Shown: piece after piece, positions 1-47,802 of the stretch
Position numbering within the stretch: position 1 is the first letter of the stretch
How the letters are laid out: the number at the start of each line of letters is the position of its first letter
Virus record (IMG/VR): IMGVR_UViG_3300042565_003770
Location: 1 to 47,802 of that record
Reading direction: 5' to 3' (one strand)
Length of the DNA stretch: 47,802 nt
Source of the DNA: a virus
Translations under genes and position numbers: made by a program
Notes under the pieces: model-generated
The model's database searches: none
What the model saw: only the letters and a program-made list of their open reading frames with translations
Told to the model about the DNA's origin: nothing

Positions 1-135
1 AGCAAGCTCGCGGGCCTTGTCTTCGCCACGCAGCTCGGCCTGCAGTCGGTGCCCGAGTCGGCCGTGGTCCGCGCCATGACCGCGCTCGAGGACGTGATCG
101 CGGGACTCAAGGGCCTCAAGACCTACAAGCTCTGA
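1..135 (+). CDS. C-terminal fragment of unknown protein
   Basis: The first 44 codons read through in frame 1 without a stop and end in TGA at 133-135. The fragment is Leu/Ala/Val-rich, probably helical, and ends in GLKGLKTYKL. Its start lies before the window. The next gene starts 7 bases downstream on the same strand, so they probably share a transcript. It could be the tail of a structural protein, since it heads the plus-strand cluster that leads to the terminase, but nothing in the fragment identifies a family. Confidence 0.6.
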   Translation, partial: SKLAGLVFATQLGLQSVPESAVVRAMTALEDVIAGLKGLKTYKL

Positions 136-142
136 GGGACTG

Positions 143-1018
143 GTGGCAGGCAACGTCTTCGCACACCCCGCGCATTACTACGCCAGGTACCTGGTGTTGC
201 TGCTCGACGACCCGCGCAAGGAACTGACTCCTGCGCTGGAGGTCTGCGGGCTCGCGGGGATGGACAAGGCGCAGGTCGACCGTGCCATCTCGGACATGCA
301 GGGCCAGCCCGTAGACTTCCGGCCGTGGGACCCTCACCACGCCCCCTCCGTGCGCTGGCTCCGCCAGAAGAAAGTGCACTCGCTGATGCACCAGGATGCC
401 GCGGTGGAGGGCATGTCCGGCATCGTCGCGCATCGACGCATGAGGGAGACCGTCGAGCGCATGCTCATCGGCAACGTGGGTCACGCCGAGATCGCCTTCC
501 GCCTTCGGGACCTCGGGTACGCCGTTGGGGAGTCTGCGGTCGCGGACTTCCGCCACTTCTTCTGGAACACGGAGATCATGGGGGCGGCCGACTGGGCGAA
601 CTACTTCCGCGAGGATGACCGCGGCCGTACGCGCGACCTGCAAGGCCAGTACGCCGCCGCGCGCATCTCGGGACCCCAGTTCGCCCTCTACAGGTCCGGC
701 ATCAAGGTCGAGGTCGACCGCCGCAAGGTCCTCGAGGAGGTCCACGACGAGCTCTACTTCACCTTCCAGGAGGTGCGCGCGCTGCCCACGTCTGAGAAGA
801 AGGTGGAGATGCTGTCCACCATCTCGCGCAGCCTGGTGCGCATCGACGAGCGCATCGAGGCCGGCGACAGCGCCCTCGCCGACGTGCTCCGGAAGTTCGA
901 GAAGTTCCGCGTCGTGCCGAACGCCGAGACGGTGCCTTCCATGAAGGAGCTTGCTCCGACTGGGACCATGAGTGATAGGGGGAGGCGTATGATCGCCACT
1001 TCCAAGGAGACCGCATGA
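143..1018 (+). CDS. Unknown protein with possible helix-turn-helix segment
   Basis: This 291-residue protein starts at GTG, preceded by a GAGGG purine run. I do not recognise the family. Residues about 112-140 (AEIAFRLRDLGYAVGESAVA and following) look like a helix-turn-helix, as in proteins that must read a DNA sequence. The remainder is charged and helical, with a likely coiled-coil stretch near residues 190-260. The stop overlaps the start of the next gene (ATGA), implying translational coupling. Its place upstream of TerL makes a small-terminase-like role conceivable, but that is inference from position and the helix-turn-helix guess only. Confidence 0.75.
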   Translation: MAGNVFAHPAHYYARYLVLLLDDPRKELTPALEVCGLAGMDKAQVDRAISDMQGQPVDFRPWDPHHAPSVRWLRQKKVHSLMHQDAAVEGMSGIVAHRRMRETVERMLIGNVGHAEIAFRLRDLGYAVGESAVADFRHFFWNTEIMGAADWANYFREDDRGRTRDLQGQYAAARISGPQFALYRSGIKVEVDRRKVLEEVHDELYFTFQEVRALPTSEKKVEMLSTISRSLVRIDERIEAGDSALADVLRKFEKFRVVPNAETVPSMKELAPTGTMSDRGRRMIATSKETA

Positions 1019-1422
1019 CCGGAACTGACCAGCCGCCCCTCAACAAGAAGGCCATGCTCACCGCGTTCAGCGAAGGCGTCGACCTCTTCAAGCGTGCCGA
1101 GTTCTCCCTCGACGCCCGCGAGGAGTTGAAGGGTCAGTTCTGCGACGTCACCGTGGTGTTCAAGCCGCAGGGCGACGTGATCTTCCAGCTCTTCCCGAAG
1201 AAGCGGAAGTTGCTGCGCGGCGATCAGGACGGCCGAGTGCTGCTCAGCGAACTCGTCGAGGTCTACTTCTCCGACACCGGGCGCTTCTCCGCCTCCTGGG
1301 TCCCGGAGCTTGAGAGCTGGGCGCTCAAGGCCGCGCGCCTTGCGGACACGCTGAGCTACGACAAGGACCACCACGTCTACGGCTTCGCCACGTACATCAA
1401 CCAGGCGCTCGCCGACCTGTAG
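1015..1422 (+). CDS. Unknown 135-residue phage protein
   Basis: The start is decided by AGGAG five bases before ATG and by the ATGA overlap with the preceding gene. The product is a soluble mixed alpha/beta protein with a basic patch (FPKKRKLL) near residue 60. No signal peptide, membrane segment or metal motif is visible. It belongs to the same short operon as its neighbours. No family is recognised and no function is proposed. Confidence 0.8.
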   Translation: MTGTDQPPLNKKAMLTAFSEGVDLFKRAEFSLDAREELKGQFCDVTVVFKPQGDVIFQLFPKKRKLLRGDQDGRVLLSELVEVYFSDTGRFSASWVPELESWALKAARLADTLSYDKDHHVYGFATYINQALADL

Positions 1423-1430
1423 GAGTCCAC

Positions 1431-2081
1431 ATGGCCCTCCGCTCGAACACCTTCGCATCCGCGCACGCTCTGGCTACCTGGATGACCGCCAACGGCTACG
1501 GGCCGGAGGACGTGCACTTCATGTACCTGAACAGCTCGGGCCACTTCGACGTCCTCTACGACGACGCGGACCCGACTGGGATGATCGTGGGCGAGGTGGC
1601 GGGCACCACGGGGGCGCAGACCATCGCGGTGAGTTCGGTGACCAAGCGCTTCACGCGCTCCGCCGGCAGCTACATCACGGACGGCTTCAAGGTCGGAGAC
1701 CACGTCACCTTCGCGGGCTGCACCAACGGGGCGAACAACAGCACGTTCATCGTGACCGCGGTGTCCGCCCTGTACCTGGAGTGCTCCGGGGCCGTGGGCT
1801 TGGTGACAGAGGCCGGCACCGGTGACGAGACAGCCACGGCGGTGGGATGGAGCCTCGACATAGGGGACGGGCACCGCCTGGGCCTCATCCGGGTCATCGC
1901 CAGCGGCGGCGACACCACGGTGAACATCCTCAACCAGGGCGCTATCCCGATCCTCAGCGGGGACACCTTCGAGTTCGAGTACGGCGGGCGGTACCAGGGT
2001 GATGGGACTGCAGTGGACGCGAACCGCGTGACGGTCGGCGACAACGCCAAGTACACCGTCACCTGGCTGGATCGGAGCTAA
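1431..2081 (+). CDS. Probable beta-rich virion protein
   Basis: This 216-residue protein has a clear AGGAG-TCCAC-ATG start. It is Gly/Thr/Val-rich and low in Lys, like phage capsid-decoration or tail proteins. The stretch at about 80-110 (DGFKVGDHVTFAGCTNGANN followed by STFIVTAVS) matches the general pattern of small beta-barrel domains in phage structural proteins, in which a G-F-x-V-G-D start leads to an N-x-x-T/F-x-V-T-x-V strand. The gene is the last of its transcription unit and ends at a strong hairpin. The structural role is inferred from composition and that pattern. Confidence 0.8.
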   Translation: MALRSNTFASAHALATWMTANGYGPEDVHFMYLNSSGHFDVLYDDADPTGMIVGEVAGTTGAQTIAVSSVTKRFTRSAGSYITDGFKVGDHVTFAGCTNGANNSTFIVTAVSALYLECSGAVGLVTEAGTGDETATAVGWSLDIGDGHRLGLIRVIASGGDTTVNILNQGAIPILSGDTFEFEYGGRYQGDGTAVDANRVTVGDNAKYTVTWLDRS

Positions 2082-2083
2082 AG

Positions 2084-2111
2084 GGACGGCCCTCTCAAGA
2101 GAGGGCCGTCC
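2084..2111. terminator. Bidirectional hairpin terminator
   Basis: A perfect 12-bp stem (GGACGGCCCTCT / AGAGGGCCGTCC) with a four-base loop sits between two convergent genes. It begins three bases after the plus-strand stop and contains the stop codon of the minus-strand RNase HII gene. There is no U-tract on the plus side. It could serve both directions. Confidence 0.85.
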
Positions 2112-2715
2112 TGCACGCCTTCTTCCGGTGGTGGACCGTCAGGCCGTACTTCCGCAGCGCAGCGATGTGCTCGCTGGTCTGCTTGCCTCCGCCGGCGTAG
2201 CCCATGTTGGAGTCGAACCGGTAGAGCGGGAACTCTCGGTGCAACTCCAACATGATGGCGTCGCGGTAGGTCTTCGCGATGATGCTGGCCGCTGCCACGA
2301 TCCAGAAGGAGGAGTCCGCCTGCGGGATGACGCGCTGGTCGATCCCGTGCAGCCCCTCGAGCATGATGTTGCCGTCCACCACGAGCAGGTCCACCGGGGC
2401 CTCCTCGTTGAGCACCTTCAGCGCGTCGAGCTTCGACCACAACAGTGCCTTGCTGTAGCCGTGCTTGTCGATGTCCGCTGGAGAGATCTCTCCGATGCCC
2501 ACGGCCGCGCGGCGCTCCAGGAGGTAGGGCATCAGACGCGACATGATCTCCACGCGCTGCGCCGGCGTGGTCTTCTTCGAGTCCCGGACCCCCGGCACCG
2601 GCCACCACTCTTGGAAGTTGCCGAAGGGCACGTTCACGTCGACCGCGACGGCGACGGAGACCAACGGCCCGGCCAACGCCCCGTACCCGACCTCGTCCAC
2701 ACCTGCGTACCTCAC
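2095..2715 (-). CDS. rnhB: Ribonuclease HII
   Basis: Type 2 RNase H cleaves the RNA strand of RNA-DNA hybrids and embedded ribonucleotides. Starting at the GTG that overlaps the upstream stop (GTGA), the protein has 206 residues, the usual RNase HII length. The metal-binding carboxylates are present: D7-E8 in YAGVDEVGYGALAGP, D114 in LVVDGN, and D134 in QADSS upstream of ASIIAKTYRD. The conserved DSKK lies at 45-48. A longer reading frame exists but adds unrelated N-terminal sequence. In a phage it probably removes replication primers or R-loops. It is the last gene of a minus-strand operon that ends at the shared terminator. Confidence 0.95.
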   Translation of the reverse strand: MRYAGVDEVGYGALAGPLVSVAVAVDVNVPFGNFQEWWPVPGVRDSKKTTPAQRVEIMSRLMPYLLERRAAVGIGEISPADIDKHGYSKALLWSKLDALKVLNEEAPVDLLVVDGNIMLEGLHGIDQRVIPQADSSFWIVAAASIIAKTYRDAIMLELHREFPLYRFDSNMGYAGGGKQTSEHIAALRKYGLTVHHRKKACRTALS

Positions 2716-2897
2716 AGGACCCTCAGCAGGCCCTGCCGGATCACCTCGATGTCCTGCTCGGGAACATCGAGAAGCAGGGACCAGAGGAGGCCGTGCCACC
2801 GACTTAGGTCTGCGCGGACAGCCTCGCGTTGGTTCGGGGTGAGACCCGAGACCTGCGCACGTAGGATGGCGTCAACCTCCTCCTGCGCTGTCTTCAT
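2712..2897 (-). CDS. Small unknown helical protein, 61 residues
   Basis: This short gene sits between two tightly coupled genes: its ATG overlaps the upstream stop (ATGA) and its TGA overlaps the RNase HII GTG. The product starts MKTAQEEVDAILRAQVSGLT and is predicted helical. The ORF extends further upstream but would overlap the preceding gene. The double coupling is the main evidence that it is real. No function is recognised. Confidence 0.75.
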   Translation of the reverse strand: MKTAQEEVDAILRAQVSGLTPNQREAVRADLSRWHGLLWSLLLDVPEQDIEVIRQGLLRVL

Positions 2898-3562
2898 CCT
2901 GGCTCCACGAAGGCGGCGCACTTGCACCCGCCGAAGATGCAGGTGCCTGCCGGCTTCATGCACCAGCCGGAGTCGTCCTCCTTCGGCATCCCCTTCAGCG
3001 GGGCCTCCCCGAGGTGGCTGTTGCGCTTGTGCCCGCACGTCCCGCAGAGGTTCTCGGGAGTCCCGTACTTGTCCGTCCAGTATGGCTCGGGGTCAGGCGG
3101 GCAGATGCAGTTCGACTCGAGATCGACGATCTGCTCCGAGAGGCGCATCTCCATGCAGTCGGGGCAGGGGTCGGGGGCGCGGATCTGTGAGCGCTTCCTG
3201 TCCTTCTCCACGCTCCACTCCCCGGGCAGCAGCGGAGTGCGCCGCTGGATCTCGCTGACCCGGATGAAGCACTGGTACGCGAGCTTCACAGAGATCGGGT
3301 CGGGGTTGGCGAGGTAGGTGAGTCCCTGGGTGTAGTAGGACCGGACCTCCTCCGTGTACTTGCTGATCTGCGTCTCCGGGACGTCGGGGACAAGGCCGCC
3401 ACCTCCGTCAGGGGTGACGACGAAGCGCAGGGGGTAGGTCACGTTGCGCACCTCGTGCTCGCGCCATTTCATCGCCTGAAGCCAGACCTGCCTGGCGTGC
3501 GCCATCTCAGCGGCGAACCTTGGGTCGGAGATGGAGTCTACGTCTCGCGTTCCGAGCGACAT
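2894..3562 (-). CDS. Cys-rich zinc-binding phage protein
   Basis: The 222-residue product has an N-terminal half without notable motifs and a Cys-rich C-terminal half (C133-C136 in CPDC, a C-I-C pair, then CGTCGHKRNSH, a further Cys cluster and C-K-C-A-A-F). The last part fits a C-x2-C-G-H-x4-H...C...C-x-C-x2-F zinc-binding module that also ends the protein at 36533-37432. The start is supported by a strong GAGGAGGA Shine-Dalgarno five bases upstream, even though it forces a 56-base overlap with the 3' end of the upstream gene. The function is unknown; a nucleic-acid or protein-binding zinc module is plausible. Confidence 0.8.
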   Translation of the reverse strand: MSLGTRDVDSISDPRFAAEMAHARQVWLQAMKWREHEVRNVTYPLRFVVTPDGGGGLVPDVPETQISKYTEEVRSYYTQGLTYLANPDPISVKLAYQCFIRVSEIQRRTPLLPGEWSVEKDRKRSQIRAPDPCPDCMEMRLSEQIVDLESNCICPPDPEPYWTDKYGTPENLCGTCGHKRNSHLGEAPLKGMPKEDDSGWCMKPAGTCIFGGCKCAAFVEPG

Positions 3563-3884
3563 CGCTGTCCTCCTCGTAGGGGTTGACCTTCATCTCGGGC
3601 CCGAGACCGCGGATGAGGATGAGTGCCGTCCACCGAGTGCGGGGGTTCCCGATCCCGGAGGAGTCGAGCTCGGCGTTGTTGACGAAGCACCAGCTCTCGA
3701 GGAGCTGGCGCATGAAGGTGGACGTCGTCGCGGTCCACGTGGTGGAGGCGGTAAGGAACAGGACCCACTGGAGTGGGTCTGTCCGTTGAACGATCTGCGC
3801 GTCAAGCAGATCGCCGTCCAGGGCCCTGTTCGCCGAGGCGGCGAACAGGGGTACCCAGGCGAGCGAGGGTACGAGACCGGTCAC
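3507..3884 (-). CDS. Unknown protein, 125 residues
   Basis: The gene starts at GTG in a GTGA overlap with the upstream stop, which supports coupling. The N-terminus (VPSLAWVPLFAASANRAL) is hydrophobic enough for a short membrane or signal-like helix, but with no clear cleavage site. The C-terminus is very basic (NARRRLHLRPKVRR). The last 18 codons overlap the next gene in another frame. No family is recognised. Confidence 0.65.
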   Translation of the reverse strand: MTGLVPSLAWVPLFAASANRALDGDLLDAQIVQRTDPLQWVLFLTASTTWTATTSTFMRQLLESWCFVNNAELDSSGIGNPRTRWTALILIRGLGPEMKVNPYEEDSDVARNARRRLHLRPKVRR

Positions 3885-4672
3885 GCTTCGGCCATCTCCT
3901 GCCCGTCGCGCACCGCCGAGAGGATGTCCGGATCCACTGCGCTCAATCCCGCCTCCTTGAACGCGGCACCCATGGTCGTATCCGCGTGCACCTCCAGCAG
4001 CGAGTAGTGCGGGGTGGGCTCGGCGAGGATCTCCAGCGTCACACGGGACCCGATCCCAGCGCGGCTCCGGAGCTGGGCGTGGAGTTTCGGGACGATCTCA
4101 CTGAGGGGAGCGTCTCCCTTCTCGAGGACGGACTTCGGGTCCCCCGGAGTCATCCAGCGCACTGGCACCACCACCGCGGTCTTCCTCCCGTCGTCGTGCT
4201 CTTCCACCACCGTCGCCGCCAGGTACGGCACCAGGTGGAGCATGCGGGTGCGGACGTCCCACTCGAGGCCGATACCGCCGCCCATGACCTGGCCGTCCAC
4301 GATGACAGGCACGTTCGGCCCCGCCCAGAACACGTCCTTCGGGGGGACCCAGAGGTGGTACTGCTTCAGCGGAGAGCTGTCGTTGATCGCGGCGCTGAAG
4401 ACCCGGCCGTCACGAACACGCAGGGAGCCCCCGTCGATCGGGAAGTGCCGGAGGGTGTTGTTGAGGGCCGCGCGCGCGGATTCCATGCTGCTGTCGCGCC
4501 CGACGATCCCAGGCATGGTGGACCACATCCGAGGCACGCCACGGCTGTCGACCCCGCCGAACACCGCGATGGTGGTCCAGTGCGGCGGGATGGAGATGGT
4601 TTCGCCATCCTGAGCGTGGCTGGAGGCGGGAAGAAGGCGGCATTCGAGGCCGAGCGTGAAGACGTGGTTCAT
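3881..4672 (-). CDS. Unknown protein, 263 residues
   Basis: First gene of the minus-strand operon 4672-2095, divergent from TerL. The product is mostly beta-rich with a Gly/Val core (VPVIVDGQVMGGGIGLEWDV near residues 120-140) and an acidic helical C-terminus. Its ATG is 41 bases downstream of a CATAAG box on the same strand. It ends in a GTGA overlap with the next gene. I do not recognise the family. The operon (this gene, two unknowns, a 61-residue protein and RNase HII) is presumably expressed together. Confidence 0.8.
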   Translation of the reverse strand: MNHVFTLGLECRLLPASSHAQDGETISIPPHWTTIAVFGGVDSRGVPRMWSTMPGIVGRDSSMESARAALNNTLRHFPIDGGSLRVRDGRVFSAAINDSSPLKQYHLWVPPKDVFWAGPNVPVIVDGQVMGGGIGLEWDVRTRMLHLVPYLAATVVEEHDDGRKTAVVVPVRWMTPGDPKSVLEKGDAPLSEIVPKLHAQLRSRAGIGSRVTLEILAEPTPHYSLLEVHADTTMGAAFKEAGLSAVDPDILSAVRDGQEMAEA

Positions 4673-4727
4673 GGATGATCCTTGTTGTAGCTGGCGGGAG
4701 TTGCCAGTACAGGCTTATGGCAAGATC
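4673..4727. promoter_or_regulatory. Divergent intergenic region with minus-strand CATAAG box
   Basis: These 55 bases separate two divergent genes. On the minus strand CATAAG (4714-4719) is followed by a 5-bp dyad CTGGC/GCCAG (4691-4707) before the 4672 start. On the plus strand TTGTAG (4685-4690) lies 17 bases before TACAGG (4708-4713), a weak sigma70-like pair ahead of TerL. The first is supported by recurrence elsewhere in the window; the second is a guess. Confidence 0.5.
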
Positions 4728-6521
4728 ATGAAGCCTTTAGGGTCTGCAGATCCCCTGGACGTCTTCCGCCTGATCAGGCAGGAGTCCTCCGACGGCGTCC
4801 TCGAGGACTACCCGAACGAGTGGGACTACGAGCCCCCCGTGCCGGACGTCTCCCCGTGGGAGTACACGGACGCGATGAGGGGGGCGAACGACCTCCTCGA
4901 GGTGTCCCCCTCCCAGTTCGTCGAGACCTCGATCCTGATGCCGGACGCGGAGACGAAGACGCTCGTCCCGTTCGACTTCACGCACCGCCCGTACCTGCGC
5001 CGCATCTACGACACCCCGAGCAAGCGCGTCCTCTTGATGTGCGCGCGGCAGGTCGAGAAGTCGACCACCCTCGGGAACCGCATCCTCGCGGTCAGCTGCC
5101 TCATCCCGCACTTCCGCACGCTCTACGTCTCGCCCTCCGCGCAGCAGACGCAGGAGTTCAGCAAGACCCGCATCCGCGAACTCCTCGAGACGTCTCCCGA
5201 CCTGCGGCGCTGGTTCCCCGCGCACCTCACGGACAACGTCTTCGAGAAGCGCGCGATCAACCGCAGCACGGTGACCCTGCGGTACGCGTTCTTGAACGCG
5301 GACCGGTGCCGTGGTCTTCGCGCCGACTTGGTGGCGCTGGACGAGATCCAACACATCCACCTCGAGAACATCCCCGTCATCGAGGAGGCGGCGTCCCACT
5401 CCCCCTACCGGAACTTCATCTACTCGGGCACCCCGCTCACGCTCGACAACCCGATGGAGCACTACTGGTCGAACTTCTCCACCCAGAACGAGTGGGCCGT
5501 CCCCTGCGAGCGCCACGGTGTGCCGAAGGACCCCGGGTCCTGGCACTGGAACATCCTCGGCGAGGACAACATCGGGAAGCTGGGGCTCATCTGCGACAAG
5601 TGCGGAGGGCGCATCAACGCGGCGCACCCGCAGGCGCAGTGGGTCCGCACCGGCTCTCCCGACCCCACGCTGAGCGTCTTCGAGGGGTTCCGGATCCCGC
5701 AGCTCATGGTGCCGTGGATCGACTGGAAGGATCTGTACACCAAGTACCAGGACTACCCGCGGGCCATGTTCTTCAACGAGTGCCTCGGGCTCTCGTTCGA
5801 CAGCGGGCAGCGGCCCCTCTCGGCGGCCGACATCCAGCTGAACTGCGACGACGAGCAGCGGCTCAGCCCGGAGAACGTGAAGCTGTGGAAGGAGAAGCTC
5901 GCCGGCGTGCCCCTCTACGGCGGCATCGACTGGGGACAGGACAGCTCGAAGTCGTACACGGTGATGAAGGTCGGAGGGTACTACCGCGGGAAGTTCCGCG
6001 TCATCTTCGCGCACCGCTTCGTGGGGGCGGAGTCCGACATCCGCGCGCAGATGGACAAGATCTGCCGCATCATCGACACCTTCCAGCTCGCCAGGGTCGG
6101 CGTTGACTACGGCGGCGGTCTTCACCCCAACGACGAGCTCCTGCGGAAGTACGGATCCCAGCGCATCGTGCGTTTCCAGTACTCGACCCCCAGCGTCTAC
6201 ATGAAGTGGGACGCCCAGCTGGGCCGTTACATCATCCACCGCTCGGAGGTGATGTCGGCGCTCTTCAACGCCATCAAGCGCGGGAACGTCTACCGCTTCC
6301 CCGCGTGGAAGGACTTCTCGCAGCCGTTCGCCGCCGACATGCTCTCGATCTTCTCCGAGTACAATGAGTTCATGCACATGACCCAGTACAAGAAGTCGCC
6401 GAACAACACCGACGACTCCTTCCACGCGCTGCTGTTCATGACGTGCGCATCCATGCTGGACACCCCCCGCCCCGACATCTTCGTCCCCAACGCCGCGATC
6501 GACCGTCGCCTTGCGGACTAA
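4728..6521 (+). CDS. terL: Terminase large subunit (packaging ATPase/nuclease)
   Basis: The 597-residue protein drives DNA into the prohead and cuts the concatemer. The ATPase half shows a Walker A-type loop CARQVEKST (105-113), Walker B LVALDE (201-206) and the coupling motif YSGTP. A zinc-ribbon-like set (C260, C289, C292) lies between the domains, as in GpA-type terminases. The RNase H-fold nuclease shows D401 (GGIDWGQD), D460 (GVDYGGG) and D562/D563 (TDDSFHAL). The Walker A position usually held by Gly is Glu (Q-V-E-K-S). I chose the ATG at 4728; an upstream GTG at 4656 would overlap the divergent gene. No good Shine-Dalgarno is visible at either start. Confidence 0.95.
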   Translation: MKPLGSADPLDVFRLIRQESSDGVLEDYPNEWDYEPPVPDVSPWEYTDAMRGANDLLEVSPSQFVETSILMPDAETKTLVPFDFTHRPYLRRIYDTPSKRVLLMCARQVEKSTTLGNRILAVSCLIPHFRTLYVSPSAQQTQEFSKTRIRELLETSPDLRRWFPAHLTDNVFEKRAINRSTVTLRYAFLNADRCRGLRADLVALDEIQHIHLENIPVIEEAASHSPYRNFIYSGTPLTLDNPMEHYWSNFSTQNEWAVPCERHGVPKDPGSWHWNILGEDNIGKLGLICDKCGGRINAAHPQAQWVRTGSPDPTLSVFEGFRIPQLMVPWIDWKDLYTKYQDYPRAMFFNECLGLSFDSGQRPLSAADIQLNCDDEQRLSPENVKLWKEKLAGVPLYGGIDWGQDSSKSYTVMKVGGYYRGKFRVIFAHRFVGAESDIRAQMDKICRIIDTFQLARVGVDYGGGLHPNDELLRKYGSQRIVRFQYSTPSVYMKWDAQLGRYIIHRSEVMSALFNAIKRGNVYRFPAWKDFSQPFAADMLSIFSEYNEFMHMTQYKKSPNNTDDSFHALLFMTCASMLDTPRPDIFVPNAAIDRRLAD

Positions 6522-6530
6522 GAAGACGCA

Positions 6531-6559
6531 CGGGAGGAGGGCTTGTGGCCCCCCTCCCG
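6531..6559. terminator. Bidirectional hairpin terminator after terL
   Basis: CGGGAGG-A-GGGC pairs with GCCC-C-CCTCCCG around a five-base TTGTG loop, leaving a single A/C mismatch. It lies between the terL stop and the stop of the convergent minus-strand gene at 6582, so it can serve both. Confidence 0.8.
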
Positions 6560-6581
6560 ATTGTCACCTGACCTCTCCCGC

Positions 6582-7046
6582 TCAGCTCGCCGCGGCCTTC
6601 TTGCCCGCCGGCTTCTTCTCGGCCGCGGGCTCCTCCTCTTCCGAGTCCGCCGTCTTGACCGGCTTGGCGGCCGCGTCAACGAGAGACTGTCCGAAGGCCT
6701 TCTGCTCCTCGTCGGTCTTGCCGGACATGGCCATGTAGGCCTTCCGGACGTTCTCGTCCTCGACCATGCTCTTGCCGAGCTTGCCCAGCTGGCGGGCGTT
6801 CTCTGCCGCGTGCACCTCGACGTCGCGGCCCAGGAACCAGAACCCGGCCTCGGTCACCACGACCACGGCGACCGTCGCCCCGATGATGACCTTCATCGAG
6901 AGGACCACGGGGGCTCCGCGGAAGTACTGGGTGGCGGCGGGCACCGCCCAGCCGAGGATGGTGACGGTGGCTGCTGCGGTGGCGACCGGGGCGCTGTACC
7001 CGAACAGGCGGCGGCGGAGAACTTCGAGCTTGCTGATGGCGTTCAT
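6582..7046 (-). CDS. Small membrane protein with charged tail
   Basis: The 154-residue product has two predicted membrane helices (about 20-42 and 50-72, including VIIGATVAVVVVTEAGFWFLG) and a long hydrophilic C-terminal tail that is first acidic (SEEEEPAAEKK) and then basic (PAGKKAAAS). GAGGT precedes the ATG. Two membrane helices and a charged tail next to TerL are compatible with a holin, but nothing diagnostic of a holin family is visible, and another envelope role is equally possible. A CATAAG box with a dyad lies 60 bases upstream. Confidence 0.75.
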   Translation of the reverse strand: MNAISKLEVLRRRLFGYSAPVATAAATVTILGWAVPAATQYFRGAPVVLSMKVIIGATVAVVVVTEAGFWFLGRDVEVHAAENARQLGKLGKSMVEDENVRKAYMAMSGKTDEEQKAFGQSLVDAAAKPVKTADSEEEEPAAEKKPAGKKAAAS

Positions 7047-7086
7047 GTTGACCTCTGTGAGATGAGATGGACGGGGGAAGGCAGCC

Positions 7087-7111
7087 GGTGATTGCTGTCA
7101 CCTACCTTATG
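7087..7111 (-). promoter_or_regulatory. CATAAG box plus dyad upstream of 7046 gene
   Basis: On the minus strand CATAAG (7106-7111) is followed by a GGTGA...TCACC dyad (7087-7102) before the gene start. The box sits in a 101-base gap containing no ORF. A CTAAAA run lies about 17 bases upstream of the box. Interpreted as a promoter or operator because the same hexamer precedes four other minus-strand genes. Confidence 0.5.
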
Positions 7112-7147
7112 CCAGGTTCTTGGTGTCTTTTTAGCGAGTAGCGGTCA

Positions 7148-7606
7148 CTACCCCAGGTTCAGCCGCGGATGGCCCACCTTCTGCCGGGAGGGACGCACGT
7201 CGCTCTGCTGCTGGGCGCGCACCAGCGCGGACAGCTCGCGCACCTGCTGGTGCAGGTCCGTGACCTGCGCGGTGAGCACCGCGATGTGCTCGTCCGGGGT
7301 CACATCCGGTACCACAGCCGCGCGCTCCTCCAGGGCGCGCACGCGGCCCTCCAGCTCGGCCCACTGGTCCACCGTCGCCTGGGACTGCGTACCGAACTTG
7401 CTCTGCAGGTCCTTGAGGGCACCGGCGATGGCGTCGAGCTCTGTCCGGAGATCGGGCCCCGTGCTCGCTGGGGGAGGCGCCGGCGTACTGGCAGTCTCGC
7501 GGGCTTCGGGCTTCCGGGACCGCGGTGCCCGGGCGGGGCGAGCAGGTTCTCCCCCGCGTGCCACGCGATCGACTTCATCCGCCGCTGCGGTTCGTGCATC
7601 CTTCAT
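7148..7606 (-). CDS. Coiled-coil protein with disordered N-terminal region
   Basis: The product has 152 residues. The first 50 are low-complexity Ala/Pro/Arg, and residues about 50-140 form a heptad-rich coiled coil (RVRALEERAAVV, QVTDLHQQVRELSALVRAQQ). The reading frame extends far upstream antisense to other genes; I cut it at the ATG preceded by AGGAG because the upstream part is a shadow. Likely oligomeric; no function can be assigned. It sits between a regulator and a membrane protein, each pair separated by a CATAAG box. Confidence 0.7.
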   Translation of the reverse strand: MKDARTAAADEVDRVARGGEPARPARAPRSRKPEARETASTPAPPPASTGPDLRTELDAIAGALKDLQSKFGTQSQATVDQWAELEGRVRALEERAAVVPDVTPDEHIAVLTAQVTDLHQQVRELSALVRAQQQSDVRPSRQKVGHPRLNLG

Positions 7607-7612
7607 GAGAAC

Positions 7613-7646
7613 TCCTGGAGTGATGTTGACTTCCAGGATTCTTATG
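7613..7646 (-). promoter_or_regulatory. CATAAG box plus 7-bp dyad upstream of 7606 gene
   Basis: On the minus strand CATAAG (7641-7646) overlaps the TAA stop of the regulator gene. It is followed by TCCTGGA/TCCAGGA arms (7632-7638 and 7613-7619) surrounding a 12-base centre. The distance to the ATG is 35 bases. Candidate promoter or operator. Confidence 0.5.
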
Positions 7647-8373
7647 CCGACTTTTCGCGCCCCTTCTGCCGTGCGCGAGAGAGCAGGGACTCGCGGATGG
7701 ACGCGGGAGAGTCGAGCAACGCTGCGCGACGCAGTTCCCGATCCGGGTCCGTGTTGTACAGGTCGTCGTAGCAGAGCGCGGTCACGCGGAGGCGCCGGCG
7801 TCCTTCCGTGAGGCGGCGGTGCATCATCTGCAGGTCCACGTCGGTCTTGTACGAGGGGTGCTCGTACGTGTGGACGATGAGGGTGATGCAAAGGCGCAAG
7901 AACGTGCTCCAGGGCCGCGGTTCTGCCACCGCAGCGGCGACGATGGCGAGGTCCTCCTCGTTGAGCTGGATGAAGATCTCCGCCCACTGCGAGAGGTTGT
8001 CGATGGACCAGCCTGTCTTGTGCAGGTCGGCGACGGCAGCCTCGTAGATGGCGCGCGCGGTCGGAGCGTCGAGGCGCAGCGGTGTCTCGTGCATGTCCAA
8101 GACCCGGAGGATCACGTCCATCTCGGAGCGGAGTCGTCGAAGCGCTGCGCGCATCTCCAGGATCTCGCCCTGCCGCGCAGCGGGGGTTCTCACCGTCGAG
8201 TGGATCTTGTCCTTGCGGAGTTCCTCGACCTCGAGGGGAGCGAGCCACTTGCGGCGGCTCCCCGAGGTCGTGGTAGTCGACAACAGCCCTTGGGCGATGT
8301 ACTTTCGGACGGACCGCTGCGTGACACCGAGGTGCCGAGCAGCTTCTTCGATCGACATCGCCTCCTCTGCCAT
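7642..8373 (-). CDS. Helix-turn-helix transcriptional regulator
   Basis: The start at 8373 is supported by GGGAG six bases upstream; longer starts would run into the divergent gene. The 243-residue protein opens with a MerR/excisionase-type helix-turn-helix (MSIEEAARHLGVTQRSVRKY, about residues 6-25, then IAQGLLSTT and a basic wing). This is followed by a coiled-coil linker (about 55-90) and a helical C-terminal domain with no recognised ligand-binding motif. This layout fits a phage transcription regulator. It faces the plus-strand gene at 8441 across a 67-base region carrying an imperfect palindrome, a likely autoregulated switch. It ends GREKSA, its TAA lying inside a CATAAG box. Confidence 0.8.
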   Translation of the reverse strand: MAEEAMSIEEAARHLGVTQRSVRKYIAQGLLSTTTTSGSRRKWLAPLEVEELRKDKIHSTVRTPAARQGEILEMRAALRRLRSEMDVILRVLDMHETPLRLDAPTARAIYEAAVADLHKTGWSIDNLSQWAEIFIQLNEEDLAIVAAAVAEPRPWSTFLRLCITLIVHTYEHPSYKTDVDLQMMHRRLTEGRRRLRVTALCYDDLYNTDPDRELRRAALLDSPASIRESLLSRARQKGREKSA

Positions 8374-8405
8374 CACGAACTCCCGTGCGCGTGTCCGAGA
8401 AAGGG

Positions 8406-8436
8406 TATATTCGGACGTACAGGTGACAAGGTAACC
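8406..8436 (+). promoter_or_regulatory. Candidate -10 and operator ahead of the 8441 gene
   Basis: TATATT (8406-8411) matches five of six bases of a sigma70 -10 box, though no good -35 is visible. It is followed by the imperfect palindrome GGTGACAAGGTAACC (8422-8436, arms GGTNAC/GTNACC). The palindrome would lie just after the transcription start, where a repressor could block the polymerase. The adjacent divergent helix-turn-helix gene is the obvious candidate binder. This is inference from layout. Confidence 0.45.
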
Positions 8437-8440
8437 CGAG

Positions 8441-9355
8441 ATGACCCACTTCATCGAAGTGACCGAGCACTCCCTGCGGGACTTGTCCCGGCGGGCGACC
8501 ACGCTCTATCTCAGCCCGGGCTCTGCTACGCCTTGCTCTCCGACGGAGGCCGTCATCAAGGTCGCGTCCGCCTTCACGGATGCGCCTCTCACGAGCGAGC
8601 ACGTTCGCCGCATCTGCGAGATGACCTACCACGACATCTTCGAGCAGTCCTTCCGTGGGAGCGCCGGGCCCGACCGCATGGTCTCGTTCGATCCCCCCGA
8701 TGCAGAGAAGGTCGCGTCCGCTATCCGGGCGCGGCGCCTCGACTCGTTCAGCGCGAAGGTGGCGAGTGCCCCCCGCGCAGGAGGCACCACGATGGACAAG
8801 AACGCTGATGCTCTGGCCGGACGCGCGCCGCCGGTACAGAACGCGTTCAGCGCGGCCATGCGTGCTGTCGCCCCCGACCGCTCTGGGATGAAGAAGGAGG
8901 CCCGCGCCTCGCTTCATCACACGCGTGTCCAGTTGAAGGAGGCGGAGACCGCCCTTCGTGTCGACCTGGCAACCGCTGTCGGCTCGGAGAAGGTGGCCTT
9001 CCTGGACCTCCTCAACGGCGCAGTACACGCCGTCCACCAGGGCGTGCCGGCGATGGCAGTGGTCACCGCGTGCCTCGAGTTCGCCAAGTCTGCAGGAGCT
9101 GAGGACGACCTCGTGCTCGAGGGTCTCGCCACGGACCTGCTGCGCGGGTTCGCCCGACGCGGCGTCGCCCTCAGCGGTGAGAAGGTCGCGAGCCTGAACG
9201 GGCTGTTCGTCAACGAGCGGCACCCCCTTCGCTCTCAGGTGATCAAGGTGGCGGAGCTTCGCGGCTACCGGATCCACGGAGAGATCGCGCTGCAGGACGT
9301 GCGCACCCAGATGCAACGTGTCGAGCGGGAGCTGCAGGATGTCCTCTACCAGTAG
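8441..9355 (+). CDS. Virion-cluster protein rich in KVAS motifs
   Basis: This 304-residue Ala-rich helical protein carries K-V-A six times: VIKVASAF (~39), AEKVASAI (~89), SAKVASAP, SEKVAFLD, GEKVASLN and VIKVAELR. This is the densest concentration of a motif seen across the plus-strand cluster. No enzymatic domain is recognised. The Shine-Dalgarno is weak (CCCGAG before ATG). It opens a long run of coupled virion genes, and its stop lies inside the next gene. A scaffold or internal virion protein is plausible; the function is unknown. Confidence 0.75.
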   Translation: MTHFIEVTEHSLRDLSRRATTLYLSPGSATPCSPTEAVIKVASAFTDAPLTSEHVRRICEMTYHDIFEQSFRGSAGPDRMVSFDPPDAEKVASAIRARRLDSFSAKVASAPRAGGTTMDKNADALAGRAPPVQNAFSAAMRAVAPDRSGMKKEARASLHHTRVQLKEAETALRVDLATAVGSEKVAFLDLLNGAVHAVHQGVPAMAVVTACLEFAKSAGAEDDLVLEGLATDLLRGFARRGVALSGEKVASLNGLFVNERHPLRSQVIKVAELRGYRIHGEIALQDVRTQMQRVERELQDVLYQ

Positions 9356-9623
9356 AGCGCCGTCGGGTCCGCTCACCGAGTGGGCCAAGTCCGCAGGCCT
9401 CATCTCCTCGGGGGTGTCGCTGGCTGGGCGTGGTCTGGCCGCGACGGGCAAGGGTGTCTGGAACGCTGCCGGGCACCTTGCCCCGAACCCGCTGATGCGG
9501 GCGGGGCTCATCGGGGCGAGCACGGTCGCTGTAGGATCCCAGGTCCCGCAGCTTGCCGGGCGGATGTCCCAGGACTACCACTACGCCAACGGCACCGCCC
9601 CTACCACCAACCGAGGATTCTGA
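9339..9623 (+). CDS. Small Gly/Ala-rich protein, possibly membrane-associated
   Basis: The start at 9339 has GGGAG seven bases upstream and overlaps the previous gene by 17 bases. The 94-residue product contains two weakly hydrophobic Gly/Ala segments (SAGLISSGVSLAGRGLAATG and AGLIGASTVAVGSQVP) and a polar C-terminus. The next gene starts immediately after its stop. No family is recognised; it probably belongs to the same assembly cluster. Confidence 0.7.
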   Translation: MSSTSRAPSGPLTEWAKSAGLISSGVSLAGRGLAATGKGVWNAAGHLAPNPLMRAGLIGASTVAVGSQVPQLAGRMSQDYHYANGTAPTTNRGF

Positions 9624-10646
9624 ATGGACACCACACTCGTCGAGATCCTGGCTGCGCACGGGTCGGGCCGTATCAGCGCCGAGGGCGCCGCCCGGAGCGT
9701 GAAGCTGGCCAGCATGCTCGGGATGAAGAAGGAGGCCCTGAATCTCCCGCCGTCGGTGATGGCGGCCCTCGGCAAGCTCAACCCCAGCCAGTCGACGCGC
9801 GACGCCATGGTCCACGGGCTCGCGGCCAGCGGTGCGATCGGTGCTGCTGGGATGGGAGTGCACGCGCTCTCTTCCGGTGCTCGCGCGCTGACCGAGAGGT
9901 ACTCCAAGAAGAAGGACCTCGAGAAGATCCTCCAGACCTTCCCGCGTCTGCGGGAGTACCCGCAGGCCGAGATCGACCTCGCGTACAACTCCATCCGGCA
10001 CATGAACCCTCACATCGCGAGCGACCCGCTCGCGGGCGGTTCCCTTCTCGGCCAGGTGCTGCGGCAGCGGGACTCGCTGGACCCCAAGACGCTGCGCATG
10101 GAGGTCGACCTCGCCGGGAACCTGCTGCGTCTCCGTCCGGAAGAGCAGCACATCGGCGAGGAGATCATGCGCGACGCCACGAGCGCCGGCATGGCGATGG
10201 GCTTCCAGGAGGCTGCCAAGGCGCGCGACCGCGCGCAGGCGGAGGCCTTCCAGTTCGGAGAGAACCAGAAGAACCGCGACGCCCAGAGTGCGCTGCAGAC
10301 CCAGCAGCTGCGTGCTCAGGGCGGCATCGCCCAGGCCAACCTGAACCTCAAGAAAAAGGAGATGGCCAACCGCGTGAAGGAGATGGCCGCTGCGCGCGCC
10401 GCCTCTGAACGGGACTCGAAGACCGAGCACGGCCGTCGAATCTCCCTCGCCGAGCGGATGCAGACCTTCCAGCGGGAGGAGAACGAGAAGGGCCACAACC
10501 GGCAGGACGAGCGCCTCTTCCCGCAGGCAATCCTGCGCGGCGCCGTACTCAACGAGTACATGGACCCGCTGACAGGCCAGTCGATCCCGCCCTCCATCGG
10601 GGACGTTCAGCATCTCTACCCCAGCCTGCGCCGCTTCATGCCCTGA
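9624..10646 (+). CDS. Virion-cluster protein with long coiled coil
   Basis: This 340-residue protein starts directly after the previous stop with GAGGA upstream. The N-terminus includes SVKLASMLGMKKEA. A Gly/Ala-rich hydrophobic segment lies near 70-90. A conserved-looking block reads KKDLEKILQTFPRLREY, then SIRHMNPHIASDPLAGGS. From about residue 190 to 300 it is an Ala/Gln/Glu/Lys coiled coil. I have a general recollection of similar proteins (R-x-x-N-P-x-x-A-x-D-P-L-x-A-x-S) next to prohead-protease-like genes in other phages, but cannot verify it here. The stop overlaps the next ATG by one base. An internal virion or scaffold role is inferred. Confidence 0.75.
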   Translation: MDTTLVEILAAHGSGRISAEGAARSVKLASMLGMKKEALNLPPSVMAALGKLNPSQSTRDAMVHGLAASGAIGAAGMGVHALSSGARALTERYSKKKDLEKILQTFPRLREYPQAEIDLAYNSIRHMNPHIASDPLAGGSLLGQVLRQRDSLDPKTLRMEVDLAGNLLRLRPEEQHIGEEIMRDATSAGMAMGFQEAAKARDRAQAEAFQFGENQKNRDAQSALQTQQLRAQGGIAQANLNLKKKEMANRVKEMAAARAASERDSKTEHGRRISLAERMQTFQREENEKGHNRQDERLFPQAILRGAVLNEYMDPLTGQSIPPSIGDVQHLYPSLRRFMP

Positions 10647-12559
10647 TGGAGAAGTACTTCCAACTCCACGGGAAGACGGCCGAGGGCCGTCCTCTGATCC
10701 ACCTGGTCGAGCCGGGCACCCGGTACGGCCTGGGTGCGTCTGCGGGGTTAGAGAAGGTCGCGGGCGGAGAGCACCTGCCGGAAGTGCTGGAGCTCATCGA
10801 GTCTATCCAGCCGCAGTCCGACCGGCTCTACCTCGTGAACAGCGCGCTGGGTGCGGGGGAGTACGTCGGGTTCAACCTCCGGGGCGACTGGTTCGGCGAG
10901 CGCGGCCTCCTCCACACGCCACCCGGCTGGGACCGGATCCCTGTGTGGGACGTGGACGCGCGGCGGCGCGCGGCGAGTTCGACCGAGCGCGCTGGCGACT
11001 GGGGGATGCTCGCGTGGGGCTACCCCACGTTCATGAACGCCCACCGGTTCCGCCACCACGTGAACAAGGACCCCGAGAAGGCGTACGGCTACGTCCTCGG
11101 TGCGTTCTGGGACGCACGCATGCACCGCGTGGTCCTTGTGTCGGAGCTGGTGCGTGAGATGTGCGCGCGCCTGGGGGCCGTCGACCTCTACGACCGGATC
11201 GCCGGCGGGGAGTTCCCGGACACCTCGATGGGCGCGAAGGTCCCGTACGATCGGTGCTCGATCTGCAACCACTACGCGCGCTCACCGGCCGACTATTGCC
11301 TGCACGTGCGCCAAGGCGCATCCCCTCCCTACGGGATGCGGGCGATCCTCGGCGACGGACGCATGTGCGGGGTCTACAACGACTACCCCCGCTTCTTCGA
11401 CGACTCGTACGTCTTCATCGGCGCGGAGCGATCCGCCAAGGTGATGGCCAACATCACCTCGCAGCTGAAGGGCACCCGCGCGTACACGAACCAGCTGTTC
11501 CAGCCGGGGGCGAGTCTCTCGACTCGTGAGGTGACCGCAGACGCTCCTGCCAGTCCGCTCGAGGAACGGAACGAGCGGCTCGGACTGGCCGTGGCAGGAG
11601 TCCTCAACTCCCGCGTTCGCGGTCCGAACGAGAGCCGTGTCAGCGAGGCCATCTCACAAGCGCTGTCGGCGGTGCCCGTCTCGAAGAATGACGCCGAGGC
11701 GAAGGCGATGCAGCACGCCGAGGAGCTGCTGCGCCGGCGCGCCGCGGTCTCCGACCACACAGTTTCGGAGGACGAGCTCCGCTTCTGGGAGGGCAAGGCG
11801 TCGAGAGACCTGAGCGATCGCCACAGCGTCACCACGGCCCAGCGGGACCGTGCAGTCGCCATCCTGCGCTCGCGCATGGACCAGATGGGCTCGACGGAGA
11901 AGCTCGGAACGCTCGCGAAGTGGGCCACCATGACGAAGCGGCTACCGGCACCGGACAGCACGCAGTACGCCCTGCTCCGCGACCACGTCGGACGCCTGAC
12001 ACCGGTTCTTCCGCAGCGCGTGTACGACGAGTGCAGTTCTTCGGTACCGGGCATGTGGCGAGGGCTGTCCGGACTGTCGGCCCTCGGGATCGTCCTTCGC
12101 CCCGAAGAGTTCCAGCAGTGCGCGCTGCGTGGCATGGGGGAGGACGCCCTGTCCGACCACTGCACGTTGGAGGGACTCCGGTTCCAGCCCACCCCGCGCG
12201 ACCCGTACCATGAGCCCCGGTGGATTCCACACATCCCCGCCACCGGTGATCTACAGCGACTCGTACAGCTGCTCGGCTCCGTCCTGCAGGGACGCTCGTT
12301 TGCTCCGAGTGCGGTGCACGTACGGATCCTGACACCACCACCGCTCGTGGGTCCTCGATCCGAGCGCGTTGTGGATGAACCGGTCTTGAATCAGGTATCT
12401 CAGATGTACAACGACTACCGGATGGGGTTGTTGGCGCGAGATGCCGACTGGAGCTATGTGCCTTTGGGTGCTCGTTCCGGTGCCTTCTCTCTCGACAGTA
12501 AGACCGCCGCCGCTGCCGATGCCGTCTCCGCACTTCTTCTTCATCTTGCACACTGGTAG
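10646..12559 (+). CDS. Probable prohead maturation protease with Zn-binding cluster
   Basis: The 637-residue protein has an N-terminal domain whose order of motifs resembles phage prohead serine proteases: a strand-rich NLRGDWFGERG region (78-87), then a histidine in YPTFMNAHRFRHH (H133), a K-x-x-G-x-V-L block (about 145-155), then a serine in FPDTSMGAKV (S194). It is followed at once by C204-x2-C207...C218-x-H220, a likely zinc site. Residues about 290-640 are a helical C-terminal region of unknown role. GLEKVAGG at 34-41 fits the recurrent cluster motif. Such proteases cut scaffold and capsid N-termini during head maturation; the position upstream of the capsid gene fits. The assignment is by motif pattern, not alignment. 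Confidence 0.65.
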   Translation: MEKYFQLHGKTAEGRPLIHLVEPGTRYGLGASAGLEKVAGGEHLPEVLELIESIQPQSDRLYLVNSALGAGEYVGFNLRGDWFGERGLLHTPPGWDRIPVWDVDARRRAASSTERAGDWGMLAWGYPTFMNAHRFRHHVNKDPEKAYGYVLGAFWDARMHRVVLVSELVREMCARLGAVDLYDRIAGGEFPDTSMGAKVPYDRCSICNHYARSPADYCLHVRQGASPPYGMRAILGDGRMCGVYNDYPRFFDDSYVFIGAERSAKVMANITSQLKGTRAYTNQLFQPGASLSTREVTADAPASPLEERNERLGLAVAGVLNSRVRGPNESRVSEAISQALSAVPVSKNDAEAKAMQHAEELLRRRAAVSDHTVSEDELRFWEGKASRDLSDRHSVTTAQRDRAVAILRSRMDQMGSTEKLGTLAKWATMTKRLPAPDSTQYALLRDHVGRLTPVLPQRVYDECSSSVPGMWRGLSGLSALGIVLRPEEFQQCALRGMGEDALSDHCTLEGLRFQPTPRDPYHEPRWIPHIPATGDLQRLVQLLGSVLQGRSFAPSAVHVRILTPPPLVGPRSERVVDEPVLNQVSQMYNDYRMGLLARDADWSYVPLGARSGAFSLDSKTAAAADAVSALLLHLAHW

Positions 12560-12575
12560 TCCGCCATCATAGGAT
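12546..12575 (+). promoter_or_regulatory. Candidate sigma70-like promoter
   Basis: TTGCAC (12546-12551) and TAGGAT (12570-12575) are separated by 18 bases, just before and within the 79-base gap ahead of the 12639 gene. The -10 fits the TAnnnT pattern; the -35 matches only its TTG core. The gap contains no ORF. Confidence 0.4.
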
Positions 12576-12638
12576 AGAGACCTTGGCGGCGACCGGCGAA
12601 AAGCCATCCCACCGAAACCCTCCTGGAGCTCGAACCGA

Positions 12639-13787
12639 ATGACCACCCTCGCCGACACCCTGGCCCAGCACAACATCAGCGCCGATGACCTGGAGAAGGC
12701 CGCGAGCGTGCGCATCTTCCAGAAGGTCGCGAGCGCCGAGAACATCGACCTCTCGCAGCTCGCGCCGGAGCAGCTCGAGGAGCTCTACGAGCACTTCGAG
12801 GCGAACGTCCTCCCGGCGATCGTCGGTGGTGGCGAGCCCACCACCGAGGCCAAGATCGCCTCGCTGAGCGAGGACGACCTCATCACCCTCTTCGACAAGC
12901 AGGCCAGCGCCGAGGGCCTCGACCTCTCCGGTGCGACCGAGGAGCAGCTCTCCGACGCGTTCGGCTTCTTCCTCGAGAACATCCTCCCGGTCATGGCCGA
13001 GAACGGCTTCGAGCCCGTCACCGCGGAGAAGAGCGCGGAGGTCGAGGAGGCCCAGGCCAAGCTCGCCGAGGCCGACATCCTCGGCCGTCAGATGGCGCGC
13101 GGCTACGCCGACGAGCTGGCCAAGATCGCCGCGACGGACGACCAGGGCAACTACTTCACGCAGGCGGCGAAGTCCAAGATCGTCGACGACGCGGGCAACG
13201 CAACGCACACTGGCCGCATGGGCAAGGTCAAGGACCTCGGGCTCTCGGCGCTGGGCAAGATGCGGCGCAACCCCAAGACCACCGCTGCTCTCGGAGTGGG
13301 AGCGCTCGCGGTAGGCGGAGGGGCGCTCGCACTCCGGAAGCACATGAAGGCCGAAAAAGAGACCACGGCCGGTGTGCAGCTCAGCGTCGAAGACGTGGAG
13401 ATCCTCAGCCAGCTCGCCGACATCGGAGACGTGGCCGGGCTACAGAAGGCCGCGAGCCTCATCAAGAACGCGGCCGCGGGTGGCGAGATGGTGCACGTCC
13501 CGGGCAAGGGGTCAGCCCACACCATCAGCAACAAGCTCCGGCAGGGCGGAGAGGTCGCCCGCAAGGCGGTCACCGGCGGCTACGGACGCGGCGTGCAGGC
13601 AGCCACGATCGGCGGCGGCGCCGCTCTCGCCGCGGGCGGCGTTGGAGCCGCTCTCGCGCACCACATGAAGTCGAAGGCCTCCGAGGGGAAGGAGGCCACG
13701 GCCGACGCCGTCATCGACGTTCTCGTCGAAGAACGGGCCACCGACCTCGCGGCTGAGTGGCTCGTGGCGAACGGCTACGGATCGTAG
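12639..13787 (+). CDS. Virion-cluster protein with acidic N-half and repeated K-A motifs
   Basis: The 382-residue protein begins with an acidic helical half built from loosely repeated units (DDLEKAASV, IFQKVASAEN, EAKIASLSE, LFDKQASAE). It then carries ARGYADELAKIAAT near 152-165, the fullest match to the cluster-wide motif. The second half has two Gly/Ala-rich hydrophobic segments (about 220-235 and 325-345) and LQKAASLIK near 270. Strong acidity with coiled helices would suit a scaffold or internal head protein. A promoter candidate precedes it. No enzyme motif is present. Confidence 0.75.
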   Translation: MTTLADTLAQHNISADDLEKAASVRIFQKVASAENIDLSQLAPEQLEELYEHFEANVLPAIVGGGEPTTEAKIASLSEDDLITLFDKQASAEGLDLSGATEEQLSDAFGFFLENILPVMAENGFEPVTAEKSAEVEEAQAKLAEADILGRQMARGYADELAKIAATDDQGNYFTQAAKSKIVDDAGNATHTGRMGKVKDLGLSALGKMRRNPKTTAALGVGALAVGGGALALRKHMKAEKETTAGVQLSVEDVEILSQLADIGDVAGLQKAASLIKNAAAGGEMVHVPGKGSAHTISNKLRQGGEVARKAVTGGYGRGVQAATIGGGAALAAGGVGAALAHHMKSKASEGKEATADAVIDVLVEERATDLAAEWLVANGYGS

Positions 13788-13792
13788 TGGTG

Positions 13793-13990
13793 ATGTCGCT
13801 GCCCCAACTGACGGCATTCGTGGACGAGGTCAGCAAGCTCGCTGGCCTCGCATCCCACCCTGCCATCGCGGGGGGCGCGACGAAGAAGCTGCTCAGCGCC
13901 ACCACTGCTCCGGCGGTGTCGGGGCTCAAGCAGATCTCCAAGGCCACTTCTCCGGCGGCCCTCACCCCTCCCCCCAACATCTTCGCCTGA
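13793..13990 (+). CDS. Small protein opening with A-F-V-D-E motif
   Basis: The chosen ATG gives a 65-residue product beginning MSLPQLTAFVDEVSKLAGLA, a near-ideal copy of the A-F-x-D-E-x-x-K-x-A motif found in larger neighbours. The rest is Ala/Pro/Thr-rich and probably disordered. A GTG at 13787 is an alternative start. It could be little more than a carrier of this motif, which makes it useful for asking what the motif does. Confidence 0.65.
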   Translation: MSLPQLTAFVDEVSKLAGLASHPAIAGGATKKLLSATTAPAVSGLKQISKATSPAALTPPPNIFA

Positions 13991-13997
13991 GGCATCC

Positions 13998-15341
13998 ATG
14001 TCGGTCCAATCCATCATCGAAGCGGCTCTGAAGAAGGCCCGCACCACGGCCGGGGGATCCGACAAAACGGCCTCGGCCGGCAGCCCGGACCTGATCAAGC
14101 TGGCGCACCAGCTGGCAGACGCCAACGAGTTCATCGCGCTGAGCGCCGCCGACGACGGCACTCCCGAGGGGCAGGTCCGGCGCAGCGTCGTCGAGAACTT
14201 CTTCAAGGGCGCCGGCGGCGAGAAGGTGCCGGGTCCCGCGCAGAGCGAGTCCCCCACGGGCACGCAGGCCGTGCCCCCGCAGTCCGGCGCCAAGAAGATC
14301 CTGCCGCTCGGCAAGGCCAGCGGCAACTCCCCCGCGGAGTCCGGAGCACCCACGGGCACGCAGGCCACCCTGGACCAGACCGGCACCAAGGCGGCGGGCA
14401 TGACCCTCCTCGACATGCTCACCAAGAACGCGGACACGGCGTCCATTCCTGGGCCCAAGCAGAGCGTCGCCGGCGAGAACGCCGCGGCTCCGCCCGCGAA
14501 GAACGAGAACTCCAACATCGAGGCCCTCCGCTCGGCCGCCGGCATGGTCGCTCTGACCAAGCGCGAGGCCAAGCTCCCGACCCGCGAGCGTCTGAAGAAG
14601 CTCTTCGCGCACGCCGGTGACACGGGCCCCTCCAGCGCCGCAGCCCAGGCTGCGTTCCCCAACGCCTACGCCAAAGGCGGGATGAAGGTGGCGGCGATCG
14701 CCTTCACGGACGCCGGTCACGAGTACGAGCGCGCAACGGCGCGCGCGGAGTCCAATGCCCGCAGCCGCGCGATCAACGCGGACCGGGAATACTCCCGCGA
14801 GCAGCCCCTTCTCGGGCACCTCCAGGGCGTAGGGATGAGCGAGATCGGCCACCGTCTCGCGGCACGGCATGCCGAATACCGGGAGCGCAAGCACGGCGAC
14901 AAGCGCCAGTCGTTGAACCCGTTCGGCGGCTTCCTCACCAAGACCAAGGCCGAACAAGCCGAGAAGAAGGAGGCGTCCATCGCCTTCACGGACGCCGGGC
15001 ACAGGCGCAACGCCGAGTACGGACGTGCCATCGAGGAGGCGCACACGGGTCACCGGCACGCGGCTGACACCTACGACAAGGAAATGCCGATTCTCGCCGG
15101 CGGTACGGGAACGATCCATCGCCTCATCGCACGTCACGGCGCGTACCAGGCACGGAAGCACGACGACAAGCGTCAGGCCCTCAACCCGTTCGGCGGCTTC
15201 CTCACCAAGACCAAGGCCGAGGAGGACGAGAAGAAGGCGTCCCTCTACGACTACGCCGAGCTCGCCGAGATCGCCGAGGCCGGTGAGCTCGGTGACGAGG
15301 CCCGTGCCATCATCCTCTTCGCCGAGAGCCTCTCAGTCTGA
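13998..15341 (+). CDS. Virion-cluster protein with tandem duplicated domain
   Basis: GAGG-CATCC-ATG supports the start. The 447-residue protein has a disordered N-half in which P-T-G-T-Q recurs (SPTGTQAVP, APTGTQATL). Residues 234-327 and 328-415 are two copies of one domain. Both start IAFTDAGH, contain an R-L-x-A-R-H segment, and end in LNPFGGFLTKTKAE. The recurrent K-x-A motif appears as SDKTASA and GGMKVAA. The C-terminus is acidic (LAEIAEAGELGDEARAI). The stop overlaps the next ATG by one base. Function is unknown; a structural or internal virion role is inferred. Confidence 0.75.
   Translation: MSVQSIIEAALKKARTTAGGSDKTASAGSPDLIKLAHQLADANEFIALSAADDGTPEGQVRRSVVENFFKGAGGEKVPGPAQSESPTGTQAVPPQSGAKKILPLGKASGNSPAESGAPTGTQATLDQTGTKAAGMTLLDMLTKNADTASIPGPKQSVAGENAAAPPAKNENSNIEALRSAAGMVALTKREAKLPTRERLKKLFAHAGDTGPSSAAAQAAFPNAYAKGGMKVAAIAFTDAGHEYERATARAESNARSRAINADREYSREQPLLGHLQGVGMSEIGHRLAARHAEYRERKHGDKRQSLNPFGGFLTKTKAEQAEKKEASIAFTDAGHRRNAEYGRAIEEAHTGHRHAADTYDKEMPILAGGTGTIHRLIARHGAYQARKHDDKRQALNPFGGFLTKTKAEEDEKKASLYDYAELAEIAEAGELGDEARAIILFAESLSV
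14697..15242 (+). repeat. Tandem in-frame domain duplication (94 + 88 codons)
   Basis: Unit 1 spans 14697-14978 and unit 2 spans 14979-15242. Both begin ATCGCCTTCACGGACGCCGG and end with a nearly identical stretch encoding the NPFGGFLTKTKAE region, followed by a Lys/Glu run and an Ala-Ser junction. The middle parts have diverged. Strong DNA identity at both ends suggests recent duplication or purifying selection on the ends. Confidence 0.9.
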
Positions 15342-15574
15342 TGCGCCAGATCCTCGCCAACATCGAGAAGTGTGCGGGTGCGGACGACCCTCGGGCCGCC
15401 GCGTTCCGTACACTCTCTGTGCTCCCCAAGACGGCATCGATCGATGACCGCTCTTCGGAGACGGAAGAGGAAGCCCGAGCACGTCGCGTAGGCGAGTTCC
15501 TTCGCCGACGGGCCCCGAGCGGGCTACTGAACGGTTCAGCATCTCCCACCCCTCCGAAGGACACGACGCCATGA
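15341..15574 (+). CDS. Small unknown protein, 77 residues
   Basis: It is coupled at both ends: ATG overlaps the previous TGA, and its TGA overlaps the next ATG. The product begins MRQILANIEKCAGADDP and includes VLPKTASIDD, two loose matches to the cluster motif, and ends in a Pro/Thr-rich tail. No function is recognised. Confidence 0.7.
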   Translation: MRQILANIEKCAGADDPRAAAFRTLSVLPKTASIDDRSSETEEEARARRVGEFLRRRAPSGLLNGSASPTPPKDTTP

Positions 15575-15957
15575 GCTCCCACGATATCGACGGTGTTGCT
15601 GCCGTTGCGGTCCAGTCCGCCCGCGCCCTCCGTGAGTTGGCGACCAAGTGCGCCTCTCTGGAGACCGAGAACGTCTCCCTCCGCGAGAAGGTGGCCGGCT
15701 ACGAGCGCGGGGAGCAGGTGCGCGTGCTCGCGAAAGAGATGGAGGACCGGGGGCTCTCTCCCGAGCTCAGCATGGACGAGAAGATCGCGTCCATCGCGAA
15801 GTACCCGGACCTCGGCCTGGTGCGCGAATCCATCAAGCTCGCCGGCGGCGGGCGTCTGGACATGGCCCGCGTGGCCGACGAGTCCACGAGCTCCTCGCGG
15901 GATGCGGCCTCGGATTCCTTCACCCAGTTCTGCCTCACCGGGCAGCCTTCTTCCTGA
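15571..15957 (+). CDS. Coiled-coil virion-cluster protein
   Basis: This 128-residue protein has an N-terminal coiled coil (SARALRELATKCASLETENV, about 16-55, then REKVAGYERG), followed by a compact helical block (LAKEMEDRGLSPEL, MDEKIASIAKYPDLGLV, ESIKLAGGG) and a Ser-rich tail. Three segments fit the recurrent (D/E)xxK-x-A pattern. It is the last gene before the capsid transcription unit. A small scaffold or head-assembly factor is possible from position; no motif proves it. Confidence 0.7.
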   Translation: MSSHDIDGVAAVAVQSARALRELATKCASLETENVSLREKVAGYERGEQVRVLAKEMEDRGLSPELSMDEKIASIAKYPDLGLVRESIKLAGGGRLDMARVADESTSSSRDAASDSFTQFCLTGQPSS

Positions 15958-15975
15958 CCCCTCCACCGCAATCCC

Positions 15976-16004
15976 TTGACCCTGCGTTACAGTAGGGGCA
16001 GAAT
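15976..16004 (+). promoter_or_regulatory. Candidate sigma70-like promoter for capsid genes
   Basis: TTGACC (15976-15981) and CAGAAT (15999-16004) are 17 bases apart, matching five and four of six consensus positions. The site lies in the 68-base gap before the decoration and capsid genes, where a separate strong promoter would be expected. Confidence 0.5.
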
Positions 16005-16025
16005 CTCCCCACCGAGGAAATGAAC

Positions 16026-16562
16026 ATGGCCGGCAAGTACGTCACCATCCTGAACCCTGGCTACTCGCAGCTCATCACGAAGGACCTGCCGTACCTGGCC
16101 GGCTCGGGGGAGAGCTCGTCCATCAATCCCTTCAACCCCTCGGACGACCGTCCGCTGGTGGAGGGTGAGTTCCTCGAGCTGGTCGCGTCCGGCACGGCGA
16201 ACCGCTACACCCGCGGCGGGAACAACGTGGTCACCACGCCCGACACGCTGGACGGTGAGGGCACGGTTCCCTCGTTCCTGTACTTCCTCGAGGAAGGCCG
16301 GTACGACGCGCAGGTCGCCCAGATGTGCCACGTGATCCGCGGCCCCCTCGGCTTCGAGTTCCGCACCAAGCTGTGCCGGTCGTCCGGCCTCTCGGTCAAC
16401 TCCAAGGTCTCGGTGTGGGACTGGGATGGTGGCGGCGCGAGCCCCGGCGCCTACGGCGTCGTCCGCCGCGTGCTCGGTCTCTTCTCCGCCGGCTGGTGCG
16501 TGGGCCGCGTCTCGCGGATCTACGGCACCGACGACATCTCCGTCATCTACGGGCTGCAGTAG
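16026..16562 (+). CDS. Probable capsid decoration/head protein
   Basis: Two ATGs are close together; GAGG at 16014-16017 lies 8 bases before the second (16026) but only 2 before the first (16020), so I chose 16026, giving 178 residues. The protein is beta-rich, with Gly/Ser/Tyr loops (GGGNNVVTTPDTL is approximated by RGGNNVVTTPDTL near 65) and no charged helices. It lies just upstream of the major capsid gene, the classic place for a head decoration or stabilisation protein. The call rests on position and composition. Confidence 0.65.
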   Translation: MAGKYVTILNPGYSQLITKDLPYLAGSGESSSINPFNPSDDRPLVEGEFLELVASGTANRYTRGGNNVVTTPDTLDGEGTVPSFLYFLEEGRYDAQVAQMCHVIRGPLGFEFRTKLCRSSGLSVNSKVSVWDWDGGGASPGAYGVVRRVLGLFSAGWCVGRVSRIYGTDDISVIYGLQ

Positions 16563-16563
16563 T

Positions 16564-16586
16564 CTCCTCAGCTACGCGCTGAGGGG
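16564..16586 (+). terminator. Hairpin between decoration and capsid genes
   Basis: CCTCAGC (16566-16572) pairs with GCTGAGG (16578-16584) around a TACGC loop, with weaker extension at the base. No U-tract follows, so it may act as an mRNA-stabilising or attenuating structure rather than a full terminator. The next 50 bases are a pyrimidine-rich leader to the capsid start. Confidence 0.55.
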
Positions 16587-16638
16587 CATGCCTCCTACTC
16601 CACCCCCCACCAGACCACTACTTCTTCTGAGGATCGCC

Positions 16639-17805
16639 ATGAACAGCAGCATCGACGGCACCAGCGCCCGCGACATGAACGCCGGGTTCGTCGAGCGGCT
16701 CGACACCGACGGCACCACCAAGACCGCGGCCGAGTCGCTCAACTTCATCCGGGACCGCATCCGCGAGGGCAGCTTCACGGACATGATCGTGGCCAACGAG
16801 CGCGTCGTGCGTGGCGATCTGCAGCGGTCCACCGAGCACGACACCCTCGTGAAGATCGTGGACATCGAGCCCGGTTCGCGGGCGATGGCGTTCACCTTCC
16901 GCGGCCAGCCCGACGCCCAGTACGTCACCGGCAAGCGCTTCGCGATCGGCTTCTTCACCGTCTCGAGCCTCAAGTTCGAGATCGTGGAGCAGGAGCTGAT
17001 GGCCTACGAGATGCCGGTCACGCGCATCATCGAGGAGAACTCCCTCAAGGACATGGTCGAGGTCAAGGACCGCACGTTCCTCGTGCACACCGAGACCGCG
17101 GTCGAGGCCATGCAGGAGGAGGCGAACGGTTCCGTGGTCGGCTTCAACACCACCAACGTGAACTCGGGCGCCTGTCTCGAGGTCTCGAAGGTCAAGGGCA
17201 GCCTCGCGCTGCAGCAGGCCTCGGACACCTTCGTGGTCAAGGCGATCCAGCGCCCCGACATCGTCAAGATCAAGCGCCTCCTCAAGCGCGTGATCACCGA
17301 CGGTTCCGGGAACGTGGTCCGCCAGGGCCGCCTGCGCCCCGAGGTCATGCTCGCCTGCGAGTCGGACATCGACGAGTTCGACAGCTGGACGCACGAGGAC
17401 CTGGGCTCCAAGCTCCAGTCCGAGACCGCGGTCGACGGCTGGGCCTACAACAAGGCCGTCGGCCTTCGCATCGTGAAGACGATCAAGAACGACATCCTCC
17501 GCGAGGGGAACATCTACGTCTTCACCAGCGCCCAGTACTTCGGGCGGAACTACACGCTGAACGACGTGAAGTTCTACATCGACAAGATCGCCAACCGGAT
17601 CTTCTGGCAGGCGTGGATGGACATCGGCATGGGCATCGCGAACATCGCCTCGGTGGTGAAGCTCGAGCTCTACTCCGGGTCCGTCACCAGCGGTGACACC
17701 GACAGCGGCTACGCCGCGGGCATCCCGGTCGAGATCGAGGACATGGGCGCGGTGAACAACAAGGTCGCCGAGGGCCTCACCTTCCCGCACATCAACCTCT
17801 ACTGA
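16639..17805 (+). CDS. Major capsid protein (HK97-fold candidate)
   Basis: From the ATG preceded by GAGGATCGCC the protein has 388 residues. The C-terminal third reads like the A-domain and spine of phage capsid proteins: AVDGWAYNKAVGLRIVKTIK, VFTSAQYFGRNYTLNDVKF, then IANRIFWQAWMDIGMGIANI. The N-terminal part has the long-arm and E-loop feel of HK97-type subunits. It sits after the protease, scaffold-like and decoration genes and directly before a strong terminator, as expected for the most expressed gene. Longer upstream starts run through the hairpin leader and are unlikely. The family assignment is by pattern and position. Confidence 0.85.
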   Translation: MNSSIDGTSARDMNAGFVERLDTDGTTKTAAESLNFIRDRIREGSFTDMIVANERVVRGDLQRSTEHDTLVKIVDIEPGSRAMAFTFRGQPDAQYVTGKRFAIGFFTVSSLKFEIVEQELMAYEMPVTRIIEENSLKDMVEVKDRTFLVHTETAVEAMQEEANGSVVGFNTTNVNSGACLEVSKVKGSLALQQASDTFVVKAIQRPDIVKIKRLLKRVITDGSGNVVRQGRLRPEVMLACESDIDEFDSWTHEDLGSKLQSETAVDGWAYNKAVGLRIVKTIKNDILREGNIYVFTSAQYFGRNYTLNDVKFYIDKIANRIFWQAWMDIGMGIANIASVVKLELYSGSVTSGDTDSGYAAGIPVEIEDMGAVNNKVAEGLTFPHINLY

Positions 17806-17843
17806 GCCGCCAGGGCCGACAGGTCCCGGGGCTCTCCCCCTCC

Positions 17844-17883
17844 GTCGGCCCCGATCCTACCCGGTCGGGGCCGACTCGTTTCT
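17844..17883 (+). terminator. Strong terminator after major capsid gene
   Basis: A perfect 11-bp stem GTCGGCCCCGA / TCGGGGCCGAC (17844-17854 and 17865-17875) with a 10-base loop is followed by TCGTTTCT. It closes the capsid unit; partial read-through to the next gene is likely. Confidence 0.85.
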
Positions 17884-17893
17884 GGAGCTGAGC

Positions 17894-18715
17894 ATGCGCC
17901 TTCTCGTCATCAATGCGGTCGGAGACCCCTCCACAGAGCGCACCCGTCGGCGCTTCCCGGGAAAGGTCTTCCAACGCCCCGTGATCGGCACCCTGCCCTT
18001 GGCGCCGGCGGGCCGCCGCGTGCTGCCGGTGGAGATGCTCAAGCCGGACCTCATCGACCAACTCGAGTACCTGGTGTCCATCGGGAACATCAAGGTGCTC
18101 GAGCTGGGCGCACGCTCTGCCGTCGACTTCGACGAGCTCCGCCGGCGCATGGGGTACCTCACCCGGACGGTGACCGAACCCCCGACTCCCGAGGCATCCG
18201 GTCCCTCAGTTCCGCTGGAGATCCCCGCGGAGTCGGGGGTTCCTTCCGTCGAGGTCTGCAGCTTCTGCGGTGGGTCCTTCCCGGCGCCCGTCGGGCTGCA
18301 CCACACGGAGGCGGAGTGCGTGCAGGCGCAGCTGCCGCCCGCGACGACCCCAGGTGAAGTGCCGGACCCGCCCCAGGCACCGACCGAGACCCTCGACCAG
18401 GCGCTGACGCGGATCGATGATGTGCGGACTGCCGACATCGAGGAGATGCTCGCCGGCATCGAGGACGCACCGCCCGCACCTTCCCCGGAGCCCGCGCCGG
18501 GTCCTGGCGAGACCTTCACGCTCCCGGGCGACATCGACGACCTCATCCGCAGCGCCAAGAACAAGAAGCTCGTGGCGGTCCTCGCCATCTTCGAGAAGTC
18601 GGGCGTGGGCAAGAACAAGCTCGTCCTCGTGAGCGAGGTTTCTGCCGTGCTCAGCGGGGACCCCGACCCCGTTCTCGCGAACCGTGCCATCGCGCTGCTG
18701 CGCCAGGAGGACTGA
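17894..18715 (+). CDS. Post-capsid protein with zinc-finger-like motif
   Basis: GGAG six bases before ATG marks the start. The 273-residue protein has a folded N-terminus (about 1-95), then a Pro-rich region interrupted by VCSFCGGSFPAPVGLHHTEA (C-x2-C...H-H...C, about 116-136), which resembles a C2H2-type finger, then another Pro/Glu linker and a helical C-terminal block (about 215-273). It follows the capsid gene, so a head-vertex or neck role is possible. The function is unknown. Confidence 0.7.
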   Translation: MRLLVINAVGDPSTERTRRRFPGKVFQRPVIGTLPLAPAGRRVLPVEMLKPDLIDQLEYLVSIGNIKVLELGARSAVDFDELRRRMGYLTRTVTEPPTPEASGPSVPLEIPAESGVPSVEVCSFCGGSFPAPVGLHHTEAECVQAQLPPATTPGEVPDPPQAPTETLDQALTRIDDVRTADIEEMLAGIEDAPPAPSPEPAPGPGETFTLPGDIDDLIRSAKNKKLVAVLAIFEKSGVGKNKLVLVSEVSAVLSGDPDPVLANRAIALLRQED

Positions 18716-18718
18716 CCC

Positions 18719-19207
18719 ATGGCCCAGATCACGATCCACAACATCAGCGACCGCCCCAACACCCCCGGGGCACCGGTCTCCGTCATCCTCGGCGGCAGGA
18801 AGCTGCGCCCCGGGCAGAGCGTGTCGGTCGACGACTCCGTGTTGAACACGAAGCACCGCGCGATGCAGGGCACGCGCCTGTGGTTCGGAGAGCTCCCGAG
18901 CCGCTTCGTCCGCACGAGCCGGGCCGCGCTGAAGCTGCTCGAGGCGGCCACCGCTGCCGGGCCCACCGCCGCCCTCACCCTCGCCGAAGCGCGGGAGTAC
19001 CTCTCGGAGTTCACGGTGGAGGACATGCTCGCGATGGCGCAGGCGTGCTCTCCCCCGATCGACCTCCGCCCGGGCGCGTCGAAGGAGGCCATTCTCTCTC
19101 GCCTGAGCCGTGCACTCTTCCAGGAAGGGCGTGAGCTCGACCCGGAGACGTTCTTCTGGCTCGGACGCTGGACCGGTTCGCGCGGCGGGTTCACCCCCCT
19201 GGAGTAG
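18719..19207 (+). CDS. Probable head-completion protein, 162 residues
   Basis: AGGAGG lies eight bases before ATG. Residues 1-70 are beta-rich (ITIHNISDRPNTPGAPVSVI, then GGRKLRPGQSVSV), followed by a helical C-terminus with an LTLAEAREYLSEFTVEDML stretch. The gene is packed between capsid and connector-like genes. Function is inferred from position only. Confidence 0.65.
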   Translation: MAQITIHNISDRPNTPGAPVSVILGGRKLRPGQSVSVDDSVLNTKHRAMQGTRLWFGELPSRFVRTSRAALKLLEAATAAGPTAALTLAEAREYLSEFTVEDMLAMAQACSPPIDLRPGASKEAILSRLSRALFQEGRELDPETFFWLGRWTGSRGGFTPLE

Positions 19208-19213
19208 CCGACC

Positions 19214-19705
19214 ATGACTACGGCTCTTCCCAACGACACCGCGCGCATGAACGAGATGGTCGCCTATGTGCGGCTGTACATGCGCGACTTCCCAGAGCTG
19301 AACCGGCTCACGCAGGGCTACGAGAACTCCCCGCGCATGGTCGCGTGGGCGATCGTGGATGCGCTCGACGACTGGAACACGACGCCGCCCTTCTTGGGTG
19401 CGACCTCCATCGCGAACTTCCCCTCCAAGAGCCTGCTCTGTCGCGGCGCGGTCATCGCGCTGCTCGAGAGCGTGGGGCTGCTGCAGATGCGGAACCAGCT
19501 CTCGTTCAGCGACGGCGGGATCTCGGTGTCGGTGAACGACAAGGCCCCGATGATCATGCAGTGGCTCTCGATGATGAAGGCCTCCTACGAGGACAAGAAG
19601 GTCCGCATGAAGTCCTCCATGAACGTCGAGATGGCGATGAGCGGCAGCGGACATCACTCCGAGTACTCCGCCATCAACGGCACCTACTTGCCCGGAGTGA
19701 TCTGA
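19214..19705 (+). CDS. Probable neck/connector protein
   Basis: The 163-residue product is helical at the N-terminus (MVAYVRLYMRDFPELNRL) and has a central SFSDGGISVSVNDKAPMIMQ segment, followed by a helix and a Gly/Ser tail. Helical bundles that end with a short beta hairpin are common in head-tail connector proteins, but this is a resemblance of layout only. The stop overlaps the next start by one base. Confidence 0.65.
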   Translation: MTTALPNDTARMNEMVAYVRLYMRDFPELNRLTQGYENSPRMVAWAIVDALDDWNTTPPFLGATSIANFPSKSLLCRGAVIALLESVGLLQMRNQLSFSDGGISVSVNDKAPMIMQWLSMMKASYEDKKVRMKSSMNVEMAMSGSGHHSEYSAINGTYLPGVI

Positions 19706-20544
19706 TGGAGTCGCACTGGGCCCCTCGTTCTCCCCTTGCGCGCCACGCCGCGGCCGCAGACCTGTGGATGGAGCTCACGGGCCGCAAGAGCGCCGCCGTG
19801 CTCGAAGTCGCCAAGGAGTCGATGTCGAAGCACGCCAACGGGGACGCGGTCGCGAACCAGCCGCAGCCTGCTCCCGCCACACGTGCTCCCCTTGTCGGGG
19901 CCGTGGCCGGGGGGCTGACGGGTGCGGGCCTCATGGGCGCCGCGGCACACCACGCGAACAAGAGCCTCGCGACGGGCGCGGCACGCATCCCGCGGCACCT
20001 GGCCGCGCTCGGTGGCGGGACCGTCGGGGCCGGCGTCGGCGCGACCCTCGGGGCCGGGTACGCCATCCGCAAGATGATGAAGCAGCCGGACGAGGCCCCT
20101 GCGAAGACCGGGGCTGCGGGTCCGCTTCTTCATTTGCATGCGCACGGTGCCGGGCCTCGCGACGTGGCCGGCAAGATGATCGAGTACCTGCGCACCCATC
20201 CGCGAGCTGCCGCAGCCGCCGGCGCTGCCCTCCTCGCAGCGCCGGCGGCGGGCGCGGGCTACCTCCACGAGAAGGCCCGCCACACCGCAGGTGGTGGCGG
20301 GAAGAGCGAGTACGAAATCGACAACGACCTGGCCCTGGCTGGGCACCAGGCGCGCGTTGAGCACAAGGGGAAGCCGCCGAGCGGCGTCGACCGTCTCGTG
20401 GAGAAGTACCTGTTGCTGAAGGCGCAGGCAGGGAAGGAAGGACGAGAGAACCCCGGGCGGGCCGCGGCCTACGGGGCGATCCCGTACGGGGCGCTCGCCG
20501 GCGTGACTGGTGCCGCGGTCGTACCTCGGCTGCTGCGGTGGTGA
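19705..20544 (+). CDS. Ala/Gly-rich virion-cluster protein with membrane-like segments
   Basis: The 279-residue protein starts at the ATG overlapping the previous stop. It has several hydrophobic Gly/Ala segments (about 60-80, 95-115, 170-190, 255-275; for example VGAVAGGLTGAGLMGAAAHH), separated by basic or Pro-rich linkers. The N-terminus includes LEVAKESMSKHANGD. In tailed phages, such segments in virion-cluster proteins can belong to ejected proteins that enter the host envelope; that is only a possibility here. Confidence 0.7.
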   Translation: MESHWAPRSPLARHAAAADLWMELTGRKSAAVLEVAKESMSKHANGDAVANQPQPAPATRAPLVGAVAGGLTGAGLMGAAAHHANKSLATGAARIPRHLAALGGGTVGAGVGATLGAGYAIRKMMKQPDEAPAKTGAAGPLLHLHAHGAGPRDVAGKMIEYLRTHPRAAAAAGAALLAAPAAGAGYLHEKARHTAGGGGKSEYEIDNDLALAGHQARVEHKGKPPSGVDRLVEKYLLLKAQAGKEGRENPGRAAAYGAIPYGALAGVTGAAVVPRLLRW

Positions 20545-21428
20545 AGTTCACCCGCCTGCAGGTGACCGGCTTCAGTCGCCGGTACTTCGACGTGGACTGG
20601 GAGATCGCTCCTACCCACGACGACATGCAGGAGTGGGAGTTCTTCGTCGAGCGGTCGGAGTCCGAGGCGGGTCCCTGGATCGTCGTCGCCGGGCCCATCG
20701 TCGACCGCTACTACCTGCGGGACAACACGACCCCGCAGATCTCCCTCAACCGCTCGCTCTTCTACAGGGTGCGGGCGGTGAACCCGTCTCGAGGACTCGA
20801 CGTCGTCTCGATGCACGCGGATCGAGAAGGTGAGCCGGACCTCATCGCCACTGAGATCGCGAGCCTGGAGCACCTGCTCTTCACGGAGTTCACGGGCACC
20901 CGCTCCTGGCTCTTCACCCGACGCACGTTCGGACAGCGGTGCCCGCAGTGCTGGGACGACGTCCTCTCGAAGATCATTGACGACTCCTGCCCGACGTGCT
21001 TTCGGACTGGCTTCTCCGGCGGGTACCACTACCCGATCGAGTTCTTCGCCCAGTTCGACAAGAGCCCTCAGTCGGAGAACGCGTCGACGTACGACCACCA
21101 CCAGCTGAACCCGCAGACGTTTCGCTGCACGGCGTCTCCGAAGATCACGCCGATGTCTCTGGTCATCGACCACAAGAACCAGCGGTTCCGGGTCCTCACC
21201 GTCTCCCACACATCGCGGCTCGGGGTCGGAGTGCACCAGGAGGTGCAAGCGATCCAGCTCCAGCCGGGGTCCATCGAGGACGCCATCGAGCTGAAGGTCG
21301 AGCACCGGACGCTGAGTCTGGCTGCTTCTCGCAACTACACCAACCCGCAGAACCTCGAAGCTGCGGGTGGGGCTGACCTGCCCGAACTGGATGGGCTACT
21401 GGGGCGATATGGATACCGAGATGCGTGA
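20538..21428 (+). CDS. Virion protein with Fn3-like domain and zinc ribbon
   Basis: The 296-residue product starts at GTG (20538; 20541 is possible) overlapping the previous stop. Residues about 1-85 resemble a fibronectin-type fold: a W-E-I-A-P strand, an F-F-V-E-R-S-E-S strand and an LFYRVRAVN strand. Residues 135-160 carry CPQCWDDVLSKIIDDSCPTC, a four-Cys zinc ribbon, followed by TGFSGGYHYPIEFF. The C-terminus is beta-rich. The combination suggests a neck or tail-joining structural protein. I have a general memory of similar proteins in other myophages but cannot verify it. Confidence 0.7.
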   Translation: MVKFTRLQVTGFSRRYFDVDWEIAPTHDDMQEWEFFVERSESEAGPWIVVAGPIVDRYYLRDNTTPQISLNRSLFYRVRAVNPSRGLDVVSMHADREGEPDLIATEIASLEHLLFTEFTGTRSWLFTRRTFGQRCPQCWDDVLSKIIDDSCPTCFRTGFSGGYHYPIEFFAQFDKSPQSENASTYDHHQLNPQTFRCTASPKITPMSLVIDHKNQRFRVLTVSHTSRLGVGVHQEVQAIQLQPGSIEDAIELKVEHRTLSLAASRNYTNPQNLEAAGGADLPELDGLLGRYGYRDA

Positions 21429-21843
21429 CCCGCTCCAGCACATTCGGGACCAGCCCGGGTACCGGGAGTACCAGGACACGGCCGCGCAGGCGCCGCCGTC
21501 GAGGTACCCGTGGGGCACCCTCCTCGCCAACGTGGGCGGCATCGCGGCCGCGCACACGGCCGGGTACATCAGCGCCGGCACCCTCGCGAACATGCTCGCA
21601 TCGTCCAGGGTCGGCGAGCGGTTCTCCCGGCTCAGCCCGACGGCGCAGCGCAACGCTGTAGGGCAGGCCGTATCCATCGCTGGGTCCGTGGGGGTGGTTG
21701 CGACTGGGCTCGCCCACATCGCAGGGCAGATGCGCATCGCGGAGGAGGTCTCTCGACTGGAGAGGGAGCGCACCGCGGCGCCGAACGAGAAGGTCGCGTC
21801 GGTCTACCTCACGTACGAGCGTGCCTTCCGGGATCTCCTGTGA
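21409..21843 (+). CDS. Small membrane-like virion-cluster protein
   Basis: The start at 21409 overlaps the previous gene and has GGGG upstream; 21421 is an alternative. The 144-residue product has two hydrophobic Ala/Gly segments (about 38-60 and 85-105) and ends in NEKVASVYLTYERAFRDLL, a clear copy of the recurrent K-V-A motif at a C-terminus. The TGA overlaps the next GTG. No function is recognised. Confidence 0.7.
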   Translation: MDTEMRDPLQHIRDQPGYREYQDTAAQAPPSRYPWGTLLANVGGIAAAHTAGYISAGTLANMLASSRVGERFSRLSPTAQRNAVGQAVSIAGSVGVVATGLAHIAGQMRIAEEVSRLERERTAAPNEKVASVYLTYERAFRDLL

Positions 21844-22643
21844 GCACGGTCGCGACCAGATCCAAGCGGGTCTCCCTGGAACGGGGGACGAACCCGCTGG
21901 TCTACGCGCAGCGGCTGTACGTGCAGTTCCTTCAGGGCCTGTTCAACTTCAACGCCGTGGAGTGCCTGCACTGGGAGCCGGACGAGGAGATCACGGAGAT
22001 CGTGATCCGCGCCGAGGCGCCCCTCAACATGAAGAGCGTCGGGAAGCGCCCCGTGATCACCGTGGTCATGGGGCCGACGCAGTTCCAGGGACTCGGCATC
22101 GACCAGATGCAGTCGATGGACCTGGCCGGAGAGAGGCGCGTGCACACGGACCTCATCTCCGGGCACCTCGTGGTCTACTGCCTCGCAGAGACCGACGTGG
22201 TGGCGCAGTGGATCGCGCACATGGTCGTGCACGGGACGTTGGTGAACCGGCGGCTCCTCGAGTCCTCCGGGGGGTTCCACCAGATCGCGCGCCCTGCCCC
22301 GTCGATGAACGCGCCGAGTCCTCCCGGAGCTCTCATCGGAGGGGATCCTGCCGGACTCGTCATGGTCCAGGTCAACCTGCCCTTCGCCTTCCAGTGGATG
22401 TGGTCTGCGGAACCTACTGCTCCCAGCCAAGCTCGATCGCTGGACATGGTTACGAGCAAGAAGAGGGCCAGCGACTACCCGTACACTTCCCCCTCTCGAC
22501 TGGAGAAGGTAGAGTTGGCGATGTCGGCCGTCCCCGTCACCGTTCGCCGGCTCTCCGGCGCCACGATCACTACCGAGACCATCCTCAACGGCATAGACGA
22601 CCTGCAGGTTGTCCTTGCTTCTACCAGTTCCGACGAGGCCTGA
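21840..22643 (+). CDS. Putative head-tail joining or tail-terminator protein
   Basis: The GTG start overlaps the previous stop. The 267-residue protein has a helix-rich opening (NPLVYAQRLYVQFLQGLFNF), then beta strands and a Pro-rich linker. It lies immediately upstream of the tail sheath gene, where tail-completion or terminator proteins usually lie. It has no diagnostic motif; the role is inferred from gene order. Confidence 0.65.
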   Translation: MSTVATRSKRVSLERGTNPLVYAQRLYVQFLQGLFNFNAVECLHWEPDEEITEIVIRAEAPLNMKSVGKRPVITVVMGPTQFQGLGIDQMQSMDLAGERRVHTDLISGHLVVYCLAETDVVAQWIAHMVVHGTLVNRRLLESSGGFHQIARPAPSMNAPSPPGALIGGDPAGLVMVQVNLPFAFQWMWSAEPTAPSQARSLDMVTSKKRASDYPYTSPSRLEKVELAMSAVPVTVRRLSGATITTETILNGIDDLQVVLASTSSDEA

Positions 22644-22647
22644 TCAC

Positions 22648-25600
22648 ATGGCATCCGAAAATCGTGTTGGTGTCGAAGTCGAGCAGGTTCTCTCCGAGAG
22701 CGCTGCCACCCCCGTCTCGCCCGCGTTGATCCCCGCGGTGGTAGGCGTCTGCCGGCAGATCGTCGAGGCGCTCGACAGCGACGGCGCACTGGACGCCGAT
22801 GCGAAGTACGCCGACGCCCGGTACAACCAGGCGTCGATGTTCATCCCGCAGGCCGACTTCCCGGACCCCCGCGACAACATCGACGAGCTCAACGTGGACG
22901 AGGGGACCGTCGGGGCGGCGCTCTACTTCGGCGGGACGCTGCGCGATCTCGACCGCGGGAGCAACGACAGCTACGGGTCCGCCTTCCTCAAGCTGATGAA
23001 CAAGTGCCGCGCGGCGGCGTTCCGCACGTCCGTGGGCACCTCGTTCACCTTTGACCCCACGGTCGGCAACCCCCTCACGCTCGCCTTCGACGTGGTGAAC
23101 CCCGAGAACGTGTCCTCGGACATCACGATCACCTTCGTCGGTACGCTGACGGTGGCCGAGGTGGTCGAGCAGGTCAACGAAGCTGTCGGTGCCGAGGTGG
23201 CCACGGTCTCCGGCATCGTGATGCAGATCACCTCGCCCACCTTCGGGGCGACCTCCAGCATCACCGTGCGTGCGGGCTCCTCCGCCCTCCCGATCCTCTT
23301 CGGCGCCTCCTTCAGCGACGAGCTCGAGCACCGCGTAGTCGGGGCCGGCTTCCACGGACAGGACGACGAGGACGGCGACCTGGTCACCCCCTGGATCGAG
23401 TTCTCGCAGGGCGGGTACTACACGACCGACGACGCCGGTGTCGTCACCACGGTCTCCTCCTTCCCCGTGTCCCCGACGGCCAACGCGATGTGGGTCGGCC
23501 AGGTCGACCTCGACGGGACCTTCAACACCGCGAAGGCGGCCGCGGTCACCTACACGGGCACCTCCGCCACCGTCCCGCTGATCGCCGCGACGTCCTCGGT
23601 GCCCGGCGACCAGATGTGGGCCGGAGGCGCGCAGGTCGGCAGCGGCGAGGTCATCAAGGTCGAGGCGTCGCGCATCAAGATCGGCAAGCTGAACAACTCG
23701 CTCTCCACCTTCGACGACGACGGCGAGCCCACGAACCGCGTCTACGACACGGTCGAGGTGAACACCGAGAACCACGGCACGCCGTTCGCCCCCAAGTACG
23801 TGTACTTCAAGGCGTTCGGGCTCACCTACGGAGAGATCCTGCCCGAGGGCGAGGCCGCGACCCTTACGGGCTCCCTCCAGGGGCTCGTCGAGCGTTCCGC
23901 CTACGTCCAGAGCTCGACGGACATCACCTTCCCGCTGAGCCCGGCCAGCCTCACGCTCATCTTCCAGGTGACCGAGGACGGGATCGACGGCGACGAGGTC
24001 ACCTACACGTTCGCCGGCGGCCCCTACGCCAACATCGGAGCGCTCGTCTCCCTGCTCTCCGCGGCCGATGAGTTCAGCCAGCTCACCGTCAGCAACAACG
24101 GCGACCAGCTCGTCCTCCAGACGACCAAGACCGGCGCGGACCAGAGCATCACGGTCAAGTCGACGGGCACGGCGAACACCGCGCTCAAGTTCTCCGCCTC
24201 GGTGGCGACCACCGACACCGGCAAGGACGTGGAGTTCGCCACGCAGGCGACGCTCACCGGCGAGGTCATCGCCCTGCCGATGGCGGCGGAGACCAACCTC
24301 GTGTTCGGCCTCACGATCGAGGACTCGAAGGGCACCCACACGGTGACCTCGACCGCCGTGACGCTCGCGACCGTGACCAACTTCACCACGCTCATCGACC
24401 GGATCTGCGAGGCCTTCGGCTCCGCCAACGGCACCACCGACCCGACCATCTACGACGGCGGCATCGCCATCGCGACCCTGTCCTCCTCCGGAGGGTCCGA
24501 CACCACCGGCACGCTCACGATCACCACGATCGAGGGCGGGGCCGCTGTCACCCTGGAGCTCACCGCGGTCGACGAGACCGACGGGTGGCGCTTCCTCGGG
24601 TTCCACGACGACACCGGTGGTACCTCGGCGCAGCTCGACTCCGCCGGCGGGATCAGCGACTTCGTCGACCTCGCGGGCTCCTGGGTGGTCGGTGCGGGTC
24701 CGGACGGGTTCCGCCTGACCATCGTCGGCGGCGCCAACGCGCTCGTCGCGACCGACATCACCATCCCGGCCGCGACCTACGACGCGGACGCGCTCGCGGC
24801 TGCGATCCAGGCTGCGGTCAACACCGCCATCGGCGCGGGCACCACCACCTGCGCCTGGAACGACGCGGGCTACTTCGTACTCACGGTGCCGGGGGGTACG
24901 ACCATCACCATGGCCGCCCGCGGAGCGGGCGTTGACATCGCCGCTACGATCTGGGGCACCCTCGGTGCCCAAGTGGCCGCCGCGTACACCGGCACCGCGC
25001 CGACCCAGCCGCGTCTCACGATCACGCTGACCAGTACCTACAACGGGTCGCCCGAGGTCATCACCGGCCTCGCGACCTACGCGATGGCCGCCGCCGCCAG
25101 CGCAGAGGTACTGGCGGAGCTGCTCAACGCGTCCACGGACTTCTCCGGTCACACCGTCGCCGGGGAGCGCCTCGTCGAGTGGGTCGTCGCCAGCGGCACC
25201 GTCATCACCGTCCGCTCCATCAAGGGCGGCACCCTCGCGTCGCTGTCCTACGGCGCCGCGCAGCCCGGGCTCGTGGCCATGGGCTTCTCCGGTGCCGGCG
25301 CCACCGACTCCGGGGCGGCCCTGGGCGGCAACGCGGATGGTGTCGGCGCGGACGACCTCAAGTCGACCACGCTGCTCTTCAGCCTCGACGACAACCCGTA
25401 CGAGTACAGCATCACCTTCGACACCAACTCGCTTGCGGACGCCATCGTCCTCATCAACGAGGCGGTCGACGGCTCCGACGACGTGGCTTCCGAGGACACC
25501 CGCAAGCTCGTCCTGACCAGCCTGCTCGCCGGCGCAGCGTCGAAGGTCTCCATCAACTCCACGGACGGGGATGCGGACGAGGTCTTCGGCATCACCGGGA

Positions 25601-27135
25601 CCGACGAAGGGGCCGGTCGGCCGAACCCCGACTTCTACCTGGACGGCGATGGTGCAGTGCACATCGGGCCCAACATCCTGCGGAACAAGAGCTCCGGCAT
25701 CCCGTTCTCGCTCGAGTCGGCCCTCGCAGACGTGTACCTGCCGTACATCGCGCTCCGGAAGGACGTGACCTCTTCGGCCTCGTCGGCCTCCCTGCTCGCG
25801 TTCGACGACACCACCACGATGGAGGCCAGCATCGGCCCCATCAGCATCAAGAACCCGCTCGCGCTGGGCGTCTTCCTCGCGATGGCCAACTGCCAGACCT
25901 ACCAGGTCAGCGCCCTGGGCATCGACGAGGACAGCGCGGCCGCTCCCTACGGCACGCTGGACGGGTGGAGCCGCGCGATCGAGTTCCTCGAGAGCAAGGA
26001 GATCTACGCGCTCGCCCCGCTCACCGACGACGAGTACGTGCAGGGACTCCTGGCCACGCACGTCGTCGCGATGAGCGCCCCGACGGAGCGCGGAGAGCGC
26101 ATCCTCTTCATCTGGCAGCCCATCCCCACCCGTGCGGCCACCGTCACGGTGTCCAGCGGAGAGGACGGCGAGACGAACGGGACGGACAACTCCTTCACGC
26201 TCGACTCGAACCCGAACGCCGACCTCATCGCCAACGACATCGACCCGTCCGACACCATCGAGGTGGACGCGAACCTCTACCTCGAGGTGGTGGTCACCAA
26301 CGCGGGGGCCTCGGAACTCCGGCGCTACTCGGTGGAGGAGGTCAACGGCGTGGTCCTCACGCTGCGCACGACCTTCGCCGCCGACGAGAACACGGATGGC
26401 TTCTTCACCACGGAGACGCTCGACGAGGAGTTCTCGGGGGCGGACTACTCCCTGAAGATCCGCGGCGCCGAGCTGCTGATCACCGGGACGGCCATCCCCG
26501 ACCTGGCGTCCCGCGCGACGGCGGCGGCGGCCGAGGCGACCCCCTACGCGCATCGCCGCATCTACATGCTGGCGTGCAGCTCGGTGGACACCAGCATCAA
26601 CGGCGTGACCCAGAACGTGGAGGGCTTCTACGCCGCGGCGGCCATCGCGGGCATGGTCGCGCAGCAGGCTCCCGCGCAGCCCTTCACCCACTTCCCGATC
26701 GCCGGGCTGGGTGCGGTGTACGGGACGGACGACACGTACAGCGAGAAGCACCTCGACACCGTCGCAGACGGCGGCCGGTACGTGCTGGTCAACATGGGCG
26801 GCGCGGTCGTCTCGCGCAAGCAGCTCTCCACCTCGACCACCAGCATCCAGAGCAAGGAGCTGTCGATCACGAAGGCGGTCGACTACCTGGCCAAGGGCCT
26901 GCGGGCGACGAACCGGGCGTTCATCGGACGCTCGAACATCACCTCCGGGTTCCTCGACCAGCTCACGCTCGCCAACGAGGGCTACCTCGACTACGTCGAG
27001 AACCTCGGGGTGGTGAAGAAGGCAGAGCTCAAGAGCCTCCTCCAGGACACCGACCAGCCCGACACCGTGATGGTCGAGGTGGAGGTCGAGGTCCTCACGC
27101 CCTGCAACAAGATCAAGATCACCATCGTCTCCTGA
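22648..27135 (+). CDS. Giant tail sheath protein with inserted repeat domains
   Basis: The sheath contracts to drive the tube through the host envelope. The C-terminal part (about 990-1495) carries sheath features: a region ALADVYLPYIALRKD, a PLTDDEYVQGLLATHVVAMS segment, and a terminal block with SKELSITKAVDYLAKGLRAT, AFIGRSNITSGFLDQL and VEVEVEVLTPCNKIKITIVS, typical of the inner domain that polymerises on the tube. At 1495 residues it is about three times as long as common sheaths. The extra length is mostly five or six beta-rich repeats between about 128 and 985, plus a separate segment at 235-420. GAGG lies nine bases before ATG. The tail tube candidate lies two genes downstream. Confidence 0.9.
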   Translation: MASENRVGVEVEQVLSESAATPVSPALIPAVVGVCRQIVEALDSDGALDADAKYADARYNQASMFIPQADFPDPRDNIDELNVDEGTVGAALYFGGTLRDLDRGSNDSYGSAFLKLMNKCRAAAFRTSVGTSFTFDPTVGNPLTLAFDVVNPENVSSDITITFVGTLTVAEVVEQVNEAVGAEVATVSGIVMQITSPTFGATSSITVRAGSSALPILFGASFSDELEHRVVGAGFHGQDDEDGDLVTPWIEFSQGGYYTTDDAGVVTTVSSFPVSPTANAMWVGQVDLDGTFNTAKAAAVTYTGTSATVPLIAATSSVPGDQMWAGGAQVGSGEVIKVEASRIKIGKLNNSLSTFDDDGEPTNRVYDTVEVNTENHGTPFAPKYVYFKAFGLTYGEILPEGEAATLTGSLQGLVERSAYVQSSTDITFPLSPASLTLIFQVTEDGIDGDEVTYTFAGGPYANIGALVSLLSAADEFSQLTVSNNGDQLVLQTTKTGADQSITVKSTGTANTALKFSASVATTDTGKDVEFATQATLTGEVIALPMAAETNLVFGLTIEDSKGTHTVTSTAVTLATVTNFTTLIDRICEAFGSANGTTDPTIYDGGIAIATLSSSGGSDTTGTLTITTIEGGAAVTLELTAVDETDGWRFLGFHDDTGGTSAQLDSAGGISDFVDLAGSWVVGAGPDGFRLTIVGGANALVATDITIPAATYDADALAAAIQAAVNTAIGAGTTTCAWNDAGYFVLTVPGGTTITMAARGAGVDIAATIWGTLGAQVAAAYTGTAPTQPRLTITLTSTYNGSPEVITGLATYAMAAAASAEVLAELLNASTDFSGHTVAGERLVEWVVASGTVITVRSIKGGTLASLSYGAAQPGLVAMGFSGAGATDSGAALGGNADGVGADDLKSTTLLFSLDDNPYEYSITFDTNSLADAIVLINEAVDGSDDVASEDTRKLVLTSLLAGAASKVSINSTDGDADEVFGITGTDEGAGRPNPDFYLDGDGAVHIGPNILRNKSSGIPFSLESALADVYLPYIALRKDVTSSASSASLLAFDDTTTMEASIGPISIKNPLALGVFLAMANCQTYQVSALGIDEDSAAAPYGTLDGWSRAIEFLESKEIYALAPLTDDEYVQGLLATHVVAMSAPTERGERILFIWQPIPTRAATVTVSSGEDGETNGTDNSFTLDSNPNADLIANDIDPSDTIEVDANLYLEVVVTNAGASELRRYSVEEVNGVVLTLRTTFAADENTDGFFTTETLDEEFSGADYSLKIRGAELLITGTAIPDLASRATAAAAEATPYAHRRIYMLACSSVDTSINGVTQNVEGFYAAAAIAGMVAQQAPAQPFTHFPIAGLGAVYGTDDTYSEKHLDTVADGGRYVLVNMGGAVVSRKQLSTSTTSIQSKELSITKAVDYLAKGLRATNRAFIGRSNITSGFLDQLTLANEGYLDYVENLGVVKKAELKSLLQDTDQPDTVMVEVEVEVLTPCNKIKITIVS
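23030..25600 (+). repeat. Array of about six related domains inside the sheath gene
   Basis: Units of about 90-110 codons share a strand, an I/L-x-x-A/V-x-x-I-N/L helix, then L-x-L-x-S/T and G-x-x-x-x-I-T/S-V strands, ending near an F or G-F. Examples of helices are TVAEVVEQVNEAVGAEVATV, DADALAAAIQAAVNTAI and LADAIVLINEAVDG. The pattern resembles flagellin/hook IN-type modules. DNA identity is low, so these are old repeats. A linker-like segment near residues 235-420 interrupts the array after the first unit. Confidence 0.7.
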
Positions 27136-27174
27136 TACACTTCCCCCACCTGCCGCCAGATTCTCGGAGTCCAC

Positions 27175-28578
27175 ATGTCCGCCACTGCCAAGGCCCTCAG
27201 CAACGTCGCTTCCTACACCCGTCGGTTCGCGGAGTCCTTCGCCACGCGGAAGCACCGTGTGCTCGATGACCGCGATCAGTCGCTGGCGGACGCGCTGCAC
27301 GTCCTCGAGGAGAGGTCCGACAGCTACTACCCGATGATCACCGACCTCGACGCGACCATCGTCCTGCTCGACTCGGCTTCCCCTCTCACCGGCCTGGTGA
27401 TCACCGGCGCGAACTTCGTCGGCGATGCGGTCCGGGCGTCGGGCATCAGCGACGAGGACGACACCGTCACCACCAAGGAGCTGACCTGGACCCGCGTGGT
27501 CCCGGGCGACGAGGACATCACCGTCACCATCGTCTCCTCGGGCGTCGCCAACAACGCCGTGACCTGCGCGTGGAACCCCACCACCCTGGCCCTCACGGTT
27601 ACCCGCGGCACCACGGCCACCGCCAACGACGTGTTCACCGCGGTCAACACCGACGCGGTGGGCAAGTACATCGTCGACGTGACGAAGACCGGCCTCTCGG
27701 CCACTGGTGTCCCCACCGCGGGCTCCATCACCCTCACCGGTGGCGTGGGCGACCTGCTCACCCTCACCATCGGCAGCACGGCGGTCGATGGCGTGCTCAC
27801 CGACTGCGGCATCACCGCGGTCACCGACGCCGCCATCACCTTCGACTTCGACGCCTCGAACGAGACGACGGAGACCATGGTTCTCCTGCAGCTCCGCTGC
27901 GACGGCGTCCTGGTCACCCCGATCCCGCTCATCGTGGACTTCCCGACCGTCACGGTGGCGGACCTCGCCGTCACGAGCGCCAAGCTCGCGGTCGGCGCCC
28001 TCTCCGCCGACGCCACGGGCCGCGCGGTCATGGCGACCGACTACTTCAACGCCGCCACGATCCTGCTCAAGATCGCCGACGGTGCCTTCGCCGCCGACGC
28101 CGCCACTCGTCTGCTCTTCGGCGACGGCATCTGGACCTCGGCGAAGCTGGACGCGAACCTGATCCAGTACGCCGAGGTGACCGTCTCGACCGCCGAGCTC
28201 AAGGCGCTGCGGGCGACCCCCAAGACCCTCGTGGCGGGTCAGGCCGGGAAGGTCATCCAGTACGTGGGGGCGGTCTACTTCTACGACTACCTCACCAACG
28301 CGTACGTCATCGCCGCCCCCGGCGATGACCTCCAGGTCAAGTACACCAACGGTGCCGGCGCCGCCGTCGCGGCTGTCGTGCCCTCCACCGGGTTCATCGA
28401 CCAGGCGAGCGACCAGGTCTACGTCGGGCCCGCCCCGACCGCACAGGTGCTCGCCAAGGCCGCCATCGAGGGGCAGGCCCTCGTGCTGCACAACGAGGGT
28501 GGCGGGGAGTACACGTCGGCCACTGGTGGCGTTCTCCGCGTCCAGATCGCCTACCGCGTCCACACCACCGGCTTCTGA
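27175..28578 (+). CDS. Structural protein sharing modules with the sheath
   Basis: The 467-residue product has GGAG-TCCAC-ATG upstream. After a helical N-terminus with LDDRDQSLADALHVLEER (about 30-47), it contains a beta-rich module (about 100-200; VPGDEDITVTIVSSGVANNA, then a helix and GSITLTGG) like the units inserted in the sheath. The C-terminal part has a repeated beta pattern ending in VLHNEGGGEYTSATGG. It lies between the sheath and tube genes. A sheath-associated or surface-exposed tail protein is likely; receptor contact is possible. Confidence 0.75.
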   Translation: MSATAKALSNVASYTRRFAESFATRKHRVLDDRDQSLADALHVLEERSDSYYPMITDLDATIVLLDSASPLTGLVITGANFVGDAVRASGISDEDDTVTTKELTWTRVVPGDEDITVTIVSSGVANNAVTCAWNPTTLALTVTRGTTATANDVFTAVNTDAVGKYIVDVTKTGLSATGVPTAGSITLTGGVGDLLTLTIGSTAVDGVLTDCGITAVTDAAITFDFDASNETTETMVLLQLRCDGVLVTPIPLIVDFPTVTVADLAVTSAKLAVGALSADATGRAVMATDYFNAATILLKIADGAFAADAATRLLFGDGIWTSAKLDANLIQYAEVTVSTAELKALRATPKTLVAGQAGKVIQYVGAVYFYDYLTNAYVIAAPGDDLQVKYTNGAGAAVAAVVPSTGFIDQASDQVYVGPAPTAQVLAKAAIEGQALVLHNEGGGEYTSATGGVLRVQIAYRVHTTGF

Positions 28579-28584
28579 GATGTA

Positions 28585-28610
28585 GGAGGGGGCGGGCAGC
28601 CGCCCCCTCC
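28585..28610 (+). terminator. Hairpin terminator before tail tube gene
   Basis: GGAGGGGGCGG and CCGCCCCCTCC form a perfect 11-bp stem with a GCAG loop, seven bases after the stop codon at 28578. It is followed by a pyrimidine-rich stretch. It ends the sheath unit. Confidence 0.85.
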
Positions 28611-28653
28611 GCCTCTCTCGACCACCTTCCCACTCTTCGACAAGGCAGAACCC

Positions 28654-29355
28654 ATGGCGACACTTTCGGAATGGAGCCCGTACGATCAGTACGTGCAGGG
28701 AGGAATGGTCGACGGCCGCTACATGAACGCGGCCTACACGCTCATCGCAGCCGGCCCTCCCCGACTGGCGAACGTAGGCGGACCCGCCTTCCTCGCGGCG
28801 GCGTTCGCGGCTGGCAGCTCGGCAGGTGATCAGATCGCCTACCCGGTCGGCGTGGTGCAGAGCTTCAGCCTCGGCCACTCGATGCAGCTCAACCGCTTCT
28901 TCGAGATCGGGTCCGAGCGCAGCTACTTCGTGCCCGGGCGCGTGATGGGGCAGCTCTCGCTGTCCCGCATCATGTACCACGGTCCGTCGCTGCTACGCGT
29001 GCTCTACGCCTACTACCAGGACCTCGTCCCGAAGACGGTCGTTCCGGCCCTCTTCCCGAACGTCGGTGCCGCCACCGTGGCCAACCCCCACGACGTCGTC
29101 ATCCCGCCCGGGTACGAGAACATCTACCTCAACCTGGCCTCGGACCTCTTCAAGCAGCCCATCGGACTGCTCACGATGTTCAAGGACAGCAACGAGGACA
29201 CGATGGCCTCTTACTACTTCGAGTCCTGCTACGTCCCGCAGCACAGCCTCTCCACCGACGCGATGGGCACGGTCATGCAGGAGCAGGTCGGCATCCAGTT
29301 CGAGCGGATGATCCCCATCGCCACCACGGTCGTCGGCCTGATCAGCGGCCTGTAG
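28654..29355 (+). CDS. Probable tail tube protein
   Basis: The 233-residue protein is beta-rich, lacks long charged helices, and carries the strand-turn-strand pattern VGVVQSFSLGHSMQLNRFFE followed by FVPGRVMGQLSLSRIMYHG, typical of T4 gp19-like tube proteins, in which the first hairpin is followed by a G-x-x-x-G-x-x-S/T-L-x-R strand. It lies two genes after the sheath and between terminators, as expected for an abundant product. The Shine-Dalgarno is modest (AAGG). The assignment is by pattern and gene order. Confidence 0.8.
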   Translation: MATLSEWSPYDQYVQGGMVDGRYMNAAYTLIAAGPPRLANVGGPAFLAAAFAAGSSAGDQIAYPVGVVQSFSLGHSMQLNRFFEIGSERSYFVPGRVMGQLSLSRIMYHGPSLLRVLYAYYQDLVPKTVVPALFPNVGAATVANPHDVVIPPGYENIYLNLASDLFKQPIGLLTMFKDSNEDTMASYYFESCYVPQHSLSTDAMGTVMQEQVGIQFERMIPIATTVVGLISGL

Positions 29356-29364
29356 GAGCCGCTC

Positions 29365-31839
29365 ATGCCGTTCGCCAGTGAGGCCCAGCGCCGCCTGCTC
29401 TGGGCCAAACACCCGGATATCGCCAGGCGCTGGGCCCACGAGCCCGGCGCGAAGAACCGCGACCTCCCTCCGCACGTCAAGGAGGGCGCACGGCTCTTCT
29501 CCGAGCTCGGGCTGAAGCTCGCGGACATGATGCCAGCACCCCCGCAGTCCTCGCTGCGGCCAGGGGTGGAGTTCCGCCCTCACCAGGAGGACGCCATCCA
29601 GAAGGCGATGCGGCAGAACGGCAACCTGCTGCTCAGCCACCCTGTCGGCTCCGGCAAGACCGTGACGGCCATCGGTGCGTTCGACCGCCTGCGCCAGGCC
29701 GGGAAGGCCAACCGCGCGCTCATCGTCACCCCCGCGTCCCTGCGCAAGAACTTCACCGACGAGGGCGTCCACAAGTTCACCCACGACCACTGCACGGTGT
29801 TCGGAAACACACAGGAAGTGGCCGACGGGCAGGGCGTGAGCATCGACCAGCCGGACCCGAAGTCGCGCTACCACGTGGTCAGCTACGACCTCTTCCGAGA
29901 GCGCCCGGAGGCCTACATCCGGGCTGCTGGCGCCGACACCGTCATCTACGACGAGCTCCACAAGATCAAGAACATCGGCATCACGGGCAAGGCGCTGAAG
30001 GACGCCCGGAAGTTCCACCGCAACTTCATCGGGCTCACTGGCTCCATCGTCAGCAACACCCCCGCAGACCTGGTGCCGCTCATCGACGCCATGACGGACG
30101 GGAAGCACCACCTCGGCACGAAGGAGAACTTCGAGCGCCGGTTCATGACGGACGACGGGAAGCTGCAGAACACGCCCATCGTGCGCATGCTGCTGAACCC
30201 CTACATCCACCACGTCGACGCCGCGACGAGCGCCGGCAACATGCCCGTGAAGGAGATGGAGACCGTCAAGGTCGACATGTCTCCCGAGCAGCAGGAGCTC
30301 TACCAGTACGTCGTGGGCAAGATGGACCCCATCACCGCCCTGAAGTTCCGGTTCGGCACGTCGAAGCTCAAGACCAACGACGTCAACAACATCTTCAGCA
30401 AGATGACCCAGGCGCGTCAGGTCTCGAACGCCATCCACACGGTCAACAAGTCCGTGACGCTCTCGGAGTCCGCCGAGCGTTCGCCTAAGATCAGGCGGAT
30501 CCTGGATGACGTCGAGGACCACCTCAAGACCACGCCTGACGGGCAGGTCATCATCTACTCGAACATGATCCAGGGCGGCCTCGACGTCATCGGACAGGGC
30601 CTTCGGGACCGCGGCATCGACCACGGCATCTTCATGGGCAAGGGTCAGCCCGGCTCCACAGAGAAGAGCCGCACCCAGGCCGTCTCGGACTACCAGGCAG
30701 GGCGGAAGAAGGTCATCCTCCTCTCCTCCGCAGGCGGCGAGGGGCTGAACCTCGGCAACACCACCTTCGTGGCCAACGTGGACGGGCACTTCAACCCGGA
30801 GAAGATCCACCAGGCTGAGGCCCGCGGTGTTCGTGCAGGTGGCCAGGCGCACCGCCCCGAGGCCGAACGAAAGGTCATCGTCCGGAGGTACGTCACGAGG
30901 GTCCCGCTCTCGAAGACGCAGGTCCTCAAGGACACGATGAACCTCATCTCCCCCAACCACATGATCAACCGCGTCATGGAGGGGCAGCCTGTCCTCTACA
31001 ACCCCCTTCGACGCGAGCGCTCGCCGGATGAGTGGGCGTACGAGGTGGCCGGGCTGAAGGACGAGCGGAACAAGGCACTCCGCGGCAACCTCGACAAGAG
31101 CGGGGAGGCCCCGCTGCCCGACAACATCGAGGACATGCTGGACCTCCTCGAGGAGGGTGTCGTCGACCGCGCTGAGGATCCGGCACTCCCGCTGGTGAAG
31201 GAGGCCGCAGCGAAGAAGGACGTGAAGCAGGCGCGCCTCGCCGCGGCTCGCATCCCGATGCAGCCCCACCGCCTCGTCAAGTCCGACCGCATCGTGATGA
31301 ACGCGTACATGAAAGAGTTCGCCCCCTACCTCGAGGAGGCCGTAGACCCGACGCAGGTCGATCTGCCGGCCGACAAGCAGCTCCGCGAGCAGGAGTACAT
31401 CGACGCGCTTCGGGCCTACTACAGGGAGGCCGCCAAGAACACCGGCGGGTCCAGCTCGAAGGCGCTGACGGACGCGGAGCGGAAGAAGGAGGTCTGGAAG
31501 GACACGGCGCTCGTCGGCACGGTCGGCGGGATCTACGGGGGACTGCACGGCACGGTCCAGGCAGCAGCAGGTGGGATCCCCCTCAAGCACGTGCCCCTGT
31601 TAGGACTGGGCGGTGCGCTGTTCGTGGGTGGAACCCTGGCTGGCACCACCCTCTGGGACGGCATGCGCAACCCCGCGTTCAACACCCCCGCCGCACGTGC
31701 GCGGAAGACCAACAAGCTGACGGACGCCCAGATGGTCCAGCTCCTCCGCGGCCTCGAGGTGCAGCAGAAGGAGGAGAAGACCCACCGCTTCGCCGTCGGC
31801 GCCGCCCCTCGCGCAACCACCGCCTCGATCCCCTCGTGA
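29365..31839 (+). CDS. SNF2-type helicase in the virion cluster
   Basis: The 824-residue protein starts after AGGAG-CCGCTC. It opens with FASEAQRRLLWAKHPDIARRW (shown in part: SEAQRRLLWAKHPDIA), a short module recurrent in phage proteins, then LFSELGLKLADM, a version of the cluster motif. The SF2/SNF2 core has motif I HPVGSGKT (92-99), DELH box VIYDELHK (about 192-199), LTGSIVSN, VIIYSN, SSAGGEGLNLG (about 453-463) and the R-x-G-Q arginine motif. Two hydrophobic Gly-rich segments follow (about 715-765). It lacks an obvious methylase. A helicase among tail genes suggests an injected protein that protects or remodels entering DNA, as P1 DarB does; this is inference. Confidence 0.85.
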   Translation: MPFASEAQRRLLWAKHPDIARRWAHEPGAKNRDLPPHVKEGARLFSELGLKLADMMPAPPQSSLRPGVEFRPHQEDAIQKAMRQNGNLLLSHPVGSGKTVTAIGAFDRLRQAGKANRALIVTPASLRKNFTDEGVHKFTHDHCTVFGNTQEVADGQGVSIDQPDPKSRYHVVSYDLFRERPEAYIRAAGADTVIYDELHKIKNIGITGKALKDARKFHRNFIGLTGSIVSNTPADLVPLIDAMTDGKHHLGTKENFERRFMTDDGKLQNTPIVRMLLNPYIHHVDAATSAGNMPVKEMETVKVDMSPEQQELYQYVVGKMDPITALKFRFGTSKLKTNDVNNIFSKMTQARQVSNAIHTVNKSVTLSESAERSPKIRRILDDVEDHLKTTPDGQVIIYSNMIQGGLDVIGQGLRDRGIDHGIFMGKGQPGSTEKSRTQAVSDYQAGRKKVILLSSAGGEGLNLGNTTFVANVDGHFNPEKIHQAEARGVRAGGQAHRPEAERKVIVRRYVTRVPLSKTQVLKDTMNLISPNHMINRVMEGQPVLYNPLRRERSPDEWAYEVAGLKDERNKALRGNLDKSGEAPLPDNIEDMLDLLEEGVVDRAEDPALPLVKEAAAKKDVKQARLAAARIPMQPHRLVKSDRIVMNAYMKEFAPYLEEAVDPTQVDLPADKQLREQEYIDALRAYYREAAKNTGGSSSKALTDAERKKEVWKDTALVGTVGGIYGGLHGTVQAAAGGIPLKHVPLLGLGGALFVGGTLAGTTLWDGMRNPAFNTPAARARKTNKLTDAQMVQLLRGLEVQQKEEKTHRFAVGAAPRATTASIPS

Positions 31840-31845
31840 GCTCCG

Positions 31846-32952
31846 ATGATCCAGCAACAGTGGGCCTCCTTTAGCGACGAGATCCTGAAGACCGCGGCGA
31901 CGCGCCAGGTGAAGGAGATGCGGAAGCTCTACGAGGGGACCAAGTCCTCCGACCCGCGTGTAGCGGCCGCAAGCGAGGCGAAGTTGAAGGGGCTCGCGCA
32001 GCGGCTCTACGGCGCCGGCGTGCAGAAGGACAGTCCTGGTGGGATCCAGGCCGACCGCAAGTTGCAGATGCTGGGCCGGGGGAACGAGGGCGTGGCGGTG
32101 CCGGTGCTCGGACCGCACGGGGTGGAGGTACGCAAGCAGTACGACCCCAAGTCCCAGCTCTGGAGTCCGTCGATGCAGAAGGACAAGGCGGAGCTCCTTC
32201 GGAACTCGAACCCCAAGCACGTCGCGCAGCTTTACGGCCACCACTCCTCTCCGGACTTCGACATCCACCGCATGGAGCTCGTGAAGGGGAAGGACCTCAA
32301 GCAGGCGATCAAGGAGCTGCCCGACGGAGGGCGTTTCCCTTCTGCGGAGGGAAATCGGCTCGGGGAGCAGGTGCGCGGTGTCGTACCGCACCTCGACGCT
32401 GCGGCACACAAGGCGGGCCTGTCCGGACACCGCGACGCTGCCTGGCACGAGGGAGGGCAGTTCAAGTACAACCCCGGCAACATCAAGATCCAGCCGGACG
32501 GGACGGCGAAGGTCATCGACGTGCTGCCCACGCGCCAAGTCCCTGCGAACTACCACACTGCTCCCGGACGCCTGGAGCCGATGGACGCGCACAAGGCGCA
32601 CTTCCCTGGTGGGATTCCGGCCCAACACGGGGAGACCCCGCTCCTCGACCTGACCAAGAAGCTGGGTCCCGGCTCCAGGCAGGCACCCAAAGGCATCCCG
32701 ATGAGTGCGTCTAAGCTGCCGCCCGGAACGCCCCTCCCGGCGACGGGAGTGCCCATCCGCGGTCCCGCTCCTCCGCGCCCGGGCACCCCGCAGATCAAGT
32801 CGTTCATGGGTCGCTGGGGCCCGGGGCTAAGAAAGGCAGCCCCGTGGGCTGCCGGGGCTGCTGGTGTCGCGGGAGCAGGGCTACTCGCGCATCACTTCCT
32901 GAAGCGGAACGTCCCGGAGGAGCGTGGAGCCGGCGGCCCAGCGCCGGTGTAG
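31846..32952 (+). CDS. Kinase-like virion-cluster protein
   Basis: The 368-residue protein begins WASFSDEILKTAA (6-18), a close copy of the A-F-x-D-E-x-x-K-x-A motif. Residues about 72-228 read like a divergent protein-kinase fold: a Gly-loop LGRGNEGVAVPVLG (76-89), a candidate lysine VRKQYD (K97), a hinge-like MELVKGKDLKQAIK (143-156), a catalytic-loop-like HEGGQFKYNPGNIKI (201-215) and VIDV (223-226) where DFG would be. The rest is Pro-rich with one C-terminal membrane-like helix (about 335-352). The canonical HRD and DFG are not clean, so it may be a pseudokinase. The 3' end overlaps an antisense gene. Confidence 0.7.
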   Translation: MIQQQWASFSDEILKTAATRQVKEMRKLYEGTKSSDPRVAAASEAKLKGLAQRLYGAGVQKDSPGGIQADRKLQMLGRGNEGVAVPVLGPHGVEVRKQYDPKSQLWSPSMQKDKAELLRNSNPKHVAQLYGHHSSPDFDIHRMELVKGKDLKQAIKELPDGGRFPSAEGNRLGEQVRGVVPHLDAAAHKAGLSGHRDAAWHEGGQFKYNPGNIKIQPDGTAKVIDVLPTRQVPANYHTAPGRLEPMDAHKAHFPGGIPAQHGETPLLDLTKKLGPGSRQAPKGIPMSASKLPPGTPLPATGVPIRGPAPPRPGTPQIKSFMGRWGPGLRKAAPWAAGAAGVAGAGLLAHHFLKRNVPEERGAGGPAPV

Positions 32953-33081
32953 CTCTCGGATGAGGTCCTCCCAGGACATCCGGGTGAACTTCGGGTTCGT
33001 GAGCAGGAACTCGACGACGGCGTCGGGCACCTGCTCCATGTCCTCCTTCGTGGGATACTGGCCGAGCGGAACGGGTTCCAT
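32881..33081 (-). CDS. Small antisense gene, 66 residues
   Basis: An isolated minus-strand gene amid the plus-strand cluster. Its start has an essentially perfect GGAGGTGA Shine-Dalgarno and a CATAAG box 20 bases upstream of the ATG. The product (MEPVPLGQYPTKEDMEQVPD...) is helical and charged, with no membrane segment. Its last 24 codons overlap the 3' end of the kinase-like gene on the other strand. The start signals make it credible; the function is unknown. Confidence 0.75.
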   Translation of the reverse strand: MEPVPLGQYPTKEDMEQVPDAVVEFLLTNPKFTRMSWEDLIRELHRRWAAGSTLLRDVPLQEVMRE

Positions 33082-33100
33082 GATGAATCACCTCCAGTAC

Positions 33101-33106
33101 CTTATG
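33101..33106 (-). promoter_or_regulatory. CATAAG box upstream of antisense gene
   Basis: The box sits close to the Shine-Dalgarno (minus strand CATAAG-GTACT-GGAGGTGA). The flanks CCTGGT/GGTA resemble those of the box at 7106. A short TGAT-TC-ATCA dyad lies between it and the ATG. The spacing leaves a very short leader if it is a -10 element. Confidence 0.45.
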
Positions 33107-33143
33107 ACCAGGAACCGAGGTAAGTACCTCCCCAGGAGCGCGC

Positions 33144-35417
33144 ATGGATGACCTCGCAGACCTCGTCAGCAAGACCGTGCACTGGTCTGCGTTCGGTGAC
33201 GAGATCCGGAAGCACGCCGGCACCGTCGAGGTCGCCCACAACTTCCACCCCGTCACAGTGCAGCCCCCGCAGGCGAAGCGCGCGAAGTTCCCGTTCACCG
33301 GCTTCATCGACTTCCAGGGCCTGAAGATCGACGTCGAGAACAAGAAGGGCGAATACCGTCGCGGCAAGGACAGGGACGGCCACGAGTGGAAGTGCCTCAT
33401 GCACGCCCACTACGGCGAGATCCGGAACACCGAGGGCACCGACGGGGACAAGCTCGACGTCTACGTCGGCCCGAACCACGACTCCAGCCTCGTGGTGGTC
33501 GTACGGCAGCACAAGCCGGATACCGGCGCCTTCGACGAGGACAAGGTGATGGTCGGCTTCGACTCTGTGGAGGAGGCCGTCGGCGCCTACAAGAAGCAGT
33601 ACGACAAACCCGGGTTCTACAAGGACGGAGACTACAAAGCCCTGCCCATCGGAGAGTTCTGGCGCTGGGTCCACGATCGCGACAACCACGGGAAGAAGGT
33701 GGCCGGAGTCCTGGACGGACTCACGGTGAAGACGGCCGCGGATCTCCCTGACATCGTTCGCCCGGCGATCCGCCCGGAGATCCGGGAGTTCGCCCTGCAC
33801 CCGCACCTCCAGAAGGGCCTCGCGGGAGCTGCCGCACTCGGAGGGCTGGCCGCAGGGTACCGTGCCCACCGGAACGCGCGGGCGAAGGAGCTGGAGACGG
33901 GGGAGCCCAGCACGGGCAAGCACGTGCTGGAGGGCGGAGCCGCCGGCGTCCTCGGAGGAGCAGGACTCGGAGCAGCGGCAGCGGTCGGCTCCAAGGACGC
34001 GCTCGAGAACGTCAAGCGGCAGGCCGCGCCCAGCGCCAAGTACGTGGCGCAGATGGCGCAGAAGCTCCGCGCTGACGGCAAGTCGATGCCGGAGATCAAG
34101 GCGATCCTCAGGGGACGCGGGTTCGCCCAGCACTTCCAGAACGCCCACATCGGCTACCAGGCACACGTCCTCCAGGGGAAGATCCACACCGGAAAGGCCG
34201 CACTGGTGGGCGCTGCCGGTCTCGGCCTGCTGGGCGCAGGGGCCGCCGGCCTCAACGCTCACTTCAACAAGGACGAGAACCGCTCTGACCTCCGGGCCAC
34301 GCAGCGCCGTCTCCAGGTTGGGCGCTACGCTCCACCCAAGGAGGCGTCTGCCGGCGCCGGCGCGAACGTGCTCGCGGATCTCGGGGACGCCGCGCGAACC
34401 GGCGCGAAGGATCTCACCATCGCGGCTCGGAACAAGATGCAGAAGACGTCGCCGCCCCACTACGCGCCCCCGCGTCCGCACGTGCAGGTGGCGCCCTCTC
34501 CCTGGTCGAAGGGTGCCGGGGTGCTGGCCAAGCTCGCTGGCTCCAAGCTCCGCATGGCCACGCAGATCGCGGAGGAGGCACCTGGTCGATGGGCCATGTC
34601 CCTGGGGGGCCGCGTCATCGGACGCATGTCGACATCAGGGAACCAGATCCGGGGAGTGCGCATCCTCGACCCCAAGCTGCAGGGGTTGGGACTGGGCCGG
34701 AAGTTCTACGGAGAAGTGGCGCGTCGTATGCCCGGACAGACGCTGCACAGTGACATGCAGGTTTCGGACAAGGCGACCCGCCTCTGGGACTCGTTACGCG
34801 CCGAGCACGGCTGGAAGCCGACAATACATCCGTGGACGCACCGCGAAGCGGAAGGAGGGGTGGTCTCAACTCTCACAAAGCAGCCTTGGCACGAGGGACA
34901 TACTCCGGAGATCGACGCTCTCCGTGCTGGCTCCGGATTCGCCCGCCCGCCTGCGTACTCGGCATCGCTACCTGCCGCAAGCAAGGTCGCCTGCGCCTTC
35001 TCGCAGGAAAAGCGGGCCACCGAGCTGCCGGGCGTCGGTGATGAGGGAGAGCGCCCGCACGTGCCTGGGCTGAAGACGCCACGCCTGGCCACGCCGCGCC
35101 TGAACCCCGACCAGGGGAAGCACATCCCGGTCAACCCGTTCCGCGGCAACTGGCGGAAGCTGGGCGGAGCCGAAACTGTCGCTCACGAGGCCGGAGAGGC
35201 CGCTCGCAACCTGGTGGCGGCCATTCCAGAGGACGTGAAGCACGGCCTCCTTGGGGCAGCCCTCGTGGGCGCCGGCGCTCTGGGGCTAAAGGCGACCGCC
35301 TCCCAGGCGATCAACCCCCGCCCTGAAGGTGTCGGCTTAGGCGCTGGAGCGCGAGCCGGCCAGAAGGTTCTGACGCTCGGACTCTCTCGGGCTGGTTCGG
35401 GGCCCGTGCAGTATTAG
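33144..35417 (+). CDS. Multidomain virion protein: pyrophosphatase-like plus GNAT-like
   Basis: AGGAG-CGCGC-ATG marks the start of a 757-residue protein. Residues 14-26 (WSAFGDEIRKHAG) carry the cluster motif. Residues about 50-185 match the phage inorganic-pyrophosphatase-like domain pattern: GFIDFQGLKIDVENKKGEYR, DGHEWKCLMHAHYGEI, TEGTDGDKLDVYVGP, then FDEDKVMVGF. Hydrophobic Gly/Ala segments follow near 225-245 and 350-375. Around 480-570 there is a GNAT-acetyltransferase-like block with VRILDPKLQGLGLGRKFYGE, the acetyl-CoA loop pattern. The C-terminus is Pro-rich with SKVACAF. It looks like a multi-tool internal virion protein, perhaps ejected with DNA; activity is unproven. Its last 107 bases overlap the convergent gene. 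Confidence 0.8.
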   Translation: MDDLADLVSKTVHWSAFGDEIRKHAGTVEVAHNFHPVTVQPPQAKRAKFPFTGFIDFQGLKIDVENKKGEYRRGKDRDGHEWKCLMHAHYGEIRNTEGTDGDKLDVYVGPNHDSSLVVVVRQHKPDTGAFDEDKVMVGFDSVEEAVGAYKKQYDKPGFYKDGDYKALPIGEFWRWVHDRDNHGKKVAGVLDGLTVKTAADLPDIVRPAIRPEIREFALHPHLQKGLAGAAALGGLAAGYRAHRNARAKELETGEPSTGKHVLEGGAAGVLGGAGLGAAAAVGSKDALENVKRQAAPSAKYVAQMAQKLRADGKSMPEIKAILRGRGFAQHFQNAHIGYQAHVLQGKIHTGKAALVGAAGLGLLGAGAAGLNAHFNKDENRSDLRATQRRLQVGRYAPPKEASAGAGANVLADLGDAARTGAKDLTIAARNKMQKTSPPHYAPPRPHVQVAPSPWSKGAGVLAKLAGSKLRMATQIAEEAPGRWAMSLGGRVIGRMSTSGNQIRGVRILDPKLQGLGLGRKFYGEVARRMPGQTLHSDMQVSDKATRLWDSLRAEHGWKPTIHPWTHREAEGGVVSTLTKQPWHEGHTPEIDALRAGSGFARPPAYSASLPAASKVACAFSQEKRATELPGVGDEGERPHVPGLKTPRLATPRLNPDQGKHIPVNPFRGNWRKLGGAETVAHEAGEAARNLVAAIPEDVKHGLLGAALVGAGALGLKATASQAINPRPEGVGLGAGARAGQKVLTLGLSRAGSGPVQY

Positions 35418-35574
35418 ACAGGACGACCCCGGTCTCCGGGTCGTAGACACCCTCGTCTGCGATCGCCAGCTCCACCAGGAGCTCGAGCACCTCCTCCGGT
35501 CGCACGCGACGGCCCGCGTCCCTCGAGAGGGCACGGGCCGTACGTTCCAAGAAACGGCCGTGGTGTGGCTTCAC
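35311..35574 (-). CDS. Small protein overlapping the convergent virion gene
   Basis: Read from the GTG in a GTGA overlap with the macrodomain gene, the product has 87 residues: a helical block (GRFLERTARALSRDAGRRVR, then PEEVLELLVELAIADEGVYD) and a polar tail. About 36 codons overlap the 3' end of the plus-strand gene. A longer frame exists but is a shadow of the macrodomain gene. The coupling and sensible helical sequence support it, but the overlap makes it less certain. Function unknown. Confidence 0.5.
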   Translation of the reverse strand: MKPHHGRFLERTARALSRDAGRRVRPEEVLELLVELAIADEGVYDPETGVVLSNTARAPNQPERVRASEPSGRLALQRLSRHLQGGG

Positions 35575-36044
35575 CGACGCCCCGGCGTGAAGTCGTAGAC
35601 GAAGATCGGCAGGTCCCCGAACACGCTGTCGAGGATGGCCTCTACGACATGCCAGTCTCCACCAGCGAGCCCGCACCCGATGCGCGGCATCCCGACCTTC
35701 GGCCAGACCCGTCTGGCCGCGAGCAGCCAGCTGCAGAAGCTCGTCATGCCGCGCTCGATCGCAAGGTAGTCCGCGTACACCGCGCCCGGTCCACCACCTC
35801 CGCAGTCGTACTGGCTGTAGAGGTTGACGATCCACAGTCGGCCCCCGACGACAGGCACCGGCTGCATCGTTCCGAGCTTCTGCACGTCTCCGCGCCGGGT
35901 GTAGCAGTCAGCCTCGTACACCGAGGGAAACTGCTGCTTGATCTGTAGCGCGATGCCAGCGCCGAAGGTGCAGAAGCAGTTGCAGCCGTGCACCAGGACC
36001 TTGCAATCGGATGCGAGGAGATCCCCCTTGACGTACGTGATCAT
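35571..36044 (-). CDS. Macrodomain protein (ADP-ribose binding/hydrolysis)
   Basis: Macrodomains bind ADP-ribose and may remove it from proteins or nucleic acids, or dephosphorylate ADP-ribose-1''-phosphate. The 157-residue product is a stand-alone domain with the expected motifs: YVKGDLLASDCKVLVHGCNC (4-23), FGAGIALQI (27-35), the central strand VNLYSQYDCGGG, and PRIGCGLAGGDWHVV (120-134), where G-L-A-G-G-D-W is typical of the Poa1p/ALC1-like branch. In a phage it could serve NAD salvage or reverse host ADP-ribosylation defences. The gene overlaps the downstream small gene and is nine bases from its upstream neighbour. Confidence 0.9.
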   Translation of the reverse strand: MITYVKGDLLASDCKVLVHGCNCFCTFGAGIALQIKQQFPSVYEADCYTRRGDVQKLGTMQPVPVVGGRLWIVNLYSQYDCGGGGPGAVYADYLAIERGMTSFCSWLLAARRVWPKVGMPRIGCGLAGGDWHVVEAILDSVFGDLPIFVYDFTPGRR

Positions 36045-36053
36045 GCCACTCTC

Positions 36054-36536
36054 CTACTTCTTCTCTGCCGGCGGTGCCTTGCGCTTGTGGTTCCTCGGGG
36101 TCAGCGTCAGCGCACCGACGATGACGCTGAAGCGCCGCTTCCCGGACTCGAGCAGGGTCTGGGTAGGCGCCGTGTCCGCGTCGTAGATCTTCTCCTCCGG
36201 CACCATCCCGGGCGCCAACGGCACCGTGCTGATGGTGGTGCCGTTGGGGAAGGTCTTCCGCTTGATGCTGTGCTTCGGGAAGAACCGGTACTTCAGGCGG
36301 CGTGGGGTCGCGCGCAGCCACGCGTACACCGACCACGCCAGGGCCTGGAAGCGCGTCGCTCGGAAGACTGTCTCCTGCATTCGCTGGAGGTCCTTGACCG
36401 CGTGGTTCTTGTCGTCCTGCGCGTACTCCAGCGCCGACCAGGCCCACGCCTTCGCGCCCTCCAGCCCGAAGTTCGGGTCCGCGACCATCTCGTCGAAGGT
36501 CTCGTGGAACTCCTTCTCGTCTACGTCCCAGCTCAT
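36054..36536 (-). CDS. Unknown protein, 160 residues
   Basis: The ATG lies in an ATGA overlap with the upstream gene. The N-terminal half is helical and acidic (MSWDVDEKEFHETFDEMVAD), followed by a Trp/Arg-rich segment (ATRFQALAWSVYAWLRATPR) that might contact a membrane or nucleic acid. The C-terminal half is beta-rich with a basic tail (TPRNHKRKAPPAEKK). No family is recognised. Confidence 0.75.
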   Translation of the reverse strand: MSWDVDEKEFHETFDEMVADPNFGLEGAKAWAWSALEYAQDDKNHAVKDLQRMQETVFRATRFQALAWSVYAWLRATPRRLKYRFFPKHSIKRKTFPNGTTISTVPLAPGMVPEEKIYDADTAPTQTLLESGKRRFSVIVGALTLTPRNHKRKAPPAEKK

Positions 36537-37432
36537 GACTCACGCTCCTCGAACCGTGTGCACTCGCATTCAGTGTGGTGGCCGCGGCAGGGGCCGAGGC
36601 GCTTGTCGGGGTCGTTCTTGCGGTAGTGGAAGTCGATGGCGTGCCCGCAGGTGGCGCAGTGGGGCGTGCCCTGCACTTCCTGCTGGTACTCCGCGCCGAA
36701 GGCGCCCATCACACTCCCGCAGCGCAGCGCCATCCCGCTGGAGGAGAAGTTGGTCGGCCCCTCCAGGAACTCCTTTGGGACGCCCAGGAGACCGAGCAGT
36801 TCCCGCTTCCTTGCCTCCGGCCAGAACACCTGCAGGTCGTCCTCTCCCTGCCCGATGTCTTGAGCGGTTCCTCCACCAGGCAGAGTGAACTCGGTGGTGA
36901 TCTTGATGTCCGTACCCCTCATGTCGATACTGTGCGCGACAGCGACGTTCCTCGTGAAGGCGGTGTCGTCGATCTCACGCAGCCCAGCAAGACTTTCGCC
37001 GGACCACTCCTGTGCCTCCTCGTAGGCGGTGTTCACGGGGTCGACACCGCCCCCTCCGCTCCACGGCGTCTCCCTGAAGATCCTGTCGGCCTCCACGACC
37101 ACGGCGACCGGCCGGGGTGGGAACTGCCCGTAACGATGCACCTCCCGCTCCGGCATCGAATCCATCTCGAAGATCCTGAAGCGGGGCTCCCGCATGGGCG
37201 CTGGAGTCACCGACTCGATGATGAAGGGTGCCTCGGTCGCGCGCTCGACCTTCAGGCCCGGGAACATCTCCGTCGCCGACCGGAGGCTCTCCGGACGCGG
37301 CACCGGCGGAGTCGGTGCCTTCCCGCACGACGGGCAGGTCGACCTCGACCCGTACACGCCCTCTGGTCCAGAGAGCCGGTGCAGGAACTCCGTGCCGCAG
37401 AACTCGCACGGGCGCCGCGTGACGACGCTCAC
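36533..37432 (-). CDS. Zinc-module protein with faint portal-like segment
   Basis: The 299-residue product starts at GTG coupled to the upstream stop. The N-terminus has a zinc ribbon (PCEFCGTEFLH...STCPSCGKA, about 8-38), and the C-terminus has a second site (CATCGHAIDFHY...C-R-G-H-H-T-E-C-E-C-T-R-F), like that ending the 2894-3562 protein. In between, LLGVPKEFLEGPTNFSSSGM followed by ALRC (about 220-243) resembles the L-G-V-P-x-E-F...S-G-x-x-x-x-L-R segment of some phage portal proteins, although the rest does not look like a portal. Function unknown. Confidence 0.75.
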   Translation of the reverse strand: MSVVTRRPCEFCGTEFLHRLSGPEGVYGSRSTCPSCGKAPTPPVPRPESLRSATEMFPGLKVERATEAPFIIESVTPAPMREPRFRIFEMDSMPEREVHRYGQFPPRPVAVVVEADRIFRETPWSGGGGVDPVNTAYEEAQEWSGESLAGLREIDDTAFTRNVAVAHSIDMRGTDIKITTEFTLPGGGTAQDIGQGEDDLQVFWPEARKRELLGLLGVPKEFLEGPTNFSSSGMALRCGSVMGAFGAEYQQEVQGTPHCATCGHAIDFHYRKNDPDKRLGPCRGHHTECECTRFEERES

Positions 37433-37779
37433 AGGAGTGCCAGCAGCACGTGGTGCATGTTCTCACGAGGCTCACCGGCCTCCAGGCGCCGGCGGACGAG
37501 CGAGATCAGTTCCTCCAGCCCGTCGATAATCTTCCAGCTCAGCCAGTGTCCCCTGGCCTCGTACTCACCGAGCTCCGGCCCGCGCCAGTTCCCCTTCTCG
37601 TCCTTCCAGACGAAGACGTACTGGTCTCCTGCGACGATCCACTGCTCGCGACGGACCACCGCCGGGTCGCCGACCTGCACGTCGTCCGGAGCTTCCTCGC
37701 AGGTGTCGGCGCCGTCGGACTTGACGAAGAGCACGGCCTTCCAGCCGTCGATGTTGAGTTGATCCATGAAGTCGGTCAT
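37429..37779 (-). CDS. Unknown protein, 116 residues
   Basis: AGGGG five bases before ATG supports the start, which lies just downstream of a strong hairpin. The product is mixed alpha/beta with a Trp-rich core (REQWIVAGDQYVFVWKDEKG) and a helical C-terminus (LEELISLVRRRLEAGEP). It is the first gene of a minus-strand chain running through the macrodomain gene. No family is recognised. Confidence 0.75.
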   Translation of the reverse strand: MTDFMDQLNIDGWKAVLFVKSDGADTCEEAPDDVQVGDPAVVRREQWIVAGDQYVFVWKDEKGNWRGPELGEYEARGHWLSWKIIDGLEELISLVRRRLEAGEPRENMHHVLLALL

Positions 37780-37804
37780 GTAGCCCCTAAAGGAACAAGC
37801 GGGA

Positions 37805-37830
37805 GGCCCCCTCTCTCACGAGAGGGGGCC
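37805..37830 (-). terminator. Hairpin terminator between minus-strand genes
   Basis: GGCCCCCTCTC and GAGAGGGGGCC form a perfect 11-bp stem with a TCAC loop. It lies ten bases beyond the stop of the 37840-38259 gene and only 25 bases before the next ATG. On the minus strand it is followed by TCCCGCTTGTTCCTTT, a partly U-rich run. Confidence 0.85.
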
Positions 37831-37839
37831 CGGTTGATC

Positions 37840-38259
37840 TCAGCCCAGAGACTCGCGGCGCTTCTTCAGCTCCTCGAGCGGCAGCTCCTTCTCCTCGCGG
37901 CCCTGGATGAGGGCGTCGAGGCGGTCGCGCTCCGACTTCGCGGCCGCGGCCACGGTCCTGGCCTTGTTCTCCTCCTGGCGGATCCTCGCGACCTCACGCA
38001 GGATGCTGACCTGCAGGGTCACCTGCACCAACTCCGCCGAGGGCGCGGTCGCGTCGGAGAGGATGCTCTCCCCGCGCAACTTGGTGAGGTCGTTCTGCCG
38101 GGCCAGCAGCGGTGCCCCGATGTTCTCGAGGGAGGGCTTCTTGGGGCTCTCCGCCGTCAGCGGGAGATCCCACAGGTCCTCGATGGTGAGCTGCCCGACG
38201 ACGCTCGGGAAGCGCAGCCGCGCGCGGCTGGCCTGCAGGAAGATGTTGTTGATGTCCAT
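37840..38259 (-). CDS. Helical coiled-coil protein, 139 residues
   Basis: The chosen ATG is 14 bases after the stop of the DUF2135-like gene; longer frames antisense to that gene are shadows. The N-terminus (MDINNIFLQASRARLRFPSV) leads to a TIEDLWDLPL segment. Residues about 75-135 form a charged coiled coil (ILREVARIRQEENKART, LPLEELKKRRESLG). The W-D-L-P-L segment and C-terminal coiled coil are common in small phage proteins of unknown function. It is co-transcribed with the upstream large gene and ends at the terminator. Confidence 0.75.
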   Translation of the reverse strand: MDINNIFLQASRARLRFPSVVGQLTIEDLWDLPLTAESPKKPSLENIGAPLLARQNDLTKLRGESILSDATAPSAELVQVTLQVSILREVARIRQEENKARTVAAAAKSERDRLDALIQGREEKELPLEELKKRRESLG

Positions 38260-38273
38260 GGTGATCTCGCTCC

Positions 38274-40268
38274 TCAGAACTGTACGTTGTAGGTACGGGT
38301 GGTGCCGTCCTTCTGGACGGCGAAGGTGGCGCGTTCGCGCCGGGTGGAAGAGAACCCGATCCCGGAGAGCTGATCGGGCGACGACTCGATCTGGAGCTTG
38401 CCGGCGAGGACCTCGAAGACCTTGCGGTGCTCGTTGAGGTCCGCGCGCAGGTACTCGTTGAAGAAGCCGCGAACCTGGCCCGGGTTGACGCAGCCCCGAA
38501 GCACGAAGATGTGGTGGCGGTTGCCCCGCCGCCTCTCCTCCGGGCCCCAGTGGTTGGGGGACAGCATGACGGTGTCGACCGGCACCATCTGCCCCGCGGC
38601 CACGCCCCACTTCTCCGTGGAGCTCCCCCCTCCGACCATGTGCTTGGCGAACGTGAGGTCGGAGATCTCTCCGCGACGCATCTCGAAGGTGCAGATCTCC
38701 ACGTTCTCGCTGTGCCGGAGGGCCTTGGGGTAGGAGAGGTGGCGCACGTCGAGGCCAGAGGCGTACTCGACCTCGAACCCCACGTTCGTGCTCTCCCGCA
38801 GGTTGAACTGGTGGACCCAGACCCGGTACTTGCCGTCGCGCGGGGTCCTCCAGGACAGGTTCTCCACGGGGGTCCGCGTCGTCCCGCTACCCGCGTTCAT
38901 GTCGACGTCGAGGATGCCCATCTTGTTGCCGTAGTAGACGTGCCCGTCGGGGCACTCGCAGTGGATGTCCAGGTCGTCGAAGTTGGACCAGGACAGGGAC
39001 ATGCGGAGCTTGGCGTCGACGTTTCCGCCGGCGGCCTTGACCCGCTCCCGGATGGAGTCGGTGACGTTGCCGTCGTAGACCCACGCGAAGTCGTTGTCCC
39101 ACTGGAAGAGCCGGCCGGTGCTCTCACTCTTGGGCGCCGTGAGGGACACGAAGTTCCCCAGGTGCTCCCGCTCGACGCGGACGCTCACCGTGCCGGCCCC
39201 GGGCAGGACCTCCTCGAAGAACTGCGCCGCGGTGATGTCGACCACCCCCTTGTCGGAGGGCGCACGGCTCCCCCTGACCTCCGACTGCAGCAGGTCAGCC
39301 AACCCGTTCTTCATCAGCGGCCGCACGCCGCGATCGACGAAGAGGACGTCGCTCGGGCTGACGTCGCTGATGACCGCGAACCGGCGGTGCACGGCATCCT
39401 CGAGACCGAGTTCCTTCAGGGTGTCCACCGCCTTGGACACCATCCCCGTCGTGATGGGTGCGGAGCTACGCCGGTAGTTGTGAGGCGCCACCTTCGACTC
39501 GAAGCGACCCACCGCCTGTCCGATCTCCATCCCCTCCGACAGGTCCTGCACCAGGGTACCCACCACGGTGTTCCGGAAGCGAGCGCCGCGCGCGTGGAGG
39601 TTGCTCCACACGAAGTTCGCCCGCGCGGTTGCCGGGAGCGCGTCGTAGCGGCGCTTGAGGTCCGCGAAGTCCCGGACGGCCGGCAGGTGCTCCTCTCCCC
39701 GATAGAGGGAGTTGCCCACGATGAGGTCCTCGACCGTCTCGAGGGCGCGGGGAGTCAGCTCCTCCAGGCCACGCCCCAGGACCTGCCTGATGGCGGCGAA
39801 CTTCCCCTGCTCCTCACCCACGTCCTGCACCACCAGGCGAGAGGGCACCTGCCCGTGGAGGTGGTGCCAGGTGATCGCGGGACCGCCCTCGACCTTCTCC
39901 TCGTTCGAGCGGACGCCGTAGGAGGTCTCCCGGGCACGGTAGACGCGGTCGATGGAACCGCAGCGCACGAACTCGGCCATCCGGTCTGCGACGACTCCGT
40001 AGGTGCCCGAGACCTCGATGTCCCAGACCGTCTGGTAGTTGTTCCCGTTGAGCACAACGACGCCGCCGAGCCCCTTGATGAACTGCCGGCACGCCGCGCA
40101 GTCGTGCTCCGTCCGCTGACGGAAGATGGGGTTGGTCCCTTCCGGGAAGGACGCGAGGTAGGTGGCCCACAGGTCGTCGCGCGTGGCGTCGACGTGGAAC
40201 ACTTCACCGCTCTGGGTGATCTGATGGAACCGGGCATGTACCAGCCCAGCGAACGTGCGGAAATCCAT
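38274..40268 (-). CDS. Large phage protein with DUF2135/YfaP-like domain
   Basis: GAGGT-CAAC-ATG marks a 664-residue protein. The N-terminal part has FPEGTNPIFRQRTEHDCAAC followed by RQFIKGLGGVVVL (about 42-75), with two Cys near an HD pair. A long helical middle follows. Around 420-500 there is LSWSNFDDLDIHCECPDGHV, then YYGNK...DVDMNAGSG and a P-R-D-G-K-Y-R-V-W-V-x-x-F strand, the pattern of DUF2135/YfaP domains (D-L-D-x-H-x-x-x-P). Such domains often occur near VWA proteins in bacteria, and here a VWA-AAA pair lies in the same block. Its biochemical role is unknown. A CATAAG box with an 11-bp dyad precedes it. Confidence 0.8.
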   Translation of the reverse strand: MDFRTFAGLVHARFHQITQSGEVFHVDATRDDLWATYLASFPEGTNPIFRQRTEHDCAACRQFIKGLGGVVVLNGNNYQTVWDIEVSGTYGVVADRMAEFVRCGSIDRVYRARETSYGVRSNEEKVEGGPAITWHHLHGQVPSRLVVQDVGEEQGKFAAIRQVLGRGLEELTPRALETVEDLIVGNSLYRGEEHLPAVRDFADLKRRYDALPATARANFVWSNLHARGARFRNTVVGTLVQDLSEGMEIGQAVGRFESKVAPHNYRRSSAPITTGMVSKAVDTLKELGLEDAVHRRFAVISDVSPSDVLFVDRGVRPLMKNGLADLLQSEVRGSRAPSDKGVVDITAAQFFEEVLPGAGTVSVRVEREHLGNFVSLTAPKSESTGRLFQWDNDFAWVYDGNVTDSIRERVKAAGGNVDAKLRMSLSWSNFDDLDIHCECPDGHVYYGNKMGILDVDMNAGSGTTRTPVENLSWRTPRDGKYRVWVHQFNLRESTNVGFEVEYASGLDVRHLSYPKALRHSENVEICTFEMRRGEISDLTFAKHMVGGGSSTEKWGVAAGQMVPVDTVMLSPNHWGPEERRRGNRHHIFVLRGCVNPGQVRGFFNEYLRADLNEHRKVFEVLAGKLQIESSPDQLSGIGFSSTRRERATFAVQKDGTTRTYNVQF

Positions 40269-40285
40269 GTTGACCTCGATGACGA

Positions 40286-40320
40286 GAGTGATGCTGCCTG
40301 TTGACAGCACCACTCTTATG
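40286..40320 (-). promoter_or_regulatory. CATAAG box plus 11-bp dyad upstream of 40268 gene
   Basis: On the minus strand CATAAG (40315-40320) abuts a hairpin or operator with arms GAGTGGTGCTG and CAGCATCACTC (one G-T mismatch) around an eight-base centre. It lies in the gap between the Nudix stop and this gene. A TAGAAA run lies about 17 bases upstream of the box. It is the best dyad of the CATAAG sites. Confidence 0.55.
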
Positions 40321-40340
40321 CGAGGAAAGACGCCTGTTTT

Positions 40341-41021
40341 CTACGACGCTCCGGTACCGTCCATGTAGCGCGCTTCGAGCGCGATCAGGAAGTAGGGGAG
40401 GGAGGGGGTCATCTCCTCTGGCGTGAGCTGCTGGAGCTCGGTGAGGAGCTGCCACCTGTGGCCTCGGTGGGATCGAGGGTCTACCCGGAGCGCCCCCGAG
40501 GCCATCACCTCGTAGAGGGAGACGACGAACCGCCGTCCGTGGGGGTTCGTGAGGACGGGTGTCCGCGTGAGGAGGTTCCCCACGACCGCCTCAACGCCCA
40601 GCTCCTCGCGGAGCTCGCGACGCAGGGCTTCCTCGTGCGTCTGATCCTCCTCGACCTTCCCGCCCGGCATCTCCCACAGCCCGTCGTAGTCCCCGACGCG
40701 CTGCGCGGTGAAGAACGCCCCTGCAGCGTTCCGCAGGCACCCCGCCACCACCTCGATGACGGGAAGCCGGCTCAGCGCCTGGCGGAGCTCGCTCGCGTGG
40801 TGTGCCTCGAGTTCTGGCAAGAACTTCGCCCAGCACTCGTCGCAGGCGAAGCTCTCTACCACCGACATTTTCACCTGCGTCCCAGGCAGGCTGTAGAGCT
40901 TCGTCGGCTCATAGAGCCGGCTTTTCGCTGGCCGCTTGCAACTGTACGGCGTGCCCAGGCGAGGGCGATGACAGGGATGCTCACCCTGTCCGTCCCACCC
41001 ACATCGACAAGTTGGGTTCAT
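40341..41021 (-). CDS. Nudix hydrolase with N-terminal Cys-rich module
   Basis: The 226-residue protein starts at the ATG overlapping the ThyX stop. Residues 121-143 form the Nudix box GKVEEDQTHEEALRRELREE followed by LGV (G-x5-E-x7-R-E-x-x-E-E-x-G). Nudix enzymes hydrolyse nucleoside diphosphates linked to another group, for example oxidised dNTPs or NAD. The N-terminal 65 residues contain Cys at 5, 7, 17, 28, 60 and 63 (CRCGWDGQGEHPC, ESFACDECW), a probable zinc module absent from simple MutT proteins. The neighbouring ThyX suggests dNTP metabolism. The frame's longer upstream reading is antisense noise. Confidence 0.9.
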   Translation of the reverse strand: MNPTCRCGWDGQGEHPCHRPRLGTPYSCKRPAKSRLYEPTKLYSLPGTQVKMSVVESFACDECWAKFLPELEAHHASELRQALSRLPVIEVVAGCLRNAAGAFFTAQRVGDYDGLWEMPGGKVEEDQTHEEALRRELREELGVEAVVGNLLTRTPVLTNPHGRRFVVSLYEVMASGALRVDPRSHRGHRWQLLTELQQLTPEEMTPSLPYFLIALEARYMDGTGAS

Positions 41022-41926
41022 GCGAGCCTCAGCTTCTTGAGGAAGGCATGGCGGTCGCGGCCGCTGCCCACGCCGTGGCGGTCCAGCATCTCCTCCAGGA
41101 TGCCCTTCAGGTGCGCGTCCGGGTCCCGGTTGTCGCTGGCGGACAGGTCGTCCTGGAAGGACTTCCAGTCCTGGACGATGTCGAGGAGCATCGCCATGTC
41201 CTGCTTGCTGAAGGTCACCGCCTCCAGCTGGAAGTCGGTGAACGCCTCGGCCGTGAGCGGGCACCAGTCCTGCACGATCTTCCAGATCGCCTCTGCGTAC
41301 TGCCGGACCTCCCACTGCGCGTGCGGGTCGAGGCGCAACTTGAGCATGTGCAGGAGGTTGTGCAGATCCCACGTGGTCACCCAGTGGGTGTAGGTCGAGA
41401 CCGGCAGCCCCATGCGCGCCGTCTCCAGTGCCATCCCCGCCTCGACGAACTGGTGGTAGGTGGCGAAGGCGTCGTCCGCCTCGTCGACCATCTGGTTGCG
41501 GAGCTGCACCGCTTCCTCGAGCGGGAACGGACCCGCACGGCCCTGCTTGTTGTCGGTGGCCTGGTAGCAGATCTGGGACACCGGGGGCGTGGAGTACTCC
41601 TCCGGGAGCACCGAGTACCGACCCGACACCTCGTTCAGGGACTGCGTCCGGTGGCGCACGAGCTGGCGCGCCACGAAGATGGGCAGCTTGATGTCGAGGG
41701 TGATGACCGCCTGCTCGAAGGGGCTGGTGTGACGGTGTCGCATCAGGTAGCGGAGCAACCCGCGGGTGTCGGACCTCTTCCGTCCGCCCTCGTACGAGAG
41801 GCGGGCCACCTGCTCGATGCGCTCGTCGCTGCCCATGCAGTCGACGAAGAAGACATGCCCGATCCCGTCGAGCAGCTTCATCTTGTAATCCTGGCCGTAC
41901 ACGTTCCTCAGTCCTTCGGCGTTCAC
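41018..41926 (-). CDS. thyX: Flavin-dependent thymidylate synthase
   Basis: ThyX makes dTMP from dUMP using FAD, NADPH and methylene-tetrahydrofolate. Starting at the GTG with AGGAG upstream and a GTGA overlap, the protein has 302 residues. The signature RHRTQSLNEVSGRYS (91-105) matches RHRx7S with its extended S-x-N-E-x-S-x-R-Y, and an upstream MRHRHTSPFEQ segment (62-72) is present. It is slightly longer than typical phage ThyX, with a C-terminal helical extension. It is coupled to the Nudix gene and an upstream small gene. A phage copy supports dTTP supply during replication. Confidence 0.97.
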   Translation of the reverse strand: MNAEGLRNVYGQDYKMKLLDGIGHVFFVDCMGSDERIEQVARLSYEGGRKRSDTRGLLRYLMRHRHTSPFEQAVITLDIKLPIFVARQLVRHRTQSLNEVSGRYSVLPEEYSTPPVSQICYQATDNKQGRAGPFPLEEAVQLRNQMVDEADDAFATYHQFVEAGMALETARMGLPVSTYTHWVTTWDLHNLLHMLKLRLDPHAQWEVRQYAEAIWKIVQDWCPLTAEAFTDFQLEAVTFSKQDMAMLLDIVQDWKSFQDDLSASDNRDPDAHLKGILEEMLDRHGVGSGRDRHAFLKKLRLA

Positions 41927-42231
41927 GGGATCTCCTTGGCCACACAGAGGCGGCGCGGTTCGTTGGGACCCTCGACCACCATGAGGCGGTAGCCGGGGCA
42001 GTAGTACATGAAGAGGTCGTTCAGGATGCCGAAGGCCGAGACCTCGAGCATCCCCTCCTCGCCGCTTCGACACACGACCTTGGCGCCACCGTTCCGCGCG
42101 CTCTCCATCTCATCCCGGAACGTGAGGGCAAGCCCTTCAGCCGCTCCAGCCCCGTCCCGTACCCGATCACGTGTACGGAAGAGGCTCTCGTCCACCTCGT
42201 CGGGGATGCTGTCGAGTTTCTCGAGTTTCAT
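41923..42231 (-). CDS. Unknown protein, 102 residues
   Basis: It is coupled on both sides: ATGA with the upstream gene and GTGA with thyX. The N-terminal half is charged and helical; the C-terminal half (GILNDLFMYYCPGYRLMVVE) is more hydrophobic. The coupling to thyX suggests shared expression, but no function is visible. Confidence 0.75.
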   Translation of the reverse strand: MKLEKLDSIPDEVDESLFRTRDRVRDGAGAAEGLALTFRDEMESARNGGAKVVCRSGEEGMLEVSAFGILNDLFMYYCPGYRLMVVEGPNEPRRLCVAKEIP

Positions 42232-42416
42232 CGCTTCTTCCTCTGCGCCCTACGGCGCTGTTCTCTGTTCAACGGGGGCGCCGGCACGAGGTCGGCAGGG
42301 ATTCTCTGCTCCCACGGGAAGGGAGTCGCGTCGGTGTTGCTGATCGACAGGACGTAGGGCCCGGTCGTGGCGTTGGTGTACGGGAAAGCCGGCTTGTCGC
42401 TCACGGTCTCTTCCAT
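42228..42416 (-). CDS. Small unknown protein, 62 residues
   Basis: GGAGG four bases before ATG and an ATGA overlap at the end support this small gene. The product (MEETVSDKPAFPYTNATTGP...) is Pro/Thr-rich and ends in a basic tail (REQRRRAQRKKR). It may be a disordered nucleic-acid-binding peptide. No family is recognised. Confidence 0.7.
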   Translation of the reverse strand: MEETVSDKPAFPYTNATTGPYVLSISNTDATPFPWEQRIPADLVPAPPLNREQRRRAQRKKR

Positions 42417-42515
42417 GCGGCCTCCGCGCGTCGCTTCTTGTTGTCCAGGTACCGAAAAAGGACCTGCACGGGGATGGAGACCACCCCGCGCAGGACCCAG
42501 ATCAGACAGCCGGGG

Positions 42516-42881
42516 CTACCCCTCGGCCTTGGCACCACTGCCCCCGCGGAGGAACGCTGCCTGCTGCTGTTGCAGCTCGAAGGCACCAGCCTTCACGGAC
42601 TCAGTCACGGCACCCACCGCCTGGTGGAGCGTAAGCCCGGTGTACCGCATGAGCAGCTGGATGAGCGCCCGCTGCGTGTTGTCGACGAAGACGGCGGCCA
42701 TCCGGTGCTCCGGGATCCCCTTCTCGGGGTTCCCCGTCACGTTGGCGATGATGGGGAGGTCGGAGACGTCGCCGGTGGGGTCGTTGGTGACTGTCCCGAA
42801 GAAGAACGTGTCGACCCCGTGCTTCTCGAAGAGCGCGAGGAGTTCGGTCTGGAACGCGGGGAACTTCTTGGTGGAGATCAT
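42516..42881 (-). CDS. Unknown protein, 121 residues
   Basis: The ATG overlaps the stop of the VWA gene (ATGA). The N-terminus is mixed alpha/beta (MISTKKFPAFQTELLALFEK, then HGVDTFFFGTVTND), and the C-terminus is a Gln-rich helix (AFELQQQQAAFLRGG). The close coupling to the VWA protein suggests a functional link. No family is recognised. Confidence 0.75.
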   Translation of the reverse strand: MISTKKFPAFQTELLALFEKHGVDTFFFGTVTNDPTGDVSDLPIIANVTGNPEKGIPEHRMAAVFVDNTQRALIQLLMRYTGLTLHQAVGAVTESVKAGAFELQQQQAAFLRGGSGAKAEG

Positions 42882-44806
42882 GTGCGTGCGAGTCCTTTCT
42901 GGATGTGAGCGGCAGCGAGGATGCGGATGGCCTTGGGCAGCTCGACGGCGACCTCGTCGAACGAGCTGACCATGCCGTACCCACCCACGCCGAACGCGGT
43001 GTTGTACTGGATGGTGGCCTGCTCCACCGTGGTGCTGGTGTGGCGGATGGCCAGGGTGGAGAGGGGGATCTTGTCTGCCCGCATCTCAGAGAGGACTGCG
43101 TGCAGGTCCGTGAGGGGGTTTCCGGTGCTGTTGCGTGCGCGGACGCTGGTCGGCCAGCCGTCCGTCACGAGCATCACCGCGCGCTTCGTGGGTGCCTTCG
43201 CGCCCCACTTGTGCGCGACGTCGAGCGCCTGCACCGTGCAGGTCGACCCGTACCGGATGCCGGACGTCGTGGGCCCGCCGACCTTGTCGAAGATGTAGAG
43301 GGCGTCGGAGAACCCCCACATGAATGCCTTCGACCGGATGGCCTGCACCGCGAAGATGGAGTCCGCCAGCGCCCGCTCGGTCAACGGGAGGGCCTGCCCC
43401 ATCGTCATCGAGCCGCTGACGTCGAAGAGGAACAGCAGCTCGAACTTCGCCACCCGCACCGTCTTGTCGTAGAAGGGGCGGTCCAGCTCGCCGGCACCCA
43501 GGGCGCCCAGGAACCGATCGCTGTTGAAGTCGCCCTCGAAGTCGCGCTTCCGGCGCTTCTGCATGCGCAGTTGCTCGAGGATCCTCCGGTTCTCGTACCC
43601 GACCTGGGTGGGACCCGGGAGCTCGCGCGTGGGGGTCACGTGCCGGATGGGGATTCCGACCTCCTGGGACCACCCCAGGTGCGTCACGGCGTTCGACTCG
43701 TCCGGCGTGTCCTGCCGGCGCATCATCGCCCTCCTGGCCTCCTCCAGGCGGTCCTGGAGGTCGTCCGCGCCCTGGGCCATGATGAGGCCGAAGGGCGTGG
43801 TGCCCGACTCGTCCGTCTCCTTGTCGTCAGCGCTCAGGAGCTTGTCGATGGCGATCATCTGGCGGTGCTGCTTCCGCTCCGCCTTCTCACCCTGGCTGCC
43901 CGGCTTCGGGCGCGGCACGTTGCCGCCGATCTCGCCCTTGGACTCTCCGTCCGAGGGCGCGTGCGGTCCCGTCCGCGGAACCATGGAGAGGAGGAGCTTG
44001 AGCAGGTGCAGCGCCTGCTGCTTCCGCTCTTCCCGTTGCTGCGCGGGCCCGCTACCACCTCCCTGCGGAGGCGGCGGGTTGTTCGCCAGGAGCGCGTCGG
44101 AGATCTCTTCGACGAGCCGGGAGACGATGGCCAGGCACGCGACGCCGTCTACCCCCTCCACCAGGTTCAGCGCGCGCCGCATGGGGCGCCGACAGTCCTG
44201 GAAGTTCTGGGGCGCCTCCGGCGTCTCCACACCGGCGGCGTAGGCCCCGAGGAACGCGAGGAGGTTGACCTTCTTGGTCTCCAGCGACATGTCGTGCTCG
44301 CTGATGTCGTGCCACCGCTGCTGCAGCAGGGCACCGCCACCGCGGTAGATCTGGCTCCACGCCCAACAGCACCGCCAGTCCTCGACGATGTTCCACAGGT
44401 GGTGGATTACCTTGAAGAGGTGCTTCTCGTACGGCAGCGCCTCGTTGGTGCCCAGAGCCGCGCCGGCGGCATTCAGGAGCTTGCTCGCGAGCTTCTCCAC
44501 GAACTTCTGAGCCATGACGACGTCGGTCTCGAACAACCAGTGCGAGAGCTCGTGCTCTGTGACCAGGTACCCCTCGGGGTCCTGGAGCGGCGCCCAGATC
44601 GTGCTCGAGCAGTCCGTCTTCCCTCCCTCCGGGAAGCTGTCGACGAGCTTGATCTCCTTCACGTCGAGGAGGCCCGCGTAGGCGCGGATCAGGTTCTCTG
44701 CCCTCTGGCGGATGTACTCGGCATCCCCGGTCATGGGACCGAGGTCGAGTTCCGGCCGCTTGCGCGCCGGTGGGGGAGTGGCCCCGAGGCCCTGCGTGGT
44801 CATCAT
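42878..44806 (-). CDS. VWA-domain protein with HExxH metallopeptidase-like motif
   Basis: GGAG-TCGGC-ATG and an ATGATGA overlap mark a 642-residue protein. An N-terminal region carries TEHELSHWLFETD (83-95), an HExxH motif as in zinc peptidases, followed by a helical region. A long Lys/Glu/Gln linker leads to a C-terminal VWA domain with the MIDAS motif LFDVSGSMTMG (D near 462), a WGFSDALYIF strand and MLVTDGWPT. This layout resembles DUF2201-type metallopeptidase-plus-VWA proteins. VWA proteins commonly act as adaptors for MoxR AAA ATPases, and one is encoded three genes upstream. The target is unknown. Confidence 0.9.
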   Translation of the reverse strand: MMTTQGLGATPPPARKRPELDLGPMTGDAEYIRQRAENLIRAYAGLLDVKEIKLVDSFPEGGKTDCSSTIWAPLQDPEGYLVTEHELSHWLFETDVVMAQKFVEKLASKLLNAAGAALGTNEALPYEKHLFKVIHHLWNIVEDWRCCWAWSQIYRGGGALLQQRWHDISEHDMSLETKKVNLLAFLGAYAAGVETPEAPQNFQDCRRPMRRALNLVEGVDGVACLAIVSRLVEEISDALLANNPPPPQGGGSGPAQQREERKQQALHLLKLLLSMVPRTGPHAPSDGESKGEIGGNVPRPKPGSQGEKAERKQHRQMIAIDKLLSADDKETDESGTTPFGLIMAQGADDLQDRLEEARRAMMRRQDTPDESNAVTHLGWSQEVGIPIRHVTPTRELPGPTQVGYENRRILEQLRMQKRRKRDFEGDFNSDRFLGALGAGELDRPFYDKTVRVAKFELLFLFDVSGSMTMGQALPLTERALADSIFAVQAIRSKAFMWGFSDALYIFDKVGGPTTSGIRYGSTCTVQALDVAHKWGAKAPTKRAVMLVTDGWPTSVRARNSTGNPLTDLHAVLSEMRADKIPLSTLAIRHTSTTVEQATIQYNTAFGVGGYGMVSSFDEVAVELPKAIRILAAAHIQKGLART

Positions 44807-44997
44807 GCCGACTCCTGGAGCTCGTTGAAGAGGGTGAAGAAGCGCTCGCGCGCTTCCAGTGGGGAGAGGGGCACGATGGTGTACTCGAGCGCCGGCGGCA
44901 GGCTCGCCCACGCGCGGACGCGCTTCCCCTCCCACGAGGTGTGCGGCATCAGGTCTCGCTTCTCGGTGGCCAGTACCTCATTGTCCGCGAGGTGCAT
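44803..44997 (-). CDS. Small unknown protein, 64 residues
   Basis: GGAGG-AGTAG-ATG places the Shine-Dalgarno within the end of the upstream gene, and its TGA overlaps the VWA start. The product (MHLADNEVLATEKRDLMPHT...) ends in a helix (LEARERFFTLFNELQESA). Tight packing between the AAA and VWA genes suggests it belongs to the same system. Confidence 0.7.
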   Translation of the reverse strand: MHLADNEVLATEKRDLMPHTSWEGKRVRAWASLPPALEYTIVPLSPLEARERFFTLFNELQESA

Positions 44998-45198
44998 CTA
45001 CTCCTCCTTCTTGGGCTTGGCTGCGCGGATCGTGCCGGGCTTCCGGATCATCTTCACGCCCACCTGCCCGATGAACCCGCAGGAGCAGATGTAGAACGCC
45101 GGTAGGCCGGTCGGGCCCTCAGAGTGCGAGAGCAGGGTGACCGGCTTCTCGCAGCCAGGGCAGAACGAGCTCTCTTGGACCCGTGCGGTGTACGGCAT
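44998..45198 (-). CDS. Small zinc-ribbon protein, 66 residues
   Basis: The product has SFCPGCEKPVTL (Cys 13 and 16) and FYICSCGFIGQ (Cys 38 and 40), which together can form one zinc ribbon, followed by a basic tail (KPGTIRAAKPKKEE). GAGAGG precedes the ATG. It may bind nucleic acid or the neighbouring AAA/VWA proteins. No specific family is recognised. Confidence 0.75.
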   Translation of the reverse strand: MPYTARVQESSFCPGCEKPVTLLSHSEGPTGLPAFYICSCGFIGQVGVKMIRKPGTIRAAKPKKEE

Positions 45199-45221
45199 CT
45201 ACGCCCCCTCTCCGTGGATGA

Positions 45222-46262
45222 TCATCCCCACAGGTTCACCACGGTGATGTCGACGTTGAAGACGCTCTTCACGCGGCCGCGCAGGTCGCTCGTGTACTGG
45301 GCGTCGAACTTGCCCTCGAGCATCTTGAGCGCCATGGGGACCGACGCGAAGGAGAGGTAGTCCTCGACCACCTGCTCGAGGTCGCGGGTCGACAGGCCGT
45401 ACCCGTACTTCCCGCCGCGGGTCTCCTTCGCCAGGGACTGGAGGCTCCCGATGAACTTCACCTCCTCGGCGGAGGGCTTGCTCGGGAACTTCGAGTAGAG
45501 GATGGCCTGCTCGGTCTTGTCCTCCATGAAGGGCACCTCGATGAACTTGAAGCGGGACCGGAAGTCCTCGTTCAGGTCGTAGGTGCCGCCGTACCCAGGG
45601 TTCATCGTGCCGACGATCCAGAGTGTCGGCCGTGCGACGAGAACCTGCCCGGCCTTCACCTCGTCGCCCTCCTTCACCTGCACGAGGCTCTTCGCGACCT
45701 TCCAGTCGTGGGCCTCGCCGAGAGCGTCGACGACCAGGGTGGTCTGGTGCTCGTCGATCCCGTACATCTCGATGACCCTGCCGTCCCCGGGTGCCACCAC
45801 GGCCTCCGCCAGGCGGTACACGGCGCCGACGTGCGGCAGGTCGACTTCGCGCCGGTAGTCGGCGATGGAGTTGACGGCCTTCTGGGCCTCCTCGTTCAGC
45901 GCGTTGATCTCCTCGAGCACCAGCACGCACCTGCCCGTCTGGTTGGCCACGTCGATGGCGGTCGCGAGGACGCCCAGAGTGAAGTAGCTCTCGTCGAAGC
46001 TCTTGAGGGTGAACGCGCCGAGCAGGTGGCGGTCCCCGGTGTCGGCGGTGCAGCTCTTGCGCAGGAAGGGCACCTTGCGCTCGAAGGCCCACTGCTCGAT
46101 GTTCAGCGTCTTGCCCGCGCCCTTGGGGCCCTTCAGGATGAGGGGAGCCTTCCACGCGAGCTTGTCGAGGACGGCGAGGATGCCCGTCTTCTGGAAGCCG
46201 GGGAACGCCCGGGCGACGAGCTGGTCGGTGGAGATGCGGCGGATGTCGGTGTTCTCGTACAT
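45222..46262 (-). CDS. MoxR-type AAA ATPase with inserted barrel-like segment
   Basis: The 346-residue protein has Walker A GPKGAGKT (45-52), Walker B VLVLEEIN (113-120, Glu replacing the usual Asp), sensor 1 IVGTMNPGYGG (216-226) and arginine finger RSRF (235-238), characteristic of MoxR/RavA-like AAA proteins. Between Walker B and sensor 1, residues about 153-210 are an insertion (VVAPGDGRVIEM, then VQVKEGDEVKAGQVLV) resembling a lipoyl-type barrel-sandwich hybrid. MoxR ATPases usually pair with VWA proteins to remodel client complexes; a VWA gene follows three genes downstream. A terminator upstream means it has its own promoter. Confidence 0.9.
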   Translation of the reverse strand: MYENTDIRRISTDQLVARAFPGFQKTGILAVLDKLAWKAPLILKGPKGAGKTLNIEQWAFERKVPFLRKSCTADTGDRHLLGAFTLKSFDESYFTLGVLATAIDVANQTGRCVLVLEEINALNEEAQKAVNSIADYRREVDLPHVGAVYRLAEAVVAPGDGRVIEMYGIDEHQTTLVVDALGEAHDWKVAKSLVQVKEGDEVKAGQVLVARPTLWIVGTMNPGYGGTYDLNEDFRSRFKFIEVPFMEDKTEQAILYSKFPSKPSAEEVKFIGSLQSLAKETRGGKYGYGLSTRDLEQVVEDYLSFASVPMALKMLEGKFDAQYTSDLRGRVKSVFNVDITVVNLWG

Positions 46263-46304
46263 GACGTAGGTAGATTCCGGGTAAATGGTTGGGGGTACAA
46301 CAGA

Positions 46305-46331
46305 AACGGCCCAGGGGGTACCTGGGCCGTT
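46305..46331 (-). terminator. Hairpin terminator upstream of the AAA gene
   Basis: AACGGCCCAGG and CCTGGGCCGTT form a perfect 11-bp stem with a GGGTA loop, 24 bases beyond the stop of the 51-residue gene on the minus strand, followed by TCTGTTGT. It separates the ParB unit from the AAA-VWA unit. TTGTAC (minus strand) just after it may be part of the next promoter. Confidence 0.85.
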
Positions 46332-46355
46332 CTGCCTACATGGGGGAGTGGACCG

Positions 46356-46511
46356 CTACGCGTCGGCAGGCCGAGCAAAGACGGGGAGGGTTCGGGCCAC
46401 GGGGGTGTACCGGGGCCTGCCCTTGAAGTCGAAGGTCACGAGGAACAGGACGATGGCGCCCGTCAGCTCGCCGACTCCGAACACGATGTTGCTGTCTGCC
46501 CACGTGATCAT
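46356..46511 (-). CDS. Small protein with short hydrophobic helix, 51 residues
   Basis: This gene is too short for usual ORF cut-offs. GAGGAG lies five bases before ATG, overlapping the end of the ParB-like gene, and the frame runs to TAG at 46356-46358. The product begins MITWADSNIVFGVGELTGAI, continues VLFLVTFDFKG, and ends in a Pro/Arg-rich tail. The hydrophobic stretch (about 9-27) could be one membrane helix. Function unknown. Confidence 0.65.
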   Translation of the reverse strand: MITWADSNIVFGVGELTGAIVLFLVTFDFKGRPRYTPVARTLPVFARPADA

Positions 46512-46513
46512 GC

Positions 46514-47410
46514 CTACTCCTCGTCGGGGTCTTCCGCTTCCGCCTGCTCGACACCGGGCGAGGACTGTACCTCACCTTCCTCCGGCTCGTACTGGATGGC
46601 CGTCTTGGCTTCGTCCTCCGAGCAGAGCCCGAGGATGTAGCGGATGCCCATCGCGACCCCGTGCGCATTGCGCTTCTTGGGGTTCGTGCTGGCCTTCTCG
46701 GCGTCCGCCAGCATGTTCATCAGGCGCTTCTTGCTCGGCTTCGAGACCTTGTCGGGGTTCCCCTCGACCTTGGCGTCCTCGAGCTTGATGAGCTTCTCCG
46801 CGCCGGCGCGGGCCTGCTTGACCCGCTTGTCCTGGTCCTCCTTGGACAGGTTCTTGGCCAGCTCGTAGGCCGCGCTGATGGAGATGAGCTTCTCGCGAAG
46901 CGCCTTCTTCAGCTCGTCGCTGCCCTTGCGGTGGATGGTCAGGCGGAGCGAGATCCACTGGCCGCTCCGGTGCATCTTCTTGGCGAGGAACTCCTGCGAG
47001 TGGCCCTCTTCCTCCACCATCCGGAAGATCCACTCGCACTCGTCGACCGGGTCCACGTCGGCCCGCTCGATGTTCTCCACGCCGTTGAGGATCTTGGCGT
47101 CCTCCAGCGTGCCGCCGTACTGGGTGCAGCGCACCTCACCGTCGCCCCAGTCCGGGTCCAGGTTCGCGCGGATCCACTGGATGGCACGGAGGCGGCGGGA
47201 CCCGCACACGAGCTCGATGATGTCCGCCCCGTCCTCGGGGTCGGTCACCGACATGACGACGAGGGGGTTGAGCAGCCCGTCCGCGTAGATGCCCTCCGCG
47301 AACTCCTTGAGCGACTCCTCGTCGTACTGCGTGCGGATGTTCTTGACGTTGCGGCCGACCTTGATCTGCTCGATCGGCAGGTTGATCGTCTGATGCTCGA
47401 TCTGGTACAT
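46514..47410 (-). CDS. ParB-like nuclease/partition-domain protein
   Basis: The 298-residue protein starts after AGGA-ACTTC. The N-terminus has LPIEQIKVGRNVKNIRTQYD and ADGLLNPLVV, then the ParB signature CGSRRLRAIQW (about 69-79), with a variant NGVENIERADVDPVDECEW helix after it and a helix-turn-helix-like SQEFLAKKMHRSGQWISLRL (about 138-157). The C-terminus is charged, with an acidic tail. ParB/Noc-fold proteins bind DNA and CTP; phage versions can act in partition, transcription or DNA modification. There is no adjacent ParA gene, so plasmid-like partition is not supported here. Confidence 0.88.
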   Translation of the reverse strand: MYQIEHQTINLPIEQIKVGRNVKNIRTQYDEESLKEFAEGIYADGLLNPLVVMSVTDPEDGADIIELVCGSRRLRAIQWIRANLDPDWGDGEVRCTQYGGTLEDAKILNGVENIERADVDPVDECEWIFRMVEEEGHSQEFLAKKMHRSGQWISLRLTIHRKGSDELKKALREKLISISAAYELAKNLSKEDQDKRVKQARAGAEKLIKLEDAKVEGNPDKVSKPSKKRLMNMLADAEKASTNPKKRNAHGVAMGIRYILGLCSEDEAKTAIQYEPEEGEVQSSPGVEQAEAEDPDEE

Positions 47411-47450
47411 GAAGTTCCTGGGAGTTGAAGGTACGTTGGCGGGGACTAAT

Positions 47451-47456
47451 CCCTAT
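47451..47456 (-). promoter_or_regulatory. CATAGG variant box upstream of ParB-like gene
   Basis: The minus-strand sequence GTGGCATAGGGATTAGT contains CATAGG, one base off the CATAAG box, overlapping the TAG stop of the upstream gene and 41 bases before the ParB start. No clear dyad follows. It is included as a weaker member of the motif set. Confidence 0.3.
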
Positions 47457-47764
47457 GCCACCGGCGGCGCCGACTTTTCGCGCATGATCCACTTCTCGTG
47501 GATCGTGAAGCTGTAGGTGAACACGCTGTCGCCGTCCGCGGCGTCGAAGACGACCAGCCACCCGGCGCTGCCCACCTGCACCACCACGTCTTCGCCGACG
47601 TGGTGGACGCTCCGGCGCAGGGCTGCTGCGAGCTCCCCCACCACGTCGGCAGGTGGACCATCGCGGAAGTCCTTCACGGGCCGGATGCTCGTGCACGACC
47701 TGCAGATACCAGAGCACAGGTCTCGGAGGTGCCGCAGGTTCGGAGAGAAGGAGGGGAACTTCAC
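47453..47764 (-). CDS. Unknown protein, 103 residues
   Basis: The GTG start overlaps the upstream partial gene's TGA (GTGA). The N-terminus has paired Cys (DLCSGICRSC) and basic residues; the rest is beta-rich (VVVQVGSAGWLVVFDAADGD, then VFTYSFTIHEKWI). It ends MREKSAPPVA; the codons for REKSA share a 14-base exact match with the end of the regulator gene at 7646-7659. No family is recognised. Confidence 0.7.
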   Translation of the reverse strand: MKFPSFSPNLRHLRDLCSGICRSCTSIRPVKDFRDGPPADVVGELAAALRRSVHHVGEDVVVQVGSAGWLVVFDAADGDSVFTYSFTIHEKWIMREKSAPPVA

Positions 47765-47802
47765 GGGCGTACCTGCCCGGCCAGCAAAGGCCTCCCGCGC
47801 GT
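47761..47802 (-). CDS. C-terminal fragment of upstream minus-strand gene
   Basis: The window edge cuts a frame that reads TRGRPLLAGQVRP before a TGA overlapping the next gene's GTG. Only 13 codons are visible. The overlap geometry is the sole support. Confidence 0.4.
   Translation of the reverse strand, partial: TRGRPLLAGQVRP

Follow-up and report, generated by a model that had tools for sequence, protein, structure and literature searches.

The proteins that a phage injects along with its DNA are the first to act in an infection, in anti-restriction and host take-over, and sequence usually fails to single them out. In the window analyzed here (the whole stretch of 47,802 nucleotides), a short motif recurs in otherwise unrelated plus-strand proteins. 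A preliminary description proposed for it a maturation-protease cleavage site, a virion-packaging tag, or a docking peptide for one capsid or scaffold protein. Which of these functions does the motif serve?

Definition of the K-x-A Motif

The motif is genuine: it occurs far more often than chance predicts and is under evolutionary constraint. Its definition, however, needs to be changed. All of the copies listed previously were found. K-V-A occurs exactly six times in the 8441 protein, and the open reading frame of the 13793 gene (13793-13990) encodes 65 aa. Occurrences in the 23 plus-strand proteins between 8441 and 35417 and in the 24 other proteins of the window were compared with 500 composition-preserving shuffles per protein. 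The motif as first described, [DE]xxK[VIL]A, appears 5 times in the 23 proteins versus 1.0 expected (0 of 500 shuffles) and is thus real, but it is a poor definition and not the best one. The counts for K[VIL]A (27 versus 9.0 expected), KxAS (19 versus 2.8), K[VIL]A[SG] (15 versus 1.5), and [DE]E[VIL]xKxA (4 versus 0.08) in these proteins were each reached in 0 of 500 shuffles. Equal frequency in shuffled proteins, named at the outset as evidence against the motif, was therefore tested and not found. The controls R[VIL]A, [VIL]KA, and A[VIL]K, with Arg for Lys or a changed order, were under expectation in the window. The core of the redefined motif is K-x-A, and its full form is about [FML]-E-K-[VTI]-A|S-A-E.

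General enrichment is absent from the 24 other window proteins, where K[VIL]A appears 6 times versus 5.0 expected and KxAS once versus 1.3; [DE]K[VIL]A appears 3 times versus 0.7 expected, and 16 of 500 shuffles were as high. The preliminary statement that minus-strand proteins lack comparable sites was nearly right, although a few exist, such as EKLAS in 42878-44935.

Head Module and Predicted Prohead Protease

The head-module and tail-side features are as follows.

8441-9355, plus strand: head-module protein with six K-V-A sites (K codons at 8558, 8708, 8756, 8990, 9182, and 9245)
9624-10646, plus strand: head-module protein with one site, SVKLASM (K codon at 9702); orthologues in 31 loci
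10646-12559, plus strand: predicted prohead (head maturation) protease, 637 aa, from phrog_18299, alignment invariants, and a weak fold match
10745-10768, plus strand: conserved K-x-A site GLEKVAGG (K37, A39), upstream of the protease domain
12639-13787, plus strand: repeat-containing head-module protein with several K-x-A sites, putatively a scaffold
13104-13136, plus strand: internal tag-like motif YADELAKIAAT (K162) of the 12639 protein
13998-15341, plus strand: repeat-containing head-module protein with K-x-A sites, e.g., KTAS from 14064 and KVAA from 14685
15341-15574, plus strand: small head-module protein with the sites EKCAG and PKTAS
15571-15957, plus strand: head-module protein with four sites (K codons at 15646, 15688, 15781, and 15835)
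16639-17805, plus strand: major capsid protein (ATG at 16639; phrog_2522, E 0.005; relative of the annotated Arash major capsid protein)
16714-16734, plus strand: capsid N-terminal site TTKTAAE at a conserved position, with the predicted cut after KTA
17894-29355, plus strand: tail-side gene block, an internal contrast with 0-3 K-x-A per protein, small gene 21409 excepted
21409-21843, plus strand: small protein with C-terminal NEKVASVYL and a hydrophobic segment

The 10646-12559 product is best read as a gp21-like protease that would cleave with a new specificity, K-x-A. Its gene lies in the head module between those for the terminase (4656-6521) and the capsid (16639-17805). Residues 118-223 match phrog_18299, "head maturation protease" (E 4e-5); no Pfam match was obtained at E 0.1. 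H137/H138 (11054-11059) and S194-M-G (from 11225) are invariant in an alignment of 23 sequences, and H137, H138, and S194 are candidate catalytic-type residues. The top Foldseek PDB match of the protease model (mean pLDDT 60.7) is T4 gp21, a weak match at E 0.024; by VIA, gp21 appears at Z 3.4, under an unrelated dehydrogenase at 3.8. A viral structure library yielded matches to, among others, phage G gp19 (E 1e-5) and an entry called "prohead protease" (E 4e-3). The many unrelated VIA rows also include herpes proteases, at Z 2.0-2.3. Herpesvirus assemblin is a maturation protease that cuts an Ala-Ser bond, and its specificity differs from K-x-A.

Cuts in phages of this kind are often located ahead of the conserved capsid region and ahead of the protease domain, two places where K-x-A is present. 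In the capsid, a K-x-A lies just upstream of the conserved region in 36 of 36 loci, some near-identical and others down to 37% identity, and at the same place in phage Arash and Vibrio phage D69. In the protease, K37 and A39 are kept in at least 90% of the 23 sequences, and a K-x-A N-terminal to the domain was found in all 22 further proteases that were readable (25 tried), a count without a chance control.

The 8441 orthologues in 29 loci carry 6-9 K[VILAT]A sites each. The 12639 protein contains two Gly/Ala-rich hydrophobic segments, and its K162 is invariant in 23 of 23 sequences. YADELAKIAAT lies inside a predicted helix (129-184), with the block pLDDT going from about 87 to 70 across the motif. 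In the model of this protein (mean pLDDT 65.4, pTM 0.33), many K-x-A sites are in helices and are not obviously accessible to a protease; the K29, K72, and K87 sites are at a helix C-terminus or at most two residues from one.

K-x-A is absent from the plus-strand proteins 16020, 17894, 19214, 20538, and 28654. One copy is present in each of 18719 and 21840, two in 19705, three in the 467 aa of 27175, and three in the 1495 aa of 22648. Each of the nine orthologues of 21409 has at least one site.

Head and Tail Proteins of Related Phages

Sixteen loci were chosen for comparison. Their 98 head proteins contain 615 sites (16.9 per 1000 aa), and the 97 proteins of the tail-side set contain 74 (2.15 per 1000 aa). 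The 615 head sites show preferences for E at P4 (3.2x), V/T/I at P2 (2.3-2.9x), S at P1' (5.0x), and A at P2' (2.4x), with Ser directly after K-x-A in 213 of them. Of all a-x-b residue pairs, K-x-A ranks first in 13 of 16 head sets; the distant sets L028, L036, and L037, of 2-3 proteins each, have another top pair. A pair ending in E is the top pair in none of the 16, so that the sequence preference does not fit the Glu-specific subtype of T4, phiKZ, and SPN3US; L-x-E is the second pair in two sets (L007 and L022). K-x-A is also the top pair in the distant cultured relatives Arash (46 versus 21.4) and Vibrio phage D69 (51 versus 23.0).

All nine near-complete contigs scanned are enriched in KxAS (28-48 versus 9.5-17 expected), and the K-x-A signal holds at 52-67% GC. 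The R-for-K control is near expectation in eight of them and slightly high in G008 (53 versus 42, the maximum of 40 shuffles being 51). In seven of seven head families, the K and A of the motif are more conserved than other K and A residues; the middle residue is not.

The motif could be a by-product of composition if Ala/Lys-rich helical proteins of high GC simply yield E-K-x-A repeats, and the carriers are Ala-rich and partly repetitive (12639 and 13998). This explanation is extremely improbable, given counts that composition-preserving shuffles do not reach, controls under or near expectation apart from the slight excess in G008, the persistence of the signal across GC content and in Arash, and the conservation of K and A around a free middle residue. 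Equal density in tail or metabolic proteins of matching composition was tested and not seen.

A published virion proteome is available for phage Arash, and its head module (218-226) was compared with the tail genes and with other proteins having at least five detected peptides. The head module is enriched in the motif; the other two groups are not. The motif is thus not a signal of virion proteins in general, since tail proteins are largely without K-x-A in the window, the relatives, and Arash. For gp220 and gp223, which have multiple sites, the listed coverage in Arash virions is 96% and 100%, and therefore fragments, if any, were not lost, but the coverage column is hard to trust because 100% is also given to several proteins with two unique peptides. 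No evidence of cleavage at the peptide level was found for any of these phages.

The high listed coverage is one reason to consider that K-x-A and the N-terminal tag described below are uncleaved helical docking motifs, with which every carrier would bind the same groove of a common head protein (capsid, scaffold, or protease). Predicted helices contain the tag and several sites, and the tag, which is conserved within the scaffold-like 12639 protein, looks amphipathic and has little P1' preference. The head sites themselves resemble those of a protease, with preferences on both sides of the alanine, Ser as the next residue in about a third, and positions just before the conserved capsid region and the protease domain; docking is therefore unlikely. 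Of the functions first proposed, the maturation-protease site is favored by this head-specific pattern.

N-Terminal Tag

Otherwise unrelated proteins carry a longer form of the motif, (A/S)-F-x-D-E-L-x-K-I-A, as an N-terminal tag. Packaging tag or docking peptide, as proposed initially, fits this subclass only and not all virion proteins. Within the window, the sequences are best read as placing the tag on the 13793 protein, the kinase-like protein, and the pyrophosphatase, with a weaker copy on the helicase.

13793-13990, plus strand: 65-aa protein with the N-terminal tag AFVDEVSKLAG at 13814-13846
29365-31839, plus strand: SNF2-type helicase with a weak tag copy, LFSELGLKLAD, at 29494-29526
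31846-32952, plus strand: kinase-like protein (weak match to phrog_2361, serine-threonine kinase, E 0.0026); its N-terminal tag, SFSDEILKTAA, is at 31867-31899
33144-35417, plus strand: protein with an inorganic pyrophosphatase domain (residues 52-176) and the N-terminal tag AFGDEIRKHAG at 33189-33221

Homologues of 13793 have VFAGEVGKLAG (L024) and AFSEELRKHAAS (L002). The helicase matches Pfam SNF2-rel_dom (E 5e-17), Helicase_C (E 2e-11), and phrog_62 (E 4e-57); the tag copy precedes the helicase region, as the phrog_62 match starts at residue 61. The 33144 protein matches Pfam InPase (E 3e-39), the sole Pfam domain found, and DarB-like phrog_10089 (E 1e-23); a GNAT-like stretch was noted by eye only. 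More K-x-A sites follow the InPase domain (K185 and K196), and at the tag region the orthologue from G002 reads AFADELGKQAA and a partial relative from G009 reads SFGDELQKLGA. Hydrophobic Gly/Ala-rich segments were observed in five plus-strand window proteins, mostly carriers.

In a pattern scan of IMG/VR, 93 of 134 usable matches had the tag no more than 40 aa from the earliest possible start, versus 0 of 46 for the reversed control. The matches comprise 128 bodies in 83 body families. The position before F, which is outside the scan pattern, is A/S/G in 88% of matches. Among 1413 called genes of the nine contigs, the tag appears 20 times versus 0.8 expected, 12 of these at most 40 aa from the start. 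Tags checked singly include those of an InPase protein (residue 5), SNF2 helicases (residues 9 and 77), and a MazG-domain protein (residue 11). Not every match is a tag: 28 of 133 are past residue 40. These include two T4-like portals, with the match at residue 387 within the portal domain; two DNA ligases, with matches at residues 491 and 573, downstream of the ligase domains; a recombinase (residue 537); and a tape-measure protein (residue 270).

A match to the protease was found in 60 of 85 records with a tag match and in 0 of 50 control records, of which only two exceed 100 kb, so that phage size is incompletely controlled; four of the 25 tag-match records without a protease match are at least 100 kb long. 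In the head-site consensus, the P5-P1 half is the same as the L-[EQ]-K-I-A of the tag. Ser is not preferred after the tag, where the P1' preference is small (A 18%, E 13%, S 7%), unlike that of head sites.

The tag might instead direct proteins to a place other than the capsid (an intracellular phage compartment, the replisome, or a membrane) and merely resemble a head site. In favor of this, several tagged proteins are DNA or nucleotide enzymes, five window proteins have the hydrophobic segments noted above, and no tagged protein is so far known from a virion. Such a signal is quite improbable, as the tag ends like the head-site consensus, also occurs inside the conserved head-module protein 12639, and co-occurs with the head protease.

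Proposed Mechanism and Known Systems

From the sequence pattern, the head bias, the conservation, the position at the N-terminus of many unrelated proteins, and the co-occurrence with the protease, we infer that K-x-A is probably a head protease site and its N-terminal form a capsid-targeting propeptide clipped by the same protease. The 10646-12559 product would recognize roughly [FML]-E-K-[VTI]-A|S-A-E and cut after the alanine during head maturation, with K at P3, A at P1, and preferably S at P1'. Predicted cut places are the capsid N-terminus, the N-terminal extension of the protease itself, and, repeatedly, the scaffold-like proteins 8441, 12639, 13998, and 15571. In a subset of proteins, the extended N-terminal (A/S)-F-x-D-E-(L/I/V)-(E/Q)-K-(I)-A, an amphipathic-helix-like tag, would most likely steer proteins of several kinds (helicase, kinase-like, pyrophosphatase, and small effectors) into the head during its assembly, in the style of a capsid-targeting sequence (CTS). 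The same protease would then clip the tag to leave mature cargo that could be ejected. Because 12639 has this motif internally, the tags may be imitations of a scaffold helix. A broader proposal has only slightly better than an even chance: that in a large, mostly uncultured phage group, many of 100-210 kb, one portable N-terminal code, [AS]-F-x-D-E-L-x-K-I-A, a scaffold-helix mimic ending in the K-x-A of a protease of new specificity, loads dozens of different effector families into the capsid for injection.

Such a head protease with Lys-x-Ala specificity would be unlike the Glu-cutting enzymes of T4, SPN3US, and phiKZ and unlike the P1 capsid cut after Glu. If the tag is a loading signal, the injected proteome could be read from sequence in many metagenomic phage genomes; candidate early effectors could be listed in this way, and protein delivery would gain a short packaging peptide.

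The cited portion of PMC3012670 gives the CTS as the sole common feature of T-even internal proteins. As is proposed here, the T4 CTS (internal proteins and Alt; gp21) is a short N-terminal peptide on unrelated packaged proteins, and it is removed by the head protease (cited passages of PMC3012670 and PMC5694885). The T4 IPIII N-terminus, as translated, is MKTYQEFIAEASVV; its first 15 residues contain no K-x-A, and the tag does not resemble the T4 CTS (of the type MKTYQEFIAEA) in sequence. T4 cuts after Glu, whereas the predicted residue here is Ala after K-x in a different sequence. The T4 CTS is one of T-even internal proteins, in contrast to a tag spread across many proteins and phages.

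Giant-phage prohead proteases cut capsid or inner head proteins and themselves, as is predicted for the protease here. SPN3US gp245 cleaves A-X-E with Ser favored at P1', according to the passages cited from PMC10052503. The P3-x-P1 layout of SPN3US gp245 and phiKZ gp175 and the P1' Ser preference of SPN3US are like those predicted here, a likeness in site layout and not a demonstrated close kinship with 10646-12559. The SPN3US, phiKZ, and T4 proteases cut after Glu in the part of PMC5694885 cited, whereas the sequence pattern here suggests Lys at P3 and Ala at P1.

For P1 DarB, a large defense protein, the N-terminal 30 residues are enough for capsid targeting (PMC9024508, in the section cited). 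The window proteins 29365 and 33144 match the DarB-like PHROG 10089; the first 50 residues of P1 DarB contain no F-x-D-E-L-x-K-I-A. The P1 capsid is cut after ...NKAMLE, unlike K-x-A, from the mature N-terminus given in PMC9024508. In polyvalent proteins of phages and plasmids, pyrophosphatase, helicase, and similar domains are predicted to act early after transfer (PMC5512222, in the text cited). Such domains are present here as well, but they are spread over several shorter, separately tagged proteins, and the K-x-A sites beside them are a further difference.

Gene Layout and Motif Enrichment

The window comprises 47,802 bases and is a linear virus record from IMG/VR. Its proteins are named by start coordinate, and its main plus-strand features are as follows.

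4656-6521, + strand, terminase (phrog_675, E 1e-52)
8441-17805, + strand, head module
10646-12559, + strand, predicted head maturation protease (phrog_18299, E 4e-5)
16639-17805, + strand, major capsid protein (phrog_2522, E 0.005)
17894-29355, + strand, tail-side genes
29365-35417, + strand, SNF2 helicase, kinase-like protein and inorganic pyrophosphatase (InPase) protein (Pfam and PHROG profile matches)

The preliminary description had proposed a recurrent (D/E)xxK(V/I/L)A motif. All of the copies that it listed are present in the sequence, and the excess over shuffled sequence by which it proposed to judge them is seen in the 23 plus-strand proteins: KxAS appears 19 times versus 2.8 expected, K[VIL]A[SG] 15 versus 1.5, and [DE]E[VIL]xKxA 4 versus 0.08. 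K[VIL]A and KxAS match expectation in the other 24 window proteins. The signal clusters in two places, one being the head module and the other the late enzyme genes. Across the 1413 genes called in nine near-complete contigs, KxAS was counted 28-48 times per contig versus 9.5-17 expected; a control with R in place of K lies near expectation in eight of the nine and is slightly high in contig G008 (53 vs 42). When head sets were ranked for a-x-b pairs without choosing the motif beforehand, K-x-A was the top pair in 13 of 16, the others being loci L028, L036, and L037 with 2-3 proteins each. Chance or composition as the entire explanation is ruled out by the shuffles together with the R-for-K and order controls.

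The T4-like pair L-x-E ranks second in the head sets of loci L007 (29 vs 12.6) and L022 (27 vs 14.3). Beyond the window, two proteins of contig G001 (G001:C1:106919-108109 and G001:C1:128976-130496) contain 8 and 6 K-x-A sites and have no PHROG match at E 0.01. Similar multi-site proteins are found in G002 and G003, and from their sequences the G001 pair are further candidate head or ejected proteins.

Conservation and Site Profile

The capsid search provided 36 viral loci, several near-identical to one another, and the capsid protein of a close relative, a 182,777-base contig, is identical to that of the window. For most head and tail proteins, the relatives also yielded orthologues. The capsid N-terminus carries K-x-A at 36 of 36 loci, down to 37% identity, with T, C, V, E, L, I, or M as the middle residue; the ORFs in this count run from the first possible start, which over-extends some of them. 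Conservation was compared in 11-16 sequences per family, picked from the 36 loci avoiding near-duplicates. All seven head families preserve the motif K more often than other K (48-84% versus 15-64% of pairwise comparisons) and the motif A more often than other A (54-86% versus 33-48%); for the middle residue the figure is just 17-43%. Seven tail-side families gave no consistent pattern, family 22648 being somewhat higher on both residues (K, 0.41 vs 0.36; A, 0.63 vs 0.43).

The density of K-x-A is 16.9 per 1000 aa in head proteins (615 sites, 98 proteins) and 2.15 per 1000 aa in the tail-side set (74 sites, 97 proteins, including gene 16020). With K as P3 and A as P1, the head sites prefer F/M/L at P5, E at P4 (3.2-fold), and V/T/I at P2, followed by S at P1' (5.0-fold, 213/615), A at P2' (2.4-fold), and E at P3' (2.2-fold). 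Judged by sequence, this profile is the layout of a predicted protease site with P3 and P1 fixed, the bond cut presumably being the one after A. A similar layout, A-X-E with Ser favored at P1', is described for gp245 of SPN3US (PMC10052503). In the N-terminal half of the 12639-13787 family, tandem units of the form LFEKxAxAEGIDL...ENVLP each begin with a K-x-A site. Some K-x-A sites lie in predicted helices, which counts as a reservation on the protease-site reading.

The Predicted Head Protease

Residues H137, H138, and S194-M-G are invariant across 23 sequences of the protease (10646-12559), and K37 and A39 are nearly invariant within an otherwise variable N-terminal segment. A second K-x-A directly follows the catalytic region in 13 of 16 aligned relatives and is absent from the proteases of the window and of loci L002, L024, and L004. 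Among the matches listed from the tag scan described below, K-x-A is N-terminal to the domain in 22 of 22 readable distant proteases (25 tried, L345-L349 left out, no chance control).

The structure prediction reaches only moderate confidence (pLDDT 60.7). T4 gp21 is its top, weak, PDB structure match, and VIA places gp21 second (Z 3.4) under an unrelated dehydrogenase; the gp21-type assignment is therefore a hint, not proof. A PDB sequence search with the protease gave 0 matches, and its search of genome contigs gave none confirmed. By tblastn, the window protease was found in 10 of 50,697 phage records.

Intein-like in-frame insertions were observed in the protease genes of three tag-match contigs: G014 (L356:750-5774), G037 (L357:738-4757), and G015 (L358:537-3362). 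The G014 gene has Intein_splicing and LAGLIDADG_3 matches in three stretches each, and the other two have weaker Hint/homing-endonuclease matches, some under the curated cut-off.

Arash and D69

The window capsid protein is 24% identical to that of Salmonella phage Arash and 22% identical to that of Vibrio phage D69, two cultured phages that are distantly related to it. K-x-A is the top pair in both head modules (46 vs 21.4 and 51 vs 23.0, respectively). The capsid sites read LVKEAGAA in Arash and LTKEAGAA in D69, and the N-terminal protease sites LTKQAA and LEKSAA.

The Arash virion proteome comprises 116 proteins (PMC10585845). For a genome-wide count, 250 CDS were placed, the head module being represented by 8 of its 9 proteins (gp222 spanned a stretch boundary); proteins detected with 2-4 peptides fall outside all groups compared. 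Among these groups, K-x-A enrichment is confined to the head module (39 vs 17.9). The tail genes have 25 sites versus 35.1, 44 further proteins detected by 5 or more peptides have 94 versus 102.1, and 136 proteins absent from the MS table have 72 versus 80.7. Outside the head module, gp242 is individually high (8 vs 3.6, p 0.02). The reading of the motif as a tag of all virion proteins is contradicted by this distribution and by tail proteins largely devoid of it. The words "cleav" and "protease" are absent from the main text of the Arash paper (PMC10585845). In its Table 2, several proteins have 100% coverage with just 2 unique peptides, so the coverage figures are difficult to interpret.

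The N-Terminal Tag

A longer form, [AS]-F-x-D-E-h-x-K-x-A, lies near the N-terminus of 13793, 31846, and 33144, and 29365 holds a weaker copy. In the nine contigs, 20 tag motifs were found versus 0.8 expected, 12 of them at most 40 aa from the start. IMG/VR was scanned blind with a DNA pattern for F-x-D-E-L-x-K-I-A, which gave at least 120 stretches, of which the 120 used are neither a complete nor a random sample; a control pattern with the order reversed gave a total of 68. The distance to the first possible start was relied on because the start choice in the body-family analysis is biased toward the motif. Results for the matches listed are given below.

Tag position among the matches listed (134 of 141 tag and 46 of 68 control matches usable)
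Distance to first possible start; tag; control
At most 40 aa; 93/134; 0/46
At most 70 aa; 108/134; 5/46
Median; 13; 708

Also among the matches listed, comparison of 128 bodies from 133 unique proteins gave 83 body families, and 24 Pfam families were identified in a set of 125 matching proteins. Immediately before F, at a position outside the scanned pattern, 88% have A, S, or G. Position was checked in 20 longer proteins. Three of them have an N-terminal tag: an InPase protein (residue 5), an SNF2 helicase (residue 9), and a protein with a MazG domain (residue 11). Another SNF2 protein has the motif at residue 77, directly ahead of the helicase region. The motif is internal in two T4-like portals (387), a recombinase (537), a tape-measure protein (270), and two DNA ligases (491 and 573, downstream of the ligase domains), and in a transketolase it is at residue 25, inside the domain. 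The portals and ligases were thereby rejected as tagged proteins, and such internal copies are probably due to chance or another use. Other families include Nudix, C92, and NlpC/P60 (motif position unassigned).

Protease profile matches were obtained in 60 of 85 tag-match records (28/35 plus 32/50) versus 0 of 50 control records, among the matches listed; these cover 86 of 120 tag loci (at least 120 exist) and 50 of 68 control loci. The protease is present in 36 of the 40 listed tag-match records of at least 100 kb; only two control records exceed 100 kb, and phage size is incompletely controlled.

The terminal L-[EQ]-K-I-A of the tag is identical to positions P5-P1 of the head-site consensus. 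Three parallels have been described: a short capsid-targeting sequence (CTS) is the sole common feature of T-even internal proteins (PMC3012670), the T4 sequence is removed by proteolysis (PMC5694885), and the first 30 residues of P1 DarB target that protein to the capsid (PMC9024508). The N-terminus of T4 IPIII reads MKTYQEFIAEA, and both 29365 and 33144 match a DarB-like PHROG. On the strength of the shared consensus, these parallels, and the DarB-like matches, K-x-A is quite probably the site of a head protease of new specificity, and the long form a CTS-like loading peptide; we infer cleavage and packaging from sequence and analogy. Unlike the head sites, the tags among the matches listed do not favor Ser after Ala, which is a reservation on this reading. 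The tag motif also recurs within 12639, a scaffold-like protein in which it falls in a predicted long helix and K162 is invariant in 23 sequences, and the long form may imitate a scaffold helix.

P1 itself was rejected as a K-x-A phage: its capsid protein is cut after NKAMLE, and its DarB N-terminus has no tag. The open literature provided nothing on the tag sequence, a lysine/alanine maturation-protease site, or huge-phage capsid targeting, although absence in print is unproven.

Tag Carriers and Other Genes

The relative search provided three loci each for helicase 29365 and InPase 33144, and only a same-species contig for kinase-like 31846. The helicase N-terminus (29365-29440), MPFASEAQRRLLWAKHPDIARRWAHE, weakly matches phrog_1375 (E 0.018). 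This opening segment is presumably a recurrent phage N-terminal module. By eye, residues of about 465-590 of the InPase protein (33144-35417) resemble a GNAT acetyltransferase (LQGLGLGRKFYGEVARRM), with no Pfam match at E 0.1. Carriers exchange modules, since the GNAT-like stretch (residues 455-628) has a 44%-identity relative within a helicase-type protein of contig G009 (G009:C1:52662-55487).

Gly/Ala-rich hydrophobic segments of 19 residues occur in only 5 of the 23 plus-strand proteins (12639-13787, 19705-20544, 21409-21843, 29365-31839, and 33144-35417), most of which also bear K-x-A sites or the tag. From their sequence, these segments may hint at ejected proteins crossing a membrane. 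On the minus strand (42878-46262), a VWA-domain-like protein lies near an AAA+ ATPase-like protein, a MoxR-VWA type pair by eye; ThyX-like and RNase HII-like proteins were likewise recognized at 41018 and 2095, respectively.
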